64,000 nucleotides of DNA from Shimia aestuarii (GTDB taxonomy: Bacteria > Pseudomonadota > Alphaproteobacteria > Rhodobacterales > Rhodobacteraceae): assembly GCF_900114635.1 (NCBI RefSeq), contig NZ_FOTQ01000001.1, positions 620,001 through 684,000 of the forward strand. The letters are read 5' to 3'. Each line of letters begins with the position of its first letter. The stretch's first letter is position 1. A program made the position numbers and the translations under genes. Positions 1-64,000 of the stretch are shown one piece after another. Under the pieces are notes generated by a model. That model saw only the letters and a program-made list of their open reading frames with translations. It was not told the origin of the DNA and searched no databases.

Positions 1-482
1 GCCCGGTTGTCCGGCGCTTCGGCGTGCAGCGTCTCGCCGCCCGCCGCCACATCCACATGCGCGGGCAGATCGTCAAAATCGAACAGGATCATTTCCGCCG
101 CATCACGTGCTTGCGCCAGTGTTTCTGCCACCACCACCGCGATCGGTTCCCCGACATAGCGCACACGGCCCTCGGCCAGCAAAGGCCGCTTGGGCCCGGC
201 CCCGGTCGAGCCGTCCCGGTTCTTGACCTGCGTCCCCAAAAGCCGCGCGTCCAGCCCCGCCGCCTCAAGATCGGCCTGCGTCAGAATGCAATGCACCCCC
301 TCGGCCTCAACCGCATCGCTGACATCCAGTTCCGTGATCTCTGCATGTGCCACCGGCGAGCGAAGGAAAAACGCATGCAGCCCGTCCTTGGGCGCAATGT
401 CATCCACATACCGCCCCTGCCCGGTCAGAAACCGCGAATCCTCGACCCGCCGCACCGGCTGGCTTTTTCCGAACTTTTCCAT
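1..482 (-). CDS. Molybdenum hydroxylase large subunit (CoxL / xanthine dehydrogenase family), 5' part
   Basis: Reading the reverse strand from an ATG at 482 gives about 160 residues with no stop before the window edge. The N-terminus (KFGKSQPVRRVEDSRFLTGQ, then GRYVDDI) is the usual opening of the molybdopterin-binding subunit of aerobic CO dehydrogenase-like enzymes, and VRYVGEPIAVVVAE is the conserved strand of its first a/b hammerhead domain. Such subunits oxidise CO, aldehydes or N-heterocycles together with FAD and 2Fe-2S subunits. The active-site loop that would separate true CoxL (form I) from other members lies outside the window, so the substrate is unknown. Confidence 0.85.
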   Translation of the reverse strand, partial: MEKFGKSQPVRRVEDSRFLTGQGRYVDDIAPKDGLHAFFLRSPVAHAEITELDVSDAVEAEGVHCILTQADLEAAGLDARLLGTQVKNRDGSTGAGPKRPLLAEGRVRYVGEPIAVVVAETLAQARDAAEMILFDFDDLPAHVDVAAGGETLHAEAPDNR

Positions 483-558
483 GCACCTGCTCCCCGCGCG
501 TCAGATTGTTAACATGGAATGTAATCTGCGCGGACAGCATGTCCAGAGGGACCGTCGC

Positions 559-1689
559 TCACAAAGAAGCGACGGTGACGATCTCCTGTCGGCCATAGCC
601 GTTGAACCCGGTCGAAATCGACGAGGAATAGGCCCCCATTGCCCGGATCATCACGTAATCACCCTCCGCGACGCCCTCGGGCAACGCCATACGGTCCGGC
701 AACCGGTCGATACTGTCACAGGTCGGCCCGAACACCACTTTCTGCGCCATCGCACCTTCCAGCGCCCCGCCATCCGGGCGCATCACCGACACCCGGTCGG
801 GCGCACCAATGTCGCGCAGTTCGGTCAGCGATCCATACACACCGTCATTCAGGAACACCGCATCCCCGCGCACCGCCTTGACCCGAAGCGCCAATGTAAA
901 GCTCTCGGCAACCATCGCCCGGCCCGGCTCACACACCAGCGCGGGACGCGCGATACCAAAGGCGCGATTGGTCTCGGACGCAATCCGGTCAAAAATTGCC
1001 TCAAGATCAGGGGCCGCCCCCCGGCGATGGGCGGCAAAACCGCCCCCCACATTCAGCCGCTTCAAGGTCACGCCCGCGCGGCGCGCCACATCCGCCGCTT
1101 CCACGATATACACCGCCCATGCCTGCGGATCGGCGCATTGCGTACCCGGATGAAAGGTCAGGGAAACATCAAATCCCATCGCGCGCGCCTTTTTCATCAG
1201 CGCCACCGCTTGATCCGGGTCGGCTCCGAATTTCTCACCAAAATCATAGGCTGCCCCCGGCACCGGCATCCGCAGGCGCACCGCGATCTCGGTGCAATGC
1301 CGTGGAACATCGGCCAGCTTGTCCAACTCGCACGGGCAATCCACCGACCAGCTCGCAATGCCATGCCCCACCGCCCCGGCGATCTCGGCCACCGACCGCA
1401 CCGGGTTGTGGTAGTGCAACACCGCATCCGCCTTGGCCTGCCGCACCTTTTCCATCTCGCTCAGCGAGGCGACGTCAAACGCCCCCAGCCCGGCCCCTAC
1501 GAGGTTATCGAGCACTGCCGCCTGATCATTGGCCTTGACCGCATAGGTCACCAGCCCGTCAAACCCCGCTTCGAACCGACGCGCGGTCGCCTGCAAAACA
1601 TCCGGTGAAAAGTACAAGATCGGATCATCGGGTTGGAATTTCTTGAGATGCCAAGTGGGAGAAGGCCAAAGGGCCGGTTGATTGCGCAT
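559..1689 (-). CDS. PLP-dependent ornithine/lysine decarboxylase (fold III)
   Basis: This 376-residue protein has the alanine-racemase-fold plus beta-sandwich layout of eukaryote-type ornithine decarboxylases. Visible signatures are YAVKAN with the Schiff-base lysine at residue 52, a GGGF phosphate loop, an EPGR motif and FGPTCDSID near the C-terminus, the catalytic-cysteine motif contributed across the dimer. It should make putrescine or cadaverine from ornithine or lysine; the motif alone does not settle which. An Lrp-type regulator is divergently transcribed 107 bases away and may control it (inference). Length is normal for the family. Confidence 0.88.
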   Translation of the reverse strand: MRNQPALWPSPTWHLKKFQPDDPILYFSPDVLQATARRFEAGFDGLVTYAVKANDQAAVLDNLVGAGLGAFDVASLSEMEKVRQAKADAVLHYHNPVRSVAEIAGAVGHGIASWSVDCPCELDKLADVPRHCTEIAVRLRMPVPGAAYDFGEKFGADPDQAVALMKKARAMGFDVSLTFHPGTQCADPQAWAVYIVEAADVARRAGVTLKRLNVGGGFAAHRRGAAPDLEAIFDRIASETNRAFGIARPALVCEPGRAMVAESFTLALRVKAVRGDAVFLNDGVYGSLTELRDIGAPDRVSVMRPDGGALEGAMAQKVVFGPTCDSIDRLPDRMALPEGVAEGDYVMIRAMGAYSSSISTGFNGYGRQEIVTVASL

Positions 1690-1796
1690 ATCTGCCTCAC
1701 GTCCTGTTTCTTTTCAGACTCAGGTAGTTTTCAGTCGATTTCACGTGCTGATATGGTAAATAGGCGGGAATTTTTCGGCAAAGTGACGAAACACAA
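1690..1796. promoter_or_regulatory. Divergent promoter region between decarboxylase and Lrp-type regulator
   Basis: The 107 bases between the two divergent start codons are more A+T-rich than their surroundings, and both genes must start from here. I see no perfect operator palindrome, and the exact promoter elements are not assigned. Confidence 0.5.
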
Positions 1797-2234
1797 ATGC
1801 AACTTGACGAAATCGACCGCAAACTGCTCACACTTCTATCGGAAAACGCGCGTGCCCCCGTGGCCACGCTGGCCCGCCAGCTCGGCCTTGCGCGCACCAC
1901 GGTTCAGGCCAGGATCGACCGGCTTGAACAAGGCGGCGCCATTGCCGGATACACCCTTAAACTTGGGGAAATGGCGCGCCCGCGCATCCGGGCCACCGCC
2001 CTCGTGTCGATCGAGCTGCGTGCCGGTCCGTCGGTGCTTCAAAGACTCAAGACCCTGCCTGCCGTCGAATCGGTACACACCTGTTCGGGCCGGGTCGACC
2101 TGATCGTCCGCATCGCCGCCGAATCAACCACCGAACTGGACGAAACCCTTGACCGGATCGGTGAAACCAAGGGCGTGCGCAGTTCCGAAAGCCTGATCCA
2201 CCTGAGCACCAAGCTCTCGCGCAGCCGCGCCTAA
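1797..2234 (+). CDS. Lrp/AsnC family transcriptional regulator
   Basis: The 145-residue protein begins with an AsnC-type winged helix (LDEIDRKLLTLLSENARAPV, then ARQLGLARTTVQARIDRLE), followed by a RAM ligand-binding domain with the strand TCSGRVDLIVRIAA. Lrp-type proteins sense amino acids and often control the gene beside them, so the divergent ornithine/lysine decarboxylase is the first candidate target (inference). Its stop codon TAA overlaps the TAG stop of the convergent LysR gene in a four-base CTAA. Confidence 0.9.
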   Translation: MQLDEIDRKLLTLLSENARAPVATLARQLGLARTTVQARIDRLEQGGAIAGYTLKLGEMARPRIRATALVSIELRAGPSVLQRLKTLPAVESVHTCSGRVDLIVRIAAESTTELDETLDRIGETKGVRSSESLIHLSTKLSRSRA

Positions 2235-3121
2235 GCCCACCCCTGCGCGCGCACCCAGTCCAAAAGCCAGTCGCGAAACCGCCGCGCGGGCGGGCGCAGA
2301 CCGCTCAGGCTGTCGTAAACCAGATAATAAGCTTGGCTGCCCTGCACCTCGAACCCGGGCAGGCATGGCACCAGCCCGGCCCCTTGCATTTCAAGGTCGC
2401 TCGCAGGTGTCCGCGCGAGGGCAATCCCGCGTCCCGCGCGGGACATTGCCATTGCCATCAACGTGTTATCCGCATGCACCATCCGCCCCGCTCCGGGCCG
2501 CGCCCGCGCCGTTTCCAAAACCTGCCGCCAACCGGAACGATGTGTGCCCACCTCGATCAGCGGCCAATCCAACAGGTCGCCCGCATGGGCAATCTGGCGC
2601 GCCACATCCGGCGGCGCCACGGGGATCAACCACTCCCCCATGATCCGATCACTCTCACGCCCATACTCATGCGGGTTGCCAAAGATGATCTTGAGATCGC
2701 TGAACCCCTGCTGAAAATCACTCGCTGAATTTCCGGTGCTGAGCATCACCGAAATCCCCGGATGCTGCGCCTCGAATTCGGCCAACCCCTTGGTGAGTAT
2801 CCCATGGGCAAAGATCAGCACCGATTGCAGGTAAAGCCCCTGCCCGCCGACCGCCCCAAAAAGCCCTTCGGTGGCCTCTTCCAGTGTCATCAACGCCTGC
2901 TGCACCGGGGGCAGATAGGCCCGCCCCGCCTCGGTCAACCGCACCGCCTGTGCATGGCGCGAGAACAGAGGCGCGCCAAGCCGGTCTTCCAGCGCACGCA
3001 CTTGTTGGCTGACGGCGGCTGCGGACATGTTCAACTGCTGCGCGGCGCGCGCAAAGCTCTCGGTACGCGCGGCGGCTTCGAACACGCGCAGCCAGTTCAG
3101 CGAAGGAATACGGCTCTCCAT
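2231..3121 (-). CDS. LysR family transcriptional regulator (GcvA-like)
   Basis: The 296 residues start with a classic LysR helix-turn-helix (LNWLRVFEAAARTESFARAA, then LNMSAAAVSQQVRALEDRLG), followed by a periplasmic-binding-protein-like effector domain. The N-terminus SLNWLRVFEAAA resembles the GcvA branch. It is divergent from the oxygenase/HD gene pair at 3224-4728, starting 102 bases away, and is a plausible regulator of that pair (inference). The effector cannot be told from sequence. Confidence 0.9.
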   Translation of the reverse strand: MESRIPSLNWLRVFEAAARTESFARAAQQLNMSAAAVSQQVRALEDRLGAPLFSRHAQAVRLTEAGRAYLPPVQQALMTLEEATEGLFGAVGGQGLYLQSVLIFAHGILTKGLAEFEAQHPGISVMLSTGNSASDFQQGFSDLKIIFGNPHEYGRESDRIMGEWLIPVAPPDVARQIAHAGDLLDWPLIEVGTHRSGWRQVLETARARPGAGRMVHADNTLMAMAMSRAGRGIALARTPASDLEMQGAGLVPCLPGFEVQGSQAYYLVYDSLSGLRPPARRFRDWLLDWVRAQGWA

Positions 3122-3223
3122 CCCAGCAGGCTAAGCTCAGCTTAGCCTCTGAGGCAAGAGCCGCCGTGCTGCAAATCGCGCTTCCCGCACTAGCCTCAGA
3201 TCATCACCCAGCCGGAGGTCCTC

Positions 3224-4102
3224 ATGATTCCTTCCCTGCCCTTGACCAATGGTCACCTCTCTGCCGCCCAAACCGCCCAATACTGGGAGGACGGTTTCCT
3301 GTTCCCGCTCCCGGTCATGGCCCCGGACGAGGCCCAAACCTTGCGCGCCGAACTGGAAGACCTGGAACGCGACTGGCTGGATGCAGGTCTGCCTTTGCCG
3401 CTCAACACTTACAAACGGGTCAACGCTCAATGTGTCATGCCCTTGGCCCATCGCATCGGCGCAGACCCGCGCATCCTTGATATTGTCGAGGGACTGATCG
3501 GGCCAGATATCCTGATCTACGGGGTCGAATTCTTTATCAAGGAACCGCGCACACGCCACATGGTCGGTATGCACCAGGACCTCACCTATTGGGGGCTGGG
3601 CGCGATCGACGGGCTGGTCACGGCATGGCTGGCGCTCTCCCCTGCGACACCGCAATCGGGCTGCATGGATTTCGTGCGTGCCAGCCACAAGAACGCCATC
3701 CTGCCCCATGAAGACACTTTTTCCGAAGAGAATCTGCTCTCGCGTGGACAGGAAGTGCGCGTCGACGTGGCCGAGGCCGACAAGGTGCCCATCGAGATTC
3801 ACCCCGGCCAGATGTCGCTGCATCACGGGCTGACAATCCACGGCTCTGGCCCCAACACGAGCGATGACCGCCGCATCGCCGCCGTGATCCGCTACGTCAC
3901 GCCAGAAGTCGCCCAACAGGTCGCGGACAAGGATTATGCCATGCTCGCCCGCGGCGCCGACCGTATCGGAAATTTCATCAACTACGCCCCACCCCGCGCG
4001 CAATTCACACCGGAAAGCCTTGCCCTTTACGAGGAAATCCGTTCGGCTCAGGCACAGGCGACGATGAAGGGCGCGGACAACAGAAAAGGACTCTACGCAT
4101 GA
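3224..4102 (+). CDS. Phytanoyl-CoA dioxygenase family protein, PhnY-like
   Basis: The 292-residue protein is a PhyH-type Fe(II)/2-oxoglutarate oxygenase. The iron-binding facial triad is visible as H117-x-D119 (MHQD) and a distal histidine near 206, followed by an arginine at 216-217 fit to bind 2-oxoglutarate. A GGAGG ribosome site precedes the ATG. The start codon of an HD-domain oxygenase overlaps its stop (ATGA), and this gene order is that of PhnY-PhnZ, where PhnY hydroxylates 2-aminoethylphosphonate and PhnZ cleaves the C-P bond. The phosphonate role is inferred from the pair, not from a substrate-binding residue. Confidence 0.8.
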   Translation: MIPSLPLTNGHLSAAQTAQYWEDGFLFPLPVMAPDEAQTLRAELEDLERDWLDAGLPLPLNTYKRVNAQCVMPLAHRIGADPRILDIVEGLIGPDILIYGVEFFIKEPRTRHMVGMHQDLTYWGLGAIDGLVTAWLALSPATPQSGCMDFVRASHKNAILPHEDTFSEENLLSRGQEVRVDVAEADKVPIEIHPGQMSLHHGLTIHGSGPNTSDDRRIAAVIRYVTPEVAQQVADKDYAMLARGADRIGNFINYAPPRAQFTPESLALYEEIRSAQAQATMKGADNRKGLYA

Positions 4103-4728
4103 TGGACAAGGTCAACTTCACCCGGATGAAGGACGGCACCAAGGAAGAGTACGAATTCCTGACCGCCCACGAGATCGACCACACGCGCCACACCGCCGAC
4201 CGGCTCCTCAAGGCCCTTGTCGAGCTCGACGAAAGCCTGTCGGGCTACCAGATCACCCGTCTTGGCCATTCCGTGCAATCCGCCACCCGCGCGTGGCGCG
4301 ACGGAGCCGATATCGACTGGATTGTCTCCGCGCTTTTACATGACATTGGCGACATCTACGCGCCCTATAATCACGACGAATACGCCGCCACGATCCTCAA
4401 ACCTTTCGTGCGCGAGCAATGCGCCTGGGTGGTTCAGACTCATGGCGACTTCCAGATGCTCTATTATGGTCACCACCTTGACGGTTTCGATCAGAACAAA
4501 CGCGACCGGCACAAGGGCCACCCCTATTTCGACGACAACGCCGAATTCTGCGAACGCTGGGATCAGGCGTCCTTTGATCCCGACTATGAAGACCTGCCGC
4601 TCGAATTCTTCGCCCCGATGGTACGCGAGGTTTTTGCCCGCAAACCCTACGACCCCGAAGTGATCCGCCCCGGCACCCGCGAACCGCTGGTCAATGACGC
4701 CGAAGCCGCCCGACGCCGCGGGGCCTAG
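4099..4728 (+). CDS. HD-domain mixed-valent diiron oxygenase, PhnZ/TmpB-like
   Basis: The 209-residue protein carries HD-domain metal ligands: His57 (GHSVQSATRA), H81-D82 (LLHDIGD), a further histidine in YNHDEYA and His115 (VQTHGDFQM). The patterns HSVQSATRA and LLHDIGD, with Tyr18 near the N-terminus where PhnZ has its lid tyrosine, match the PhnZ/TmpB oxygenases rather than hydrolytic HD phosphatases. It would oxidatively cleave an alpha-hydroxyphosphonate made by the upstream PhyH enzyme. Translational coupling (ATGA) supports joint action. The alternative is a myo-inositol-oxygenase-like reaction on another substrate. Confidence 0.75.
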   Translation: MMDKVNFTRMKDGTKEEYEFLTAHEIDHTRHTADRLLKALVELDESLSGYQITRLGHSVQSATRAWRDGADIDWIVSALLHDIGDIYAPYNHDEYAATILKPFVREQCAWVVQTHGDFQMLYYGHHLDGFDQNKRDRHKGHPYFDDNAEFCERWDQASFDPDYEDLPLEFFAPMVREVFARKPYDPEVIRPGTREPLVNDAEAARRRGA

Positions 4729-5675
4729 TCCCGCTTGCCGCCCACAAGGCCAATCCGCCAGAAGAACCAAAGCTGAAACACCGCCGTCACCCCCAGGATC
4801 GCGCAGACCGCCCAAAAGGCCCAAGGCGTTTCAGCCCCCGGCATCCCGCCGACATTGATCCCTAATAACCCCGTGATCAACCCCAGCGGCAGGAACAGCG
4901 CCGCCACCACGGACAGGATCAACATCTGGCGATTCATCGCCTCGGCACGCTGGTCAAGGATCTGGTCCTGCACCAACTGTGCCCTGTCGCGGATCGCATC
5001 CAGTTCCTCGGCCAAACGCGTGACCCGCTCTGTCGCCTCCCGCAACCGAGAGCGATCCTGGGACCGCACCCATGGCAGCGTTTCGATCTCCAGCGTGCTC
5101 AGCGCATCGCGCTGCGGGAACATGTAGCGGCGCAACACAATCGCAGCCCGCCGGATTTCGGCCAGCTGCGCGCGCGACGGCGGCACACTGCCGTCCAGCG
5201 CGCGATCCTCCAGCCCGTCGATACTCTCGTTGAGCCCCGCCACCACCGGCTCGGCCCGATCCGCCAACCGCAGCGCAAGCTGCGCCACTAGGTCCGCTGG
5301 CCCCTCCGGCCCCTGATTGCGTTCAACCGCCTCCACGACATCCGTCAACGCCCGCAACTGGCGCAACTGCACGCTCACCACCAGATCCGCCGTCAACCAC
5401 AACCGCAACGACACCATATCCTCGGGCTCTGCGCCGGGGTTCAGGTTCACGCCGCGCAGGTTCATAAGAACCCCCGCCCCATGCACCGTGCAGCGCGGCC
5501 GCGTCTCTGCTGCCAACAACGCCTGCATCACCAAAGGATCCAGACCAAGCGCCTCAAGCGCATCGCGCGCGCCCTCTACCGCTAGGTCGGCATGTTTCCA
5601 GACAAACCCTTCGCCGGCCCCGTCGCCTCGCACATGCCCCAACCGGTCCAACTGAAACACCTTGATCGCGGTCAT
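4725..5675 (-). CDS. zntB: CorA-family zinc transporter, ZntB-like
   Basis: The 316-residue protein has a long cytoplasmic helical domain and two C-terminal membrane segments (LILSVVAALFLPLGLITGLL and AFWAVCAILGVTAVFQLWFF). The loop signature between them is GIN followed by GGMPG, the ZntB-type variant of the CorA GMN motif. Family members move Zn2+ across the inner membrane as pentamers. The gene is convergent with the HD-domain gene, and their stop codons share a CTAG palindrome. Direction of transport cannot be read from sequence. Confidence 0.85.
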   Translation of the reverse strand: MTAIKVFQLDRLGHVRGDGAGEGFVWKHADLAVEGARDALEALGLDPLVMQALLAAETRPRCTVHGAGVLMNLRGVNLNPGAEPEDMVSLRLWLTADLVVSVQLRQLRALTDVVEAVERNQGPEGPADLVAQLALRLADRAEPVVAGLNESIDGLEDRALDGSVPPSRAQLAEIRRAAIVLRRYMFPQRDALSTLEIETLPWVRSQDRSRLREATERVTRLAEELDAIRDRAQLVQDQILDQRAEAMNRQMLILSVVAALFLPLGLITGLLGINVGGMPGAETPWAFWAVCAILGVTAVFQLWFFWRIGLVGGKRD

Positions 5676-5816
5676 GTCTTCGGCCCTCCGGCTTGCTTTC
5701 CTCCAAACTCCCTGCCTGCCTCGGCCAGGTCAAGAAATTTGGCACACGACCTTTCCCTTGGGCGCGCCATTCGATAATGGATCATCCAACCTGAACACCA
5801 AGCTGGATCAAGAAAA

Positions 5817-8800
5817 ATGGCAATGGAAAAGACCTTCAACGCGGCCGAAGCCGAAGGCCGTCTCTACGAAGCCTGGGAAAAGGCGGGCTGCTTCACCGCT
5901 GGTGCCAATGCCAAGCCCGGCGCCTCGACCTATTGCATCATGATCCCGCCCCCGAACGTGACCGGCGTTCTACACATGGGCCATGCCTTCAACAACACGC
6001 TTCAGGACATCCTGATGCGCTGGAAACGGATGCAGGGCTTTGACACGCTCTGGCAGCCCGGCACCGACCATGCCGGCATCGCCACCCAGATGGTTGTGGA
6101 ACGCAAGCTCGCCGAAGACCAACAGCCCTCGCGCCGCGAACTGGGCCGCGAGAAGTTCCTCGAAAAAGTCTGGGAATGGAAGGCGCAGTCCGGCGGCACC
6201 ATCGTCAACCAATTGAAGCGTCTTGGCGCTTCCTGCGACTGGTCGCGCGAAGCCTTCACCATGTCCGGCGCCCCCGGCGCGCCCGAAGACGTGGCCGGCG
6301 GCAACTTCCACGATGCCGTGCTCAAGGTCTTTGTCGACATGTACAACAAGGGCCTGATCTATCGCGGCAAACGCCTCGTGAACTGGGACCCGCATTTCGA
6401 GACCGCGATCTCGGACCTCGAGGTCGAGAACATCGAAGTCCACGGCCATATGTGGCACTTCAAGTACCCGCTCGCCGGTGGCGCGACCTATACCTACGTT
6501 GAAAAAGACGAAGACGGGAACGTGATCCTGACCGAGGAGCGCGACTATATCTCCATCGCCACGACCCGCCCCGAAACCATGCTGGGCGATGGCGCCGTTG
6601 CGGTGCACCCCTCGGATGAACGCTATGCGCCCATCGTCGGCAAGCTCTGCGAAATCCCGGTCGGCCCCAAGGAACATCGCCGCCTGATCCCGATCATCAC
6701 CGACGAATACCCCGACCCCGATTTCGGCTCGGGCGCGGTCAAGATCACCGGCGCGCATGACTTCAACGACTACCAGGTCGCCAAGCGCGGCGGCATCCCA
6801 ATGTACCGCCTGATGGACACCAAGGGCCACATGCGCGCCGACGGCAAACCCTATGCCGAAGACGCCGCCACAGCCATGGCCGTTGCCAAGGGCGAAGCCA
6901 GCCTCACCGAGAACGAGGCCGACGCCATCAACCTCGTACCCGATGATCTGCGCGGGCTGGACCGGTTCGACGCACGCACCGCCGTGATCAACCAGATCAC
7001 CGAAGAAGGTCTCGCGGTAATGATCCCCAACCCCGCCGCCGGGGCCGAGGGTGAGCCGGAAGAGATTCCGCTGGTCGAGAACAAGCCGATCATGCAGCCC
7101 TTTGGCGACCGCTCCAAGGTGGTGATCGAACCCATGCTGACTGATCAGTGGTTCGTCGACGCCGAAAAGGTTGTCGGCCCCGCGCTCGACGCCGTGCGTT
7201 CGGGCAAGGTCAGGATTCTCCCCGAGTCGGGCGAGAAAACCTATTACCACTGGCTCGAAAACATTGAACCCTGGTGTATCTCGCGCCAGCTCTGGTGGGG
7301 ACACCAGATCCCGGTCTGGTATGGCTTTGACCTTTCGGCCAACGGCTTTGTCGATGACGAAGGCGACGGCACGCTGGATCTCGTGGAAATGGGCCGCCTG
7401 CTCTCTGAACAGAAACTGCTGCTCGGGGATGAGCGCCACCATTGCGCCCATAATTTCGAAGCGGTGAAAGCCCAGTTTGCCGATGTCGAAGCCGCCCTGC
7501 CGACCCCGCTCAACCATGCAACCGTGATCGAGGTCGAAGACCGCGCCGCCGCCGTGCACGCCTTTGCCGCCGCGCTGGCAGAATACGAGGTCACGCAGGA
7601 CCCGACCAAGCTGGTCTACCCGGTCTGGCGCGACCCCGACGTGCTCGACACATGGTTCTCCTCCGGCCTCTGGCCCATCGGCACGCTGGGCTGGCCCGAC
7701 AAGACGCCGGAGCTGGAGAAATACTTCCCGACCTCGACCCTCGTCACCGGACAGGACATCCTGTTCTTCTGGGTCGCCCGCATGATGATGATGCAACTCG
7801 CGGTGGTCGACGACATCCCGTTCGACACGGTCTACTTGCATGGCCTCGTCCGTGACGCCAAGGGCAAGAAGATGTCCAAGTCCACCGGCAACGTCATGGA
7901 CCCGCTGGAAATCATCGACGAATACGGTGCGGACGCGCTGCGCTTCTCCTCGGCGGCCATGGCCGCGCTCGGGGGGGTGCTCAAACTCGACATGCAGCGC
8001 ATCGCGGGCTACCGCAACTTCGGCACCAAGCTCTGGAATGCCGCGCGCTTTGCCGAGATGAACGGCGTGTTCGATACCGACGTGATACCGACGCAATACC
8101 GACGTGATACCGACGTGGCCCAAACGGCCAATAAATGGATCATCGGCGAAACCGCCAAGGTTCGCGAAACCGTCGATGACGCGCTCGAAAACTACCGCTT
8201 CAACGACGCGGCAAACGCGCTTTACGCCTTTGTCTGGGGCAAGGTCTGCGACTGGTATCTGGAATTCTCCAAACCGCTCTTCGCCTCCGAAGACGCCGCT
8301 GTCGTGGCCGAAACCAAGTCGACCATGCGCTGGGTCATCGACCAGTGCCTGATCCTGTTGCACCCGATCATGCCCTTCATCACCGAAGAGCTCTGGGGCA
8401 ACCTTGGAGACCGCGAGCAGATGCTGGTGCACGCCGACTGGCCGACCTACCAAGCTGCTGATTTTGTTGATGAAGCCGCAGATCGCGAAATGAACTGGGT
8501 GATCTCGGTGATCGACAACGTGCGCTCGGCCCGCGCCCAGATGCACGTGCCCGCAGGCCTCAAGATCCCGATGCTGGTGAGCGAGCTTGACGCCGCTGGC
8601 AAAGAGGCGTGGGCCCGCAACGAGGCGCTGATCATGAAGCTCGCGCGCATCGACAGCCTGACCGAAGCGGCCGAGTTCCCCAAAGGCTCGATCACGGTCG
8701 CGGTCGAGGGCGGCAGCTTTGGTCTCCCGCTGGCCGACATCATCGACATCGACGCCGAAAAAGCACGCCTTGAAAAGACCTTGGGCAAACTCGCCAAGGA

Positions 8801-8954
8801 ACTCGGCGGCCTGCGCGGACGCCTCAACAACCCCAAGTTCGTTGCCTCCGCTCCGGACGAGGTGGTTGAAGAAGCCCGCGAAAACCTCGCCGCCCGTGAA
8901 GAGGAAGAGGCAAAGCTCAAGGCCGCGCTGGACAAGCTGGCCGAACTCGACTGA
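5817..8954 (+). CDS. valS: Valyl-tRNA synthetase
   Basis: The 1045-residue class I synthetase shows the HIGH-type signature ([17 protein letters not shown]), a large CP1 editing domain, the second signature KMSKS ([11 protein letters not shown]) and a C-terminal coiled coil rich in Glu/Lys/Arg ([19 protein letters not shown]). It charges tRNA-Val and edits misactivated threonine. Length is slightly above the bacterial average because of insertions in the catalytic half. An 11-bp tandem repeat sits inside the gene at 8073-8116. It is probably followed as an operon by the DUF1992 gene at 8993. Confidence 0.97.
8073..8116 (+). repeat. Four-copy 11-bp minisatellite inside valS
   Basis: Four contiguous 11-base units (GATACCGACGT, GATACCGACGC, AATACCGACGT, GATACCGACGT) lie in the region between the KMSKS loop and the anticodon-binding domain. 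Because 11 is not a multiple of three, each unit is read in a different frame. The protein region (residues about 753-767) is a poorly conserved surface loop in the family. Confidence 0.9.
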
Positions 8955-8992
8955 GCCTGTGAAAAGCCGAGCATCATGCCTATAATGACGGC

Positions 8993-9319
8993 ATGATGCG
9001 CTCTTTTCGAAACCTGATCGAACGCCAGATCAAGAAAGCCGAAGCCGAAGGCCAGCTCGCCGATCTCGAAGGCGCGGGCAAACCATTGCCCCCGCGCCAC
9101 GCGCTCGAAGACCCGGCCATTGCGGCCGGTCATCGCATCATGGCCCAGGCCGGTGTGGTCCCGCGAGAGTTTGAGCTCAAGGAACAGTTAGAGCAGGCCC
9201 GCAAGGATTGGCGGAGCGCCACCGATCCGGCGGACAGGAAGCGCCTCATGGCCCGCATCGCTGAACTGGAACTCGCCTATAACGTCGAACGCGAAGCCTA
9301 CCGCAAGTTCCTGAAATAG
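8993..9319 (+). CDS. DUF1992 (DnaJ-homologue subfamily C member 28-like) small protein
   Basis: The 108-residue protein starts with ERQIKKAEAEGQLADLEGAG, then KPLP, the conserved opening of DUF1992, and ends with a charged helical region. It is soluble, with no signal or membrane segment. In proteobacteria the domain usually stands alone, without a J domain, and its function is unknown. It lies 38 bases after valS on the same strand and is probably co-transcribed. Confidence 0.85.
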   Translation: MMRSFRNLIERQIKKAEAEGQLADLEGAGKPLPPRHALEDPAIAAGHRIMAQAGVVPREFELKEQLEQARKDWRSATDPADRKRLMARIAELELAYNVEREAYRKFLK

Positions 9320-9359
9320 CTCCGCCTCTTCATATTTCCGCAAATACTCCGGGGGTAAG

Positions 9360-9400
9360 TTTGAAAATGCCTACATTTTCAAACCAGGGGGTTGGCCCCC
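9360..9400. terminator. Double-hairpin terminator between convergent genes
   Basis: A perfect 10-bp inverted repeat (TTTGAAAATG / CATTTTCAAA, loop CCTA) at 9360-9383 is followed by a GGGGG/CCCCC hairpin at about 9386-9399. It sits between the DUF1992 gene and the convergent crotonase gene and can serve both directions. Confidence 0.65.
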
Positions 9401-9405
9401 TTGCT

Positions 9406-10197
9406 TCACCCGAAATTCGGCTTGCGCTTTTGCAGGTTCGCGGCAATCACCTCCATCTGGTGCGGTTTGCCCATTAGGGTGGACTGCACCCGGCTCTCCT
9501 CAAGCAGCACGGCATCCGGATCGCCCTTGTTTTCTTCGGCAAACCCGATCAGAGCCTTGGCCGCGCGAATGGCCGACGGGCTCTTGCCTGCAATCTCCTC
9601 GGCCAGCGCCATCGCGGCCGCCACCGGATCTTCGGCAATCTCGCTGACCAACCCCCAGTCCAGCGCCTGCGCGGCATCAAACGGTGCCGCCGTATAGGTC
9701 AGCCGCCGGATCACGTCCGACCGGGTGAGATGCGGCAACAGCGCCATCCCGCCCATATCCGGCACGATTCCCCATTTCATCTCCATCACCGCCATCTTGG
9801 TATCGGGCGCCGCAAAGCGCACATCCGCGCCCAGCGCGATCTGGCATCCGCCACCATAGGCCACACCCTGAAGCGCACAGAGCACCGGCACTGGCAACTT
9901 GCGCCACACCATAACCACCTGCTGGAACAGGTTGGCGTTTCCATGGCTGCGCGGCATCAACAATTCGACAGGGTCGCTTCCGGCGTGGATGCCAAACGAC
10001 ATCACGTCCAGCCCCGCGCAAAACGCCTTGCCCTCTCCCGACAGCACGACAACCCGCACGTCCTCGTTGTCCATCAGGCTTTCCCCGGCATCGACGATGG
10101 CCTGCATCATCTCCGGGTCCAGCGCATTCATCTTGTCCCCCCGCGTCAGCGTCACGCGGGCAATGTGGTTTTCAATCTCAACCGATACGCGGGCCAT
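9406..10197 (-). CDS. Crotonase / enoyl-CoA hydratase family protein
   Basis: The ATG at 10197 gives 263 residues: VSVEIENHIARVTLTRGDKM, then NALDPEMM, the crotonase N-terminus, the oxyanion-hole region GKAFCAGLDVMSFG and the second oxyanion loop CALQGVAYGGGCQIALGADV. The protein has the spiral-fold length. The catalytic acidic residues of true enoyl-CoA hydratase are not clearly recognisable: the site after GGGCQIALGADVRFA reads MEMKWGIVPDMGG, as in many isomerase/hydratase paralogues. The reading frame stays open far upstream, but that part is antisense to the aminotransferase gene. The precise acyl-CoA substrate is unknown. Confidence 0.85.
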   Translation of the reverse strand: MARVSVEIENHIARVTLTRGDKMNALDPEMMQAIVDAGESLMDNEDVRVVVLSGEGKAFCAGLDVMSFGIHAGSDPVELLMPRSHGNANLFQQVVMVWRKLPVPVLCALQGVAYGGGCQIALGADVRFAAPDTKMAVMEMKWGIVPDMGGMALLPHLTRSDVIRRLTYTAAPFDAAQALDWGLVSEIAEDPVAAAMALAEEIAGKSPSAIRAAKALIGFAEENKGDPDAVLLEESRVQSTLMGKPHQMEVIAANLQKRKPNFG

Positions 10198-10317
10198 GAA
10201 TGCCTCCCTCTCAAAGCGTCGTTGCCCCAATCTCACAAGGACTGCCGCCAAAATCCACTCTAACGTCGGGGCATTTCTCGCTTGCCGCCTGACGGCCATT
10301 GCGCCAAATTCACGCGC

Positions 10318-11421
10318 ATGACCGGACCCCGTTTTACCAAGCTCGCCCAGAGCCTGCCCGCCACCGTCCCCTTTGTCGGACCCGAAGCCCAGGAACGAAA
10401 CATGGGCCGTGCCTTCGACGCTCGTCTGGGCGCCAACGAAAACATCTTCGGCCCCTCGCCCAAGGCCATCGCCGCCATGCAGAGCGCGGCCTCTGATATC
10501 TGGATGTATGGCGACCCCGAAAGCCATGATCTGCGCCATGCGCTTGCCGATTTTCATGCGGTTGCCCCCGAGAACATCGTCGTAGGCGAAGGCATCGACG
10601 GCCTCCTCGGCTATCTCGTGCGCCTGCTGATCGAAACCGGCGACTCGGTGGTCACCTCGCTCGGCGCATACCCTACCTTCAACTACCACGTCGCAGGTTT
10701 CGGCGGCGCGCTGCACACGGTCCCTTATCACGGCGATTCTGAAGACCTGCCCGCGCTGCTGTCCAAGGCTGCCGAGGTCGACGCCAAGCTGGTCTACTTC
10801 GCCAATCCCGATAACCCGATGGGCAGTTGGTGCAAGGGCGCCGACATCGTGGCCCAGCTCGACGCTATCCCCGAAGGCTGCGTTCTGGTGCTCGACGAGG
10901 CCTATGTCGAACTGGCCCCCGAGGGCACCGCCGCGCCGGTGTCGATCGACGATCCCCGCGTGATCCGCATGCGCACCTTCTCCAAGGGCTACGGCATGGC
11001 GGGCGCCCGTGTGGGCTATGCACTTGGGCAGGCCGATTTCATCCGCGCCTTCGAAAAGATCCGCAACCATTTCGGTATGAACCGCGCCGCACAGGCCGGG
11101 GCGCTGGCCGCCTTGCAAGATGCCAACTGGCTCCAAGAAACCCGCGCGAAGGTCGCGGCCGCGCGCGACACGATCACCGATATCGCCGCCAAATACGGGC
11201 TCACCGCTCTGCATTCGGCCACCAATTTCGTTGCAATCGACTGCGGCCGTGACGGCGCTTATGCCAAGGCCATTCTCGACGGTCTCGTGGCGCGTGGCGT
11301 ATTCGTGCGGATGCCTTTCGTCGCCCCCCAGAACCGCTGCATCCGCATCAGTTGCGGGCCGGAACACGAACTCGCCCTGTTCGACGCCGCGCTCGAAGAG
11401 GTACTGGCGGAACTCGGCTGA
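10318..11421 (+). CDS. HisC-type PLP-dependent aminotransferase
   Basis: The 367-residue class I/II aminotransferase resembles histidinol-phosphate aminotransferase: LGANENIFGPSPKA near the N-terminus, VLDEAYVEL with the PLP-contacting Asp/Tyr, RTFSKGYGMAGARVGYALG with the Schiff-base lysine and IRISCGPEHE with the carboxylate-binding arginine. An upstream in-frame ATG at 10282 exists, but the ATG at 10318 begins the conserved sequence. Isolated copies of this type outside his operons often act on aromatic or other amino acids, so a gene name is not given. Confidence 0.85.
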   Translation: MTGPRFTKLAQSLPATVPFVGPEAQERNMGRAFDARLGANENIFGPSPKAIAAMQSAASDIWMYGDPESHDLRHALADFHAVAPENIVVGEGIDGLLGYLVRLLIETGDSVVTSLGAYPTFNYHVAGFGGALHTVPYHGDSEDLPALLSKAAEVDAKLVYFANPDNPMGSWCKGADIVAQLDAIPEGCVLVLDEAYVELAPEGTAAPVSIDDPRVIRMRTFSKGYGMAGARVGYALGQADFIRAFEKIRNHFGMNRAAQAGALAALQDANWLQETRAKVAAARDTITDIAAKYGLTALHSATNFVAIDCGRDGAYAKAILDGLVARGVFVRMPFVAPQNRCIRISCGPEHELALFDAALEEVLAELG

Positions 11422-11497
11422 TTTCACGCCTGCTCACGAAAAATTTGCCGCCCCGCACACGAAACGGCGCTATCCTTCTGCCCAAGGAGGAAAGCCC

Positions 11498-11671
11498 ATG
11501 TCCCGCCCGATCCAGCGTGTCGAGGATTACACCACCACCTGCCTGGTGATGGGGTTCGTCAACCTGCTCTGGATATTCGGCGTGCTCTGGGTGCTCTGGG
11601 GCCTACCCGCCGTGATGGTGTTCGCCGCGATCCTGAACGCCGGCATCAACCGTATTTCCGGGCGCCCCTAG
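11498..11671 (+). CDS. Small single-pass membrane protein, unknown function
   Basis: The 57-residue protein starts from an ATG with a strong AAGGAGG ribosome site nine bases upstream. After a polar N-terminus (MSRPIQRVEDYTTTC) it is a nearly continuous hydrophobic stretch (LVMGFVNLLWIFGVLWVLWG, then LPAVMVFAAIL) that could cross the membrane once or as a hairpin. It ends in GINRISGRP. I do not recognise a family. Its TAG stop is shared tail to tail with the convergent aminotransferase stop. Confidence 0.7.
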   Translation: MSRPIQRVEDYTTTCLVMGFVNLLWIFGVLWVLWGLPAVMVFAAILNAGINRISGRP

Positions 11672-12864
11672 GCGCCCGCAATCACCGCCGAGGCCGCCTC
11701 GATCCCACCCGGCCCGTGGGGAATACTCAACGCCACAAGCCCGCTCTGAACCGTCGCCAGAAGCCCAAGGATCATCTGCGCATTCACATGCCCCATGTGA
11801 CCGAACCGGAAATACCCGTCACCTGCGGGATCCGCGTCGGTCGACATACCCAGCCCGATGCCAAGCGTCAGCCCCGCCTGATCCTGTGTCCAGCGCCGTA
11901 GCACCGTGCCATGCGGTGCACCAAGATGCAGGGACGTCACCGCGTGACTGCGATGCGCCGGATCGGCCATGTTGAGCCGCATCGGACCATCCTGCCCCCA
12001 CGCCTCCACAGCCGCCCAAATCGCCCGCGCCAGGATCTCATGACGCGCCCAGATATGCTCCAGCCCCTCCGCCTTGATCATATCCAGCGCGGCACGCAGC
12101 CCATAAATGTGATGCGTCGGCGCCGTGCCGCAGAACAACTGGTAATAGAACTCGGGATTCGCGCGCGGTGTCCAGTCCCAGTACCGGCTTACGCGCGGCA
12201 TTGACTCGCGCACCGCCGCCGCCTTGTCATTGAAGAACACGAACCCCAGTCCCGGCGGCACCATCAGCCCCTTCTGGCTGGCCGCAACCATCACATCCAC
12301 GCCCCAGGCATCCATTTCGAACCGGTCACAGCCCAGCGACGCAATGCAATCCACCATCAACAGTGCCGGATGCCCCACGGCGTCCATGGCTTTGCGCAAC
12401 GCGGCAATGTCAGAGCGTGCCGAGGTCGACGTGTCCACATGCACCGCCAGCACGGCCTTGATCTCGTGGCCAGTGTCGGCGGCCAACGCATCTGCCACCC
12501 GTTCGGAATCAATCGGGCTTTGACGCCCGAAATCAATGATCTGCGTTTGGGCACCTAGCCCCTCTGCGATCTCGCTCCAGCCGTACCCGAACCGCCCCGA
12601 GGCCGGCACCAGCACCTTCTCTCCGCGAGAGATCACGTTGGCCAGCGCCGCCTCCCATGCCGCATGCCCGTTGCCGATATAGATCGCCACGTGATGCCTG
12701 GTCCCTGCCACCATCTTCAGATCCGGAATCAGACCGTAGGTCAGGTCGATCAGTTCCCCTTCATAGATGTTGGGCGCAGCACGGTGCATTGCGCGCAACA
12801 CCGCCTCGGGCATCACGGAGGGGCCGGGAATGGCGAGATAGGAACGTCCCTGCGTCAGATCCAT
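11668..12864 (-). CDS. Class V aminotransferase, alanine-glyoxylate aminotransferase-like
   Basis: The ATG at 12864 gives 398 residues. The start SYLAIPGPSVMPEAVLRAM is the family N-terminus; VLAVHVDTSTSARSDI and LMVDCIASLG carry the PLP-pyridine aspartate, and VMVAASQKGLMVPPGLGF carries the Schiff-base lysine. The fold is that of serine/alanine:glyoxylate aminotransferases, including the purine-catabolism and beta-hydroxyaspartate-cycle relatives. No cycle genes lie beside it, so the amino donor is open. The longer upstream open frame has no family similarity and was not used. Confidence 0.85.
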   Translation of the reverse strand: MDLTQGRSYLAIPGPSVMPEAVLRAMHRAAPNIYEGELIDLTYGLIPDLKMVAGTRHHVAIYIGNGHAAWEAALANVISRGEKVLVPASGRFGYGWSEIAEGLGAQTQIIDFGRQSPIDSERVADALAADTGHEIKAVLAVHVDTSTSARSDIAALRKAMDAVGHPALLMVDCIASLGCDRFEMDAWGVDVMVAASQKGLMVPPGLGFVFFNDKAAAVRESMPRVSRYWDWTPRANPEFYYQLFCGTAPTHHIYGLRAALDMIKAEGLEHIWARHEILARAIWAAVEAWGQDGPMRLNMADPAHRSHAVTSLHLGAPHGTVLRRWTQDQAGLTLGIGLGMSTDADPAGDGYFRFGHMGHVNAQMILGLLATVQSGLVALSIPHGPGGIEAASAVIAGA

Positions 12865-13065
12865 GAACCCGACTCCTTGCGCTGTTAAGAGTGATAGGAC
12901 AGACACTATCCCCACATAAACCGGCGTCAATAACCCGCCACACGGGCGAAAGAGGTTTTCCGCGGAAACCGTCCTAAAAACCGGCACCCACCCCTTTGCC
13001 TCTGGTTTTGCCCGTGCCCGGGCTGTAAACCAAGGGCCTAAGAATGGGTAACAGGGCCGGACCAC

Positions 13066-14946
13066 GTGGCAGACAAAGACGCAGATTATGGCCAGGACAG
13101 CCGCGCGCTGATACTCTGGATCTGGCACGGATACCTCAGGAAGTACAAATGGATTCTGGCTCTTGCCGGTGTTCTGATGGCCATCGAAGGCTCGACCCTG
13201 GGCGCGATCAGCTACATGGTGAAACCCATGTTCGACACGGCTTTTGCGCCGGGCAATTCAGGGGCACTCTGGTTCGTTGCCCTTGTTTTCGCGGGCATTT
13301 TCTTTACCCGTGGCGTCACCAGCATCCTGCACAAGGTCATGATGACATCCGTGTCGCAAAAGGCCGCAGCCGATCTGCGCACCGACCTGCTCGGACATCT
13401 GATGCTTCAGGACAACGCCTATCATCAGACGCACCCCCCGGGCTTCCTGATCCAGCGTGTGCAGTCAGACGTTCAGGCGATCAACAATATCTGGTCCACC
13501 TTTATCACCCGTGCGGGTCGGGATCTCGTGTCGCTTATTGCGCTGCTCGTGGTGGCTGTGAGCGTCGATCCGATCTGGACCCTGATCGCCTGCGTCGGCA
13601 CCCCGCTTCTGATCCTGCCCACACTGGCCGCACAGAAATTCGTCCGCCGCCGGTCACGCGAAGCCCGTGACCTCGGGGCGCGCATTGCCACCCTTCTGGA
13701 CGAGATTTTCCACGGCATCATCCCGACCAAGCTCAACCGGCTTGAAGACTACCAATCCAACAAGTTCCGCCAGTCCACAAAACGGCTGGTGCGCGCTGAA
13801 ATCCGCGCCTCGGTCGGGACAGCCTCGATTGCCAGCATGGTCGATTTCACCGCCGGTCTCGGCTTTTTCCTCGTCCTGCTCTACGGCGGCAGCGAAATCG
13901 TCGCCGGGGAAAAGACCGTGGGCCAGTTCATGAGTTTTTTCACGGCCATGGGCATGATGTTCGAACCCCTGCGCCGCCTTGGTGGCATTGCCGGTCGCTG
14001 GCAGGTCATCGCCTCCTCGATCGAGCGCGTCAAGGAACTGGTCGACACCCAGCCCACGTTGACCGACCCAAGCAACCCTCTTGCCCCGCCCAAAGACGTA
14101 CCCGGCATCGAACTGCGCGAGGTCACCCTTGCCTATGGGGATACGACCGTTCTGCAGGGGGCCAGCTTCACCGCCGAACCCGGCAAGACAACCGCCATCG
14201 TCGGCGCCTCGGGGGCCGGCAAATCCACCGTCTTCAACGTGTTGACCCGGCTCGTTGACCCGCAATCCGGCGAGGCGATCGTTGGTGGCGTCGCCAACCG
14301 CCAGATGACACTGACCGACCTGCGCAACCTATTTTCCGTCGTGTCCCAAGACGCCATGCTGTTTGACGAAACCCTGCGGGAAAACATTCTTCTGGGTCAG
14401 GATAATATCGACGACGACCGGCTTCAGGCCGTGCTCAAGGCCGCCCATGTTGCCGAGTTCCTGCCCAAGCTCGCGGATGGTCTGGATACCGAGGTCGGCC
14501 CGCGCGGTTCCAACCTGTCCGGTGGTCAGCGCCAGCGCGTCGTGATCGCACGCGCCCTGCTGCGCAACACCCCGATCCTCTTGTTGGACGAAGCCACCTC
14601 CGCCCTGGACGCCCAGTCCGAAACCCTCGTGCAACAGGCGCTGGACGAACTGTCACAAGGCCGCACGACCCTTGTCATTGCCCACCGTCTGTCCACCGTG
14701 CGGGAAGCCGACAAGATCGTGGTCATGGACCGGGGGCAGGTTGTCGATCAAGGCACCCATGACGAGCTTCTGAAACGCGGCGGGCTCTATGCCGAGCTTT
14801 ACAACCTGCAATTCAACACAACAGGAGAAAGCGCCGAAGAAAAGGCGCTCAAACCGGTCGCGGATGACGCGCCGCAGGGGGACGAGTCCTCCAGATCCAT
14901 GTTCGGCCGCCTCCTGTCTCGGCTGCCTTGGGTCAGCGGCCCCTAA
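13066..14946 (+). CDS. ABC exporter, fused permease and ATPase (MsbA-like)
   Basis: The 626-residue half-transporter starts at GTG 13066. It has about six membrane helices over residues 25-320 and a C-terminal ATPase with Walker A (VGASGAGKSTVFN), the Q-loop in FSVVSQDAMLF, the signature NLSGGQRQRVVIARA, Walker B (ILLLDEATSALDAQ) and the H-loop in VIAHRLS. Organisation and length fit MsbA-type lipid flippases acting as homodimers in the inner membrane. A glycosyltransferase follows convergently. Lipid A export is the best guess; drug export is the alternative. Confidence 0.88.
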   Translation: MADKDADYGQDSRALILWIWHGYLRKYKWILALAGVLMAIEGSTLGAISYMVKPMFDTAFAPGNSGALWFVALVFAGIFFTRGVTSILHKVMMTSVSQKAAADLRTDLLGHLMLQDNAYHQTHPPGFLIQRVQSDVQAINNIWSTFITRAGRDLVSLIALLVVAVSVDPIWTLIACVGTPLLILPTLAAQKFVRRRSREARDLGARIATLLDEIFHGIIPTKLNRLEDYQSNKFRQSTKRLVRAEIRASVGTASIASMVDFTAGLGFFLVLLYGGSEIVAGEKTVGQFMSFFTAMGMMFEPLRRLGGIAGRWQVIASSIERVKELVDTQPTLTDPSNPLAPPKDVPGIELREVTLAYGDTTVLQGASFTAEPGKTTAIVGASGAGKSTVFNVLTRLVDPQSGEAIVGGVANRQMTLTDLRNLFSVVSQDAMLFDETLRENILLGQDNIDDDRLQAVLKAAHVAEFLPKLADGLDTEVGPRGSNLSGGQRQRVVIARALLRNTPILLLDEATSALDAQSETLVQQALDELSQGRTTLVIAHRLSTVREADKIVVMDRGQVVDQGTHDELLKRGGLYAELYNLQFNTTGESAEEKALKPVADDAPQGDESSRSMFGRLLSRLPWVSGP

Positions 14947-15623
14947 CGCCGATAGCTTTCAACCAAGGTTTTTGGCGATACCCCCGCAAAATACCGCGCC
15001 AACGTCCAGAGATTGCGTACCCCCCGCCGTATCCAACCCGCCTCCCGGTATTTCTCCGCGCTGGTGACGGCAATGGCATCCAGACCCCGCATTTGCCCCC
15101 GCAGCGCCCGCGCCATGGCCACGTCTTCCATCAGCGGCATATCGGCGAAACCACCTGACTGCTCATAAAGAGCGCGCGGGACCAGCAACCCCTGATCCCC
15201 GTAAGGCAGTCCAAACAGGCGCGACCGCAGGTTTGCCCAGCCTGCCACAATCCGCGCCGCCACGCCGCCGGTATCAAAACGCAAACGGAAATACCCCGCA
15301 CCCAGTGAAGACGCCATGTGATCCATCACGGCTTCACTCCACCCCGGTTCAAGGCAGGTATCCGCATGCAGGAACAAAAGCCACTCCCCGCTGGCCGCTG
15401 CGCCGCCCGCACGCAACTGCCCACCCCGGGAAGGCGCAGTGCGCAGCACAACAGCGCCGGCCTCCTCGGCCATGGCCACGGCGCCGTCATCCGATCCGCC
15501 ATCCACCACGATCAACTCTCGGATCACCCCGCTTCGCAGCCCCTCGAACAGCGCCGCCAGACACGCCGCCAACGCCCCTTCGGCGTTCAAGGTCGGGATA
15601 ATGACCGAAACCGGTGCGCGCAT
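14943..15623 (-). CDS. GT2 glycosyltransferase, TIGR04283-like
   Basis: The 226-residue protein opens VSVIIPTLNAEGALAACLAA and has the nucleotide-sugar motifs LIVVDGGSDDG and LLFLHADTCL typical of the TIGR04283 branch of family 2 glycosyltransferases. Members often sit with arsenosugar or lipid glycosylation genes, but here the acceptor is unknown. Near the C-terminus GVRNLWTLARYFAG may lie at the membrane. Its stop overlaps that of the convergent ABC exporter gene by four bases. Confidence 0.82.
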   Translation of the reverse strand: MRAPVSVIIPTLNAEGALAACLAALFEGLRSGVIRELIVVDGGSDDGAVAMAEEAGAVVLRTAPSRGGQLRAGGAAASGEWLLFLHADTCLEPGWSEAVMDHMASSLGAGYFRLRFDTGGVAARIVAGWANLRSRLFGLPYGDQGLLVPRALYEQSGGFADMPLMEDVAMARALRGQMRGLDAIAVTSAEKYREAGWIRRGVRNLWTLARYFAGVSPKTLVESYRR

Positions 15624-15694
15624 TTCTCTCTCCTGCCCTGTTGCACGGCCCTGTTGCTTCTATATGAACAAGAAGCGCAAGAACAGGACACGCC

Positions 15695-16435
15695 ATGGAC
15701 CGCCCAAGAACCATTCTCCGCATCACAGGCCCCGATACCGATCACTTCCTGCAGGGGCTGATCACCAATGACATCACCCACCTCACGGGTGGCCTGCTCT
15801 ACACCGCCATCCTGACCCCACAGGGCAAGTATCTGGCCGATTTCTTCCTGCTCCGCGATGGGGACACTGTTCTCCTGGACGCAGACAGCGCACAGGCGCC
15901 CGCCCTTCAGACGCGCCTCTCCATGTACAAACTGCGCGCTGCGGTCGAAATCGCCACCACCAACTTGCACTTGCATCGGGGCACCGGACCGGTCCCCGAA
16001 GACGGCCACCCGGACCCCCGCCACCCCGACATGGGTTGGCGTGCCTATCGGGATACGCCCCAGGCCGCGGACACAACCGACTGGGACGCCCTGCGCGTTT
16101 CGCTTGCGATCCCTGCTTCCGGCGTGGAGCTGACCGAAGACAGCTATATCCTCGAAAACGGGTTCGAGCGACTGAACGGCGTCGATTTCCGCAAAGGCTG
16201 TTATGTCGGACAGGAAGTCACCGCGCGCATGAAACACAAGACTGAGCTACGCAAGGGGCTGACAGTGGTCGAGATTGATGGCACCGCCCCGGTGGGAACA
16301 GAAATCACCCGCGACGGCCGCGCCATCGGCACACTCTTTACCCAATCTGGCACCCGCGCTCTGGCCTATCTGCGCTTTGATCGCGCGGGCGGAGACATGC
16401 AGGCCGGCGACGCCCGCATCCGCTGGACCGCATGA
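15695..16435 (+). CDS. ygfZ: YgfZ/GcvT-domain folate-binding protein
   Basis: The 246-residue protein has the GcvT-like fold and the YgfZ signature KGCYVGQEVTARMKHK with its reactive cysteine, in FRKGCYVGQE. YgfZ proteins use tetrahydrofolate to support assembly or repair of certain Fe-S enzymes such as MiaB. The start codon follows a short AT-rich leader divergent from the glycosyltransferase. The downstream fructosamine-kinase-like gene overlaps its stop (ATGA), so the two are translationally coupled. Confidence 0.88.
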   Translation: MDRPRTILRITGPDTDHFLQGLITNDITHLTGGLLYTAILTPQGKYLADFFLLRDGDTVLLDADSAQAPALQTRLSMYKLRAAVEIATTNLHLHRGTGPVPEDGHPDPRHPDMGWRAYRDTPQAADTTDWDALRVSLAIPASGVELTEDSYILENGFERLNGVDFRKGCYVGQEVTARMKHKTELRKGLTVVEIDGTAPVGTEITRDGRAIGTLFTQSGTRALAYLRFDRAGGDMQAGDARIRWTA

Positions 16436-17244
16436 CCCCGGACAGGCTGAGCGACGCGGTCGAAAGGCTGCTTGGCTCCGCCGTCCTTCACGCGCGCCCG
16501 CTACACGGCGGCGATCTCTCGCAGGTTGCGCGACTTACCCTGTCCGACGGGCGCAACGTGGTGGCCAAAACCGGCCCGCTCGTCGCCACCGAAGCCCGTA
16601 TGTTGCAGGCTATGGCACGGCGCGGCGCGCCGGTTCCCGAAGTCCTCGCGGCCGAAAGCACCCTGCTCCTGCTCGCCTATCTCGACGAAACTCCTGCCTC
16701 TCCGGCGGGCTGGCACAAACTCGGTACAACCCTGCGCCATCTGCACGCGCAATCCGGCGAAAGCTACGGCTGGCCCGAAGATTATGCTTTCGGTGCCGTA
16801 GCCATTCGAAATTCATCGTGTTCGAACTGGCCCAGTTTCTGGGCCGATCACCGCTTGTTGGCCGATCTCCGCACCCTCCCACCGGAAATCGCCCATCGCC
16901 TTGAACCCCTGGTCACCCGCCTGCCCGATCTGCTCCCGGCAACACCGCCGCCCGCGTTCCTGCATGGCGACCTCTGGTCCGGCAACGTGCTTTTCGACCG
17001 AAACGAGAAGGCATGGCTGGTCGACCCAGCTTGCTATTTTGGCCACAGCGAAGTCGACCTAGCCATGCTGCTCCTTTTCGCCGCCCCTCCGGACAAATTC
17101 TGGCAAGGCTACGGCGCCCCCGATCCGGGCTGGCGCACACGCCTCCCGATCTACCAGCTCTGGCCCGCACTTGTGCACCTGAAACTCTTTGGGTCCACCT
17201 ATCAGGCTCTCGTCACGCGTCTGCTCAACACGCTCAAGGTCTAA
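16432..17244 (+). CDS. Fructosamine/ketosamine-3-kinase family protein
   Basis: The 270-residue protein has the aminoglycoside-phosphotransferase-like kinase fold. The catalytic loop FLHGDLWSGNVLF and the metal-binding LVDPACYFGHSEVDLAM are both clear, and the N-lobe lysine lies in VVAKTG. The YGHSE-like PACYFGHSE motif is typical of ketosamine kinases, which phosphorylate glycated amines so that the sugar is released. It is coupled to the YgfZ gene by an ATGA overlap. Confidence 0.87.
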   Translation: MTPDRLSDAVERLLGSAVLHARPLHGGDLSQVARLTLSDGRNVVAKTGPLVATEARMLQAMARRGAPVPEVLAAESTLLLLAYLDETPASPAGWHKLGTTLRHLHAQSGESYGWPEDYAFGAVAIRNSSCSNWPSFWADHRLLADLRTLPPEIAHRLEPLVTRLPDLLPATPPPAFLHGDLWSGNVLFDRNEKAWLVDPACYFGHSEVDLAMLLLFAAPPDKFWQGYGAPDPGWRTRLPIYQLWPALVHLKLFGSTYQALVTRLLNTLKV

Positions 17245-17283
17245 CGCGACTCCCATTTCTCATTGGTTCCAAATACCCAAAAC

Positions 17284-17313
17284 AAAAAAGGCCCGCGCTT
17301 GGCGGGCCCTTTC
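17284..17313. terminator. Bidirectional intrinsic terminator
   Basis: The hairpin GGCCCGC / GCGGGCC, flanked by an A-run on the left and CTTT on the right, lies between the convergent kinase and efp genes. Confidence 0.75.
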
Positions 17314-17334
17314 CAAAAGAAACGCAACGTCACA

Positions 17335-17898
17335 TCAGGCGCGTTCGGAGTATTCCATGGTCTCGGTATTGACCACGATGTCCTCGTCCTGTCCCACGAA
17401 GGGCGGCACCATGACCCGCACACCGTTGTCCAGAACCGCCGGTTTGAACGAGTTCGCCGCCGTCTGACCTTTGACCACCGGCTCGGTTTCCACGATCTTG
17501 CAAGTTACTTTCTGCGGCAGAGTCGCGTTCAGTGCTTCGTTCTCGTAGAACTCCACAACAATCGTCATACCGTCCTGCAGGAACGGGCGCCGGTCCCCCA
17601 ACAGGTCCGCCGGAAGCTGGATCTGTTCATAGGTTTCGGTGTCCATGAATATCAGCATTCCGTCGTCTTCATACAGAAATTGTTGATCTTTTTGTTCCAG
17701 ACGCACCCGCTCCACCTTGTCGGCGCTACGGAAGCGTTCGTTCAGCTTCGAGCCGTTGCGCAAGTTGCGCAGCTCGACCTGGGCAAAGGCACCGCCCTTA
17801 CCGGGCTTCACGTGGTCCACTTTGACAGCGGCCCAAAGACCGCCATTATGCTCCAGCACGTTGCCGGGGCGAATTTCATTACCGTTGATCTTGGGCAT
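17335..17898 (-). CDS. efp: Translation elongation factor P
   Basis: The ATG at 17898 gives 187 residues beginning [20 protein letters not shown], with the modifiable lysine at residue 34 in KPGKGGAF. The OB domains follow, ending in [23 protein letters not shown] rescues ribosomes stalled at polyproline. The lysine at the tip indicates a lysylation-type modification. The gene stands alone with a terminator after it. Confidence 0.96.
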
Positions 17899-18115
17899 GT
17901 TACAAAACCATGTCAGAAAGGTTGATCCGAGTTCACCCGCTCCTATATCTGGCAGGCTGACAGGTGGCAAGGTGGCGTATCTCGTGCTGCAAACGCAGAA
18001 TGCTATGCAAATTGTGCATAGAAGATATGCAACACTGCCCTATCCGAATCAAATGAATTGCGCCATAAGGGGCGTCACGCCGAAAACACAAGAGCAATAA
18101 TACAAGGACGACGAG

Positions 18116-18436
18116 ATGACCGATTTCGTTGATGGAGCGGCCTTTAACAACGAGCAAGGCAACCGCGCTCGCAAACTTTTCGCGGCTGTTGTGCTGGCCG
18201 CACTCGATGATGCCATCGCCGACGACAAGAAGTACGGCAATGGTCCGGAACAGATTGCCCGTTGGGCCCGGTCGCGAGACGGGCGCGAGGTGTTGTCCTG
18301 CGCCGGGATTGACCCCAACGAACGCGTTGTTTCGGGTCTGATGGAATTCGTCGCCAAAGGGGTCCGCACATCGGTGGCCCTGTCGCGCGAAGAAAGCGAA
18401 CGGCGCAACGCCGCTGCACAGGCCGAAGCCGCCTGA
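18116..18436 (+). CDS. DUF6280-like small protein
   Basis: The 106-residue soluble protein is largely helical. The region NEQGNRARKLFAAVVLAALD is followed by a segment with GPEQIARWARSRDGREVL and a C-terminal Ala/Glu-rich tail. It resembles the small DUF6280 proteins of Rhodobacterales (recognition by overall pattern, moderate certainty). Function is unknown. It is monocistronic, followed by a strong hairpin. Confidence 0.65.
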   Translation: MTDFVDGAAFNNEQGNRARKLFAAVVLAALDDAIADDKKYGNGPEQIARWARSRDGREVLSCAGIDPNERVVSGLMEFVAKGVRTSVALSREESERRNAAAQAEAA

Positions 18437-18455
18437 TTTCCTCGCCCGTCTCATG

Positions 18456-18489
18456 AAAAAGCGGCGCGCCTATCGGGCGCGCCGCTTTT
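18456..18489. terminator. Strong bidirectional intrinsic terminator
   Basis: A perfect 14-bp stem (AAAAGCGGCGCGCC / GGCGCGCCGCTTTT) with a five-base loop separates the DUF6280-like gene from the convergent acidic protein gene. Confidence 0.85.
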
Positions 18490-18511
18490 CCTTTCTCAAC
18501 TGGTGGCTTCG

Positions 18512-19564
18512 TCAGTCCAGATCATGTGCCGCCAGCGCCCGATGAATCTCGCGCCGGACCAGCTTGCGCACATTACGGGTAATCCGCTCTCCCAGGGCAC
18601 CTTGCAGTTCCTGGCGCACGATATCGGCCACCATCTCGCGCAGCATTTCTTCATCGATCACAGCGGCCTCGTCGACACCGTCAGCCAGATCCGGCAACGC
18701 TGCGGCCTCGACCTCTTCGATGAACTCATCCTGAAGCGCCTGTTCTAAAGTCGTTGTTTCCACATCCTCTTCGTGGGGCTCGGCACTCCATCCGGTTGCG
18801 ACCGTTTCCGTCCCGGCATAGTCACTGTCCCCCGGGGCATCCGGCTCTTCCGGGCCGAACGCGGGCTCACCTTCGCGCCACTGTACGATGCGCGCATCCA
18901 AAACCTGCTGGAAATCGAACGGCGTTTCCTCTTCCCCCGGCATTTCGGAGTCCTGCCCGGCTTCGACGTGATCCTCCGCGACATCCACGTCACGATCCTC
19001 GCCCGCGTCCTCGAAGGTGTCGTGCCACGCGTCGGCGTCTCCCGCTTCCGGAACATCGGGCGCAGCTTCCGGCGCGTCCCAGGCGTCCGAGTTCGCCATG
19101 GCCTCGGCTTCGCTGACATCCGACCCTGCATCAAGCTCGTCGTCGTGCCTGTCGTCACCATCGCCTTCAGACAGCTCCGAAGCATCTTCTTCCCACGCGG
19201 CCACCGCATCTTCGGCATCTTCGTCGATATCCGCCGCGATGTCTTCTTCCGCGGCAGCTTCGGCCGCGGCTTCTTCGCCATCGTCCACGTCGTCCCACGC
19301 GGCAAATGATTCGTCCTCGGGGGCTACGTCGTCGTCGCCATCGGCTTCCGCTTCCTGCGGCACTTCGGCCACCCGCAATGACGGCGTCAGGACCAACGCC
19401 GGCGGTGCGGGTGGATGCTCTGATTCAAGTTGTTTTGCTTCGTTTTCGCCATGCGAAACCGCCACGGGTGCAGCCGCCTGCGCCGGTTTGCGATTCTCCG
19501 AAACCAGCCGACGAATAGACGTCAGGACATCTTCGATCTCAGAATTGGTGACGGGATCAGACAT
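18512..19564 (-). CDS. PopZ-like acidic scaffold protein
   Basis: The ATG at 19564 gives 350 residues in three parts: a short N-terminal helix (NSEIEDVLTSIRRLVSENRK), about 230 residues of extremely acidic low-complexity sequence (Asp, Glu, Ala), and a C-terminal helical region (DEEMLREMVADIVRQELQGA, then ITRNVRKLVRREIHRALA). This is the architecture of the polar organiser PopZ (DUF2497), although the C-terminal motif is not identical. A role in pole or nucleoid organisation is inferred from architecture only. It lies downstream of TolC on the same strand. Confidence 0.6.
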   Translation of the reverse strand: MSDPVTNSEIEDVLTSIRRLVSENRKPAQAAAPVAVSHGENEAKQLESEHPPAPPALVLTPSLRVAEVPQEAEADGDDDVAPEDESFAAWDDVDDGEEAAAEAAAEEDIAADIDEDAEDAVAAWEEDASELSEGDGDDRHDDELDAGSDVSEAEAMANSDAWDAPEAAPDVPEAGDADAWHDTFEDAGEDRDVDVAEDHVEAGQDSEMPGEEETPFDFQQVLDARIVQWREGEPAFGPEEPDAPGDSDYAGTETVATGWSAEPHEEDVETTTLEQALQDEFIEEVEAAALPDLADGVDEAAVIDEEMLREMVADIVRQELQGALGERITRNVRKLVRREIHRALAAHDLD

Positions 19565-19713
19565 TGTGCAGTACCACTCTTTCCTCGTCGCAAGTGTAGC
19601 GACTGCCTGCTTTTCGCACAACCTATAGGAAGAATTGTAAACGCACACAGGACGCTGTTCGCAGCAACGTGGCGCCGAATCCCGCGACCCAGCACCAACA
19701 CGCCCCTCAAACC

Positions 19714-21144
19714 CTAGTTATGGTCGGCAGCCTTGCCCAAGGACTTCAAGACCTTGTCGAGCTGTTTGCCTCGCTTGGAGTGCACTGCGGGGGCGTCCTT
19801 GACAAGGTTGTAATAGGCCTCGGGGTCATATTGTTCGACCCGCAAGTTGAGGTGATCAATGGTCAGCAACCCCATCGACGAAAGCACCGCATAGGCCGCG
19901 ATATGCTGTGTTGCCATGGCCGTGATCAGGTTGGCTTCGGCATCCAGAAGATCCTGCTCCGCCGTCAGCACGTCCAGCGTTGTACGCGCGCCAAGCTTGG
20001 CTTCTTCGCGCACCCCTTCAAATGCGATCCGCGCCGCATCCACCTGGCGTTCGCTCGAGGTGATCGCCGCGCCGGATGCAATCAGGCGCGCCCACGAGCT
20101 ACCCGCAGCTTCGCGAATACCGTGCCGCGTGACGTGCAGCCCCGCGCGCACTGCATCACGCCGCGCCATGGCCTGACGGGACAGCGCAGACAGGCGCCCG
20201 CCCTGATAGATCGGTCCGCCCAGGGTCACGCCAACCGAGGCCCCGTCCGAGAAAAAGTTGTTGCCGAATTCCTGCTCTGTCCCATAGCGCGCACCAAGCG
20301 ATACGGTCGGCCCCATCTGCGCCTTCGTCCTCAGTACGTTCAGCTCCGCCGCCGAGATCTCATGCTGGGCCCGGATCATCTCCGGGTGGGATCGAATGGC
20401 AACCGCCTTGGCATCATCAACGGATTTCGCCGTGTATGGCAGGCGTGTCGGAGCAGTAAGCTTGCCCGGGCGATGTCCGATCGCAGAGGCATAGAATTCC
20501 TGGCTCTGCAGCAGGTCGCCCTGTGCCGCCGCCAACTGCGCCCGCGCGCCCTCCAGACGAGCTTCGGCCAACGCGACATCGGTACGCGTCACTTCGCCAA
20601 CTTCAAAACGGTCCCGCGCTGCCTGCAACTCGCGCTCCAGCACACGCAGGTTGTTCTGACGCAACAACACGATTTCCGTATCGCGCACGACCGACATGAA
20701 TGCCTGCACCGCGTCAAACAACACGGCCTGCTCGACAGATACCAACGCCTGACGGGTCGCCAAAACGGTTTCCTTGGCCGCATCAACCGCGAGACGGGTT
20801 GCCCCATTGTCGAAAAGCAGCAACTGGAACTCGAGCCCAATGGACGCATATTGCCGGTCGTTGCTGACGACCCGGCCAACAGATCCAGCGTTGCGTGCGT
20901 TGCTGCTGGTGTGCCTAATCTCGCCAAACCAGTTCAACACGGGCCGCAACAACGCGAGAGTGGCGGCCACGTCTTCGTCCGCAGCCCGCAAAAGAGCGCG
21001 GTTCTGTTCCAGCAGACCACTGTGCCGATAAGCCGACACCATTGCATCGGACAATGTCTCCGCCGAGGCGGATGCCACCGCGAGAACCGAAACCGAGAAG
21101 GCCAAGGCCCCCGTGCGAACCGCCTTGCGTACCTGTTGGAACAT
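19714..21144 (-). CDS. tolC: TolC-family outer membrane efflux protein
   Basis: The 476-residue protein starts at ATG 21144 with a signal peptide ending in ASASA before ETLSDAM. Two homologous halves of long coiled-coil helices follow, with sequences such as ELQAARDRFEVGEVTRTDVA and LGARTTLDVLTAEQDLLDAE, the hallmark of the OEP repeats. It forms the outer-membrane channel for type I secretion and efflux pumps. The Pcm gene is 40 bases upstream on the same strand, the usual order in Roseobacter genomes. Confidence 0.93.
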   Translation of the reverse strand: MFQQVRKAVRTGALAFSVSVLAVASASAETLSDAMVSAYRHSGLLEQNRALLRAADEDVAATLALLRPVLNWFGEIRHTSSNARNAGSVGRVVSNDRQYASIGLEFQLLLFDNGATRLAVDAAKETVLATRQALVSVEQAVLFDAVQAFMSVVRDTEIVLLRQNNLRVLERELQAARDRFEVGEVTRTDVALAEARLEGARAQLAAAQGDLLQSQEFYASAIGHRPGKLTAPTRLPYTAKSVDDAKAVAIRSHPEMIRAQHEISAAELNVLRTKAQMGPTVSLGARYGTEQEFGNNFFSDGASVGVTLGGPIYQGGRLSALSRQAMARRDAVRAGLHVTRHGIREAAGSSWARLIASGAAITSSERQVDAARIAFEGVREEAKLGARTTLDVLTAEQDLLDAEANLITAMATQHIAAYAVLSSMGLLTIDHLNLRVEQYDPEAYYNLVKDAPAVHSKRGKQLDKVLKSLGKAADHN

Positions 21145-21184
21145 TATTCCCTCACCTGTTGCGGCCCGACCCTTCCGGTCGTGC

Positions 21185-21838
21185 TCAAAGTTCGAAGGCG
21201 TGGTGTTTTTCGAACCCCGGCAAAACCGGCGCGCCCGCATTGAATGCAAACCGCCAATTGATCTCGCCGTCGATCTTGTATCCGATCCGGACCACGCCCA
21301 AGGCACCCTCTACGAACAGAGTGACCATACGGCCACCTTCTTTCAACTGCGACGTGAGGGAATCCGGCAGAAATTCCACACCCCCTTGCACAACGATCAC
21401 ATCATAGGGGCCATGTTCCGCCGCGCCGTCGGTCAGGGCGCCCGTGTGGATCACCGCATTGTCGACACCCTGCTCGGCCAAAAGGTTCTGCGCTTCCGCC
21501 GCGCGATCCTCATCATCCTCGACCGCAATCACGGCTTCGGCCATACGCGCGATGACCGCCGTGGAGTATCCAAGCCCCGCGCCAATATCGAGCACCAGCT
21601 CGTCTTTCTGGATATCCAGGCCGTCCAGCATCTTGGCCAGCGTGCGCGGATCCAGGATCACCCGTTTGCCCCCCAGGGCAATATGTTCCCCGACATAGGC
21701 CGCATCCCGGCAGTCGCGCGGCACGAAGGCTTCCCGCGGAATGCTCAACATCGCCTCGATGACGGTGTATTTGGTGACGTCCGAAGGACGTACCTGTGTA
21801 TCAACCATTGTAGTGCGCAGGGCGGTATAGTCGGTCAT
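21185..21838 (-). CDS. pcm: Protein-L-isoaspartate O-methyltransferase
   Basis: The 217-residue SAM-dependent methyltransferase shows motif I (VLDIGAGLGYSTAVIARMA), the acidic AVEDDEDRA motif and VIVVQGGVEFLPDSL. The N-terminal segment QVRPSDVTKYTVIEAMLSIP is typical of the alphaproteobacterial branch next to tolC. It repairs isoaspartyl residues in aged proteins, although some members of this branch may act otherwise. Confidence 0.88.
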   Translation of the reverse strand: MTDYTALRTTMVDTQVRPSDVTKYTVIEAMLSIPREAFVPRDCRDAAYVGEHIALGGKRVILDPRTLAKMLDGLDIQKDELVLDIGAGLGYSTAVIARMAEAVIAVEDDEDRAAEAQNLLAEQGVDNAVIHTGALTDGAAEHGPYDVIVVQGGVEFLPDSLTSQLKEGGRMVTLFVEGALGVVRIGYKIDGEINWRFAFNAGAPVLPGFEKHHAFEL

Positions 21839-22074
21839 TCCAAACTCATGTGCTCAGACTCGGGATGCCCTCTCTTGCCACAACTCCCCCCGCTCGGCAA
21901 CGTCCCGCCCCCGCTTTTCCGCCCCACCCCCCGCGACACATGGCCTGACCCGCCCACCTGTCCCGCTTCAAAACGGTGTTTTCGGAGTATTGGGGCCCAA
22001 AAAAGGACTTGCACCGCCCTGGATTTCAGACCATGTATGCCACCACTTTCGGGCCTGCCCGAAACACCACGGAT
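21839..22074. other. Non-coding stretch before tRNA-Cys
   Basis: These 236 bases hold the promoter region of pcm on one strand and of tRNA-Cys on the other. A C-rich stretch lies around 21880-21960. I see no gene here. Confidence 0.5.
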
Positions 22075-22148
22075 GGCGAGTTGGCGGAGTGGTGACGCAG
22101 CGGATTGCAAATCCGTGTACACCGGTTCGATTCCGGTACTCGCCTCCA
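22075..22148 (+). tRNA. tRNA-Cys (GCA anticodon)
   Basis: The 74 bases fold as a cloverleaf with acceptor stem GGCGAGT/ACTCGCC, anticodon loop ATTGCAAAT with GCA, the T-arm CCGGTTCGATTCCGG, discriminator T and an encoded CCA at 22146-22148. Its 3' half is the integration site of the element that follows. Confidence 0.95.
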
Positions 22149-22149
22149 A
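22103..22149. repeat. Left attachment repeat (attL) in tRNA-Cys
   Basis: The 47 bases from the anticodon stem to one base after CCA are identical to 35635-35681. This is the expected result of tyrosine-recombinase integration into a tRNA 3' end, with the tRNA restored by the element. Confidence 0.93.
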
Positions 22150-22165
22150 CTCACAAGCCACTGAA

Positions 22166-23026
22166 ATGGCTCACATAACTGAACGCGACGTTGTGTTGCG
22201 CGGGATGTCCACGGATTTTGAAGGGACACCCATGCGTATCGACCACGCGCTTGACGCTTACACCCACGATCATCTGCACTCGCTCAAAGGTGGAAACGAG
22301 CGACTCAATCAACTGAATCGGGTACTTGAATCCCATTCATGTTCCGACATGCACACGATCACCAATGTGGATTTGACCAACGCACTGAGTCGCTGGTCTG
22401 GATCGACAAGGAATCGGTATCGGGCCGCACTCACTCATTTCTGGAAATGGGGTCGCGCCCACGGATTCACCGATCTGCACCCGACGCTTCTTCCCGGCAA
22501 AGAGTCGCCGCGTGATCAGGTGCTATCCATGCGCCAGTTGCGCGCGCTCTACAACACAGCCGGGTATCGCGAGTCCTTCGAATGGGAGACCTACGGGCGC
22601 TTGCTGATCCTGACCGGGCAACGGCACGGGGATGTGATGAACTTTCACATGGAGCGCTTCAAGGATGGTGACATGCACCTGCCCACCAGCAAGAACGGCA
22701 CACCCCACATCGTCGCTCTGGGACCGCGCGGGCAGTCACTGGCCCAGTTTGCTTGCTTCGGGTTCAACATGGCCACCACGGCCCACTACAAACGTCGCTG
22801 GTTTCGTCGGGCCGGGGTGCCGCTGTCGTACCGCCTGCACGACATCCGGCGATCCTTCGCCACGCATTTGGCCGAAGCCGGGGAAGATGAAGCCGACATT
22901 GATCGGATGCTGAACCACTGCGCCAGTCAGACGGCCCGAGGCGTGGCGAGAACATACAATCGCGCCCGACGCTTGTCACAGCGCCGGGAAATCGCCCACC
23001 AATGGGAGAGGATGCTATTTGACTAG
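22166..23026 (+). CDS. Tyrosine recombinase / integrase of the element
   Basis: The ATG at 22166 gives 286 residues: an N-terminal SAM-like core-binding region (about 20-100) and a catalytic domain with Arg153 (LTGQRHGDV), Lys176, H225-x-x-R228 (LHDIRRSFATHLAE), His251 (LNHCASQ) and the nucleophile Tyr264 (ARTYNRA). All catalytic positions are present. The start codon is only 17 bases after the tRNA CCA, and the reading frame is open through the tRNA, so the gene may be expressed by read-through from the tRNA promoter. No excisionase of known type is adjacent. Confidence 0.93.
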   Translation: MAHITERDVVLRGMSTDFEGTPMRIDHALDAYTHDHLHSLKGGNERLNQLNRVLESHSCSDMHTITNVDLTNALSRWSGSTRNRYRAALTHFWKWGRAHGFTDLHPTLLPGKESPRDQVLSMRQLRALYNTAGYRESFEWETYGRLLILTGQRHGDVMNFHMERFKDGDMHLPTSKNGTPHIVALGPRGQSLAQFACFGFNMATTAHYKRRWFRRAGVPLSYRLHDIRRSFATHLAEAGEDEADIDRMLNHCASQTARGVARTYNRARRLSQRREIAHQWERMLFD

Positions 23027-23062
23027 GCGCGGGTCACGTCGCGCTTAGATCGAGGTGTCGGA

Positions 23063-23143
23063 TTTATCCTGCAATATCAATGACTTACGGACCGCATCGG
23101 GACGCTAGGATTTTAGCGTTTATCCTGCAATATCAATGACTTA
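23063..23143 (+). repeat. Pair of 25-bp direct repeats behind the integrase
   Basis: The identical 25-mer starting TTTATCCTGCAATATCAATG and ending ACTTA occurs at 23063-23087 and 23119-23143, 56 bases apart. A shorter match ATGACTTA lies just outside the right att at about 35689. They could be recombinase arm sites or a duplicated 3' end of the decayed gene next to them. Confidence 0.85.
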
Positions 23144-23830
23144 GGGGGTCGGGCTTTCGACTTGATGGTCATTCGGCGCGTGTTGGCATAGCCGGGGATC
23201 AGGTCGCCTTCCTGCGGCTCTGGTAGCACGCTTCCACATCTGGCGGTTTCCAATCCGCCAGAATCCACACCACCATTTTCCTCAGTGTTTTCAACGGGTT
23301 GGTCAGAGTGCGTAGAATCCTGCAAACGCAGGATATTACGCACCGTGCCTTCTGACACACCCACCGACTCGGCAATGGTGCGTTACGAGTTGAGGCGGCG
23401 CATGGCTTTGGTGTGACGGTCGGATTTAATAGGCACATTGTGCCCATTTCCCTCTGGTCGCCCTGCCTGTGGTGATCCGGTGTCACAACGCACCCAGATC
23501 GGGGCGGTCACGGTTGAGGCGGCGCATGGCTTTGGTGTCTGGCTGGTCGTTCAAGGTAGTAATACCTCCTTGCTCACGCGCACCGACCCGGCAATGGTGC
23601 GTTGCGGCAAGGTCGGGGCGGCGCATGGCTTTGGTGTCTGGGTCAGGTTTAGAGGGAGTATTACTACCTCTAACGTGTTGATTGCCCGCCGCATTCAGGG
23701 AGAGCGCGCCGTCACGGACCTGACTGGCAAGGTTGAGGCGGCGCATGGCTTTGGTGTCTTTGTCAGGTTTAGAGGGGGTAATACCCCCTCTAACATGGTT
23801 GTTGTTGTGTCCATGTGATCCAGCCACCGA
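23113..23830 (-). pseudogene. Decayed multi-repeat helix-turn-helix gene
   Basis: On the reverse strand the piece TIAESVGVSEGTVRNILRLQ is a good helix-turn-helix recognition segment, as in ParB-like or replication-control proteins of phages. It is separated by a TAA stop from a preceding DTKAMRRLN segment (about 23390-23414). Upstream the same two segments recur in degraded form in shifted frames, spaced by VRGGITPSKPD-like linkers. The tract therefore looks like a gene built of repeated modules that has lost its frame. A non-coding function of the repeats is the alternative. Confidence 0.5.
23391..23760 (-). repeat. Four copies of a ~24-bp motif with intervening hairpins
   Basis: The motif GGCGGCGCATGGCTTTGGTG recurs at about 23394, 23517, 23618 and 23737, with spacings of 123, 101 and 119 bases. 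The first and third copies share a longer upstream match (CGGCAATGGTGCGTT). Spacers after copies two to four contain palindromes: AGGTAGTAATACCT at about 23554-23567, TAGAGG...CCTCTA at 23650-23675, and TAGAGGGGG...CCCCCTCTA at 23770-23792. Spacers differ in length and carry coding-like remains. Confidence 0.85.
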
Positions 23831-23840
23831 CCCGGCAATG

Positions 23841-25448
23841 TCAGGTCGCCTTCCTGCGCACCGGGTAGCCCGCTTCCAGCGCGCGGGCAAAGGTTCCCTG
23901 TCCGCTGGCCATGGACTTGCTGAAATCGTTGCGCACGGCTTCCAGCGCCTGTCCGATGATCACGTGGCGTTCACCCTCGCGATCCTCAACCTGCACCTGC
24001 GCGCCCGTGTAATTGTGGATCACAACCGGGCTGGCACCGACACCAAGGTTCCCCGATCCGTCCCTTTGCAAAGGCACAATGGCCTCTGGACCCGCTTCGC
24101 CCATAAGCCCCGCACCGCCCGACATGGGGAAGAGTGTCGGACCGGACACGACACCGCCTTTGCTGAACCGCGACACCCCGGCGAGACCTTGAACGATGGA
24201 TTGCACAGTGTTTGTCGGGTTGCCGGGGATGCCGCCAAAAGCCGACATGAGAGTATTAACGATGATCGCCCGCACCATGATCTTGGCTAGGTCTTGCAGG
24301 ACCGAGCGCGCGAAGTCTTTGAACGCGAGTTCGCCTGTGACGAGACCGTCAACAAAATCATCCAGCGCGCTGGATGCCACGCCCGCAAAGGCATCGGTCA
24401 TGGACTGGCCGAACTGGTCCGCCTGTCGTTCTGCTTCGATCAGCTTGTCGATCACGCGCTGGACGTCATCGACGACATCACCGCCAGTGGCACCGCCACC
24501 GCCTGTGGTGGTGCCTGTGTCTGGGGCTGGTGGTCGGATCGTCTGGGGAAGATCGTATCGCCAGTCGCCGTATCCGCCGAACGCGTCCAGACCCATCGCT
24601 TTTTCAGCCTCGGATGCCGCCCGGATCAGACCTGCATATTCGTATGCGATCCCGAGGCGCTTGGAGAGTTCGTCGGTAATCGCTTTTTCACCTTTCCAGA
24701 TTTCATCCAAGCGCCCCGCAATTGATCCGTAGATTCCGAAAAAGCCGTTCAGCAACCCTTCGCGGGCTTCGAGCAGATCGTTGACGGCGCGGGCTTCCTC
24801 TTCGGCATTGAACTGCGCGGCAAGGTCCGCTTCGGCCTGTCGGATGGTGCGCAAAATCTCAATCCGCTCCGAGTTAAGTCGCAGCGTGTTCGTAGTGGTG
24901 CGTTCCTGCGCTTCGTTGATCCGCAGGCGCTCTTGTTCTGCGGCGATGATTTCGCGCAGGTTCTGGACTTCCCGGCTGTCACCGGACCGCAGGCGTTCTG
25001 TCTCGCGCACAAGGTCCGCCGTAGCCTTCTCGGCGGCTTCCAGCTTTTTGCGCAACTCGTCGGCTTCCTCAGAAGACTTGCCCAATTTCCCGGCGAACGC
25101 GGCGAGAAGACCTGTCGCGACCGTGAAGCCGATCCCCCACGGCCCCGCCATGAACGCGCCAAGCTGGTTGGCCTGCTGCGAAAAGGCCAGCAATGCGTTC
25201 TGGCCACCGCCGATCTGGACCATCAGATCACCGAACTGAACCCCGGCCTGCTGGGCAAAGCGACCGTTGGATTTTAATGCACGATTTGTGTTTGCGATCT
25301 GCTTCGTGAACGCCTGACCGCGCCTTTGTGACTCGTCAAACTTTCGGGATAACTGCCCGAGTTCCTTTTCAGCCGCATCCAACGCTTTGACCATGCGTTC
25401 AGCCCGGACATCAAGCGTCATGATGTGGGTGGTTTCAGTGATCTGCAT
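23841..25448 (-). CDS. Phage tail tape measure protein (lambda GpH-like)
   Basis: The ATG at 25448 gives 535 residues. The N-terminal half is coiled coil (ELGQLSRKFDESQRRGQAFT; DELRKKLEAAEKATADLVRE) with a hydrophobic segment around LGAFMAGPWGIGFTVATGLL. Near residue 330 there is a Gly/Thr-rich linker, and the C-terminus carries the lambda tail-length-tape-measure domain: FSKGGVVSGPTLFPMSGGAG, then LMGEAGPEAIVPL. It would set tail length and cross the host membrane during DNA entry. At about 535 residues it predicts a short tail if it acts as a ruler. It follows the 244-residue gene by one base. Confidence 0.85.
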   Translation of the reverse strand: MQITETTHIMTLDVRAERMVKALDAAEKELGQLSRKFDESQRRGQAFTKQIANTNRALKSNGRFAQQAGVQFGDLMVQIGGGQNALLAFSQQANQLGAFMAGPWGIGFTVATGLLAAFAGKLGKSSEEADELRKKLEAAEKATADLVRETERLRSGDSREVQNLREIIAAEQERLRINEAQERTTTNTLRLNSERIEILRTIRQAEADLAAQFNAEEEARAVNDLLEAREGLLNGFFGIYGSIAGRLDEIWKGEKAITDELSKRLGIAYEYAGLIRAASEAEKAMGLDAFGGYGDWRYDLPQTIRPPAPDTGTTTGGGGATGGDVVDDVQRVIDKLIEAERQADQFGQSMTDAFAGVASSALDDFVDGLVTGELAFKDFARSVLQDLAKIMVRAIIVNTLMSAFGGIPGNPTNTVQSIVQGLAGVSRFSKGGVVSGPTLFPMSGGAGLMGEAGPEAIVPLQRDGSGNLGVGASPVVIHNYTGAQVQVEDREGERHVIIGQALEAVRNDFSKSMASGQGTFARALEAGYPVRRKAT

Positions 25449-25449
25449 G

Positions 25450-26184
25450 TCACAAAATCCTCCTATTTGGTCCGCGACTGGTGAATTCACCAAGGCGGGA
25501 AATGACAAGTTGGGGTATCCGAGAGGGCCGTCCCGATGCGGTGCGATAGTCCGGGTGTCCGCCGATCTGGAAGCGCATCGAAACGCGGTTGCCCCAGCCT
25601 TCGGCCATCATCTTTTTCCAGACGGAATAGCCTGCGAATTGATCCCACGCGGCTTCCATTTTGCCAGCATGGAGCGCGTGGTTGCTGATGATGATCTGAT
25701 CGAAAGTCCCGCTCAGTCGGGCAAGTTCACCGGGCGAGATTTCCCGACCATCGACATGGACGCGCATCCCGGCGAGATAGCGCCCGCTCTCGCGCCATAT
25801 CTGCGCGCGGGTGGTCCATTCGATAAAGGCGGTCTGCGCGGCCTGTAACACCCGCGCCGCGCCCTGCGGGTTCTCGGCAAGGACGATCCGCCCACCAAGT
25901 GACACATTGCGCACAGGGCGCGCAGGAGACCCGTCGACAAGCTGGACCACTTCGTCCTCGGGTTGGAATTCGCCTTGGGCGCGGTAGTGCTTCACGCCCT
26001 GCACGTAGCTGTTGACGTGAAAGGCGCGCATCGCGTCGACGATGCCCGGGACCACCTGCATGATCAGCGCACGACGCACCAGCTTGCCACCGAGGTTGAC
26101 GACGGGATGTTTGCGCTTTGCTGACCATTTGTAGAGCGGTGGCGGTCGGTATCCTCGCTTGTATGCGCGCTGGGGAATGTTCAT
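25450..26184 (-). CDS. Element structural-region protein, unknown (244 aa)
   Basis: The 244-residue basic protein has no signal or membrane segment. It contains VNLGGKLVRRALIMQVVPGI, a beta-rich middle (VSLGGRIVLAENPQGAARVL) and a C-terminal stretch ending in SRLGEFTSRGPNRRIL. Its place between small overlapping genes and the tape measure suggests a tail-assembly or head-tail role. I do not recognise the family. Its start overlaps the preceding stop by ATGA. Confidence 0.7.
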   Translation of the reverse strand: MNIPQRAYKRGYRPPPLYKWSAKRKHPVVNLGGKLVRRALIMQVVPGIVDAMRAFHVNSYVQGVKHYRAQGEFQPEDEVVQLVDGSPARPVRNVSLGGRIVLAENPQGAARVLQAAQTAFIEWTTRAQIWRESGRYLAGMRVHVDGREISPGELARLSGTFDQIIISNHALHAGKMEAAWDQFAGYSVWKKMMAEGWGNRVSMRFQIGGHPDYRTASGRPSRIPQLVISRLGEFTSRGPNRRIL

Positions 26185-26420
26185 TGCAGGACGCGCTCCC
26201 CAAATGACAGGATGCGCCGCAGAAGTTCTTCGCCATCACCCACGCGGACGCCTTCGATGTGGTGCGCCAACGCCACCGGATCAGGGAAGGGATCGGACCG
26301 CACGAGACGCCAGACGTCCCGACATAGGGCCGTCACGTGACGCGCGAATGCTGCGTCATCCTCAGCGGCCCAAGCAAGGCGCAGGGCTATGCCGATTTCA
26401 TCCTGCAGCACGATCCGCAT
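26181..26420 (-). CDS. Small element protein (79 aa), tail-chaperone position
   Basis: From ATG 26420 the protein reads MRIVLQDEIGIALRLAWAAE and continues as helical sequence to GEELLRRILSFGERVLQ. It overlaps the upstream 59-residue gene by 23 bases and the downstream gene by ATGA. Two small overlapping genes just before the tape measure is where many phages encode tail assembly chaperones G and GT; that role is inference from position. I see no slippery heptamer. Confidence 0.6.
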   Translation of the reverse strand: MRIVLQDEIGIALRLAWAAEDDAAFARHVTALCRDVWRLVRSDPFPDPVALAHHIEGVRVGDGEELLRRILSFGERVLQ

Positions 26421-26577
26421 CAATCAGTTGGAGAATGGTGAGCCTGCGCTCGTTCAGGTCACGCATGGTCTCGCTGACGTCAGCGCCGGGGGTCTTCTGC
26501 ATCGCCGCGCCGTCGAGTAGCGCCTGTCTGATCAGGTCGAGTAGCAGACTGTTGACGGTTTCCAGATCGGGATTCAT
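26398..26577 (-). CDS. Small element protein (59 aa)
   Basis: The sequence MNPDLETVNSLLLDLIRQAL continues to DVSETMRDLNERRLTILQLI and stops at 26398. It is helical and acidic. The ATG overlaps the stop of the upstream 92-residue gene (ATGA), which supports translation. Function unknown. Confidence 0.6.
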   Translation of the reverse strand: MNPDLETVNSLLLDLIRQALLDGAAMQKTPGADVSETMRDLNERRLTILQLIDADRAAG

Positions 26578-26852
26578 GTCAGCGCTCCTTTCAACAGTTT
26601 GGCCAACGCCGTCGGACCATTTGTCTCGGCGTAGACCTTTGCCGCGCCGATGTATTGCCCAGCATCGGCAGGGGTGGCCTTGCGGCCTTCAGGCGCGACC
26701 CAGACCGTCGCCTGCGCAGGCAGGTTCAGGTCAACGAGATACGCGCCGATGGCGGCGTTCAAAGCGCCGGGGTGCGTCAGTGTGGCGCGGTGGACGCCGT
26801 TGATGCTGACGCGGGCCGTGATGGCGTCGTCATGGTCGACGCTGATGATCAC
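26574..26852 (-). CDS. Small element protein (92 aa)
   Basis: A GTG start at 26852 overlaps the capsid gene stop as GTGA and gives 92 residues (ISVDHDDAITARVSINGVHR onward), predicted beta-rich in the first half and helical in the second (ADAGQYIGAAKVYAETNGPT). Directly after a capsid gene this is the place for a head-completion, decoration or head-tail connector protein, but no family is recognised. An ATG further upstream is possible but would extend deep into the capsid gene. Confidence 0.6.
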   Translation of the reverse strand: MIISVDHDDAITARVSINGVHRATLTHPGALNAAIGAYLVDLNLPAQATVWVAPEGRKATPADAGQYIGAAKVYAETNGPTALAKLLKGALT

Positions 26853-28162
26853 CACGATACCCCCGTCAGTTCGAAGACCGTGCCTTCGCGCAACGCGCCC
26901 CAGCTTGCGGGCTGGATGAAGCGAATGAGCGTTTCCCAAGTTTGGAATGCGCTGCGGGTCGTTGGGTCGACATCGTTCTCGGGATCGTCGCTCATGACGA
27001 TGGTTGCGTGTTCCGACAAGTCCACCTCGGGCGCGTCGATCCCCAGCATCCAGCTATCCAGATCGACGGCGATGACCTGATCAGCGGGCGCGTTATCGGA
27101 CACAATCAACTGAATGCCCGCGAGTTGGCCCTTGTCCAGATCAGCGGCGAATGGTGACACACCAAGATCGGTCGTCTTCATCCGCAGCGCCGCGATCAGC
27201 AACGGATTGATCAGGATGCGGGCCGACCGGGCGCGGATTGACAACATACCGGACAACAACCAGCGCAGATCGGTGAATACGTCGGCAATGGTTCCGGTTC
27301 CCGCTGCGGGTTGCGAGGTTGCATCGAACAACAGGCCAGCGGGTCGGACACCTGAAACACCCGGCTGAGCATCCAAGAAATACCCGTCGAGCGCCGTCGC
27401 CGTGTCGGACAAGATCGCATCTCGGACCAGATCGACAATTTGAGGGCGCGATGCGCGTTTAATCTCGTTGCTGACGGCAGCGATCACGCCCAACTTAAAT
27501 CGGTTGGCGACCGCCGATCCGAACTGCCCAGATTTGACCGGGATCATCCGCCCTTCCCCGACCCACTCACCGGGGAGATTGTCGCGCAGGCGACGGGGAT
27601 GGGAGACCGCATTTTGGCCGTTGAAGTTGAGTTGACGAGCCACATTGGCCACCTGCGGGATCAGGGCCGTGGGAGCCGCATCCGCAAAGAATTGGCCCAG
27701 TCCGGTCGACGTCAGTTCCTGTGCCCATCCGGCTTGGGCGGTATAGGCCGGGTCGGTTGCCGCTTTCTGCGCGTAACGGCGGACGAGACGGTTTTGTTCG
27801 CCGGGGGCGACGTCTTCCAAGAACTTTGCGATGGGGGTCTTGTCCATGCGTCGAGTCAACTCGGCGCTGATCGCCAGAGCAAGCACGTCCAAGGGCTTGG
27901 GAGTCTTCACCGTTGCCTTGGCCTGTGCAGGTGCCTTCAGGCTGGCTTCGAGCCGCTGAGGACGATCCAACATGCGCCGCACAGACGCCAATTCGGCCTC
28001 AACAGCGGGCAGGCGCTTCACTGCGGCTTCCGCGTTTTTCAATTCCTCGTTGGCAAGGTCCAGCGCGCGTTCGGCGCGCATTCGGTCCCTCTCGTTCTTG
28101 ACCTTATCTCGCAAAATCGGGTTTTCGATTTCGCCGATCACGGCGGTGCTATCTTTGGGCAT
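26849..28162 (-). CDS. Major capsid protein, HK97 fold
   Basis: The 437-residue protein starts with about 70 residues of coiled coil (ILRDKVKNERDRMRAERALD; KNAEAAVKRLPAVEAELASV), like the delta/scaffold domain of HK97-type capsids. The mature-like part follows: WVGEGRMIPVKSGQFGSAVA, VIAAVSNEIKRASRP and a long P-domain-like section ending in ALREGTVFELTGVSW. This layout is that of phage major capsid proteins of the HK97 family. No prohead protease gene is present, so removal of the N-terminal segment, if any, must be done otherwise. Confidence 0.82.
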   Translation of the reverse strand: MPKDSTAVIGEIENPILRDKVKNERDRMRAERALDLANEELKNAEAAVKRLPAVEAELASVRRMLDRPQRLEASLKAPAQAKATVKTPKPLDVLALAISAELTRRMDKTPIAKFLEDVAPGEQNRLVRRYAQKAATDPAYTAQAGWAQELTSTGLGQFFADAAPTALIPQVANVARQLNFNGQNAVSHPRRLRDNLPGEWVGEGRMIPVKSGQFGSAVANRFKLGVIAAVSNEIKRASRPQIVDLVRDAILSDTATALDGYFLDAQPGVSGVRPAGLLFDATSQPAAGTGTIADVFTDLRWLLSGMLSIRARSARILINPLLIAALRMKTTDLGVSPFAADLDKGQLAGIQLIVSDNAPADQVIAVDLDSWMLGIDAPEVDLSEHATIVMSDDPENDVDPTTRSAFQTWETLIRFIQPASWGALREGTVFELTGVSW

Positions 28163-28165
28163 TGT

Positions 28166-28378
28166 TCAGTCTCCTGTGATCACGGCGCGCAGAGCCGCGC
28201 GGATGCGGTTTTGTCCGGTCTCGGACTTTTCTTCGGCCACCTCGCGCCAAACGCGCCGGGTAAAGGATGCGGCTTTTTTCCGGGCATCCGACACCGGACA
28301 TCCAGCGGCCAGCAATTTGCCCTTGGCCTGTACGTAATCGGCGCGGATCGCGGCGCGGAGTCGGTGATCATTTCGCAT
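28166..28378 (-). CDS. Small basic element protein (70 aa)
   Basis: The protein MRNDHRLRAAIRADYVQAKG continues as a basic helical chain to RIRAALRAVITGD and ends three bases before the capsid start. Its start overlaps the previous gene by 11 bases. No family recognised. Confidence 0.55.
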   Translation of the reverse strand: MRNDHRLRAAIRADYVQAKGKLLAAGCPVSDARKKAASFTRRVWREVAEEKSETGQNRIRAALRAVITGD

Positions 28379-28631
28379 GACGAGACTCCTTTGCTCGTTT
28401 GGCCATGGCGCTCAGATCATCAAGTGTGAATTCATCGGCCTGTTTTTCGAGCGCGGCTTCGGCATCGGCCTGCGCGTGTTCCAGCGTCTTTTCCAAGGTT
28501 GCAACGCGGTCGCGAAGAGGCTTCACGTGTTTGACGATCAGTTCACCCATCGCCCTCGCGATGGCTTCCATCTGGGGCTGGGTCAAGACGGGTTCGGCCT
28601 TGCGCCGATATGGATTTCGGTACTCGGTCAT
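28368..28631 (-). CDS. Small coiled-coil element protein (87 aa)
   Basis: The sequence MTEYRNPYRRKAEPVLTQPQ leads into a coiled coil (RVATLEKTLEHAQADAEAAL) and a charged end. The start overlaps the preceding stop by ATGA. It may be a scaffold-like or regulatory protein given its position two genes before the capsid; this is inference. Confidence 0.6.
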   Translation of the reverse strand: MTEYRNPYRRKAEPVLTQPQMEAIARAMGELIVKHVKPLRDRVATLEKTLEHAQADAEAALEKQADEFTLDDLSAMAKRAKESRHAK

Positions 28632-29176
28632 GCGCGGGCCTTCCGTGATGAGTTCGCTGCGGCCATGTATTTTTGCCGCAGGTCTTTGATGTCGGGATGT
28701 TGTGGATCGAAACCAGCACCGGGCAGAGCGGCCAGCAACTCGCCATGAAGCGCCGTCGCGGCCAGATCGGCCTCGGCATCCACAAGGCGGCGCTCGGCGC
28801 GCTCGGCGGCGTCTCGGGCGCGCTTGGCGGCGTGTTCCAGCTTTTCGATCAGGACAGGATTTGCGCAACCCAGCGACAAACACCGCTTCGCCGCCCCGAT
28901 GACGGGCGACGGGTGGAAAGCGCCGGGTTGCTTGAAGCGCAGGATATGGACTGCGGCCTCAAATTCTTCGGCAAGGGAGAGGGTATCTTCGACGGCCTGC
29001 TCTGCGGCTTTCAGACGGTCGGTGAAGATGGATGTGATTTTTTGCCGGGTCTCGGTCGCGCCTTCGCGGCCTGCTTGTTCTGCTTTGGAAGCCGCTGCCA
29101 GTTCTCGGCGGATGTAGCCTGTGGATTTGATCAGCTTGCGGGCCAATGTCGGCGCGGTGCGGACGGTCAGTGTCAT
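28628..29176 (-). CDS. Coiled-coil element protein (182 aa), unknown
   Basis: The ATG at 29176 gives 182 residues, strongly helical: AEQAGREGATETRQKITSIF, then LIEKLEHAAKRARDAAERAE. Near the middle are two cysteines (KRCLSLGCANP). It is the first gene of the tightly overlapping capsid block. An alternative start lies at 29191. No match to portal, terminase or protease families is visible. Confidence 0.6.
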   Translation of the reverse strand: MTLTVRTAPTLARKLIKSTGYIRRELAAASKAEQAGREGATETRQKITSIFTDRLKAAEQAVEDTLSLAEEFEAAVHILRFKQPGAFHPSPVIGAAKRCLSLGCANPVLIEKLEHAAKRARDAAERAERRLVDAEADLAATALHGELLAALPGAGFDPQHPDIKDLRQKYMAAANSSRKARA

Positions 29177-29313
29177 ATTTCTCGGTCCCATTTGGTCGGG
29201 TGTTCGACGGAACCGGGCGGATCAGCAAAGCGTCTTCGCACCCGGCCCGTCGCGGTCAGGGTGCACGATGTAGGTGATTCGCACAAGATGTTGGGTTTTG
29301 GTCGTACCTAAAC

Positions 29314-29499
29314 CTATATATTGTGTTTCACGAGGTCCGAAATGACGTCAGGGTCAAGGTTCAGCATGGCGGCGACCGCAGGGCCGGATGTTTTCAGCCA
29401 ATGGATTGCGGCGGCATCTCCGCGCCGTGCGGCCTTTATTTGCGCTTCGAGCGCTGCGGACCACAAACGCGCACAGGCCGTTGCATCAATGTGATTCAT
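29314..29499 (-). CDS. Small element protein (61 aa)
   Basis: The sequence MNHIDATACARLWSAALEAQ continues to AAIHWLKTSGPAVAAMLNLD and ends VISDLVKHNI. It overlaps the upstream 72-residue gene. The pattern of a helix plus a short helix-turn-helix-like end is compatible with a small DNA-binding protein, but this is weak. Confidence 0.5.
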   Translation of the reverse strand: MNHIDATACARLWSAALEAQIKAARRGDAAAIHWLKTSGPAVAAMLNLDPDVISDLVKHNI

Positions 29500-29704
29500 A
29501 CGCTTCCTTCCATCGTTCAAAAATGTCCAAGCTGGATCGCGCCGTGTGAAAGATCACCTCGGTTTCCAGACAGACGATTCGATGTGTGTGGTGGTCGATG
29601 CGCTCGTATTTGGTCGGAGCGCCGACATGGCGCGCAATCATCCGCCGCGCATGTTGGATCACCCCTAAGGCGCGGGCGTCGGCCATGAGTCGATCTAGTT
29701 CCAT
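29486..29704 (-). CDS. Small element protein (72 aa)
   Basis: From ATG 29704 the protein reads MELDRLMADARALGVIQHAR and continues to IVCLETEVIFHTARSSLDIF. A TTG start at 29764 is possible but has its purine-rich site only one base away. The gene ends inside the start of the 61-residue gene. Family unknown. Confidence 0.5.
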   Translation of the reverse strand: MELDRLMADARALGVIQHARRMIARHVGAPTKYERIDHHTHRIVCLETEVIFHTARSSLDIFERWKEAYESH

Positions 29705-30055
29705 TTCGTTCCGATATAGGGCGGGCTGTGCGCGTCGGGGCGCGCGTAGACCGAGTATAATCAAACCTTCCAGTGACGGGAAGGTTGGTCATTTTGCCCG
29801 TTCGTTTTTGAGATTCACTCCCCCGTGCGGTAGCGCGCCCCTTAATCTCAGATACGACCCACCCGCCCCCCGTCGAGCCGATCCCGCTCTGACCTCGGTC
29901 TGGTGCTTGGCTGGTGTCGGGGTGGTGTGGGTCTGGTGCCGGAATTGAGATGGATATGGGGGATATGCCGGGGAGTGTGCTGCGCTGACGCCCCGCTTCG
30001 GTCCGCCCTCGGGACGATAGCGGTCGTGCTATAGGTGGTTCGGTCCTATAGCGGC
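29705..30055. other. Non-coding gap behind the primase-helicase gene
   Basis: About 350 bases hold no convincing gene. They contain the phased TGGTG repeats (29901-29944) and two CTATAG palindromes at about 30030 and 30048. The segment could be a replication origin plus the promoter of the downstream small genes. Confidence 0.5.
29901..29944 (+). repeat. Four 11-bp-phased iterons, candidate replication origin
   Basis: TGGTG occurs at 29901, 29912, 29923 and 29934, exactly 11 bases apart, in units TGGTGCTTGGC, TGGTGTCGGGG, TGGTGTGGGTC and TGGTGCCGGAA. Direct repeats in helical phase are typical of initiator-binding iterons. The array begins 112 bases beyond the stop of the element primase-helicase gene. 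Confidence 0.6.
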
Positions 30056-33000
30056 TCATTCTAGTAGTTCGAAGGACCGCAATTCCCCAACGATTTCCGC
30101 TATACGTTCTCTGGCCGTTGCCGCTGTAGCGAACACGAACGCTTTTACCGAATGAGCGTAGTGGGCGTTCCGCTGATACAAACATTGGTAACATTCCGTA
30201 ATAAGAGACTCTTTATTACCAAATGTTACGAATGTTTCCGCTGTAGCGCCTTGCAGCGGTTCCAGATCGCGGTTCGCGGTCATTCTGTTGTCCCAGATGT
30301 CCGGGAACAGCCGAACACATTCTTTGCCGGACATCGGCAAGAACCCGTAACGCCTAATGGCGCGCTCTATACGTTCTCCACCACGAACAAAATCTTTCCA
30401 GTCAATCACCCGATCAACGGTCTGATCCAATACGATGGGCATCAGAAGGTATATCGACTTTCGCTGTGGGTTGTGGATCAAGCGCAGACGATCCATGGCC
30501 TGTTCGCTCTCTCTTTCCCTGATCTGTTCGAGGACGCGTTGCACCCAAGGATCGGGATGAACGTCGACCAACTGCGGCGTCACGCTCCCATCCCGCATCC
30601 GAATACCGCGCCACTCCTGCCCGTATTCGGACGACTGGATCACATGTCCGGCCCGCACGGCAAACGGCGCGGCAAGGTGTTCCACATCTCGCGGTCCCGG
30701 CTGGTTGCGCCCGATCACGTACCCTGACGGATGATTCGCCCAGCGATCCAGACCGCGCAAAGCACCGAACCAGCCATCGGGCTTGGTGGCTTTGTACGAG
30801 AACACCGCCGCACCTTCATCGGCCCGCACCACGCCCCACAGATCGGCCTGAAAAGCCTCGCTGCGGTCCTTCCACTCTCCTTGCCACTCACCGCCACCAG
30901 CCGTCATGTATGCCTTGCTGAAGCTGTGGCCCGTCACTTGGGTGACGTAGGCATTGCGTTCGACCTTGTGGTTCCGGTGATCCAACGCCCCGAACCACGC
31001 ATTCGCCAGCGCTTCGTCCCCGGTGCCGTCCAGATGCAGAAAGGGCGCATTCGGGACGTTCGCCAACGTCTTGGTCGTGGTGATCCTGAAGCTGTCATCG
31101 CTGGTAAGGCGCACCGTCGTCGGGTTCAGGTGTCCCAGATCAATCTCGGCTTCCAGCGCCATCAGCAACGCTTTGAATTCCTGAATGGGGCGGGGGGGAG
31201 CGCAGAGAACTTCGTCCACCTTGCACAAATCGTGCATGACAAAGTTCCGGCATCCCCGCAGCACACCGCGCGCACCAAACAGGTCCACCACCCGAACCGC
31301 TTCGGCCAGATGATCCCGCGTCCACCCGTATTGGCGCAACACGGCAAGCATGGCCCACGGGTACAGGCGGGCCGCGTAGTGCAGTGTTCGCATCAACGGG
31401 TGCAGAATGTGGTGACGGGCCGATAGGGCGTCCATCGTCTCGAACGCATCGCCACCGTCAAAAACCAGATCAGAAAGCAACCAGTCGACGGGCAGGTCAT
31501 GAACATTGATCCCGAAATCTCTCGGGCGCTCGTCAAAGATCACAACGTCGGGTTTGAAATCGCCGGGAAGCTGAAACCACGCCCAGTCATGCGGCGCGAA
31601 CACTGCCCGTGCACCGGACAAGAACCGCGCTTGTCGCATATATCCACATTGGTTGCGCTTCGGGCATTTCTCACAAAGGGCGGATCGCACTGACAAGCCG
31701 TGTTTCAGAACCTGCGCCGCCCTGTGCGCCATCAGACACATTTTCTCGCCTTCGACCTCGGGATCGACCATCGCCCGACCGCGCAACACCATCGCCCGGT
31801 CTCCCCCCATCGCCAGATAGCGCTCGGCCACTTCCTCGGCCATCTGGTGATCCGGCACCAGAAACAGAGCGGTGACGTCCGGGTTCTCGACCAGAACCCG
31901 CAAGATCGTTTCGGTCTTACCGACACCCAGCGCGCCCGTCAGCATCCATCGCGGGGCGTTGCTGTTGCGGGTCAGGTAAGAGCGCGGGGTGTGGTCGAGA
32001 CCGTAACGCCCCATTATCTCCCCGACCGCGACCGCTCGGTCATACTCGTCCATCTCTTCCAGCGCCTTCACATCACGGGATGCCCTGACGGTCTTGAATG
32101 CAGCATCCGCCCAGTCCTCAACAGTCCGCCCATGGGCTTTGATGGCCTCTTGTCGCGGTTCCGTTGGTGCGGGGTAATGCGGACCCAGATCAGGCGGCGC
32201 GGTCATCTCGTACCGCTTGAACCGAAAGACGGTCTTTTTGCCGTGGGCGTGGCTGACGATGACGGGACGGTCTGTCGGGTGACCCACGCGCGGGGTCAGC
32301 ATCAACGTGGCCTTGTCTGGCCCGTATTCCAGCCCTTCTATGGGGTCTGGGATGCCGCGCCTGTCCCACGTCCCCGGATCGTCCAGAATGTCTCCCACGG
32401 CCACCCACTCGCCCGTGTCGATCTGCAAGGTGTCGCGATCATCAAGCACACACCCATTCACGCGCTGTTCGATGATCTTGCGGGCCAGCTTCGGGGCGAT
32501 CTTCTTGCGCTCAACAAGGTCGGCGACCCGTTCGGCCATATGCTTTTCTTTTATCTCGGCGGCGCGATCAGCGAGACCGCGCTTGGCCTGTGCGATCAGC
32601 ACATCGGCCTTTGCCTTGTCCGCCTCATGTGTCGGCAACCCCATGAGGGCGATCCCGTCCTGAATGATGGTCGGGCGGGGGTATCGGGCGACACCGGGAC
32701 CGAGGATCGGCGGTGCCTCGTAAACCAGCCGCTCCGGGGAGCCGACCGTGGTGTCAACGATACTGCGGACGAGAAAATCCCCGGCCTTGCTGATCATCAA
32801 CCAGCCCAAGCCCAGCACCCATGCACGGGCCTGAAGGGTCTTCAGGGTCTCCGACATCGGACAGGTCAGGTGCATCAGGACATAGACGTGGATGCCGTCA
32901 GAGCGCCGCACAGCCCCGTCTGCGCCCGTCACCCCGTCGCTGGAACTCGGGCGCACCACAGACGCGGCATGGGCCAATTCGGGCCAGATGGCGCACAGGG

Positions 33001-33409
33001 CAGGCCACGGTCCGCCCATGTCCGCTATGCGCTCGGCAACGTGATCGGGCATCGCCTTGGTGTCGAAGTCCAAAAGGAACCACGCCAGCCGATCCGGTTT
33101 GAAGTGCAGGTGATCGGTCGACCGGGCGATGACGTCGCCAGTGGCGTGGCGCTTCGTGGTCAATGCCGCCGACGCCTTGCCCGACTTCAGTGATCCAAGG
33201 GCAATGGCTTGCTGTTGTGTCAGCCCATCCAGCAACCGGGCCAATTCGACCGGGGTTCGGGCGTAGACTTCCTGCGCAAGCCCTTTATGCATGTTCGCGC
33301 TAGGTGTGCTGACAACACCATCGGGTGTTTGGGTGAAGGTCTTGCACAGCGGCTTTCCGTGACTGGTCAGTAATGTGACAGTCGCGTTCAAATCGACTAT
33401 TGTGTCCAT
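30056..33409 (-). CDS. AEP primase fused to Fe-S-type helicase (1117 aa)
   Basis: The N-terminal third looks like an archaeo-eukaryotic primase: the acidic pair D114-x-D116 (WFLLDFDTKAMP) and a histidine motif RRSDGIHVYV near residue 174. The centre carries Walker A at 492-499 (GALGVGKT) and a DExx box at 626 (VVIFDERPRD). Between them are four cysteines, C558, C579, C582 and C588 (CEKCPKRNQC), placed as in XPD/DinG helicases that hold a 4Fe-4S cluster. The last 450 residues are unassigned. It is the likely replication initiator/primase-helicase of the element. No frameshift is seen. Confidence 0.75.
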   Translation of the reverse strand: MDTIVDLNATVTLLTSHGKPLCKTFTQTPDGVVSTPSANMHKGLAQEVYARTPVELARLLDGLTQQQAIALGSLKSGKASAALTTKRHATGDVIARSTDHLHFKPDRLAWFLLDFDTKAMPDHVAERIADMGGPWPALCAIWPELAHAASVVRPSSSDGVTGADGAVRRSDGIHVYVLMHLTCPMSETLKTLQARAWVLGLGWLMISKAGDFLVRSIVDTTVGSPERLVYEAPPILGPGVARYPRPTIIQDGIALMGLPTHEADKAKADVLIAQAKRGLADRAAEIKEKHMAERVADLVERKKIAPKLARKIIEQRVNGCVLDDRDTLQIDTGEWVAVGDILDDPGTWDRRGIPDPIEGLEYGPDKATLMLTPRVGHPTDRPVIVSHAHGKKTVFRFKRYEMTAPPDLGPHYPAPTEPRQEAIKAHGRTVEDWADAAFKTVRASRDVKALEEMDEYDRAVAVGEIMGRYGLDHTPRSYLTRNSNAPRWMLTGALGVGKTETILRVLVENPDVTALFLVPDHQMAEEVAERYLAMGGDRAMVLRGRAMVDPEVEGEKMCLMAHRAAQVLKHGLSVRSALCEKCPKRNQCGYMRQARFLSGARAVFAPHDWAWFQLPGDFKPDVVIFDERPRDFGINVHDLPVDWLLSDLVFDGGDAFETMDALSARHHILHPLMRTLHYAARLYPWAMLAVLRQYGWTRDHLAEAVRVVDLFGARGVLRGCRNFVMHDLCKVDEVLCAPPRPIQEFKALLMALEAEIDLGHLNPTTVRLTSDDSFRITTTKTLANVPNAPFLHLDGTGDEALANAWFGALDHRNHKVERNAYVTQVTGHSFSKAYMTAGGGEWQGEWKDRSEAFQADLWGVVRADEGAAVFSYKATKPDGWFGALRGLDRWANHPSGYVIGRNQPGPRDVEHLAAPFAVRAGHVIQSSEYGQEWRGIRMRDGSVTPQLVDVHPDPWVQRVLEQIRERESEQAMDRLRLIHNPQRKSIYLLMPIVLDQTVDRVIDWKDFVRGGERIERAIRRYGFLPMSGKECVRLFPDIWDNRMTANRDLEPLQGATAETFVTFGNKESLITECYQCLYQRNAHYAHSVKAFVFATAATARERIAEIVGELRSFELLE

Positions 33410-33434
33410 ATCGGACTCCTCTATCCGGTGTAAT

Positions 33435-33474
33435 GACCTGTCCGGGCGGGGGTGGCTCGGACGGGTCTTTTTTT
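33435..33474 (+). terminator. Plus-oriented hairpin with T-run
   Basis: GACCTGTCCG and CGGACGGGTC form a stem with one mismatch, followed by seven T residues. In the plus direction this is a textbook intrinsic terminator, although the genes on both sides run on the minus strand. It sits between the 155-residue gene and the primase-helicase gene and would stop antisense transcription. Confidence 0.6.
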
Positions 33475-33940
33475 ATGCCAGTCTCTGAATCTCGCCCGTC
33501 GCCCGTGCATGTGCGAGATTGATCTGGCCGCGATCCAGCAAATCAGCAATGACACACAGTTCGGTCAGCAAGCAGAGCGCGGTCCCCTGACCGACCCATG
33601 CCCGGTAGACGTCCAACGTCTTCACGTATTTCTTGGGCAAGAACGGTCTACCGGACAAAAGCGTCATGCTCTGCGCCTGTGGTATCACCTCGGGTCCGTG
33701 TCCGACCTCATATTGCCGCGCTCGGACGCGGGCGAACACAACATCCAGATGCACCCGCGCATGATCGGCGTCGCCCCTTTCCAACAGGCCATGAACGGCG
33801 AACAAATCCCACGCGAACGCGGCGGCATGATCCGCCCCGCAGCGCGCCGCAAAGGCCCGTGCCTGTTCCTGAAGATCATCCGGCAAAGCCCGGTTCAAGC
33901 TGGTCAGTTTATAGACCTCAGTTCCGACTCGTTTGATCAT
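33473..33940 (-). CDS. Element protein (155 aa), unknown
   Basis: The ATG at 33940 overlaps the helicase gene stop (TAATG). The 155-residue protein is helical and rather acidic/hydrophobic (LPDDLQEQARAFAARCGADH; ALCLLTELCVIADLLDRGQI). It lies between the two helicase genes, so a replication accessory role is likely. No family is recognised. Confidence 0.6.
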   Translation of the reverse strand: MIKRVGTEVYKLTSLNRALPDDLQEQARAFAARCGADHAAAFAWDLFAVHGLLERGDADHARVHLDVVFARVRARQYEVGHGPEVIPQAQSMTLLSGRPFLPKKYVKTLDVYRAWVGQGTALCLLTELCVIADLLDRGQINLAHARATGEIQRLA

Positions 33941-35286
33941 TATGCAAACCCCACTGCGATATGTTTCGGGCGTGAAAGCGCCACATAGGCCAATCTGTTC
34001 CACAGTTCCTGCGATCCGGTCCGCATTGTGCGGGCCGCGTTGACCGACACCATGTCAACAAAGCAGACATCCACGGTCCGGCCCTGTGACTTGTGGATCG
34101 AACACACGAACGGGGCGCGGATGTCGGCAAGGTGGAAATAGTAGGCCATATGGAGCCTGTTCTCTTTCCGGTCATCCTCGGAAAGCGCCTCGTGGTGACG
34201 CCTTTCCCGTTCAACGGTAAACGCTCTTTCATCGGGCCGCATGGTCCAGACCGGGAAGGTTTTCCCGGTCTCGGTGACGCGGATTTTCAGTTCCCAAACA
34301 TCGTTGGAGCCAAAGGCGTGATGACCGACAACGCGGGTTGCGCCGACCACAACACCCTCCTGACCGTTCTCCAAGGCGACGTAGCTTTCAAACGGGTCTG
34401 CGGTCACGTCTTTGAAGTCCATCTTCTTGTCGCGGACCAGACGCATTTGCCGCTTGAATTCGAGATAGTCGGAAAACCGATCCGCCCGAAGACACAAGCC
34501 GGACGCAACAATCGGTTCATTCATCAAAAACGGCCATTCCGCCGCCGCGTCCCCGTAGAAGTCCATGCGGAACTTCTGGTTCAAGCTGTTCACCGACCTG
34601 TTGAAATAGCTGACCATCAGGACGTTATGACCTTCTTCCCGGTATTTCCGAAAATTCCGCATCGCCCCGTCTTTGGTGTCGAGATAAAAACCACCCGCCC
34701 CGCTGGTCACGTTGCTGGTCGGGAAACTTATCCTCGCGTCCTCACCGTGCCGATATTGCAAAGCGAGATTGAGCAACGGGTTGTCATTTGCCTGTCGCAT
34801 GACCTGTTGCAAGCGGATGACTTTCACCCCGCCCCGTGCGGTAAACCAGCGGGTGAACATCTGGTCGGCTCCCACCGGGGGGAGTTGCGCCTCGTCGCCC
34901 AGAAAGATCATCCGCCCCGTTTGCAACATGAGAGTCGCGCGGGTCAGGTGTTTGTCCGGCATCATCGACGTCTCGTCAAAGATCGCGGTTGCCTGCCCGT
35001 TGACCTTACCGTTGGTGTAGAACTCACCTTCGCCGTCCGGCACGATGCCTAATCCCTTGTGGTAGGTCATCGCTTGAAGTCCGGTGATGTCTGTCATCAC
35101 GCGCTTGGCGGTATGTGTTGGAGCCATCAAGGTGGGCGCTTCGACCACATTTTTCACGTGGTCGATCACGGTCGATTTCCCAGAACCAGCCGATCCGAGA
35201 ATAACCAGAATCTCGCCCCGCCTCAGATCGCGCGCGGCCTGCACCGCCTCATTCTGGGCAGGGTTGAGAACGATGGTGTCACTCAT
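33940..35286 (-). CDS. SF1 helicase, Dda/RecD-like
   Basis: The 448-residue protein shows the SF1B motifs in order: Q-motif-like LNPAQNEAVQAA, Walker A GSAGSGKST (Lys37), AIFDETSMM, LGDEAQLPPVG, a UvrD-like C-terminal part with SIHKSQGRTVDVCFVDMV and RLAYVALSRPKHI. Length and motif spacing fit phage Dda-type 5'-3' helicases. It is translationally coupled to the ribbon-helix-helix gene before it (ATGA) and the 155-residue gene after it. Confidence 0.87.
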   Translation of the reverse strand: MSDTIVLNPAQNEAVQAARDLRRGEILVILGSAGSGKSTVIDHVKNVVEAPTLMAPTHTAKRVMTDITGLQAMTYHKGLGIVPDGEGEFYTNGKVNGQATAIFDETSMMPDKHLTRATLMLQTGRMIFLGDEAQLPPVGADQMFTRWFTARGGVKVIRLQQVMRQANDNPLLNLALQYRHGEDARISFPTSNVTSGAGGFYLDTKDGAMRNFRKYREEGHNVLMVSYFNRSVNSLNQKFRMDFYGDAAAEWPFLMNEPIVASGLCLRADRFSDYLEFKRQMRLVRDKKMDFKDVTADPFESYVALENGQEGVVVGATRVVGHHAFGSNDVWELKIRVTETGKTFPVWTMRPDERAFTVERERRHHEALSEDDRKENRLHMAYYFHLADIRAPFVCSIHKSQGRTVDVCFVDMVSVNAARTMRTGSQELWNRLAYVALSRPKHIAVGFA

Positions 35287-35447
35287 ACCGCACCCCGCAA
35301 AAGATCGGTTTCGCGCTCCATCTTCACCAGATACGCGGCGACGGCTTGCCGCACGATAACGGTACGGGGGACTTCGAGCCGGGCGGACAGATCATCGACC
35401 GCTTGGCGTTGTTTGTCGGTCAGTGTGACCGCGATTGTTTTGCTCAT
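35283..35447 (-). CDS. Ribbon-helix-helix regulator (54 aa)
   Basis: The protein MSKTIAVTLTDKQRQAVDDL continues ARLEVPRTVIVRQAVAAYL, a CopG/Arc-like ribbon-helix-helix pattern: a short strand then two helices. It is first in the minus-strand operon and overlaps the helicase start by ATGA, so it may autoregulate replication or act as copy control or excision factor (inference). Confidence 0.7.
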   Translation of the reverse strand: MSKTIAVTLTDKQRQAVDDLSARLEVPRTVIVRQAVAAYLVKMERETDLLRGAV

Positions 35448-35565
35448 TTTCTCACTCCTTGAGTTGTCCCCCAAGGTTATGAGCAAAATTCACGTTCAAC
35501 CACCTAGCCCAAGGCCCATAATTCTCATATTCTTCCTATATAACAAAGCACTAGAGGTTATCAGA

Positions 35566-35685
35566 ATGCTAGACTTGGAACAACTGATGCGGGAAGAGGC
35601 GCGGGCCATAATCCGTGAACAACTTCGGCAGAACGATTGCAAATCCGTGTACACCGGTTCGATTCCGGTACTCGCCTCCAAATAA
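35566..35685 (+). CDS. Micro-ORF running into attR (39 aa)
   Basis: The ATG at 35566 gives a charged helix (LDLEQLMREEARAIIREQLR) whose last 15 residues are encoded by the attachment repeat and the first chromosomal bases. After excision the C-terminus would change. There is no strong ribosome site, although AGAGG lies 13 bases upstream. It may be the 5' part of a larger gene in the circular form; the joined frame passes from this N-terminus through the att core into the integrase frame. Confidence 0.35.
   Translation: MLDLEQLMREEARAIIREQLRQNDCKSVYTGSIPVLASK
35635..35681. repeat. Right attachment repeat (attR)
   Basis: A perfect 47-bp copy of the tRNA-Cys 3' half (22103-22149), including TTCGATTCC and CCA. 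It lacks the 5' half of a tRNA and is therefore an att remnant, not a gene. Confidence 0.93.
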
Positions 35686-35909
35686 AAAATGACTTAGACG
35701 ACTTTCAGCCGAGCGGCCATCGCGCGTCTAAACGTTTGTCTAAACATTCTGTTTTTATTCTGTTCCATTTTGCGAGTCCGCAACACGCTACCGCCGAGAC
35801 CAAATCCGGGGGTAATTAATGTGTTTCTGGATACCGCTTTTTTGCCGCTGAAGGCATGAACCTTCCGCAGCACCGCAGGCAGTAGCGGGTGTCTAACGTC
35901 AGACATGCG
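35682..35909. other. Short non-coding stretch between attR and IS3 remnant
   Basis: The 228 bases are less GC-rich than the core genes. They hold AAACGTTTGTCTAAACATTC-type repeats and a weak reverse frame with no recognisable product. Confidence 0.4.
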
Positions 35910-36953
35910 TGACCTGAGCCCCAAGTTTCCTCCGCCTAGTGGAGAGTCCTTGGGGTTTGTGTGATGGCCTTACGCGGCCAGTTGTCCATGTTTGTATTCT
36001 CAGAAAATTATCTTGGCGTCAGACTTCCCAACGCCGAGTCTGGTCTGTGATTGTTGTAATCCTCCTGCCACGGCTTCAGAGTTTCCCGAGGTTCGGCCAG
36101 TGAGCTAAAGAGCGTTTCATTGAGGCATTCATCGCGCAGCTTGCCGTTGAGACTTTCCATGAACGCGTTCTGGGTAGTTTTCCCGGTGCGATGTAATGCC
36201 AGTCGATCCCGGTGTTTTGCACCCTTCAAATGGTAGGCATGCTGGTGAACTCGTAGCCACTGTCAGACAGGATCGTTCCCGGAATTCCGTGCTCAGCGAT
36301 AACCCGGTTCAGTTTCAGCGTGACCCGCAGCCCATACAGAGACGTGTCGGCACCAGGGCCAAGTTCTCGCGACAGATGCGCCTGAGCTTCTTGTGGTTCC
36401 CCTCGAAGCCCTCGCGCCGGACCATCACGTGGATTCGGCGATGACCAAACCGGCGGCGCTCCTTCGATACGCGCTTGATGGCATCCCGCAGATTGCCATC
36501 CTCCGACTGGCGCGATCGATATCGCACCGTCGAGCGTTCCACGCTCAATGCAGCGCACGCCCGACGCTGGCTCGCCAGGTGGACTTTCATCAGATGCGCC
36601 ACCGTTTGCGCTTGGCATCGGGTGTCACCACTTTTGCGCGTTAACATCCCTAAGCATCGCGTTGTCGGGAATCTGTTCGGCCATCATCTTCGCCAAATTC
36701 GCGTTTTCGGCCTCCAGCGCCCTCAGCGGTTTTGCATCGGCGACCTCCACGCCGCCTTATTTGCGTCGCCATTTGTAGAACGTCGCGCCGCTGATCCCGT
36801 GTTTGAGGCACAGCTCACCGGTCGGCAAGCCCGCTTGGCGCTCCTTCAAAACGCCATTAAGTGCTTCGCTGAAACGGCTTCTCTTCATCGTCCGTCTCCT
36901 CAGTTGGAGAACAGGCTAACCACAAATCGAGGGCTTTTCAGGGGAGAAGGTCA
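35910..36953 (-). mobile_element. Degenerate IS3-family insertion sequence
   Basis: Imperfect terminal inverted repeats are visible: TGACCTGAGCCCCAAGTTT at 35910 and, on the other strand, TGACCTTCTCCCCTGAAAA ending at 36953. At 1044 bp the element is shorter than intact relatives. No target duplication is seen next to the ends. It separates the element at tRNA-Cys from the polysaccharide locus. Confidence 0.7.
36008..36888 (-). pseudogene. IS3 transposase OrfA/OrfB remnants
   Basis: OrfA begins at 36888 (MKRSRFSEALNGVLKERQAG, then ISGATFYKWRRK) and hits a stop before its usual end. OrfB pieces follow in different frames: ACAALSVERSTVRYRSRQ, RFGHRRIHVMVRREGFEGNH, the DDE-region piece GIPGTILSDSGYEFTS, and TTQNAFMESLNGKLRDECLN ending in NNHRPDSALGSLTPR. 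Several frameshifts and a loss of the first catalytic part show that it is inactive. Confidence 0.85.
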
Positions 36954-37098
36954 ATCCGGTGCCGAAGCTAGCGCTACGTTGACCCTTGCCAAACGACAAC
37001 CCTTCTAGCGGCTTCATGGTGCGCAAAATGAAATGAGATTGGCAAGCCGCCCCTGCGATTCGCTTAAGTCTGCATACGACGCACGACACAAGTGTTAC

Positions 37099-37626
37099 TT
37101 AAACACTCTCCACGTCGTCAGTAGCCAGAACAGCCCTGGTGTAGCGCCCCATGAACTGCAGAAGAACGTGGATGCGCCCCCGTTCCGGGACAGCTTCAAT
37201 CTCTGCAAGATTATCCGCCAAAGGTCCGGTGATTACTCTCACCCTGTTGCCAACCTCAAGTTCGGCTGGTTGGTTCAGCTCTCCATTGAAGCGGAAACGA
37301 ACCTTTAAAGCCGCAACAAGGTCGGGATCAACTCTTGTTGGGCGCCCCGCTTCAAGTGCAACTATTCTTGCGACACCATAAGTGGAATTGATAGACCGCC
37401 AATGCATCTGACTAAGCGGCACCTTGACGAATAAGTACCCCGGGAAAAGCGGCTTTCGCACTCTGTCCCATCGCCCAGCGCGACGGCGCGTCTCCTCACG
37501 CATCGGCATGAAGCTCTCATAACCTTGCCGAGCAAGGTTTGTCACTGCGCGCTCTAATCCACCTGGCTTAAGCTGAGCAAGAAACCAAGGTTCATTATGG
37601 TTTTCAGAAACTGCTCCACCAGCCAT
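37099..37626 (-). CDS. NusG/RfaH-like transcription antiterminator
   Basis: The 175-residue protein has an NGN domain (PWFLAQLKPGGLERAVTNLA; RKPLFPGYLFVKV) and a C-terminal KOW-type part (GNRVRVITGPLADNLAEIEA). Specialised NusG paralogues of this kind allow RNA polymerase through long polysaccharide operons. It is the last gene of the locus, four bases after the sugar transferase on the same strand; the downstream operon it might serve is cut off by the IS3 remnant and the integrated element. Confidence 0.83.
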   Translation of the reverse strand: MAGGAVSENHNEPWFLAQLKPGGLERAVTNLARQGYESFMPMREETRRRAGRWDRVRKPLFPGYLFVKVPLSQMHWRSINSTYGVARIVALEAGRPTRVDPDLVAALKVRFRFNGELNQPAELEVGNRVRVITGPLADNLAEIEAVPERGRIHVLLQFMGRYTRAVLATDDVESV

Positions 37627-37629
37627 GGC

Positions 37630-38325
37630 TTACCGTTGACCGAAGCCCGAGAAGACAACCACAAAAGTCAAAGAGATCACATACAGTTCCATACGGAGAC
37701 TGGAGTTTTTGATGTAAAAAGTGTCATAACGCGCCTTGCGCGCCACTGCACGCCTGTTGTCGGCATAGCCTCCGCGCACTTGTGCTAACCCCGTGATGCC
37801 GGGACGCACGGTAAAACGTTTGCAATAATGTGGCACGCCCGCAATGTACTCGCAGGCATGATCGAAAGCGTCAGGTCGCGGCCCCACAAGGCTCATATCA
37901 CCCGAAAAAATATTTAGGATGTTCGGCAACTCGTCGAGCTTTGTCCGGCGCAACATGCGGCCGAGCGGTGTGATACGGTGCGTGTCAAGCGGCGCATCGG
38001 CCGCGCGTACGGACACGCCGTTTTCCGTCATTGTCCGGAACTTCCACATGGTGAATGGTTTTCCACCCCGCCCCATCCTTACTTGGCGAAAGAAAACCGG
38101 GCCACGGTTCCACAGAGGGTTCACCAAAAAAAGTATGGCAGTGATTACCAAAAAGGTAGGAAAAACCAGGATAGCGAATATCCAGTCCAACGCACGCTTA
38201 GCAACAAAAAATCCATTGTAGCCGTGGAGCAAGTTTTCACGTTCGATGGAAGCTTTCCGAACCGCGGAAATAGATGCTTCGGTAGGAACGGCTTGGCCGT
38301 ACAATGCAGCGGCTTCTATTTTCAA
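37630..38325 (-). CDS. Undecaprenyl-phosphate sugar phosphotransferase (priming)
   Basis: The 231-residue protein has one N-terminal membrane hairpin (LDWIFAILVFPTFLVITAIL) and the bacterial sugar transferase catalytic region: FRQVRMGRGGKPFTMWKFRT, RRTKLDELPNILNIFSGDMS, LVGPRP and RPGITGLAQVRG. It starts polysaccharide repeat synthesis by moving a sugar-1-phosphate to the lipid carrier. It lacks the large N-terminal domain of WcaJ-type enzymes and so is the short form. Confidence 0.9.
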   Translation of the reverse strand: MKIEAAALYGQAVPTEASISAVRKASIERENLLHGYNGFFVAKRALDWIFAILVFPTFLVITAILFLVNPLWNRGPVFFRQVRMGRGGKPFTMWKFRTMTENGVSVRAADAPLDTHRITPLGRMLRRTKLDELPNILNIFSGDMSLVGPRPDAFDHACEYIAGVPHYCKRFTVRPGITGLAQVRGGYADNRRAVARKARYDTFYIKNSSLRMELYVISLTFVVVFSGFGQR

Positions 38326-38791
38326 AACTGACCCCCCCCAAAGGAAGCAAAAAAAAATTTTACTGCCAACCGAACCTCAACTCCGAGGCACGTCTCAAAG
38401 ACTCAGATATTATTCTTTTGTTAATCCTCTTGTTATTAGCAGATGTAATCAAGTGATTTGAAGTAACAATTTGTAAACCAGCAACAAAGTGCACCCAGGT
38501 GCGGGTATTGACCCCGACGCGAAAACAATTGCACCCGCATTACGTCAATTGGAGATGTGTTTGTGCGGCACGAGTCGGACCCGCTCGTGCGAATCGGCAT
38601 ATCACAGTCTTGGGCTTTCCCGTCTCATAGGTTCATCGAACTCGTGGGATGACGACCAGGTTTGAATTATGTAGCCGAGTTTCTCGGTTGTGCTCAGGTT
38701 TCTCGCCGAGCAAGAATCAAACATTAACCACCCGGGAAAACACAACTAACTCCAGGAACATTGTGTCTCACATTGACCTGAAATTTGCGGG
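38326..38791. promoter_or_regulatory. AT-rich intergenic region before the sugar transferase
   Basis: About 465 bases without a gene, including A-runs near 38349 and a region rich in TATT around 38410. It probably contains the promoter for the sugar transferase/NusG-like pair. I see no clear JUMPstart/ops element. Confidence 0.45.
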
Positions 38792-39595
38792 TTATGTGGT
38801 CCGCTTGTCGTGGCGATAGGCATTCAAAACCACACCAAGAACATTAGTTTGCTCGGCGACCTCGCGCTGGCAATGCTCGAATTGACTGTAAGTCGTTGAA
38901 TCAGAGCGGACCACAATCAATGCGCAATCCGCGTTCTTAAGGAATGCCCGCGTGTCATCGTTCACAAGTACCGAAGGAAGATCATAGATCATGACATCTG
39001 GCTCATACGCATCTTGGATCGAAGTCAACTTCTCCGCGGTATCTTCGGCCAACAGTATTCGTGTCGGGTCAGTTTCAGGATGCAAGGACATGGAAACAGC
39101 GACGTTGTCACCATAGCGCAAGGCTTGCTCTTCGAAGGAAACAGCCCCTGTCAACATCTCGCCAATCAAATAAGGCGGCTGAGTTTCGAAAAAGGCATGC
39201 ACAGAAGGGTCGCGAAGATCCAAGTCAAAGAGCATAGCACGCAGGTCTCTCTGACGTCCAAGCCCAAGCGCAAGGTTGCATGCCGTCGTGGTCTTACCGG
39301 ACTGGGGCATTGGCGATGTAATTGCCAGTCGCTTCCAGCCGTTTTGACGCATCTGCAAAAGTGCCTTGGTGCGCAGAATGTCAAACGGTGTCGCTTCTTT
39401 GCGCGCATGCCGGGTCACAACTCGATGCCGTATTAGATCCGCATCTTTCGCGTCGAAGGAGGTTAGCGCCTGCCAGCGCGCATCGACACCGGACGGTTGT
39501 GTTTCCTTGGCAACCGGCTTGACCTCCACTCCTGGGTCAGTGCGCTCGCGTCGGGAGTTACGGGCCTTGTCAAGGGCTGCTTGCAGTTTTTCCAC
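38792..39595 (-). CDS. BY-kinase / CpsD-CapB tyrosine kinase
   Basis: A GTG start at 39595, with GGGAG about ten bases upstream, gives 267 residues beginning with EKLQAALDKARNSRRER. A TTG at 39655 would lengthen it. Walker A' is SPMPQSGKTTTACNLALGLG, Walker B-type motifs are LFDLDLRDPS and VMIYDLPSVL. The C-terminus (LNAYRHDKRTT) lacks a tyrosine-rich tail; only one tyrosine is present. With the Wzz-like protein upstream it forms the usual split chain-length control pair for exopolysaccharide export. Confidence 0.85.
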   Translation of the reverse strand: MEKLQAALDKARNSRRERTDPGVEVKPVAKETQPSGVDARWQALTSFDAKDADLIRHRVVTRHARKEATPFDILRTKALLQMRQNGWKRLAITSPMPQSGKTTTACNLALGLGRQRDLRAMLFDLDLRDPSVHAFFETQPPYLIGEMLTGAVSFEEQALRYGDNVAVSMSLHPETDPTRILLAEDTAEKLTSIQDAYEPDVMIYDLPSVLVNDDTRAFLKNADCALIVVRSDSTTYSQFEHCQREVAEQTNVLGVVLNAYRHDKRTT

Positions 39596-39617
39596 AGGGC
39601 TTAATCTCCCGATTCGT

Positions 39618-41165
39618 CTACCCAAGCCCGAGCTTGGACAGGCTCTTTTGCACAATCAACTCTAAAGGAAGATAATGTGTATCGATATACCAGAGTACCG
39701 CCGGCACCCCGATCAACACGGCGACCAATGTCACCACAAGCGCACCGCGACGCACAGCTTTCTCCATCCGGCTTTCGATATATGGAATCGTCACAAGCGG
39801 CGATATGTTGAAGCGCTCAGAAAGTTCCGAAGGTCTCCGAATGACCCAATTCAAAAGCTCTAACACGACAAAGTACCCCACGGCCAAGCCGAAGCCGAAA
39901 AAGATACCAATGGCCGCAATCAAGGGGCGATTGGGCCCACTGGGTACCTGTGGCACACTGGCGTTCTCGATCACGTTGATCCGCTGACCTTGTGCGGTGG
40001 ACTCAATACGTTCACTCATGCGCGCCAAATTCAGATTGGATACCGCCGAACCGTATCGTGTTTGGAGAATTTGATAATCACGCTCCAGCTCCGCAAGTCG
40101 GATCGCATTGACTGCGCTTCTGGAGATGTTTTTTCTTAGCTCTTCGAGCTCGTCCTCCGTTGCCTCAATCTGGTCTCGAATCACCTTGATTTTGCCGTCG
40201 GCGTCTTTCAACGCGGCATCATAAAGCGTTTTTATGTCTTCACTTTCTTCGGCTGTCCCATCAACCGAATTCCGCGCGGCAACAATCGCTTCCAACCTCT
40301 TGATCCGATCCTTCAGTCGAATAATCCTGGGATTGCTTTCGCCATAAGATTCTCTCAGGCGCTCAAGCTCCGCTTTACCAATAACCAGCTCTTCTTCATA
40401 AGCGCTACGGGCGTTTTCAGCGGGTTTTCTTGGATTTTCAAAGTTGAGCTTGATTTGTTCTCGTCGCTGCTCCGCTACTGCAAGCTCTTTCGCCAGCTGA
40501 TCAAGACGTTCCTGGAGACTGTTCTCGCGCCCAAGTCGGAAAGCTTGGTCTTGGGGCAGAGCTTTGGCATTCTCACTCTTGAAGTTGGCAATTTCCACGC
40601 TTTTTCGGCTGAGCTCGTCATTTAGCCGCTCGACCTCATGTTCAAAAAACTCCAACGTGCTCTCAGCGCGAGAAGCCCTAAATTTGGAGTTTTCCTCCAA
40701 TACCAAGGTGACGTATTCATTCACAACGCTCGCGGCAATCTGTCCAGTACGCGCCTCGAAACTTATCGTCATCATTATTGAGCTATCACCCCGACCACCT
40801 TCTCGACCGCCGCGCCGACGAATTTTTGTCGCCTCCTTCATCTTCGCGTTGACGTTGTCGGGTTCCATCGCGTCCATATCTTCGAACACGTCAAAACGGT
40901 TAGCGATGTCGATCAAATTCGCACGGGTCATCAAACGCTGCTCAATAACTTCGAGCTGCTGAGCAGCGCTGGACTGCACTACAGAGGAAACCATGCTGTC
41001 GGGAATATGCGACGCCTCCAGCAATAGCCGTGCGGACGTCATGTAGGTTTCAGGTAACTTCAGAGCTGCGACGATACCCAGCGACGAAAACAGCAGTACG
41101 AATAATGCCATCACCGGGAGGCGCCTCAGGAATATGGCCCAGTAGAAACTTAGGTCAAAGTTCAT
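39618..41165 (-). CDS. Wzz/GumC-type polysaccharide chain-length protein
   Basis: The 515-residue inner-membrane protein has an N-terminal membrane segment (RRLPVMALFVLLFSSLGIVA), a long periplasmic coiled coil (LNDELSRKSVEIANFKSENA; LQERLDQLAKELAVAEQRRE), a proline-rich PQVPSGPNRP before the second membrane segment and a third hydrophobic segment near the end (GALVVTLVAVLIGVPAVLWY). It resembles the XrtA-associated chain-length proteins. Its start overlaps the ATPase gene stop (ATGA). Confidence 0.87.
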   Translation of the reverse strand: MNFDLSFYWAIFLRRLPVMALFVLLFSSLGIVAALKLPETYMTSARLLLEASHIPDSMVSSVVQSSAAQQLEVIEQRLMTRANLIDIANRFDVFEDMDAMEPDNVNAKMKEATKIRRRGGREGGRGDSSIMMTISFEARTGQIAASVVNEYVTLVLEENSKFRASRAESTLEFFEHEVERLNDELSRKSVEIANFKSENAKALPQDQAFRLGRENSLQERLDQLAKELAVAEQRREQIKLNFENPRKPAENARSAYEEELVIGKAELERLRESYGESNPRIIRLKDRIKRLEAIVAARNSVDGTAEESEDIKTLYDAALKDADGKIKVIRDQIEATEDELEELRKNISRSAVNAIRLAELERDYQILQTRYGSAVSNLNLARMSERIESTAQGQRINVIENASVPQVPSGPNRPLIAAIGIFFGFGLAVGYFVVLELLNWVIRRPSELSERFNISPLVTIPYIESRMEKAVRRGALVVTLVAVLIGVPAVLWYIDTHYLPLELIVQKSLSKLGLG

Positions 41166-42043
41166 TCAGCGGCCTTTCCCACATTATCAATTCGCTCAGT
41201 CAAAACCAAAGGCTCTTTGGACGACTTCAGGATCAGCCCGTCTTGGATCAACTCCTTGATCGTGCCCACGCCAACCTCTTTTTCTCCTGCAGTGGAAGCA
41301 TAAACAAGAGCGAGATCACACAACTTGTTGACTACTCTCGGGATTCCTTCAGATTCGTTGTAGATATGGCGTATGGTCTCGAGGGTGAATTCCTTGCCGG
41401 TCCCGCCCGCGTGCTTCAACCGATGAATGACATAATTCACAGTGGTGTCTAAGTCCATTGGCTCCAAATGGTAGGTCGCCGTTACGCGTTGTGCAAATTG
41501 GCGCAGCTCTGGCTTGCGGACCATAACGCGTAATTCAGGTTGACCGACAAGGATGATTTGCAGCAGCTCGTCCTTGCCGGAGTTGATATTTGTGAGCATT
41601 CGCAATTCTTCCAAGGTATCGATGCCCAAGTTCTGCGCCTCGTCAACAATCAGAGCCACATGTCGGCCGGCCGCGTACTCCGCCAACACGAAATCTTGGA
41701 ACCGCTGAAAGAGGTCCACGTAGTCGCCATCGTTTGGTACATCCAAATCAAACGCGCCTAGAACCCAACGGAGCAAGTCGCCACGATCGCCGCGGGCGTT
41801 CGAAATCAGCCCAACGGTCACATCATTCTCGAGATTGCGCAGAAGTTGCTGAATCAACGTGGTCTTGCCCGTCCCGACCTCGCCGGAGACTAGCGTAAGA
41901 GGCGCCCTTGTTACGATACCGTATTCAAGCACTGAAATAGCCCTGGCGTGTGCCTTGGACCAGAACAGAAAGTCCGGATCAGGCGATAGAGAAAATGGTC
42001 TCTCGCGAAATCCGAAATAGTCGTTGTACAGGGCAGCACCCAT
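41162..42043 (-). CDS. ExeA-like AAA ATPase of exosortase/EPS loci
   Basis: The 293-residue protein begins YNDYFGFRERPFSLSPDPDF, the typical start of the ExeA/XrtA-system ATPases. It has Walker A SGEVGTGKTTLIQQLL, Walker B VALIVDEAQNLG and the sensor-2-like EGIPRVVNKLCDLAL. In exosortase loci this gene stands next to Wzz and BY-kinase genes, as here. It is cytosolic and probably energises or regulates export. Confidence 0.85.
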   Translation of the reverse strand: MGAALYNDYFGFRERPFSLSPDPDFLFWSKAHARAISVLEYGIVTRAPLTLVSGEVGTGKTTLIQQLLRNLENDVTVGLISNARGDRGDLLRWVLGAFDLDVPNDGDYVDLFQRFQDFVLAEYAAGRHVALIVDEAQNLGIDTLEELRMLTNINSGKDELLQIILVGQPELRVMVRKPELRQFAQRVTATYHLEPMDLDTTVNYVIHRLKHAGGTGKEFTLETIRHIYNESEGIPRVVNKLCDLALVYASTAGEKEVGVGTIKELIQDGLILKSSKEPLVLTERIDNVGKAAE

Positions 42044-42209
42044 GCTTCACTCAACTCACTCAAACCAAGATGGCTAGAAATTCTTCATGCCATCCTAATG
42101 TCTATAGAATAGATGTCGAAAGCGCGAAACACACCCGGCGAAAATTTGCTACGAAAGATGCGCCCGTCCCACAGTACTGAGCCGGGCGCCTTCAATCGCC
42201 TAAATTACT

Positions 42210-43517
42210 CTAAGTAAAGATGAAACTGTCTGCAAGGACGGTACCATACCCCATGTCTTCCAATGCTGCGATGCTCATGTCGGACAGATAGTTGTCGTAA
42301 TTTAGTTGTCCGGTCATCAACTCATTTTTGAATGTTGCGTCGTCCCAGTGAACGCCAGCCGTCCCGGGTCCGCCCTCAGTTTCCACGGCGACGCCAAAGT
42401 CGGCCAAAGCATCGTGCATCGCGATGTCGGCAAAATCCCGGTTGTAGGCTGCGGTTGCGTTTGCGCCAGTAAACCTCAAGTCACCCCCAAAGTCCTCGAC
42501 CAATCCCATGTCGGACCATGTCGTTCCAAAACCCAACGCGTGCAACATTTCGTGCAGCATCAGATCTTCCCAAAGGCCAAGGGACTCAATCCTGTCCGTA
42601 TCCGAGGTATCAAACTTTATGTAGCCTGAACTTGGGAGAAGGCTGTCGCTGCGCAGGGTGTCATACCCTCCCCAACCCCAGTAACCATCTGTTCCATCGA
42701 TGTTTTCCAATGTTGCCGTAATAGAAATATCGTCGATGCCGTTGTGATCGGGAAGATCATCGGTGATCAAAGTACTGATCATCTCGGCGGCGTTTTCAAT
42801 TCCCTGGCGGAGCGTTTCGCTCCAAGTACCAACATACACGATCGCGATATTGTACCCTGTGGGGTTGTCCATGCCGCTGACGAAGTCGGGCTCGACCGGC
42901 GTCACACCGTCATCAGGCGGGGGCGTGACTACGCCGTCGTCGCCGGTTGTTCCATCGTCACTCTTGGTCTTACCCTTTCCCTTGCCACCTGTTCCGGAAT
43001 CGCTCCCATCGTCGGTGCCGCCTTTGCCGCCGCCAGACCAGGTTGGTTTTGCCCCCGCGCCCGTTAGAGGGCTGTCAGTGGCATCGTCGTGTTCACCCAG
43101 AGGACGAGCATATTTCCAAAGGTCAATCGGCGCATTGTTACCGGCGATTTCCAGGCCGGAAAAAGCATTCGAGGATTGATATGAATCGACCAGGACAAGA
43201 GGATCAGCCGCTTCAAATTTGGCAAACTCGCGCTTGTCCGCCTCAGATTCCGCCTCAGATGATGCAGGTGTGTCGCTGTCAAAAATGGTGCGGTCGCTAC
43301 TCAGGTGGTTGGTGTTGTCCGTTTCCTCAAGCTGCGGCTCATCTGAAGCCTGCACTTGCTCTAAGACTGGGCCGTCGCTGTCTGGGAGCAGCTCTGCCTT
43401 GCGATCCGTTGCACTGCTATCAAAAAAGGAAGCCACCAATTCTGCATCGAATTCAGGCGGAAGCAAATCCGCCAAAGGGGCACCTGGCCCCGCAAAGTCT
43501 CGCTTTTGCATGTCCAA
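42210..43517 (-). CDS. Leishmanolysin-like (M8) zinc metalloprotease
   Basis: The 435-residue protein has an acidic N-terminal 210 residues with Gly/Lys/Thr-rich low-complexity linkers, then a metzincin domain: H322-E323-x-x-H326 (LHEMLHALGFG), third ligand His390 (GVHWDD) and Met-turn ELMTG with Met401. The His-x62-His spacing and ELMTG favour M8 over M10. No N-terminal signal peptide is visible, so type I secretion or a CTERM-independent route is likely. It lies between the EPS genes and the VPLPA-CTERM genes. Confidence 0.8.
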   Translation of the reverse strand: MDMQKRDFAGPGAPLADLLPPEFDAELVASFFDSSATDRKAELLPDSDGPVLEQVQASDEPQLEETDNTNHLSSDRTIFDSDTPASSEAESEADKREFAKFEAADPLVLVDSYQSSNAFSGLEIAGNNAPIDLWKYARPLGEHDDATDSPLTGAGAKPTWSGGGKGGTDDGSDSGTGGKGKGKTKSDDGTTGDDGVVTPPPDDGVTPVEPDFVSGMDNPTGYNIAIVYVGTWSETLRQGIENAAEMISTLITDDLPDHNGIDDISITATLENIDGTDGYWGWGGYDTLRSDSLLPSSGYIKFDTSDTDRIESLGLWEDLMLHEMLHALGFGTTWSDMGLVEDFGGDLRFTGANATAAYNRDFADIAMHDALADFGVAVETEGGPGTAGVHWDDATFKNELMTGQLNYDNYLSDMSIAALEDMGYGTVLADSFIFT

Positions 43518-43567
43518 CTCACTCGTTTACGCCCCCGCGCCGGAGTAGCTTCTATGTGAGGTCCATG

Positions 43568-43597
43568 GCAAAAATAAGGCGCCCAAAAGGGCGCCCC
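43568..43597 (-). terminator. Intrinsic terminator after first VPLPA-CTERM gene
   Basis: On the reverse strand GGGCGCC, loop CTTTT, GGGCGCC is followed by TTATTTTTG. It lies 28 bases after the stop of the gene at 43625. Confidence 0.75.
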
Positions 43598-43624
43598 AAT
43601 TTCTGTAGGTTTTCAGGTTTACTG

Positions 43625-44302
43625 CTATGCCGATTTTCGGCGGCGAAGCTTCAGAAGCCCCCCAAGTCCAAAGGCCGAGAGAAGAAGGGGTAGTCCGGCA
43701 GGCAGCGGAATCACAGGGGGAGGTGTCACACCACCTCCAGGGTTGCCATTGCAGTTTACCGAGCATGTGTCGGTCAACTTCAGGCTACCGTCAGTGCCGC
43801 CATTGGCGTCTGTAACCCGCTGAAAGCGCGCACCAGCCGCGGTAAACGTCAACGGTGCAGAAGCCCAAAACACGATGTCTATGTCCACAAACTGACCCGG
43901 CTGAATACCTCCATTCGCATTGCCACCCTGACAGGAGCCCGACGAATCGCTACCAAAGCAAAAATCAAACGTTGTAGCATAGCCACCATCGCTTTCCGTT
44001 TTAGCTTCGAACGAACTGGTCGTGGTAATAGAAGAAATGGATGCAAATTCTGGATCAACCTGCAGCAGGAACCTTGTCAAGACGCTGGAGTCGTTCGATG
44101 TATTCGACAACCTCATTGAGTACGCGTACTTGCCAGCACCGGGGTCCGGGCTAATACGGTCAATCGAAAGCGTCCCCGAAGTGACAGAGGAGCCATACGT
44201 CGCTTCAGACCAACTGAACACAGTCGCCGCACTGGCAAGTGTGGAGCTGACGCTCAAAGCGCCGAAAGCGAGCATTGCTATCAAAGTTTTCGACATTCTC
44301 AT
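43625..44302 (-). CDS. VPLPA-CTERM sorted exported protein, copy 1
   Basis: The ATG at 44302 gives 225 residues with AGGA nine bases upstream. A signal peptide ends in ASA before ATVFSWSEATYG. A beta-rich secreted domain with cysteine pairs (FDFCFGSDSSGSCQGG; TDTCSVNCNG) follows, then a sorting tail: VIPLPAGLPLLLSAFGLGGL and LKLRRRKSA. Such tails are cut by exosortase D-type enzymes. It is a tandem paralogue of the gene at 44741. Confidence 0.9.
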   Translation of the reverse strand: MRMSKTLIAMLAFGALSVSSTLASAATVFSWSEATYGSSVTSGTLSIDRISPDPGAGKYAYSMRLSNTSNDSSVLTRFLLQVDPEFASISSITTTSSFEAKTESDGGYATTFDFCFGSDSSGSCQGGNANGGIQPGQFVDIDIVFWASAPLTFTAAGARFQRVTDANGGTDGSLKLTDTCSVNCNGNPGGGVTPPPVIPLPAGLPLLLSAFGLGGLLKLRRRKSA

Positions 44303-45853
44303 TGGTTTGATCCTAACAAATACTAAACCACTGCGGTCGGCATGCAGTAACCCGCAAAAAATTTGCCCGGTCCGCCTTACGTTTCCGCCTGACTTCAAAT
44401 TGTTTTTGCCCTGATAGCTTTCTTCCGCGACGAAGGCGCGACTCAGAAAATCAGCAAGTCAGCGAAAACGTTAACTTAACCTTTACACATTTGGACCCAA
44501 AATTGGAGACTTTTTGGCTTTTTTGAGGCAAAAAGTCAAAAATTCAACCTATGGCTGTGGGATTCGCGCGCCAGCGATGAGGTTTCCATGTGTGGCTTGG
44601 GGAGAGTGAACTGCGCTGGCGAATATCATGGCGAATTTGGAAACAATTACACTTGTCTGGATCGCCCGTCACATCATGATTCGTTTATGCGTTCGCTCTC
44701 GCGTCACCCCGTCTGGTTCCAACTATTGAAGTGAACGCTCTCAAGCTCGGCGGCGAAGCTTCAGAAGCCCCCCAAGTCCAAAGGCCGAGAGAAGAAGGGG
44801 AAGCCCGGCAGGCAGCGGAACCACAGGGGGAGGTTTCACACCACCACCATTAGGGTCGCCATTGCAGTTTACTGAGCATGTGTCGGTCAACTTCAAGCTA
44901 CCTTCAGTGCCGCCGTTACCGTCTGTAACCCGCTGAAAGCGCGCACCAGCAGCTGTAAACGTCAACGGCGCAGCAGCCATAAACACGATGTCTATGTCTA
45001 CGAACTGCCCCGGCTGAACAGGTCCATTCGGATCGCCCCCCTGACAGGAACCCGTCGGAGAGTTACCAAAGCAAAAATCAAACGTCGTAGAATAGCCACC
45101 GTCGTTGACCGTTTTACTTATGAACGAACTGGTCGATGTAATAGAAAAAATGGTTGCAAGTTCTGGATCAACCTGCAGCAGGAACCCTGTCAAGACACTG
45201 GAGTCGTTCGATGTATTCGACAACCTCATTGAGTAAGCGTACTGGTTGACACCGGGGTCCGGGTTAATACGGTCAATCGAAAGCGTCCCCGAAGTGACAG
45301 ATGAACCGTACGTCGCTTCAGACCAACTGAACACAGTCGCCGCGCTGGCAAGTGTGGAGCTTACACTCAAAGCGCCAAAAGCGAGAATTGCTATCAAAGT
45401 TTTTGACATTCTCATAGGCTTGATCCTAACAAACACAGAACTATTGCTGCGGGCATACGCTAACCCGCTGAACGTCCCTGGCCCGCCTTCTGTTTTCTCC
45501 TGCCTTCAGATTGCTCATACCGTAGCAGCTTTCTTCAACGGCGAACGTATGACTCAGGAGACAGGCAAGTCAGCGGAAACGTTACCTTAACGTTTACACA
45601 TTTGGCCCCAAAACTGGAGGCATTTTGGCTTTTTTAAGGCGAAAATTCAAAAATTCAATCTATGGTTGTCAGACCTGCGTGCCAGCGGTGAGGTTTCCAT
45701 ATGTCGCCTTCGAACAGTGAGTTGCGTTGACATATATAATGGCGAATTTGGAAACAATTGTGCTTATCTGGATCGCCCGTCACATCATGATTCGTTTATG
45801 CGTGCGCACTCGCGTCACCCCATCTGATTCCAACTATGGAAGTGAACGCTCAA
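43641..45853. repeat. Tandem duplication of ~1.11 kb
   Basis: Two consecutive units (about 43641-44739 and 44751-45853) share the whole VPLPA-CTERM gene and about 430 bases of upstream sequence; equivalent points are 1110 bases apart. Upstream blocks such as AATTTGGAAACAATT, GGATCGCCCGTCACATCATG and AGTGAACGCTC are nearly identical in both, although non-coding. The copies have diverged in codons and by small indels. Confidence 0.9.
44741..45415 (-). CDS. VPLPA-CTERM sorted exported protein, copy 2
   Basis: The 224-residue paralogue of the preceding gene has the same signal peptide (MRMSKTLIAILAFGALSVSS), the same cysteine pairs and the tail VVPLPAGLPLLLSAFGLGGL, LKLRRRA. Differences cluster in the middle (ITSTSSFISKTVNDGGYSTT) and before the tail. 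The conserved open frame after clear divergence implies that both copies are under selection. Confidence 0.9.
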   Translation of the reverse strand: MRMSKTLIAILAFGALSVSSTLASAATVFSWSEATYGSSVTSGTLSIDRINPDPGVNQYAYSMRLSNTSNDSSVLTGFLLQVDPELATIFSITSTSSFISKTVNDGGYSTTFDFCFGNSPTGSCQGGDPNGPVQPGQFVDIDIVFMAAAPLTFTAAGARFQRVTDGNGGTEGSLKLTDTCSVNCNGDPNGGGVKPPPVVPLPAGLPLLLSAFGLGGLLKLRRRA

Positions 45854-46177
45854 GCCATTCCGGTCAGGTTGATTGAGCCGCCGGCCTTCGTTCTTAGAGC
45901 CTCAATGTAACTTTCATGCCTGCTTCCAGGGCCGCCACAGCCCAACGGGATTGCACGCTTTGTCTACACACACGACCAAGCAGCACTCGGGCCAACGCCG
46001 CTTCGCATTTTCTCGCCAAGTTCGCACCCAACGAATACTGGCGGTGCTGGCCATAATGAGCCGGCCAGCAATTTCAACGCCCCAAATGCAAAAGGCCACG
46101 GCGACTTAAACCACCATGGCCCTTTTCATTGTGCTACCGCCTCGCCCGCGTAGTTCGGATTTGGGCAGAACTGTTTG
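45854..46177. other. Intergenic region with terminator, no gene
   Basis: About 320 bases between the second VPLPA-CTERM copy and the third CTERM gene. I see the terminator of the latter at 46088-46125 and probably the far-upstream promoter region of copy 2, but no coding region. Confidence 0.45.
46088..46125 (-). terminator. Probable intrinsic terminator
   Basis: On the reverse strand GGCCATGG ... CCGTGGCC (one wobble) is followed by TTTTGC, about 50 bases after the stop of the gene at 46178. Confidence 0.5.
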
Positions 46178-46933
46178 TCAAGCCGCCTTGCGACGACGAC
46201 GCTTGGATGCGGAAATCCCGCCGAGACCGCCCAACGCGCCCAGAAGCAAGAGAGCAGATGCAGGAACCGGGACAACCGAGATCAGGTCAATGGCGCCGTC
46301 AAAAGATGCCTGGTTCGAACGTAGTGCAAAGGCAATAGCGCCCACCTTCTCGAAATTCACGTCACCGGAGAACTCATTGAATTTCAGGAGCGGATTGAGA
46401 GTGATGGTGACGGTTTCAGTGTAATCTGAGAAGCCACCTTCTGTGTCCCAAACCCTCATCTCAAATTCCAAAACACCGTTGAGATCGAAATCTGTAACAC
46501 CGAAAAAGAAAGCGTTATCCTTACCACCTTTGGTCAGGTCTATACCCCCGAGGCCACCAGTTGCGATCGACCCAATGTCGACGCCGTCATACCCGCCAAC
46601 ACCATCGTAAACTATCAAACCAGTTCCGGTTACCCCGGATGCATTTGAAAAGGTCAACTCACTTCTGGAAGTGTTGACGGAGTCAGACGACAGAAGGGTC
46701 GTCTTGCCTTGGTTAATAATATCTCCTGACGGATCGGTAGTCACACGCATGTCGCGCGCGCCTCCAATGACCGATCCATCCAAAATTTCAGAGTACGATG
46801 GAGACACGCCGTCCGGGTCGGCAGTCACTTTCTGGAAAGAGGTGAAATGATCGATGATCGTCTTAGCCTGTGCAACCGGCGCAGCCAGCGTCGCCAGCGC
46901 AATTACCGAAAGTGCCGTACTAAACTTTTTCAT
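46178..46933 (-). CDS. VPxPA-CTERM (PEP-CTERM-like) exported protein
   Basis: The 251-residue protein has a signal peptide ending APVAQA before KTIIDHF, a beta-rich extracellular domain, and the C-terminal tail VVPVPASALLLLGALGGLGG with SKRRRRKAA. This is the sorting signal type shared with the two genes before it. There are no cysteines in the mature part. The body shows no enzyme motif; a matrix or biofilm role is inferred from neighbours. Confidence 0.85.
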   Translation of the reverse strand: MKKFSTALSVIALATLAAPVAQAKTIIDHFTSFQKVTADPDGVSPSYSEILDGSVIGGARDMRVTTDPSGDIINQGKTTLLSSDSVNTSRSELTFSNASGVTGTGLIVYDGVGGYDGVDIGSIATGGLGGIDLTKGGKDNAFFFGVTDFDLNGVLEFEMRVWDTEGGFSDYTETVTITLNPLLKFNEFSGDVNFEKVGAIAFALRSNQASFDGAIDLISVVPVPASALLLLGALGGLGGISASKRRRRKAA

Positions 46934-47267
46934 ATTGCTTTGCCCTCACACTAAACGTTCGCTCGCAATAATGACACTTCGTGACAAGCGACCAAAGGTT
47001 GAAACTACCGGTATTTATAGCGCTTTATCGCCCTCGATGTCAACGAAATGCGGCGAAAAGGAGGCAGCCGAGGGGCCCAGGGCCACAATCTCGCCACGAC
47101 TCGTTGGCAAAAGTGAAACAATTGGACGGAAATGTCGCGCATTTGGGGTCCACTGTTGCCAAATCAGAAACCTTCTTATCAACTTCCCAGCACTCACAAG
47201 GTTGTCCACAAGATGGATTAACCCCAAAAAACGTGTTTGACGCGCCGGGCAGAATGCGCTTTTGAGC
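46934..47267. promoter_or_regulatory. Divergent intergenic region, CTERM gene / rhomboid
   Basis: About 330 bases with the promoters of both divergent genes. No gene seen; the overlapping open frames have no coding character. Confidence 0.4.
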
Positions 47268-47930
47268 ATGGAATGGCGAGCTTTTGCACTGGAGGCAAAG
47301 CTGAAACCGAATCGTTTTTTCCTCTATCTGCTTATCACTGCATGCTGCGTGATCGAGATCGCTTTGAGCGTTGCAGACCACGGACTACTCTGGTCTACGC
47401 ACCTGAGGCGACTTGTGCTCGAGTACGGAGCGTTTTGGCCCGGCCTTCTGGGGAATTGGCAGCCAAATTATTCTGCCCAGCCATATACGATGTTCCTAAC
47501 GCACAGCTTCCTGCACAGCGGCCCGATACATTTGACTGTTAATATGATCACGCTCTGGTCGCTGGCGCGACCGGTCCTAGTCCGTATGGGCCAAGGAAAA
47601 TTTTTGGTCCTTTATGTCGCAACCACTCTTGGAGGGGGCGCCGGGTTTGCACTCTTCGCCCCCGGCTTGCAACCGATGGTAGGGGCATCGGGCGCACTAT
47701 TTGGTTTGTTGGGCGCATTGATGGCCTGCGCATTCGTGCACCCAGACGCAGACAAAGTGGACCGGCGCCACATTTCTTTGACGGTTCTGGCCCTCGCTGG
47801 TTTCAACCTTGTGCTTTGGTGGGCATTGGGAGGACAACTTGCTTGGCAAGCTCACCTGGGAGGGTTCATCGTCGGTTGGATCGCCGGCCCGCTGATCGCC
47901 CCTACTCCGGACAACGAACACACCGAGTAA
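47268..47930 (+). CDS. Rhomboid family intramembrane serine protease
   Basis: The 220-residue protein has about six membrane helices. Catalytic elements are Ser141 in GASGALFG and His196 in WQAHLGGFIVGW, with the oxyanion-supporting HSFLHSGPIHLTVN (His79, Asn92). It would cut membrane proteins within the bilayer. Its neighbours are genes for CTERM-anchored proteins, so surface-protein release is a reasonable hypothesis. A TTG start at 47262 adds two residues. Confidence 0.9.
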   Translation: MEWRAFALEAKLKPNRFFLYLLITACCVIEIALSVADHGLLWSTHLRRLVLEYGAFWPGLLGNWQPNYSAQPYTMFLTHSFLHSGPIHLTVNMITLWSLARPVLVRMGQGKFLVLYVATTLGGGAGFALFAPGLQPMVGASGALFGLLGALMACAFVHPDADKVDRRHISLTVLALAGFNLVLWWALGGQLAWQAHLGGFIVGWIAGPLIAPTPDNEHTE

Positions 47931-48069
47931 TCCTGTACCCCATTGCGACGATCAGTCGGGCGGCAAATAAGGAACGCGTTTGAACCCGCGAAAACGTACA
48001 CGACATTCAAACGCGCCTTTGGCGCTCATCCTCTTCCAGCGACAAACCATCCTGCGGTACCGCCAGGCC

Positions 48070-48165
48070 GGTGCTGTCAAACGGATTCGAACTCGTCTCA
48101 GCTTGGGCAGTGATGTCGCCCTTTGTTCCGCGCATAGACCGCGCTACTCTGCGGAGCAGCGACGC
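48070..48165. repeat. Truncated IS6-family end
   Basis: GGTGCTGTCAAACGGATTCG and the following AACTCGTCTCAGCTTGG match the terminal sequence of the complete IS6 element that starts at 48210, in the same orientation; similarity continues to about 48165 (TTCCGCGCATAGACCGCGC). It is a remnant of a second copy. Confidence 0.75.
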
Positions 48166-48209
48166 GACTACCGTCCTCAGGAAAGGGCGGTTATCCGTTT
48201 CGGTTGAAA

Positions 48210-49023
48210 GGTGCTGCCAGACCAATTCGAACTCGTCTCAGCTTGGACAGTATCACTGTCCCTATTCCGCGCAGAGACCGCGCCACTCAGATAGAGCAGC
48301 GGCCCGGTTCAACTTGAAATTTGATCTTGAGTAGAGGCTGCGTTCTGCGTTGAAGAGGTTGTAGACTGAGGCGTGTATGGCGGCGAATTTCTGAAGACTT
48401 CGCATGCGCCTGAAACGCAACATTGCCCGCTCCCTTCGTCGAAAAGGCAAGTGCGAGTTCTCAACTCGATTATTGAGCCAACGACCCGTTTTCTGTTTGT
48501 GGGCGTTTCCGAGTTCTTTCATCGCAGCCCCGTACGACCTCAATCTGTCCGTCACGATCACTTCCGGTTGCCCATGCTTGCGCATTGCTTTTCTTAGGAA
48601 TTTTAGCGCAGCCTTCTTGTCCCGCTTCCTCGTGACAAAACTTTCGAGCACCTCGCCTTCGTGGTCAACGGCACGCCAGAGGTAATGCCGCTCACCGTTG
48701 ATCTTCACGAAAACCTCATCCAGGTGCCAACGCCAGTGGCTAGCTTTCATTCCGCAGATGCGGCGCTTGCTGATCTCAGACGCGAACATCGGACCAAACC
48801 GATGCCACCAGTATCGAACGGCTTCATGGCTTACATCGACGCCCCGCTCATGCAGAAGATCCTCTACATTGCGAAGCGACAGTGGGAAGCGAACGTATAA
48901 CATGACGGCGAGCCGAATGATTTCCGGGCTCGTTTTGAAATAGCGAAACGGCGATCTTTTGGTCATGACGCGACGCTACAAAACCGCCCTACCCGCCTCA
49001 AGCCGGTTTTCTTTGACAACACC
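48210..49023 (-). mobile_element. Complete IS6-family insertion sequence
   Basis: The inverted ends are GGTGCTGCCAGACCAA at 48210 and, on the other strand, GGTGTTGTCAAAGAAA ending at 49023, which gives 814 bp around a full transposase gene. The flanking eight bases (GGTTGAAA and TGCCGATG) do not match, so this copy did not arise by a simple insertion or has since lost one flank. The right end cuts an ABC ATPase gene. Confidence 0.8.
48262..48966 (-). CDS. IS6-family DDE transposase
   Basis: The 234-residue protein is complete: the N-terminal helix-turn-helix region (FKTSPEIIRLAVMLYVRFPL; SLRNVEDLLHERGVDVSHEA) and the DDE triad with Asp in WHLDEVFVKI, Asp in VIVTDRLRSYGAAM and Glu in NNRVENSHLPFRRRERAM. 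Length and motifs are typical of IS6. No frameshift, so it could be active. Confidence 0.93.
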   Translation of the reverse strand: MTKRSPFRYFKTSPEIIRLAVMLYVRFPLSLRNVEDLLHERGVDVSHEAVRYWWHRFGPMFASEISKRRICGMKASHWRWHLDEVFVKINGERHYLWRAVDHEGEVLESFVTRKRDKKAALKFLRKAMRKHGQPEVIVTDRLRSYGAAMKELGNAHKQKTGRWLNNRVENSHLPFRRRERAMLRFRRMRSLQKFAAIHASVYNLFNAERSLYSRSNFKLNRAAALSEWRGLCAE

Positions 49024-49282
49024 TGCCGATGTGATCCACCCGGAACCGGTCCCGCGCACCACCGCGCAGGGCGCCGAGGTCCTGATCCGCCAGGCGGATG
49101 ACCCCCTTCGGCACATCGACCACGCCTGCGATCGCGGACAGCAAGGTCGATTTTCCGCAGCCGCTCGGTCCATGAAGAAACAGGCTCTCGCCGGACGCCA
49201 GAGACAGCGCGCCAATCTCCAGCGTGCTGCGCTCCGCGCCCGGCCATCGGTAGACAAGCCGTTCAATCCGCAATGGGTGCAT
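49024..49282 (-). pseudogene. ABC transporter ATPase, N-terminal fragment cut by IS6
   Basis: From ATG 49282 the frame reads as the first ~85 residues of a LolD/MacB-type ATPase: LRIERLVYRWPGAERSTLEI, Walker A LHGPSGCGKSTLL, GVIRLADQDLGALRG and RFRVDHIG. It then runs into the IS6 end at 49023. Signature and Walker B parts are missing. Confidence 0.85.
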
Positions 49283-49357
49283 GCAGCGGCCTCCCGCAAG
49301 CGCGGTCGCCCGCCCCGATGTCCCAATCAGCGGCCCATTTAACTGACGGGCGCTCTA

Positions 49358-49618
49358 TTAAACCGCGCCGTCTTTCATGATCAGGCCGAAGTTGGCTTAC
49401 GCGTCGCCGATGAGGTCGAGGTTCTCCAGCGGGTCGGCAAACGAGTCTTCCGCGATCGCGCCAAGTGGGCCTTCCCGATAGGGATGGCGCGGACCAATCA
49501 TCATAAGCAGTTCCGCGTTGTCCAGTGTCACCAACCTGAGAGCCTCTTCGGAGAACAAGTTCTTCAGCTTTGTCATCAACCTGGGATGGTTCACTGTCTC
49601 CGCAAGAGCTTGCGGCAA
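49358..49618 (-). pseudogene. Amidohydrolase C-terminal fragment
   Basis: NAELLMMIGPRHPYREGPLG, AIAEDSFAD, PLENLDLIGDA and, after a TAA stop, ANFGLIMKDGAV match the C-terminus of the amidohydrolase family represented in full at 50376-51737 (there ALSGLKNPYPDAPLGVI and NIDLIMKDGVIYK). A few residues between AD and PLEN are missing and the N-terminal three quarters are absent, so this is a dead paralogue. Confidence 0.75.
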
Positions 49619-49674
49619 GACGCTCCGAGGTCTTTGCCTTCTCTGTGAATAAGGATATCACTCAGGTTTATCCA

Positions 49675-50337
49675 TCACTGCGTCCCGCCGTGGCCCGGCA
49701 GTCGAGTGATGACTTCTATAGTAACCGGCTCGGTCAGCATCTGTCCGTTGAGATAGGGTATATCGACCGATCCATCCGCTGGCTTGCCGTGGATGGTCCG
49801 CACCACTTCCATGCCCTCGACCACGCGTCCGAAAGCGGCGAAACCGAGGCCATCATCATTACGGCTCGAGCCGTAATCGAGCCCCGGCTGATCTCCAACG
49901 GATATGAAAAACTCTGAAGAGGCAGTTCCCGCCTCCGCTCGCGCCATCGAGAGTGTCCCGTCCGTGTGGCGTATGCCAGTGTCGCGCGTTGATTCATGCG
50001 CGATCGGTGGAAACGGGGGCTCGCGGCCCGCCATGCCACCCTGGATGACCTCGATAGCTGGGGTGCCTGTATCGTTTTCCGAGTTAACCGTCCGGTAGAA
50101 GCTGCCACCGTCGAAATAGCCGCCCTCCACGTAGCGCAGGAAATTGGCCACGGTAACCGGTGCCTTTTCGGCGTACAGCTCCACGCGGATATCCCCCTCG
50201 GCCGTTTGGATCATCACCTCAACGGTAGATGCATCCTGTGCGTGGCTGTACTGACCTGGAAGCAGGACGAGCATCAGGAGCGCGTAAAGCGTGCAGTGAA
50301 ACGAGGTTCGCATGCGATTGGTCATGGGTGTCTTCAT
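49675..50337 (-). CDS. Exported cyclophilin-type peptidyl-prolyl isomerase
   Basis: The ATG at 50337, with GGAG seven bases upstream, gives 220 residues: a signal peptide (LYALLMLVLLPGQYSHA) and a cyclophilin domain with GDIRVELYAEKAPVTVANFL, SFYRTVN, VIQGGMAG, GTLSMARAEAGTASSEFFIS and FGRVVEGMEVV. The active-site arginine of FYR is present; the FHR/FYRV segment fits bacterial PpiA. It should assist folding in the periplasm. It follows the amidohydrolase gene on the same strand. Confidence 0.9.
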   Translation of the reverse strand: MKTPMTNRMRTSFHCTLYALLMLVLLPGQYSHAQDASTVEVMIQTAEGDIRVELYAEKAPVTVANFLRYVEGGYFDGGSFYRTVNSENDTGTPAIEVIQGGMAGREPPFPPIAHESTRDTGIRHTDGTLSMARAEAGTASSEFFISVGDQPGLDYGSSRNDDGLGFAAFGRVVEGMEVVRTIHGKPADGSVDIPYLNGQMLTEPVTIEVITRLPGHGGTQ

Positions 50338-50375
50338 GGTCGGCTCCTTCACTATTGGCAGGGCTCTCGGCCGGC

Positions 50376-51737
50376 TTACTTGACAGTGTTCTTGTAGATC
50401 ACGCCATCCTTCATGATCAGGTCGATGTTCCTTTCTGCGTCCATCAGGAGCTTGATATCCGTGGTCGGGTCGCCGTTGACCAGGATGATATCGGCATAGG
50501 CGCCGGATTGGATGACTCCGAGCGGAGCGTCGGGATAGGGATTTTTCAGTCCGGACAGCGCCAGGACTTGGGCGTTGTTTCCAGTGACTTGCTGCATTTG
50601 CTCGATGGGTGACCAGAATTCGTCGCGGAAGGCAAATTCCTTCGTGAAGTTCTTAAATATCTCATCGCTGCCAAACACGTCAGTTCCCCAAAGGATCTTA
50701 AGTTCGTATTTCCTTGCCAGATCAAACGCATTGCGCGTTCCTTCGGCGACTATCGCCAACTTCGCCTGCTGGATCGGAGCTTGGAATTGCGGGTTTCCAG
50801 ACACGTCCTGAAGCGGCAGGAAGGCCTGCGGCGAATAGAAGACGCCCAGTTCCTTCATGCGCTTCACGGTATCTTCTTCCAGAACAAGCCCGTGCTCGAT
50901 GACCCTGACACCTGCATCGAGGGCGTTGGAGACGCTGTTGTTCAGTTGCGCGTGCACCGTTACGTAGGTTCCATAGCGGGTCGCCTCTTCCACAGCAGCT
51001 TTAAGCTCTTCGTGCGTGTACTGGGCGGCCTGCAGCGGGTCGGTGAAGCTGGTCACGCCGCCGCCGGCTAGGATTTTTATGTGCGACGCGCCGCGAAACA
51101 GCAATTCGCGAACAGTACGACGGACATCGTCGGCGCCGTCAGCGATAAGCGTATGCTTGTAACGGTTGGCGGTGCCACCAAATTCGGGCCCGTCTAGAAC
51201 CGGATGCCCATCGGACGGCATGCGGAAATCGCCGTGACCTGAGGTCTGCCCGATGCCTGCGCCACCACAATAAATCCGCGGACCGCTGAAGACATCCGCA
51301 TCGATAGCTCTCTTGACGCCAAAACAATTGCCACCCATGTCGCGCACGGTCGTAAACCCCGACATCAGGTAATCATTGGCCCGCTTTGCCGCGCGGGCAC
51401 CTTGTTCAAAAGTATCCTGGCTGATCAGCAGTTGGACCGGATCGGTGTGAAGCATGATATGGGCATGCCCCTCGATCAGCCCGGGCATCAGCGTGCGACC
51501 ACCGCCGTCGATCACCCTGCCCCCTGCAACTGCAAGCGGTTCGGTGGAAACTGCGGTGATCAGGTTGTCCGTCACCACGACATTGGCATTCGTAATCAGG
51601 GCTTCGTTCACGCCGTCAAAGACGTTGACGTTCGTGAACAGGATCGGCCCGGAGGCGTCCTGAGCCGCCGCCGGCAGGGCGACGCTGACGGCGACGGCAA
51701 GCGCTGCGGTCAAGGTCTTTGGGTTCAGTTTTCGCAT
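50376..51737 (-). CDS. Exported metal-dependent amidohydrolase
   Basis: The 453-residue protein has a signal peptide (TLTAALAVAVSVALPAAAQ) and an amidohydrolase barrel: GLIEGHAHIML supplies two metal-binding histidines, HIKILAGGGV the carbamylated-lysine strand, VTVHAQLNNSVSNAL and VIEHGLVLEED further histidines, and ILWGTDVFG the catalytic aspartate. It resembles imidazolonepropionase-like and Xaa-Pro dipeptidase-like members. Substrate unknown; an amide, lactone or lactam is likely. A dead paralogue fragment lies at 49358. Confidence 0.88.
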   Translation of the reverse strand: MRKLNPKTLTAALAVAVSVALPAAAQDASGPILFTNVNVFDGVNEALITNANVVVTDNLITAVSTEPLAVAGGRVIDGGGRTLMPGLIEGHAHIMLHTDPVQLLISQDTFEQGARAAKRANDYLMSGFTTVRDMGGNCFGVKRAIDADVFSGPRIYCGGAGIGQTSGHGDFRMPSDGHPVLDGPEFGGTANRYKHTLIADGADDVRRTVRELLFRGASHIKILAGGGVTSFTDPLQAAQYTHEELKAAVEEATRYGTYVTVHAQLNNSVSNALDAGVRVIEHGLVLEEDTVKRMKELGVFYSPQAFLPLQDVSGNPQFQAPIQQAKLAIVAEGTRNAFDLARKYELKILWGTDVFGSDEIFKNFTKEFAFRDEFWSPIEQMQQVTGNNAQVLALSGLKNPYPDAPLGVIQSGAYADIILVNGDPTTDIKLLMDAERNIDLIMKDGVIYKNTVK

Positions 51738-51966
51738 CTGGTTTCTCTTTCTGTCAGATGAGCTTCGAGAGTGTCCCGATCGATGTTGAACAAGCGTGAT
51801 ATGCGGCGTCGTGAACTCGTGCGGTTCGAAGCGCTGAGCGACCGGAAGCTCTTCGCCGAGAGAACCTGTGCGATTTTTCCACTCAGTTCATCGTAGCAGG
51901 AAAGCATTTGGAGGATTTCTCACCAAAGAAATCGATGAGAAATCCTCGCAAGGTTACTGCAAGCCT
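51738..51966. promoter_or_regulatory. Upstream region of the amidohydrolase
   Basis: About 230 bases with the amidohydrolase promoter and the hairpin at 51911-51947. A weak reverse frame is present but shows no family features. Confidence 0.4.
51911..51947 (-). terminator. 12-bp inverted repeat after the C-N hydrolase gene
   Basis: GAGGATTTCTCA and TGAGAAATCCTC form a perfect stem with a 13-base loop, 20 bases beyond the stop of the gene at 51967. There is no T-run in that direction, so it may be an mRNA-stabilising hairpin or an operator. Confidence 0.5.
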
Positions 51967-53019
51967 TTACAGGAACTCGAAAGGCTCAGCCTCTTCGAAC
52001 TGGGAGGAGACTTCTCCTGAAAGCGGGCGGTCCTTTGAGACCTTGAGGGTCATCGTTTTTGCCCCGGGTTGCAGATCAACTTTATTCAAGTCGACCCAGA
52101 ACACAGTGGGTGAAACTGCCGAGTCAAAGTAATAGGTCTTGGCACTGTGGTCGGACACGGTGCGCCATAGGGTAATGGCGCTCATGGGATTCTCCGGGCT
52201 GTTCATCCCGATCGGGGGGCTGATATTCCGCATCACGGAAAACACGCTGGCCAGCGACATATTCTGATCTTCGAACTTTTGCAGTCTATTCAGCATCCAG
52301 TCCAGTCTTACCAACCGGTCAGTTGGACTTAGCGTTCCTGGAAGGAATTTATCGCCATTCACTCCTTTCCAGTACTCAAGCAGCTTGAGTTGTGTCGAGA
52401 AGTCCGGGTCGTTGGTCATGATATTGTATTCACGGCCATGATGGATCACGAGTTCGCCGTCAATATACTCGAAAATCGCAGAGTCCCCTGACGCGTCGGA
52501 GATCGCCATGTGTATTTCCGCGGCGACGCCATTTGCAACCGGCTTGGACACAATCGTGAACGGCGGATCCTGCATGGCTGCCACGGCCTCTTCAACCGTG
52601 GCGAAGTTGTCGAGGAAATACTGCAACCAGGCGCCAATGCTGATCGTCGGCTTCCCGGTTACGGCCGGGTCACCGTAATCGCTGTCGGAAAGATACTGCA
52701 TGCCTCCGGCGAGGCCTTTCTCGTTGATGCCATCCGCCGATGCGGTGCCGTAGAATGATGTGATGACGGATCCATATTTCGAGGTCCAGGTCAGTTCGTT
52801 GTCGCTGCCCCCTCCTTTGCGTTCCACGCCTTGCGGGAAAATCCACAGATCGCTGGCAAGGTCGGGGTCGACCCAGTCCATGCTACGTCCGGTAATGAAC
52901 GACCCGTTACCAGTTTCCACCAGAATTCGGGAACAAGCGTTCGCCGGCTGCAGCGTTGTAGAGAGAACAAGGCCAGTAGCCAAGGCAAGGTACAGGCCAT
53001 TTCTTAGCTTCTTCATCAT
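51967..53019 (-). CDS. Linear amide C-N hydrolase (choloylglycine hydrolase / penicillin V acylase family)
   Basis: The ATG at 53019, with GGAGG ten bases upstream, gives 350 residues. The signal peptide ends at ANA and exposes Cys29 (CSRILVETGNGSFITGRSMD), the N-terminal nucleophile of this Ntn family. The Arg of CSR, the Asp of RSMDW and the asparagine in NIMTNDP, all family active-site residues, are present. Members hydrolyse bile-acid amides, penicillin V or acyl-homoserine lactones. The periplasmic location and a neighbouring beta-barrel-like protein suggest scavenging or signal degradation. Confidence 0.9.
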   Translation of the reverse strand: MMKKLRNGLYLALATGLVLSTTLQPANACSRILVETGNGSFITGRSMDWVDPDLASDLWIFPQGVERKGGGSDNELTWTSKYGSVITSFYGTASADGINEKGLAGGMQYLSDSDYGDPAVTGKPTISIGAWLQYFLDNFATVEEAVAAMQDPPFTIVSKPVANGVAAEIHMAISDASGDSAIFEYIDGELVIHHGREYNIMTNDPDFSTQLKLLEYWKGVNGDKFLPGTLSPTDRLVRLDWMLNRLQKFEDQNMSLASVFSVMRNISPPIGMNSPENPMSAITLWRTVSDHSAKTYYFDSAVSPTVFWVDLNKVDLQPGAKTMTLKVSKDRPLSGEVSSQFEEAEPFEFL

Positions 53020-53127
53020 GTCTTCACATCCTCCAAGGTTCGTGATGATCTTTCCCAAGTGGGTTTCGTTGACGAGCATGGCGCCGCCCTTCACACCTGC
53101 GGGCGACGTTTATTGCGGCAAGGGCGG

Positions 53128-53919
53128 TCAAAATCCGATCACCTTATACCCGACCTGCAGGCTCCAGTCGGCAGGGCGGTTAGCGCCGGCAAGGATCTGC
53201 GGTTTGATGAAGATCTGGCTATCTCCGCCAAAGGCCTTGCCCATCGGAAAGCCAAATGTGGTCGAAAGGCCGGCATAAACTTCGTCCCGTTCCCAGTCAT
53301 AGATGAGGGCCGGATCAAAGGTGATGAAAATCTTATCAGTCGGCAGCTTTGGTACGTAGTAGAAATCGAAAGTGGTCGTGTTGATCTTGCTGCGCCCCGG
53401 ATCTTCGTCACCCAGACCGATTGTCTGAACCAGCGCGGGCGCGATGATGCTGCCGTCCTTGAGAAACTTGGCATAAAATCCAGACAGTTCCAGCACTGTC
53501 TGGCCGCCACCAAGATCGAGGCGGTCAGCGGTATCAAAAGTGAGTTTCGCCGTATAAGCGTACCCGCGGCTGGAATTCACGTCGAGGACATGAGTGAATG
53601 TCAAACTCACGTCTCCAAAGCCAAAACTGTCATCGATTGGCCCGGAAGCGTAGGGGACAGTGACACTCAGGGACTTATTTTTTCCTTGACCGAACGGCAC
53701 CCCGAAACTGGCTTCAAAGAGGCCGTTGGAAAACCCTGATCCGAAATCCGTATACTTGTACTGAATGCCGGCGCTGGTCGCGAGCAAGGTTGGGTCGGTG
53801 CCGTTATTCACCTCGGGCGTAGATTGCGCCCAAGCGGGTGTAGCCAAAGCCAATGCTGAGGCGGTCAAAGACGCAGAAGTAGCGCCTATAAACGCAAGGT
53901 TCGCAAGCAGAACGCGCAC
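53128..53919 (-). CDS. Putative outer-membrane beta-barrel / transporter-like protein
   Basis: The 263-residue protein has a signal peptide ending in PAWA before QSTPEVN. The mature chain alternates polar and apolar residues with many aromatic belts (TSAGIQYKYTDFGSGFSNGL; KSLSVTVPYASGPIDDSFGF) and ends in the barrel-like WSLQVGYKVIGF with terminal Phe. It lies 108 bases upstream of the C-N hydrolase on the same strand and may deliver its substrate. No specific family assigned. Confidence 0.7.
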   Translation of the reverse strand: MRVLLANLAFIGATSASLTASALALATPAWAQSTPEVNNGTDPTLLATSAGIQYKYTDFGSGFSNGLFEASFGVPFGQGKNKSLSVTVPYASGPIDDSFGFGDVSLTFTHVLDVNSSRGYAYTAKLTFDTADRLDLGGGQTVLELSGFYAKFLKDGSIIAPALVQTIGLGDEDPGRSKINTTTFDFYYVPKLPTDKIFITFDPALIYDWERDEVYAGLSTTFGFPMGKAFGGDSQIFIKPQILAGANRPADWSLQVGYKVIGF

Positions 53920-54093
53920 AGAAGATCCTCTTTCAGGGGAGCCAAATTATCTGCCGATAATACACTTCGGGCAACGAAATGGTTCGGGAATCGAGGGTCA
54001 TATCCGACGCAGATCGCGCCTCTCCCCAGACAGGCTCCAGACTCAAGGGCGCTCACCCTCGACCGGTTCAGTCGGCTTTTTCTGGCGATCAGG

Positions 54094-54470
54094 GTGAAGC
54101 GAAAGCTGAACTCGACCGACGTGATCCACGTCCTCAGAGATCTGTTGATCCTGAGGGAGGCAGACAGCCTTCGTCCGCAGCGACAATCGGCGCGAGTTCG
54201 TTGCGAGGGAGGTCCGAACCGTGGTCGAGGCCGTGGGCGCGAAAACCGCTTCCATCGAGCCTGGCAGCCCGTGGAAGTACGGCTATGCCGAAAACTTGTG
54301 TTTCCGTTTCCGCGACAAACTGCTAAAAATGGAAATCTCCTGCTCGTCCTGTGAGGCGCACATGATCACCGAAGGCTGGAGAAGCACTACAACACCAAGC
54401 GGCGACACAACACCGTAGGATAACGCCCTGCAGCCCCCGAAGCCATCGTCCCGATGGACAGAGGCCCGAG
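54094..54470 (+). pseudogene. IS3-family transposase fragment
   Basis: Pieces of an integrase core are read in different frames: VVEAVGAKTASIEPGSPWKY and GYAENLCFRFRDKLLKMEIS correspond to the part after the second catalytic aspartate, with the DDE glutamate position in YAEN. The end near 54425 (CAGCCCCCGAAGCCATCGTC) encodes the usual PPAPEAIVP tail. Both ends are missing. Confidence 0.75.
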
Positions 54471-54576
54471 TATCCTCTAGCTTTTTTTACTTGGATGACC
54501 AGATGGAAGGGGTCAACGGTAGGAGGGGAGAGTTAGAGATATGCGATGCGGACGCAGCTATTGAGTGTAACTTCCA

Positions 54577-55548
54577 ATGAAAAGTGAACAGCGAAACCCC
54601 TTGCCGGGCATTCCCGCAAGGACCTACCTGACGCATCAAGCGCTTTGGCGCGGCTTGCCCTTGCTTCAGTCAGAAGCGGTGCAACTCGGGCCGGGGAGTC
54701 ATGTGTACGAAATGCTGCAAGTCACTGGACGGGACATGCTCATATTTCGCAGCAATTTCGCGCCTAAGATGGCCAGTACCATCGTAACTCATCCAGACTG
54801 GATGGTTTTGATGGTGCCAGTCCGTTGGCTCGGCGACCACGTACTCAATGGGCAATTGGCGCGACCGTTCGATGTTTTTGTTTTTGCAGGCCCTGATGGT
54901 TATTCTTCCACCGGCATGGGAAGACACAATTTATCACTGGGCATACGAAAATCTAAACTGAAGGAGACGTGCGCAATTATGAGTGGTCGTTGTATAGACG
55001 ATATCAACCTCGATGATCAAAGGATGGCCCTTGGTCCAGGCTTGGGCACAACGTTCCACAGGCGGATTCTGGAAACCATAGCGGCGTCGCTTGAGGAGCC
55101 TATTGGCCCCGGCAAGTTCGCACTCGAGACTGCCATCGAGAACGATCTTTTTGCTGAGATCGCCGGCCTCATCATTGCACAGACAATCGAAGAGAATGCT
55201 GTTTCAAGCCCCAACCTTGACGCGCTACGAGTTGTCAGGCGAGCAGAAAATCTATTTGAGGACCGCGCGACTTATCCACCAAGCATAGCTGACCTTTGCA
55301 AGGCAGCCAACGTCGGAGCAACGAAACTGCGCGTGTGCTTCAATGAAGTTTTCGGCGTGGCGCCAATTGCGTACCTGCAGGCAAAAAGACTTACCCAAGC
55401 CCGTAGTCTATTCCTTGCAGAGGAAGGGCCCCCACCTTCCGTCAAATACGCCGCCCTGTCGCTCGGCTTCACTCACAGTGGTCGCTTTGCGAGACAGTAT
55501 CGGAGCGTTTTCGGGGAACTCCCATCGGAGACTCTCGAAAAGCGATGA
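54577..55548 (+). CDS. AraC family transcriptional regulator
   Basis: The 323-residue protein has an unassigned N-terminal sensing region and a C-terminal AraC double helix-turn-helix: SIADLCKAANVGATKLRVCF, NEVFGVAPIAYLQAKRLTQA and YAALSLGFTHSGRFARQYRS, then FGELPSETL. It is flanked by an IS3 fragment and an MscS gene. Its targets may include the exported hydrolase genes upstream (inference only). Confidence 0.9.
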   Translation: MKSEQRNPLPGIPARTYLTHQALWRGLPLLQSEAVQLGPGSHVYEMLQVTGRDMLIFRSNFAPKMASTIVTHPDWMVLMVPVRWLGDHVLNGQLARPFDVFVFAGPDGYSSTGMGRHNLSLGIRKSKLKETCAIMSGRCIDDINLDDQRMALGPGLGTTFHRRILETIAASLEEPIGPGKFALETAIENDLFAEIAGLIIAQTIEENAVSSPNLDALRVVRRAENLFEDRATYPPSIADLCKAANVGATKLRVCFNEVFGVAPIAYLQAKRLTQARSLFLAEEGPPPSVKYAALSLGFTHSGRFARQYRSVFGELPSETLEKR

Positions 55549-55671
55549 ACTTGCCGGAGACCCGGATCAGGCGATCGCCAAGGCTTGATGCGACTGTATT
55601 ATGTGGAAGTATCTGAGCGCCTCCTCCGAATTGTGTGCTGCCAAACAGTCGCTGCGGCAAACGCCGCCGCT

Positions 55672-56712
55672 TCACTGATGACTGGAAGAGTGCTTGCGTT
55701 CGAACCTCACATCCTGCACCTCGGTCGTCACCTGCAAACCTGCCTCGGTGAAGGCTTTGTGGATGTTGGAAAAAAGCTCCTCACGCCCGGCAAAGCTCGC
55801 CATGTAGCCGTCAAAGTGCACCCAAAGCGAATAGCGGTAGGGGAGTGACGAAGCGTCGGCCAGCCGGATCACGGGGGCCGGACGTGACAGCAGGGCCGCA
55901 CATTGCCGTGCCGCCTCCTCCAGAAGGGACTTCACGCGCTCCGGGTCCTCGTCACCGGAAACAAGGATTGTAAAGGTGTCCGCGTAAAGCTCGCCCGGCT
56001 TTGGAAGAATCCGTAGACGCTGACCTGCCAGTTGCGCGTTCGGAACGAGGAAGATCGCACGGTCCCAGCCCCGAAGATGCGTTGCCCGCCAATCCATGTC
56101 GACAACCTGAGCGACGGTGCCGTCCTCCAGCATTACCCAATCACGGCGTTTGCAAGGATGTTCTATCGACATTGCCGCCCCGGCGACGACGTCCGTAAGA
56201 GTCTGCCGCAGCGCGAAGGCGAGGACCGCAGCGAACCCGCCGACGACCACCGTCAGCCGTGGAAAATCGTTCGCGGCGAAGAAGACAAGCAGGCCCGCAA
56301 GGAGACAGACCCCATAAAGAAAGGTGCGGGAAAGCCGCGAGAGGCCATCGCCGCGCCCATGACGCTCCCGCGAGACGGCCGCCGCTTCCACAAGCCTCGC
56401 GATGCTGAAGGAAACGGCCAGGTACATGACCAGCCTGATCAACATTCCCGGCCGAGCATGCGTTTGATCGGACAAGAGAGTGTCGCGCAGGATCTCGGCC
56501 GCAGTTCCAAGACACCAGCCACCCGCCAGAACCAACGCAATCTCGATGATTGCGCGTGTGAAGGGGTATTTGCCCAGCACCCCACGCAAAATGCGCAGAC
56601 GGGCTACAAGGGCCCAAAGCGCGAGCAGGATGACCGGTATTGCTACTGTCAGGACATTTTCACCCATCAAGGATGCCAAGATTGTGTCAGCCAAGAGGCT
56701 ACCTCCATTCAT
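55672..56712 (-). CDS. MscS-family mechanosensitive channel
   Basis: From ATG 56712 the protein has 346 residues; an ATG at 56793 would add 27 without membrane character. Four hydrophobic segments are visible, the last (LTVVVGGFAAVLAFALRQTL, then TDVVAGAAMSIEHP) being the pore-lining helix plus beta domain entry. The cytoplasmic beta domain (GTVAQVVDMDWRATHLRGWD; RAIFLVPNAQLAGQ) is typical. It should protect against osmotic downshock or sense membrane tension. Confidence 0.88.
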   Translation of the reverse strand: MNGGSLLADTILASLMGENVLTVAIPVILLALWALVARLRILRGVLGKYPFTRAIIEIALVLAGGWCLGTAAEILRDTLLSDQTHARPGMLIRLVMYLAVSFSIARLVEAAAVSRERHGRGDGLSRLSRTFLYGVCLLAGLLVFFAANDFPRLTVVVGGFAAVLAFALRQTLTDVVAGAAMSIEHPCKRRDWVMLEDGTVAQVVDMDWRATHLRGWDRAIFLVPNAQLAGQRLRILPKPGELYADTFTILVSGDEDPERVKSLLEEAARQCAALLSRPAPVIRLADASSLPYRYSLWVHFDGYMASFAGREELFSNIHKAFTEAGLQVTTEVQDVRFERKHSSSHQ

Positions 56713-56895
56713 TGGGGGGCGACGCAAGGTCAACCACACCTCGATCCGAATTCGGTCCGGGTGAGGGCCGCCGTTTCTGGCAATCGAGGTCATCCAACGG
56801 ATCGTTCTGCGGATGGCCCAAGGCAGTTTGCGTCACAGTGGCTGCGATGTCATCCGCCGCTCTGGAACGTCGAAAGGGCACGCTGCGATATCCGC

Positions 56896-58053
56896 TCATT
56901 CGATGAGCTCTAGGACACCACCGGTTCCAATGATAAATCCCTGGCCCAGCAATGAAGGGTTTTTTGTGGAATAGCTATCACCGGCCAAAATACGCGACCC
57001 GAGTAATTGTACGACTTCTGGCGCATCGCTGAATTTCGTATGATGGATCGAGCTTGTATCCTTCACCTCGCTCAGATCAATGACGTTTACGCCGAGGCTG
57101 GTCAGTTGATCCGCATCGACATTGCCGACCCTCGGGCGGCGGCCGAGAAAACTTGATAAGCCAAGTGCCTGGTCATCATCGGAAATGAGAACGAAGAACC
57201 GGCGCTTCTCTGGCGGAATGGGACGCACCTGTGCCGCAAACAGATCGTAGTCGATGTCAGGGGACGCCAGGATGATGTTCGCAAGCTTCCCGGTTGAATC
57301 GAAAAGCTTTTGCTGAACGCCGGTCCGGATCGCTTCCATGGTGAGAAAGTTGCCCATGGAATGGGCGACGATATCTACGGTGTCGAATGATGACCGGCCC
57401 AGTGTGCTTGCGACTTCATAGATTGCATCGCGGGCGATCAGAGCACTGTTGATGTCGTAAACATAGCTCGTGAGACGCCCGTCGGAGGCCCATGAGAACA
57501 ACAATGGAACGCCATCGTATCCCGTATCCTCCACGAATTGTGCGAGAAGCAGGGCGGCATCGGTCAACGTCGAGTTATACCCATGTACCCAGATCAACAG
57601 TTTTCGCTCGCCGCGCGGCCTTTTCCTTGCGACCGCCTCTGCCTCGGCGAGCAAACCCTTTCCGTCGAAAGTTTGCGGGTTCGATATTACGAAGTGCTTG
57701 TCGGGATCGGGTGGCAGGCTACGCGGCCGTTCCACTTGCCCGATCACGTGGTTCGGCGGGATCTGCACATCTACGGTCGCGTAGCTCATCATTTCGCTGC
57801 GATGACCAGAGAAAAAGACCCCCGGCTCCGAAGATGGCGCTCGTGTCGTTCCGATGAAGATCCTGTGCTTGCGGAGCGCCGCGTCTTGCCCTGCGCCTTG
57901 CATGTCAGGCCCCACAGCGATCAGATGCCTCGGAGAGGAACATGCACTCGCTGTTCCCGCCAGCAGAAACGCCATCGCCGCACGCCGAGTGAGATCGAAT
58001 CGCGGCTGGACCATGTCCGCATCTCTTCCGCGCTTCTTGTTCTGTTCTGTCAT
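56896..58053 (-). CDS. Alpha/beta hydrolase lipoprotein (DUF900-type)
   Basis: The ATG at 58053 gives 385 residues. The N-terminus has twin arginines (LTRRAAMAFLLAGTASAC) and a lipobox whose cysteine is Cys38, so it is probably a lipoprotein. The hydrolase part has LLIWVHGYNSTLTDAALLLA, the nucleophile elbow VDIVAHSMGNFLT and ASPDIDYDLFAAQ, all typical of the DUF900 family. Substrate unknown; esterase or lipase activity is expected. Confidence 0.85.
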   Translation of the reverse strand: MTEQNKKRGRDADMVQPRFDLTRRAAMAFLLAGTASACSSPRHLIAVGPDMQGAGQDAALRKHRIFIGTTRAPSSEPGVFFSGHRSEMMSYATVDVQIPPNHVIGQVERPRSLPPDPDKHFVISNPQTFDGKGLLAEAEAVARKRPRGERKLLIWVHGYNSTLTDAALLLAQFVEDTGYDGVPLLFSWASDGRLTSYVYDINSALIARDAIYEVASTLGRSSFDTVDIVAHSMGNFLTMEAIRTGVQQKLFDSTGKLANIILASPDIDYDLFAAQVRPIPPEKRRFFVLISDDDQALGLSSFLGRRPRVGNVDADQLTSLGVNVIDLSEVKDTSSIHHTKFSDAPEVVQLLGSRILAGDSYSTKNPSLLGQGFIIGTGGVLELIE

Positions 58054-58322
58054 TGGCTCCAACTCAACGTTTCTCTCCAAGCGATCAGAAGCTGCATCCG
58101 CCTTGGCCAAAAAAGTGCGTGCAGCCCCTTGGCCCGTCGTGGGATGTATCATCCAAGACTTGCCCGGGCACTCGCACCGGTGCCATAGCATGGCGCTAAA
58201 ACGTTTACAGCGCAGAAATTACACCACGTCCGTGGACGCTACCATCCTCTTTCCGGTACAAGGGCGCAATTCACGATCAGCTTCGATGGGCTGGTAGGTC
58301 CGAATTTGAAGGAATTCTCTGA
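58054..58322. promoter_or_regulatory. Divergent intergenic region
   Basis: About 270 bases between the lipoprotein hydrolase and the DUF4105 gene; presumably both promoters. No other feature recognised. Confidence 0.4.
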
Positions 58323-59327
58323 ATGCTGAGACTTCTCCGGGGCCTCGCGCGATTGCTGCTCGCTCTCGCCGTTGGCTATCTGACGGCCTGGGGCGCGATG
58401 GCGCTTTGGTTCAAGCTGCCGGGCCCCGACACGGTCAGATGGCTCGTCGCGGCAGCGTTCGCCGCGCTTGGGCTAGGGACGGTCGTGGGCATCTTCACGA
58501 TGGCCCGCCTGAGGTGGCTTTCGGTCTTCGCACTGGCCTCCATCGTCCTGCTCGTGTGGTGGAACAGCCTCGTCCCACCCAGCGAGGGACAATGGTCGCC
58601 CGAACTGGCGCGGCAAGTCATCGGGACGATCGAAGGAGACGTCCTGACGCTCGAGAACGTCCGCGCCTTCGAGTGGCGATCCGAAGACGACTTCTCGGAG
58701 GTCTGGACGACCCGCAGCTATGACCTCTCGCAGATCGAGAGCGTGGATCTGTTCATGTCCTACTGGGGCGGCCGGAACATGGCGCATCTGATGCTGAGCT
58801 TCGGTTTCGCCGACGGCGACTATCTCGCGTGGTCCATCGAGGTCCGCCGCCGGAGCGAAGACGGCTTCTCACCTGTTGCAGATTTCTTCAAGGCGCACCC
58901 GATCGCCATCGTGGCCGGAGAGGAGCGCGATATCGTGGGCCTGCGCTCCAATATCCAGAAGGCAAGCGTGCGCATGTTCCGCCTCAGGATGCCGCCCGAC
59001 CGGGCGCGCAACCTGATCGAAGCCTATGTCGCCGGTGCCAACCGGCTCATCGAGCAACCGCACTGGTTCAATTCGGCATTCACGAATTGCTCGCGCACCG
59101 CGATCCTTCTGGCGCGCTACGCGGGGGCGACGCTGCCAGCTGATTGGCGGATCCTCGTCAACGGCTACTTCCCCGACTACCTCCACGACCGGGGCGCCCT
59201 CGCGACCGATGTTTCCATCGGGGAGCTCTACCGTCTTGGCGATATTTCGGAACGCGCTCGGGCCGAGGGGCTGAGCGAGAACTATTCGCAGGCGATCCGC
59301 CATGGCGTTCCGAGGCCGCGAAGATGA
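58323..59327 (+). CDS. DUF4105 membrane protein
   Basis: The 334-residue protein has three N-terminal hydrophobic segments (LLLALAVGYLTAWGAMALWF; WLVAAAFAALGLGTVVGIFT; WLSVFALASIVLLVWW) followed by a DUF4105 domain: WTTRSYDLSQIESVDLFMSY, HLMLSFGFADGDYLAWSIEV and FNSAFTNCSRTAILLARYAG with a conserved cysteine. DUF4105 has a papain/NlpC-like arrangement of Cys and His; the His of AHLMLSFG is present. Function is unknown. Confidence 0.83.
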   Translation: MLRLLRGLARLLLALAVGYLTAWGAMALWFKLPGPDTVRWLVAAAFAALGLGTVVGIFTMARLRWLSVFALASIVLLVWWNSLVPPSEGQWSPELARQVIGTIEGDVLTLENVRAFEWRSEDDFSEVWTTRSYDLSQIESVDLFMSYWGGRNMAHLMLSFGFADGDYLAWSIEVRRRSEDGFSPVADFFKAHPIAIVAGEERDIVGLRSNIQKASVRMFRLRMPPDRARNLIEAYVAGANRLIEQPHWFNSAFTNCSRTAILLARYAGATLPADWRILVNGYFPDYLHDRGALATDVSIGELYRLGDISERARAEGLSENYSQAIRHGVPRPRR

Positions 59328-59399
59328 CCCGTCGCCTGCACCGCGCGATCGCTAGAAACTTATCTCCGCGCGGGCTGCGAAAGGTTCAAGATGGAGCTG

Positions 59400-59440
59400 G
59401 GTGTTGTAAAACGGATTCGAACTGGTCTCTAAACGGACAG
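59400..59440. repeat. IS6-family end remnant
   Basis: GGTGTTGTAAAACGGATTCG followed by AACTGGTCTC matches the element ends at 48070 and 48210, in the same orientation. Only about 40 bases are recognisable. It marks the right border of the accessory segment. Confidence 0.65.
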
Positions 59441-59898
59441 TGAAGCTGCCCCGTACGCGCGATGGCAGCCCTCACCGTTCTTAAGACGAGATCCAAAATC
59501 CCAAGCGGCAGACTGAACATTATCTACGAGGTCAGGGAACTGCCTCCACGGCTCTGATCAGACAAGGGTCCTTCCGCCAGGGCTCACCCCCTCGAAGAAG
59601 GGGCCATAGGGTTCGCCGTGTTTGACCACGGCGTGTATGCGCGCACGGTTGCCAGCCTTAGTCGCGGGTGCTTCCTAGTCGATAACTTCCGCACTCTTGA
59701 TATTGCACTGTAGGGGTATCGCGAACCTCTAGAAGCTTGGCTCGCGCTCCGAGGCGGATCACCGCCTGGAACGCTAACCCGGTTTTTACCAATGCGAACT
59801 TCGCGCCAAACCTGTAGATAGCGACTTTCATTTTGTGGGGAATTATGTGGTGTAGGTCACTTTCGTTGATTTTTTTATTACAAAAAACCAATGAGTAA
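59441..59898. other. Gene-free border region
   Basis: About 460 bases with scattered short frames only. One reverse stretch (GEPYGPFFEGVSPGGRTLV) looks like an eroded coding remnant. The right half is AT-richer and ends at the tRNA-Ser-like fragment. Confidence 0.4.
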
Positions 59899-59948
59899 TG
59901 GCGGACAGACGAGGATTCGAACCTTCCAGACGTTTTCAAATCCCGACT
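59899..59948 (-). repeat. 3' fragment of a tRNA-Ser-like gene, candidate att site
   Basis: On the reverse strand the sequence has an anticodon-loop-like TTTGAAAAC (as in CUUGAAAA of tRNA-Ser UGA), the T-loop GGTTCGAATCC and a tail TCTGTCCGCCA with CCA. No 5' half is next to it, and the T-stem has mismatches, so it is a remnant. It lies just outside the phage-type genes that follow, as expected of an attachment site. Confidence 0.5.
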
Positions 59949-59969
59949 CCTGTCAAAACCCCACACCTT

Positions 59970-61463
59970 TCAAAACACCATCCTGTCCTCCCGCCGTGGG
60001 CGCTCGCGCCGCCGACGTCCCAACGGCCGTCCAGTATGGAGATCGGTATCCAGATAGGCGTCCTGACCACGTCGCATATATTCGGCGAACTGGGTCAGGG
60101 CATCAACCTGATCGTCCTTGAGGCTGTCCGGAAACGCCAGCAGCTCGCGGCGGAAATCGTCAAACCAGGGCTTGTTTGTGGGGATGACCAGTTTACCGGA
60201 CTTGATCCAGTCCGTGTGGGGAATGAACCTGTCAAGTTTGCTGCTCACGACATTCACGGCATGGAACACACCCGCCGCTGTCCAGCGCATTTCGTCGAGG
60301 ATGGGAATACCCATCGCGGAACTTTCGATCAGGACCCGGTCGGCCCGCCACTGCCTTCGCAGGCGCTGAACCGCATCACGCGCTTCGGTATAACTGCTCC
60401 GGACCCGATACACATCCAGCAAGTACCAGCGTTCTTCATGCGCGTGCCAGCCAAACGTCAGGCACACGGTGTAGTCTGATCTCGGACCATCCGAGGCGGC
60501 CATATCCCAGCTTTGCACGCGCCGAACGAAGACACACTCGTCGGGAAGGCTTTCCACAAGGTGCAGATCCCCCATGCCGAGATAAGCACTTTCACCAGTC
60601 TGCGGGTTTTGCTGGTATTGGGCCTGGAAGGCGTAGGTACCGATATCTGCACGGATCTGGTCCAACAGGGATTGCGGCTCACGCTCGGGGTTCAAGAGAT
60701 CATTCGGCTTCCGTTCAAAGAAGCGCCCATTGTAAAGCTGGATGGCTTCCGGGATCTCGGCGATCGACGGCAAGCACAGGTGTTCAAACGTGCCCTTCTC
60801 AAGCAGATAGGCCGGGAAGTCGTCCGGGTGCAGGCGTTGCTGGATCGAGACAATGCGGCCCGACCGCTTGTCGTTCAGCCGTGAGAACAGGGTCTGGTCA
60901 AAGTAATCGCGCAACTCCTGACGGTAGGTTTCATGGCGCATCTCACTGGGCTTGCCGAGGTCATCAATGATGATCAGATCCGCCCCAAACCCTGTGACGC
61001 TGCCGCCGATCGAGACAGTCTTGCGCCCCCCCCCTGCCGTCGTTTTCACATGCTCGACCCGGTTGTGCTTCGGATCAAGACGGATATCGGGAAACACGCG
61101 CCGATACTGCGGGCTGGTCACCAGTTTGCGGAACAGCTCCCCATGTTCGCGCGCGAGATCCTTGCTGTAGCTGACGACAATGACCTTCTGTTTCGGATCA
61201 CGCCCCAGGAGGAAGGCGGGCAGAAGAACCGACCCGCACACCGTCTTGAGATGGCGCGGCGCGATCGAGATCATCAGGCGCTGCGTTCTTCCCACCGCCA
61301 CATTCTGCAACGCATAACACATCGCCTCGAGGTAAGGCGCCCGGGAGAGTGTCTCTCCCGGGCACAAGACCGGAAAGACCCCTGCCAAAAACGCATAAAG
61401 GTTTTCCCGCATTGCCTTGGTCTCAAGGGCCCTGACAAGATCAGAACTCGGGACATTCTGCAT
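59970..61463 (-). CDS. Phage terminase large subunit
   Basis: The ATG at 61463 gives 497 residues. The ATPase part has the atypical Walker A MISIAPRHLKT, the Walker B LIIIDDLGKPSE and the coupling motif SIQQRLHPDDFPAYLLE. The nuclease part has VQSWDMAASDGPRSDYTVCL, IESSAMGIPILDEM and the last aspartate in LKDDQVDALTQF. It is followed by a basic tail (GRRRRERPRR). It cuts and pumps phage DNA. It overlaps the DUF5681 gene, which is in the small-terminase position. Confidence 0.92.
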   Translation of the reverse strand: MQNVPSSDLVRALETKAMRENLYAFLAGVFPVLCPGETLSRAPYLEAMCYALQNVAVGRTQRLMISIAPRHLKTVCGSVLLPAFLLGRDPKQKVIVVSYSKDLAREHGELFRKLVTSPQYRRVFPDIRLDPKHNRVEHVKTTAGGGRKTVSIGGSVTGFGADLIIIDDLGKPSEMRHETYRQELRDYFDQTLFSRLNDKRSGRIVSIQQRLHPDDFPAYLLEKGTFEHLCLPSIAEIPEAIQLYNGRFFERKPNDLLNPEREPQSLLDQIRADIGTYAFQAQYQQNPQTGESAYLGMGDLHLVESLPDECVFVRRVQSWDMAASDGPRSDYTVCLTFGWHAHEERWYLLDVYRVRSSYTEARDAVQRLRRQWRADRVLIESSAMGIPILDEMRWTAAGVFHAVNVVSSKLDRFIPHTDWIKSGKLVIPTNKPWFDDFRRELLAFPDSLKDDQVDALTQFAEYMRRGQDAYLDTDLHTGRPLGRRRRERPRREDRMVF

Positions 61464-61887
61464 CGATGCCTCCCTGGATCGTGGCAAAGAGGTCCTCGGG
61501 ATCGCTGCCGAACATGTCGGCTAGCACTTCCAGAACCGCCAGATCGGCCGGACCATCCCCGGAACCACCCGTACCCGCCATCTTCTCCTGTTCCATCGTT
61601 TCCTGGACGAGAGGCAGGAGTTTCAGGACACGGTCCAACTGACGCGGTTCGCCCTTCAAGGCGCCATTGGCCAGTTGGCGGAACAACGCTTCGAGGATGG
61701 TCACCTTCTTCTTTTTGCCATTCTCCGTAATCTGGATCTTACGCAGGAAGGTGTCCTTCGCCATGGCGCCAACACCCTTCGCCCCCTTGGGGCGCCCTTT
61801 CCGGTTCCCGGACTGACCCGGCTTGAACTGCGTATGCCTCGGCGGTTTGCGATAGCCGACATCGTAGGTGTTCTCATCTTCAGACAT
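61441..61887 (-). CDS. DUF5681 protein, probable small-terminase role
   Basis: The 148-residue protein has the DUF5681 N-terminus (KPPRHTQFKPGQSGNRKGRP, then KGAKG), basic and probably DNA-binding, followed by a helical acidic C-terminal half (AVLEVLADMFGSDPEDLFAT). It overlaps both neighbours: the methyltransferase gene stop by 8 bases and the terminase gene start by 23. The function is not proven; its position suggests DNA recognition for packaging. Confidence 0.8.
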   Translation of the reverse strand: MSEDENTYDVGYRKPPRHTQFKPGQSGNRKGRPKGAKGVGAMAKDTFLRKIQITENGKKKKVTILEALFRQLANGALKGEPRQLDRVLKLLPLVQETMEQEKMAGTGGSGDGPADLAVLEVLADMFGSDPEDLFATIQGGIDAECPEF

Positions 61888-63286
61888 CGGGTTTCTCCTT
61901 GTCCGCATTAATTTCCGTAGGGTTTTCGATTTTGGCGCAGCGCTGATCGAAGGTCTCTCCGGTGCTCTCCAGCACCGCCTCGCCCCCCGTCATTTCCTGC
62001 CAGCGACGGATCGTGACATCGGCGTAGGCTGGATCAAGTTCGATCAGGCAAGCCTTGCGCTGGGTCTGTTCGGCGGCCAGCAGGGTCGCACCGGACCCGC
62101 CAAAGGCATCCAGCACCACATCTCCACGATGGGTCACGTCGAGAATCGCATCCGCGACCAGTGCAGTCGGTTTCACGGTCGGGTGGTCAACAAGATCAGC
62201 CGCGCGGGTCTTGCCGAAGCTGTTCACGCCGGCGTAGTCCCAGACATTGGTGCGATTGCGCCCGTGCTTGCCCAATTCGACATTGTTGATGTGAGGGCCA
62301 CCCGGTTTCTTGAAGATGCACACCAACTCTTGCTTGGACCGGTAAAGGCTGCCCATGCCGCCATTGGTCTTGTTCCAGACGCAAAGATTGATCAGCTCGA
62401 ATCCGGCTTTCTTGCCGGCCGCGATCAGCTCTTCGATATGGCGCCAGTCCATGCAGACATCGGCAATGCCACCCTTGGGCAGGATCTCGAAGAGGTGCAC
62501 CATGACCTTGCCGAGGAAGTCGCGGAACTCCGTGTCGGACATCTCGCCCGACGCCATGGCAAACTCACGATGGTTTCCGCCATTGCCCGAACGCACATGC
62601 CCGTTCACCGGTACATTGTAGGGCGGATCGGTGAAGACCATCCGGGCGATCTTCCCATCCAGCACCCGGGTATAGCTTTCCTCCTCCAGGGAATTGCCAC
62701 AGAGAACCCGGTGGTCGCCGAGAACCCAGAGATCACCCGGCCGCGTCACTGCCGGCTTGTCCGTCTGGGGCACCGGGACGGTTTCTGCCGGAGCCGCCTC
62801 AGGGGCGACCGCCCCGCCGATGATGAGGTCGATCTCCGGCATCTCAAACCCGGTCAGGTCCAGATCAAAATCCAGGTCACCATCAAGGCGCAGATCCATC
62901 AGCTCGGCAAATTCGATCTGCAGGGCCGCCTCGTTCCAGTCCGAGAGTTCCGCCAGCTTGTTGTCGGCGATACGCAAGGCACGTACTTCGGAGTCAGACA
63001 GGTGGGCCGCCACGACGGTCGGCACCGTCTTCATTCCCAGTGCCTTGGCCGCCTCGTAACGCCCATGGCCTGCGATGATGACATTGTTGCCATCCAACAA
63101 GATCGGCATGACAAACCCGAACTGCGCCACCGACGCCTTCAGCTTGCCGATGTTCTTTGCGCTGTGGACGCGGTTGTTGTTTCCGTAGGGTTTGAGGTCT
63201 GTGACCGGTGTCTGAACGACCTTGTCGGCCATCCAGATAGGTTTGTGCGATGCCGAGGCATCGGGTTTTTGATGGTGAGTACGCAT
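61880..63286 (-). CDS. ParB-like domain fused to DNA adenine/cytosine-N4 methyltransferase
   Basis: The 468-residue protein has an N-terminal ParB/Srx domain (DLKPYGNNNRVHSAKNIGKL; NVIIAGHGRYEAAKALGM; RALRIADNKLAELSDW) and a C-terminal beta-class amino-methyltransferase: MVFTDPPYNVPVNG (motif IV) before DAFGGSGATLLAAEQ (motif I). It is common beside phage terminases and may protect phage DNA or mark pac sites. No restriction enzyme is visible in the window. Confidence 0.9.
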   Translation of the reverse strand: MRTHHQKPDASASHKPIWMADKVVQTPVTDLKPYGNNNRVHSAKNIGKLKASVAQFGFVMPILLDGNNVIIAGHGRYEAAKALGMKTVPTVVAAHLSDSEVRALRIADNKLAELSDWNEAALQIEFAELMDLRLDGDLDFDLDLTGFEMPEIDLIIGGAVAPEAAPAETVPVPQTDKPAVTRPGDLWVLGDHRVLCGNSLEEESYTRVLDGKIARMVFTDPPYNVPVNGHVRSGNGGNHREFAMASGEMSDTEFRDFLGKVMVHLFEILPKGGIADVCMDWRHIEELIAAGKKAGFELINLCVWNKTNGGMGSLYRSKQELVCIFKKPGGPHINNVELGKHGRNRTNVWDYAGVNSFGKTRAADLVDHPTVKPTALVADAILDVTHRGDVVLDAFGGSGATLLAAEQTQRKACLIELDPAYADVTIRRWQEMTGGEAVLESTGETFDQRCAKIENPTEINADKEKPDV

Positions 63287-63756
63287 GGGCGTCTCCTTTC
63301 GAAGGGCACCGTTTCAGTGCCGGATTGAAAGGATCGCTTTGGAAAAATCGGAGAGAGCATAAAACAGCAACTCCCCGGACCAACGATCCGGTGAATTGCC
63401 CCTTCGAATGCTCCCGGCCATATCCGCCGTAACCGGCGGTGCCGAATGCTGCCTGGGAGATGTCACCATCCCCCCTCGGGAACCTGTCCCTTGCAGGGCT
63501 GTGGGCATCATATGCTTCCAGACACCCAGGCGCAAGGAAAATATTTGTTGACGAGGAATGTAACACATTGAAAGTACGAAGAATTGTGGGGTTGGTATCG
63601 CACCGAGCGCCCCCAATTTGAGACAATTCCCAGCCAATTGCAGAAAAGACTGGACGAAGCGGCCAGACCACGCATCACTGGTCTCACGCCCGAAGAGTTC
63701 GGGCTCTCCTCAGTACCGGGCATCGACCCCCCACCCATGACCATGAGGAGACGCAC
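63287..63756. promoter_or_regulatory. Divergent intergenic region of the phage-type cluster
   Basis: The 470 bases separate the methyltransferase operon from the DUF2924 gene. CCGCCGTAACCGGCGG at about 63427-63442 is a small hairpin, and TTGACG at 63548 is a possible -35 element. Weak short frames are present; none is convincing. Confidence 0.45.
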
Positions 63757-64000
63757 ATGCCCCTGCCCACGCTGAATGACCTCGACGACCTCGACCGCGA
63801 TGCCCTGTCCGTCGCATGGCGCGAGATCCATGACAAAGCCCCACCCCCACGCATGAGCCAGGTCTTCATGCGCCGGGTGCTGGCCTTCGAGATCCAGGCA
63901 CAGATGTACGGAGGGTTGCCAAAGTCTCTCCTCAAGGAGCTTGCAAAACCCGGCCCATCCCGAACGCCCTCCAAAGCCGCCCCCGCCCTCAAGCCCGGTG
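63757..64000 (+). CDS. DUF2924 domain protein, 5' part
   Basis: From ATG 63757, preceded by GAGGAG, the frame gives 81 residues to the window end: LDRDALSVAWREIHDKAPPP, then RMSQVFMRRVLAFEIQAQMY and GGLPKSLLKEL, the DUF2924 pattern. Such genes usually precede a serine recombinase gene in alphaproteobacterial phage-like cassettes; that gene would lie beyond the window. Confidence 0.8.
   Translation, partial: MPLPTLNDLDDLDRDALSVAWREIHDKAPPPRMSQVFMRRVLAFEIQAQMYGGLPKSLLKELAKPGPSRTPSKAAPALKPG

Follow-up and report, generated by a model that had tools for sequence, protein, structure and literature searches.

An integrative element at a tRNA-Cys gene

The window, a 64,000-nucleotide stretch of the genome of Shimia aestuarii (Rhodobacterales), contains an integrated element at positions 22103-35681 that carries an integrase, a primase, a Dda-like helicase, an HK97-type capsid protein and a lambda-type tape measure protein (Table 1). 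The integration site is a tRNA-Cys (gca) gene, which remains intact, and the starts of attL and attR are 13,532 bp apart. An earlier interpretation of this DNA (the sequence-only reading) had claimed perfect 47-bp att repeats around a 13.5 kb element; both copies are indeed exact, and an exact repeat of this length is far beyond chance. The integrase, HK97-type capsid, lambda-type tape measure, Dda-like helicase and ribbon-helix-helix regulator that it named were each matched by Pfam or PHROG profiles. The claimed primase-helicase was upheld for the primase part (phrog_16593), but the helicase half matches only ResIII at 0.23, so the compound name rests on reading motifs.

Table 1. Features of the integrated element, in window coordinates
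Feature	Position	Strand	Evidence
tRNA-Cys (gca)	22075..22148	+	ARAGORN
attL, 47-bp exact repeat over 3' part of tRNA-Cys	22103..22149	.	repeat search
Tyrosine integrase, likely start ATG 22232	22163..23026	+	phrog_1 1.6e-26, PF00589 1.4e-10; start from gene caller
Repeat-rich stretch with broken copies of a small gene (family F13) common to L012	23030..23840	.	repeat and family analysis
Tape measure protein (535 aa; open frame from 25508)	23841..25448	-	PF09718 7.1e-11, phrog_1716 8e-25
p244, fast-changing, adjoins tape measure, just before it	25450..26184	-	41/30/40% identity to L010, L012, L052
p80, candidate tail assembly chaperone	26181..26423	-	profile matches in 5/5 tape measure-bearing, 0/7 tape measure-less elements
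p59, small conserved cassette protein	26398..26577	-	88-98% identity in sisters
p93, conserved, directly after capsid	26574..26855	-	92-93% in sisters; 24-26% in L015, L017
HK97-type major capsid protein (437 aa) without a fused protease	26849..28162	-	PF05065 5.2e-12, phrog_617 4.9e-25; trees
p70, conserved cassette protein	28166..28378	-	83-84% identity in sisters
p87 (family F1), conserved just before capsid	28368..28631	-	F1 in 9/11 elements, plus L062
p187, 182 aa from likely start, all-helical	28628..29176	-	profile matches in 11/12 elements
p68, conserved small protein, likely start 29499	29314..29520	-	79-91% identity in sisters
p92, conserved small protein	29486..29764	-	70-80% identity in sisters
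Primase with helicase-like C-terminal part, 1117 aa	30056..33409	-	phrog_16593 2.5e-29, residues 11-247 only
p155 (ORF 176 aa, to 34003)	33473..33940	-	28-30% over ~145 residues in sisters, weak conservation
Dda-like SF1 helicase, 448 aa	33940..35286	-	phrog_325 5.3e-55
Ribbon-helix-helix regulator, likely start 35447	35283..35486	-	PF12651 8e-6
attR, 47-bp exact repeat	35635..35681	.	repeat search

Two general hallmarks of satellites are found here, namely, site-specific integration by the element's own integrase (47-bp att, tRNA-Cys) and a partial set of virion genes (capsid and tape measure; TerL, portal, protease and major tail not found). P4-like satellites are defined by the sid/delta/psu/alpha gene set, for which the window element gave no Pfam or PHROG match at E values up to 1, except for Psu at 0.12. 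The best family match of its ten other small ORFs in the Pfam and PHROG profiles was no better than E 0.008. The repeat-rich stretch at 23030-23840 contains four repeats of ~40 nt, palindromes and broken small-gene copies. Three additional open frames, 319, 329 and 497 aa in length, run opposite to called genes of the element.

The virion cassette

In the run of nine genes from the tape measure gene to p187, six of the eight junctions overlap by 4-26 nt, in agreement with the overlapping starts and stops claimed earlier, and the remaining two are gaps of 1 and 3 nt.

The p80 gene is present in exactly those family members that encode a tape measure, and by this co-occurrence and its position the protein is a candidate tail assembly chaperone, which would be comparable to the chaperone beside the tape measure in the PLE satellites, but it matched no chaperone family and had no Pfam match. 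For p244, a role as tail-completion or neck protein is an unproven guess: there was no Pfam or PHROG family match and no usable structure model, and an hhalign comparison with one gp10/Neck1 protein was negative. The model of p187 (pLDDT 81) consists of five helices, and a fold search with it gave no match at E 0.001 or below; we consider p187 a candidate scaffold or size-setting factor. Two of the 11 profile matches to p187 are partial, and L014 is the one element without a match.

Sister elements and a family in Rhodobacterales

The same genome holds two sister elements, L010 and L012, which brings the occupied sites to three: tRNA-Cys, tRNA-Arg and dusA. The three sisters are 13-14 kb long and differ in their integrases and replication genes (the primase of the window element is 28% identical to its L012 counterpart), whereas all three share the virion cassette and its gene order. 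Within the cassette, the capsid cores and p244 have diverged, whereas the neighboring genes are near-identical; the tape measure is 88% identical to that of L010 and 59-60% to that of L012. The NG86 dN/dS ratio was calculated for 10 of the 11 cassette genes (p92 was left out) in all three sister pairs. The ratio was 0.09-0.56 in 26 of these 30 comparisons and 0.60-0.76 in the other four, which comprise all three p59 pairs and one p93 pair, with few changes in each. Thus, the cassette is under purifying selection in most sister comparisons.

Nine further capsid-bearing relatives were found in addition to the two sisters, which brings the family to 12 elements (some of them partial) from 8 Rhodobacterales genomes. 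Their capsids fall into a single clade, with bootstrap support of 95, or 96 once the viral contig L101 is included. The elements are integrative and mostly 12-15 kb in size, although no clear integrase was found within the stretch read for L016 and L053, and the L013 capsid is truncated. Their replication proteins include VapE-like, DUF3987 and DUF5906 types, which, like the TerS-like and defense genes of some members described below, are typical of satellites. Five of the 12 elements, spanning about 12.9-14.8 kb between the repeats, encode a tape measure, and the five proteins form one clade (support 100) apart from the long phage-type and the GTA-type ones. The tape measure is missing from seven elements, and the tail part is therefore optional; three of the seven (L014, L016 and L062) contain a TerS-like gene detected by profile (phrog_5601, 0.0016, for L062). 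Much the same reduced gene set, with intact frames, is present in L051 and L052 of another genus, with p244 absent from L051. With its own genome counted in each sample, p187 occurs in 4 of 25 genomes of the genus and in at least 3 of 390 order, at least 3 of 394 family and at least 1 of 385 class genomes, the latter three figures being based on a maximum of 8 scored candidates per genome; the element family is rare in the sampled genomes.

Deletion of the packaging and portal genes from a prophage could produce a defective remnant with a comparable gene content. A suitable ancestor is plausible, given the G646 prophage, which combines a related, protease-fused capsid with a portal, TerL and an 811-aa tape measure, and the stretch at 23030-23840 does hold broken, duplicated gene pieces. 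However, a similar reduced set with intact frames recurs in three elements of one genome as well as in L051 and L052, the sister dN/dS is mostly well below 1, the five tape measure-bearing elements fall in the size range given above, and overlaps link the genes. A defective prophage is thus very unlikely and is already largely refuted by the sisters. Conversely, the view of the sequence-only reading that the set is selected rather than eroded agrees with the sisters, the relatives and the mostly low dN/dS.

Missing packaging genes

Pfam and PHROG profiles recognized no terminase, portal, protease or major tail protein in the window element. None turned up in 13 elements (the 12 capsid-bearing ones and one Sinorhizobium element) when phmmer and tblastn were run with phage and GTA sequences of TerL, portal, protease and major tail protein; these queries were single sequences, which very distant relatives could escape. 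Selected large proteins of the relatives were also searched by HMM for terminase, portal and protease; none of the 12 capsid-bearing elements has a recognizable TerL, portal or protease. The sequence-only reading, in which these genes and the major tail gene were not recognizable, is upheld in this respect. A terminase and portal at the corresponding position in related elements, which would have spoken for a plain deletion in the window element, appeared neither in the 12 elements nor in the Sinorhizobium one, in searches that were partly single-sequence.

A self-sufficient small phage, with portal, terminase and protease diverged beyond recognition, would also account for the ten small proteins that match no known family. 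Portal and TerL are normally larger than 300 aa, however, and the only called ORFs of at least 300 aa in the window element are the tape measure, capsid, primase and Dda-like helicase genes, none of them unassigned; the single-sequence queries for TerL, portal, protease and major tail in the 13 elements also argue against such a phage. Size already makes it appear unlikely, and we regard this possibility as exceedingly improbable.

Comparison with known satellites

The element shares with the PLEs of Vibrio cholerae a satellite-encoded tape measure (matched here by PF09718 and PHROG tail families). PLEs lack a capsid gene of their own and use the helper coat protein, their capsid-remodelling protein being a scaffold, whereas the element has an HK97-type capsid gene; by their descriptions, PLEs also differ from the element in host and helper. 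As described in PMC12987554, PLEs contribute a tape measure and a tail chaperone of their own, experiments showed that their chimeric tails are about 10 nm shorter than those of the helper, and PLE11 virions contain the helper's capsid proteins; a PLE-encoded protein is described as remodelling the stolen capsid (PMC10945586). Until these PLE rulers were reported in 2026, all well characterised dsDNA satellites were held to hijack phage tails, according to the same report (PMC12987554).

With cf-PICIs, the element has in common its own shell, that is, its own major capsid protein, and dependence on a helper for the missing virion parts. According to PMC10690885, the genes of cf-PICIs cover protease, portal, connectors, both terminase subunits and HNH, so that the helper provides only tails. 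The element has no terminase, portal and protease of its own (a TerS-like gene alone occurs in three relatives), and its need for a helper would not be confined to tails, given that packaging genes are missing too and that it has its own tape measure; the borrowed half is therefore nearly the reverse of that in cf-PICIs. Putative tmp genes are also described for some cf-PICIs (legend of Extended Data Fig. 10 in PMC12987554). Together with the PLE tail genes, they correct the earlier claim that capsid-forming satellites lack tail genes. Tycheposons and VEIMEs, put forward in the same reading as the nearest concepts, give way to PLEs and cf-PICIs because tail genes are known in PLEs and putative tmp genes in some cf-PICIs.

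Among other marine satellites of tailed phages, the minimalist PICMI of Vibrionaceae have no capsid-remodelling genes, whereas the element has a capsid. VEIMEs are defined by recovery from virions, and tRNA sites and capsid-assembly genes are present in some tycheposons and VEIMEs. Both are proposed marine satellite families (PMC11389934); their likeness to the element is drawn from descriptions.

Three further loci resemble the element in part. L093 (Ancylobacter pratisalsi pLGM) has genes for a capsid, a protease, a Neck1-type protein and a tape measure of 658 aa next to an integrase gene. Its 12.7 kb stretch, which ends inside the integrase and for which the PLSDB gene table is incomplete, has neither a terminase nor a portal annotation; its capsid groups with phages, not with the element family, and its tape measure best matches a different family, phrog_10574. 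L101 has TerL and a protease, yet its capsid is nested in the element clade. G646 has a phage gene set, and its capsid is related to the element clade via L101.

Satellite tape measures as such have been published for PLEs (2026), but their combination with an own capsid and no packaging genes looks new. If this is true, a second family, in another bacterial order, with its own shell and ruler and no motor would make control of head and tail size a recurring strategy. Such elements also offer a natural test of which virion parts are bound to one genome (shell, ruler) and which may come from another (portal, motor, tail tube).

Proposed life cycle

An element with its own shell protein and ruler and no DNA-packaging motor would probably form mixed particles that borrow the rest from an infecting virus; particle formation itself is predicted from the gene content. 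The most probable interpretation, in our judgment, is a family of phage satellites that supply shell and ruler and rely on a helper for motor, portal, protease and all other tail parts. Upon infection of the Shimia host by a tailed helper phage, the element would excise via its own integrase, be copied by its primase and helicases, and then express the virion cassette. It would contribute the shell protein, the candidate helical scaffold p187, the tape measure and the candidate chaperone p80, and the helper would contribute portal, prohead protease, terminase, tail tube and tail tip. The resulting chimeric particle would have a satellite-defined, probably small head built on the helper portal and filled by the helper motor; its tail would come from the helper but be assembled on the shorter satellite ruler. 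The more specific proposal that the satellite dictates both particle dimensions, with its own shell and a shorter ruler with matching chaperone, while the motor, portal, protease and tail tube are all stolen from the helper, a near-reverse of cf-PICIs, could equally well prove right or wrong. The hypothesis is testable because one genome holds three sisters with diverged capsid cores and p244 and near-identical neighboring genes.

Alternatively, the element could be an anti-phage island, in which capsid and tape measure act as decoys that poison or mis-size phages and so protect the host, with spread being rare or achieved by other means. Relatives do carry true defense genes (Shedu in L014, 2.5e-163; a DRT reverse transcriptase in L017, 1.6e-147), capsid and ruler proteins of foreign origin would upset the assembly of a helper, and the viral_contigs scans, in which most queries were single proteins and only close relatives detectable, returned no recognized element of the family. 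However, the element retains its integrase, att sites, primase and helicases, the sisters at three sites with swapped replication genes fit active spread, and PLEs provide a precedent for a satellite ruler inside the satellite's own particles (PMC12987554). Interference and packaging are mutually compatible. We therefore consider a purely defensive island unlikely and retain the satellite interpretation.

Ruler lengths and helper candidates

The tape measures of the five elements are 535-596 aa long, compared with 678-841 aa for long tape measure-like frames, presumably of prophages, in the relatives and 811 aa in G646, a difference that would fit the hypothesis of the sequence-only reading that the satellite resizes both head and tail of a helper. 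The host genome yielded no helper siphophage. The viral contig L101, with TerL (PDB 6z6d, 1.8e-113), a visually assigned protease and the nested capsid, plausibly hints at a helper lineage; its position also means that the capsid clade is not satellite-only. In G646, TerL, portal, connectors and tape measure follow the canonical order up to the contig end after the tape measure, and the protease-fused capsid matches that of L101 at 29-32%.

The host GTA is another conceivable helper, from which the element would borrow portal, protease, motor and tail tip, giving in return a bigger shell and a longer ruler. RcGTA-type GTAs are fixed in the chromosome without an integrase, unlike the element, and the host GTA occupies a separate locus (L030). 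The GTA cluster contains the sole match in the genome to the portal family PF04860, the one covered by the search, and, apart from the sister proteins, nothing in the genome except its 219-aa tape measure was found to be related to the element tape measure (39-40% over ~131 residues). In the tape measure tree, however, the GTA group does not include the element clade, the element and GTA capsids have no significant BLAST similarity (E 0.76), and many siphophage rulers (442 phage records) likewise match the C-terminal region of the tape measure. It is thus highly unlikely that the GTA serves as helper, and a tailed phage remains the favored partner of the satellite.

That no recognized element of the family came out of the eight viral_contigs scans, most of which used single proteins and so reach close relatives only, counts against the satellite interpretation: four of them gave no match, and two others returned L101 only. 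One search yielded four contigs with rulers of 1028-1217 aa; L097-L100, also recovered in the scans, encode rulers of 576 or 924 aa, in a phage-type context in L097 and L100.

Organization and integration site of the element

The element and its relatives form a real, multi-copy family of satellite-like elements maintained by selection. Shimia belongs to the Roseobacteraceae, a marine group; the genome measures 4.23 Mb, and the contig with the element is chromosomal. Its proposed integration at tRNA-Cys with perfect 47-bp att sequences holds: the tRNA gene is the site, and an exact 47-bp repeat is present at both bounds. The integrase gene occupies the left end on the plus strand, whereas the minus strand encodes, from the right end, an RHH regulator, a Dda-like helicase, p176, a 1117-aa primase (without a match in a PDB search) and a virion cassette of 11 genes: p92, p68, p187, p87, p70, capsid, p93, p59, p80, p244 and tape measure protein (TMP, or ruler). 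In the run from p187 to TMP, genes overlap at six of the eight junctions, as mapped with a simple codon-usage caller rather than an annotation pipeline, so that start positions are uncertain. A stretch of repeats common to the window element and its sister L012 may serve in regulation, replication or packaging, or may consist of gene debris.

Coordinates of the features discussed
Feature	Location	Remarks
Element	window 22103-35681	
tRNA-Cys	window 22075-22148	integration site
Repeat stretch	window 23030-23840; L012 2870-3464	four ~40-nt repeats, palindromes, broken or duplicated small-gene pieces
IS3-like transposase pieces	window 36008-36647	beside attR; translations read by eye
Shedu	L014 7307-8533	2.5e-163
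DRT reverse transcriptase	L017 6736-8433	1.6e-147
Related-element remnant L086	G014:C31 1-8000	C-terminal ruler scrap, TerS-like frame, integrase N-terminus
Intein in large terminase	L101 596-3274	PDB intein matches
RcGTA-type cluster L030	G000:C11 about 261-276 kb	
Podovirus-like prophage or remnant (L040, L041)	G000:C18 225-239 kb	TerL and portal-like genes; roles read by eye, TerL by search
Terminase match	window 59970-61463	
Weak terminase match	G000:C18:1470788	
Likely second mobile element	window 59970-64000 and L042 to about window coordinate 65858	

Sister elements and exchange of modules

A search of the same genome with the window capsid yielded two further copies, L010 and L012, each 63% identical, in which the 11 cassette genes from p92 to TMP follow the identical order. 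Taken alone, the short repeats of the two sisters are weak evidence. The sequence-only reading that the gene set is selected, not eroded, was borne out across the three sisters: NG86 dN/dS was 0.09-0.56 in 26 of 30 gene-by-pair comparisons covering 10 of the 11 cassette genes, and 0.60-0.76 in the remaining four, all with few changes; the ratios are rough for several p68, p244 and capsid comparisons and for one TMP pair, where dS exceeds 1.

Divergence is unevenly distributed over the cassette. Identity between the window element and its sisters is 88-98% for p59, p80 and p93, 63% for the capsid and 30-42% for p244. Within the capsid, the N-terminal ~70 residues are nearly the same in all three elements and the core is divergent in the window copy; within TMP, the C-terminal third is near-invariant across the three, and the window and L010 proteins share a near-identical middle but differ in the first ~100 residues. 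This pattern looks like recombination, which may exchange the parts expected to contact helper proteins.

The wider family

Capsid or p187 searches identified nine further elements, for a total of 12 in eight genomes. The p187 profile matches 11 of the 12. Counting the window's own genome, p187 is present in four of 25 genomes of the genus, at least three of 394 of the family, at least three of 390 of the order and at least one of 385 of the class, the last three counts being based on no more than 8 scored candidates in each genome.

Sister elements (L010, L012) and further elements of the family
Element	Genome	Site and repeat	Features
L010	G000	tRNA-Arg; 14 bp	VapE-type helicase and methylase replacing the window primase and Dda helicase; other integrase
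L012	G000	start of dusA; 11 bp	DUF3987 primase replacing the window primase and Dda helicase; other integrase
L013	G009		capsid truncated; p187 match partial
L014	G016		no p187 match; TerS-like protein; Shedu
L015	G005		capsid-bearing element
L016	G005		TerS-like protein; no clear integrase in stretch read
L017	G007		DRT reverse transcriptase
L051	G337	tRNA-Cys, as in the window; 44 bp	TMP and p80
L052	G337		TMP and p80
L053	G259		partial element; p187 match partial; no clear integrase in stretch read
L062	G594		TerS-like protein (phrog_5601, 0.0016)

The TMP and p80 profiles match the identical five elements, namely, the window element, L010, L012, L051 and L052, and a TerS-like protein is encoded in three of the seven TMP-less ones. 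A rule that an element carries TMP or TerS but never both fits all 12 elements but was abandoned, given that the remnant L086 combines a ruler scrap with a TerS-like frame.

Some capsid-bearing loci lie outside this set. Two capsid-only elements or fragments, L057 of Sinorhizobium sp. K101 and L095 on a Cupriavidus oxalaticus plasmid, fall outside the group of phage capsids in the tree; L057 has a tRNA-Lys repeat of 49 bp. The Ancylobacter pratisalsi plasmid pLGM (L093) encodes a capsid of another clade, a protease, Neck1, a tape measure and an integrase, with no terminase or portal annotated, and is possibly an independent case of the same design.

Packaging genes, defence cargo and small cassette proteins

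As in the window element, TerL, portal and protease genes were not recognizable in the relatives: single-sequence queries with TerL, portal, protease and major tail proteins identified none in the 12 elements or the Sinorhizobium element, and no relative carrying terminase and portal was found among them. HMM scans of the relatives covered selected proteins. The protease query, which also contains part of a capsid, gave two weak matches (both 0.002), one in L014 within the capsid part of the query and the other in the L017 capsid gene. Among ten candidate cargo proteins tested for defence functions, Shedu and a DRT reverse transcriptase were recognized, and the L010 methylase weakly matched a type II methyltransferase model (3.2e-5).

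The small cassette proteins gave few matches. An N..PYA..E motif pointed to p244, the fast-changing protein encoded before TMP, as HK97-gp10/Neck1; this assignment was rejected, hhalign being negative against both Ancylobacter gp10/Neck1 and a GTA (gene transfer agent) protein at the terminator position. A tblastn search of INPHARED with the L052 copy of p244 gave no match, a PDB profile search nothing useful, and the structure model was unusable (mean pLDDT 38). The model of p187, a candidate scaffold, was usable (pLDDT 81), with no fold match in PDB or BFVD at E <=0.001 and no meaningful match of the sequence to PDB. The candidate tail assembly chaperone p80 had no Pfam match.

Comparison with described satellites

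As reported in PMC12987554, PLE carries tape measure and chaperone genes, its chimeric tails are 10 nm shorter and transfer is lost on tmp deletion; a figure legend there mentions some cf-PICIs with putative tmp genes. In PMC10690885, the defining genes of cf-PICIs are those for capsid, protease, portal, connectors and HNH together with both subunits of the terminase. Satellite families are listed in PMC11389934, and satellites with tail-assembly inhibition systems are described in PMC11364771. Charybdis elements (PMC12324425) were considered but rejected, being without an HK97 capsid. Titles and abstract openings on satellites of Rhodobacterales, Rhodobacteraceae or Roseobacter, or on satellites with capsid and tape measure, did not describe the family, within a literature that mostly excludes subscription journals. 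The proposed division of labour between the element family and its helper looks novel; the elements are probably satellites and would form chimeric particles.

Relation to phages

In five known phages with related capsids, the gene order is TerL, capsid, portal, with the protease fused to the capsid or encoded by a separate gene before it. A prophage with a related capsid in genome G646 has the order TerS, TerL, protease-capsid, portal, connectors, tail completion, tail proteins and an 811-aa ruler, after which the contig ends; some of these roles come from BLAST matches to Rhizobium phage RHph_X2_26 and GTA, weak in the case of TerL, and the others from gene position. On the IMG/VR viral contig L101, TerL (PDB 6z6d, 1.8e-113) contains an intein and is accompanied by a TerS-like gene and by a protease recognized by eye; the L101 capsid shares 44-47% identity with the capsid of L052.

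In the capsid tree, the element clade including L101 is split from other phages and GTA (bootstrap 96), and within it L101 pairs with the L014/L051-L053 group at a bootstrap of 82, with 73 at the next node. A first tree had suggested a satellite-only clade, but the addition of L101 placed a phage within it. The capsid is thus shared with, or was taken from, an L101-like phage lineage, which would be the best lead to the helper. A further viral contig scan found only L101 itself, and four others, besides the tape measure scans described below, found no relative.

All five tape measures of the elements fall into a single clade (bootstrap 100) outside the GTA-type and long phage-type rulers; these labels derive from frame length except for the host's own GTA, L080 comes from another family of the class, and the rows for L086 (best ORF a chance match) and L087 (same place as L074) are to be disregarded. 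Rulers span 535-596 aa in the elements (535 aa in the window), 214-252 aa in the GTA type and, measured as longest reading frames, 678-841 aa in the long phage type of relatives. Judged by these lengths, a tail built on an element ruler would reach some two thirds to three quarters of the length set by a long phage-type ruler. Among viral contigs, the TMP query gave 27-28% matches in L044-L047, whose rulers of 1028-1217 aa are therefore phage-type, and the L051 TMP matched L097-L100 at 35-37% in the ruler N-terminal part only (gene maps were made for L097, L099 and L100; L098 was read for its 576-aa ruler).

Candidate partners in the host genome

The single PF04860 portal match in the host genome lies inside a GTA cluster, presumably of the RcGTA type by its gene order. 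The tape measure of this cluster has 219 aa and is similar to that of the satellite in its C-terminal part. As a source of the element tape measure, GTA receives no support from the ruler tree, and as a source of the capsid it was rejected, there being no similarity between the capsids. Terminase matches fall in the GTA, in the podovirus-like prophage, at the right end of the window and at three weak sites (on C6, C9 and C18). No siphophage helper was seen among the portals (PF04860) and terminases (phrog_2, PF03237) of this genome, which does not establish its absence. In the likely second mobile element at the right end of the window, the terminase-like gene exceeds the PF03237 cut-off by 25.7 bits and is preceded by a small gene; the element further carries a ParB/methylase-like gene and, on the opposite strand, a large recombinase, the names being taken from translations read.
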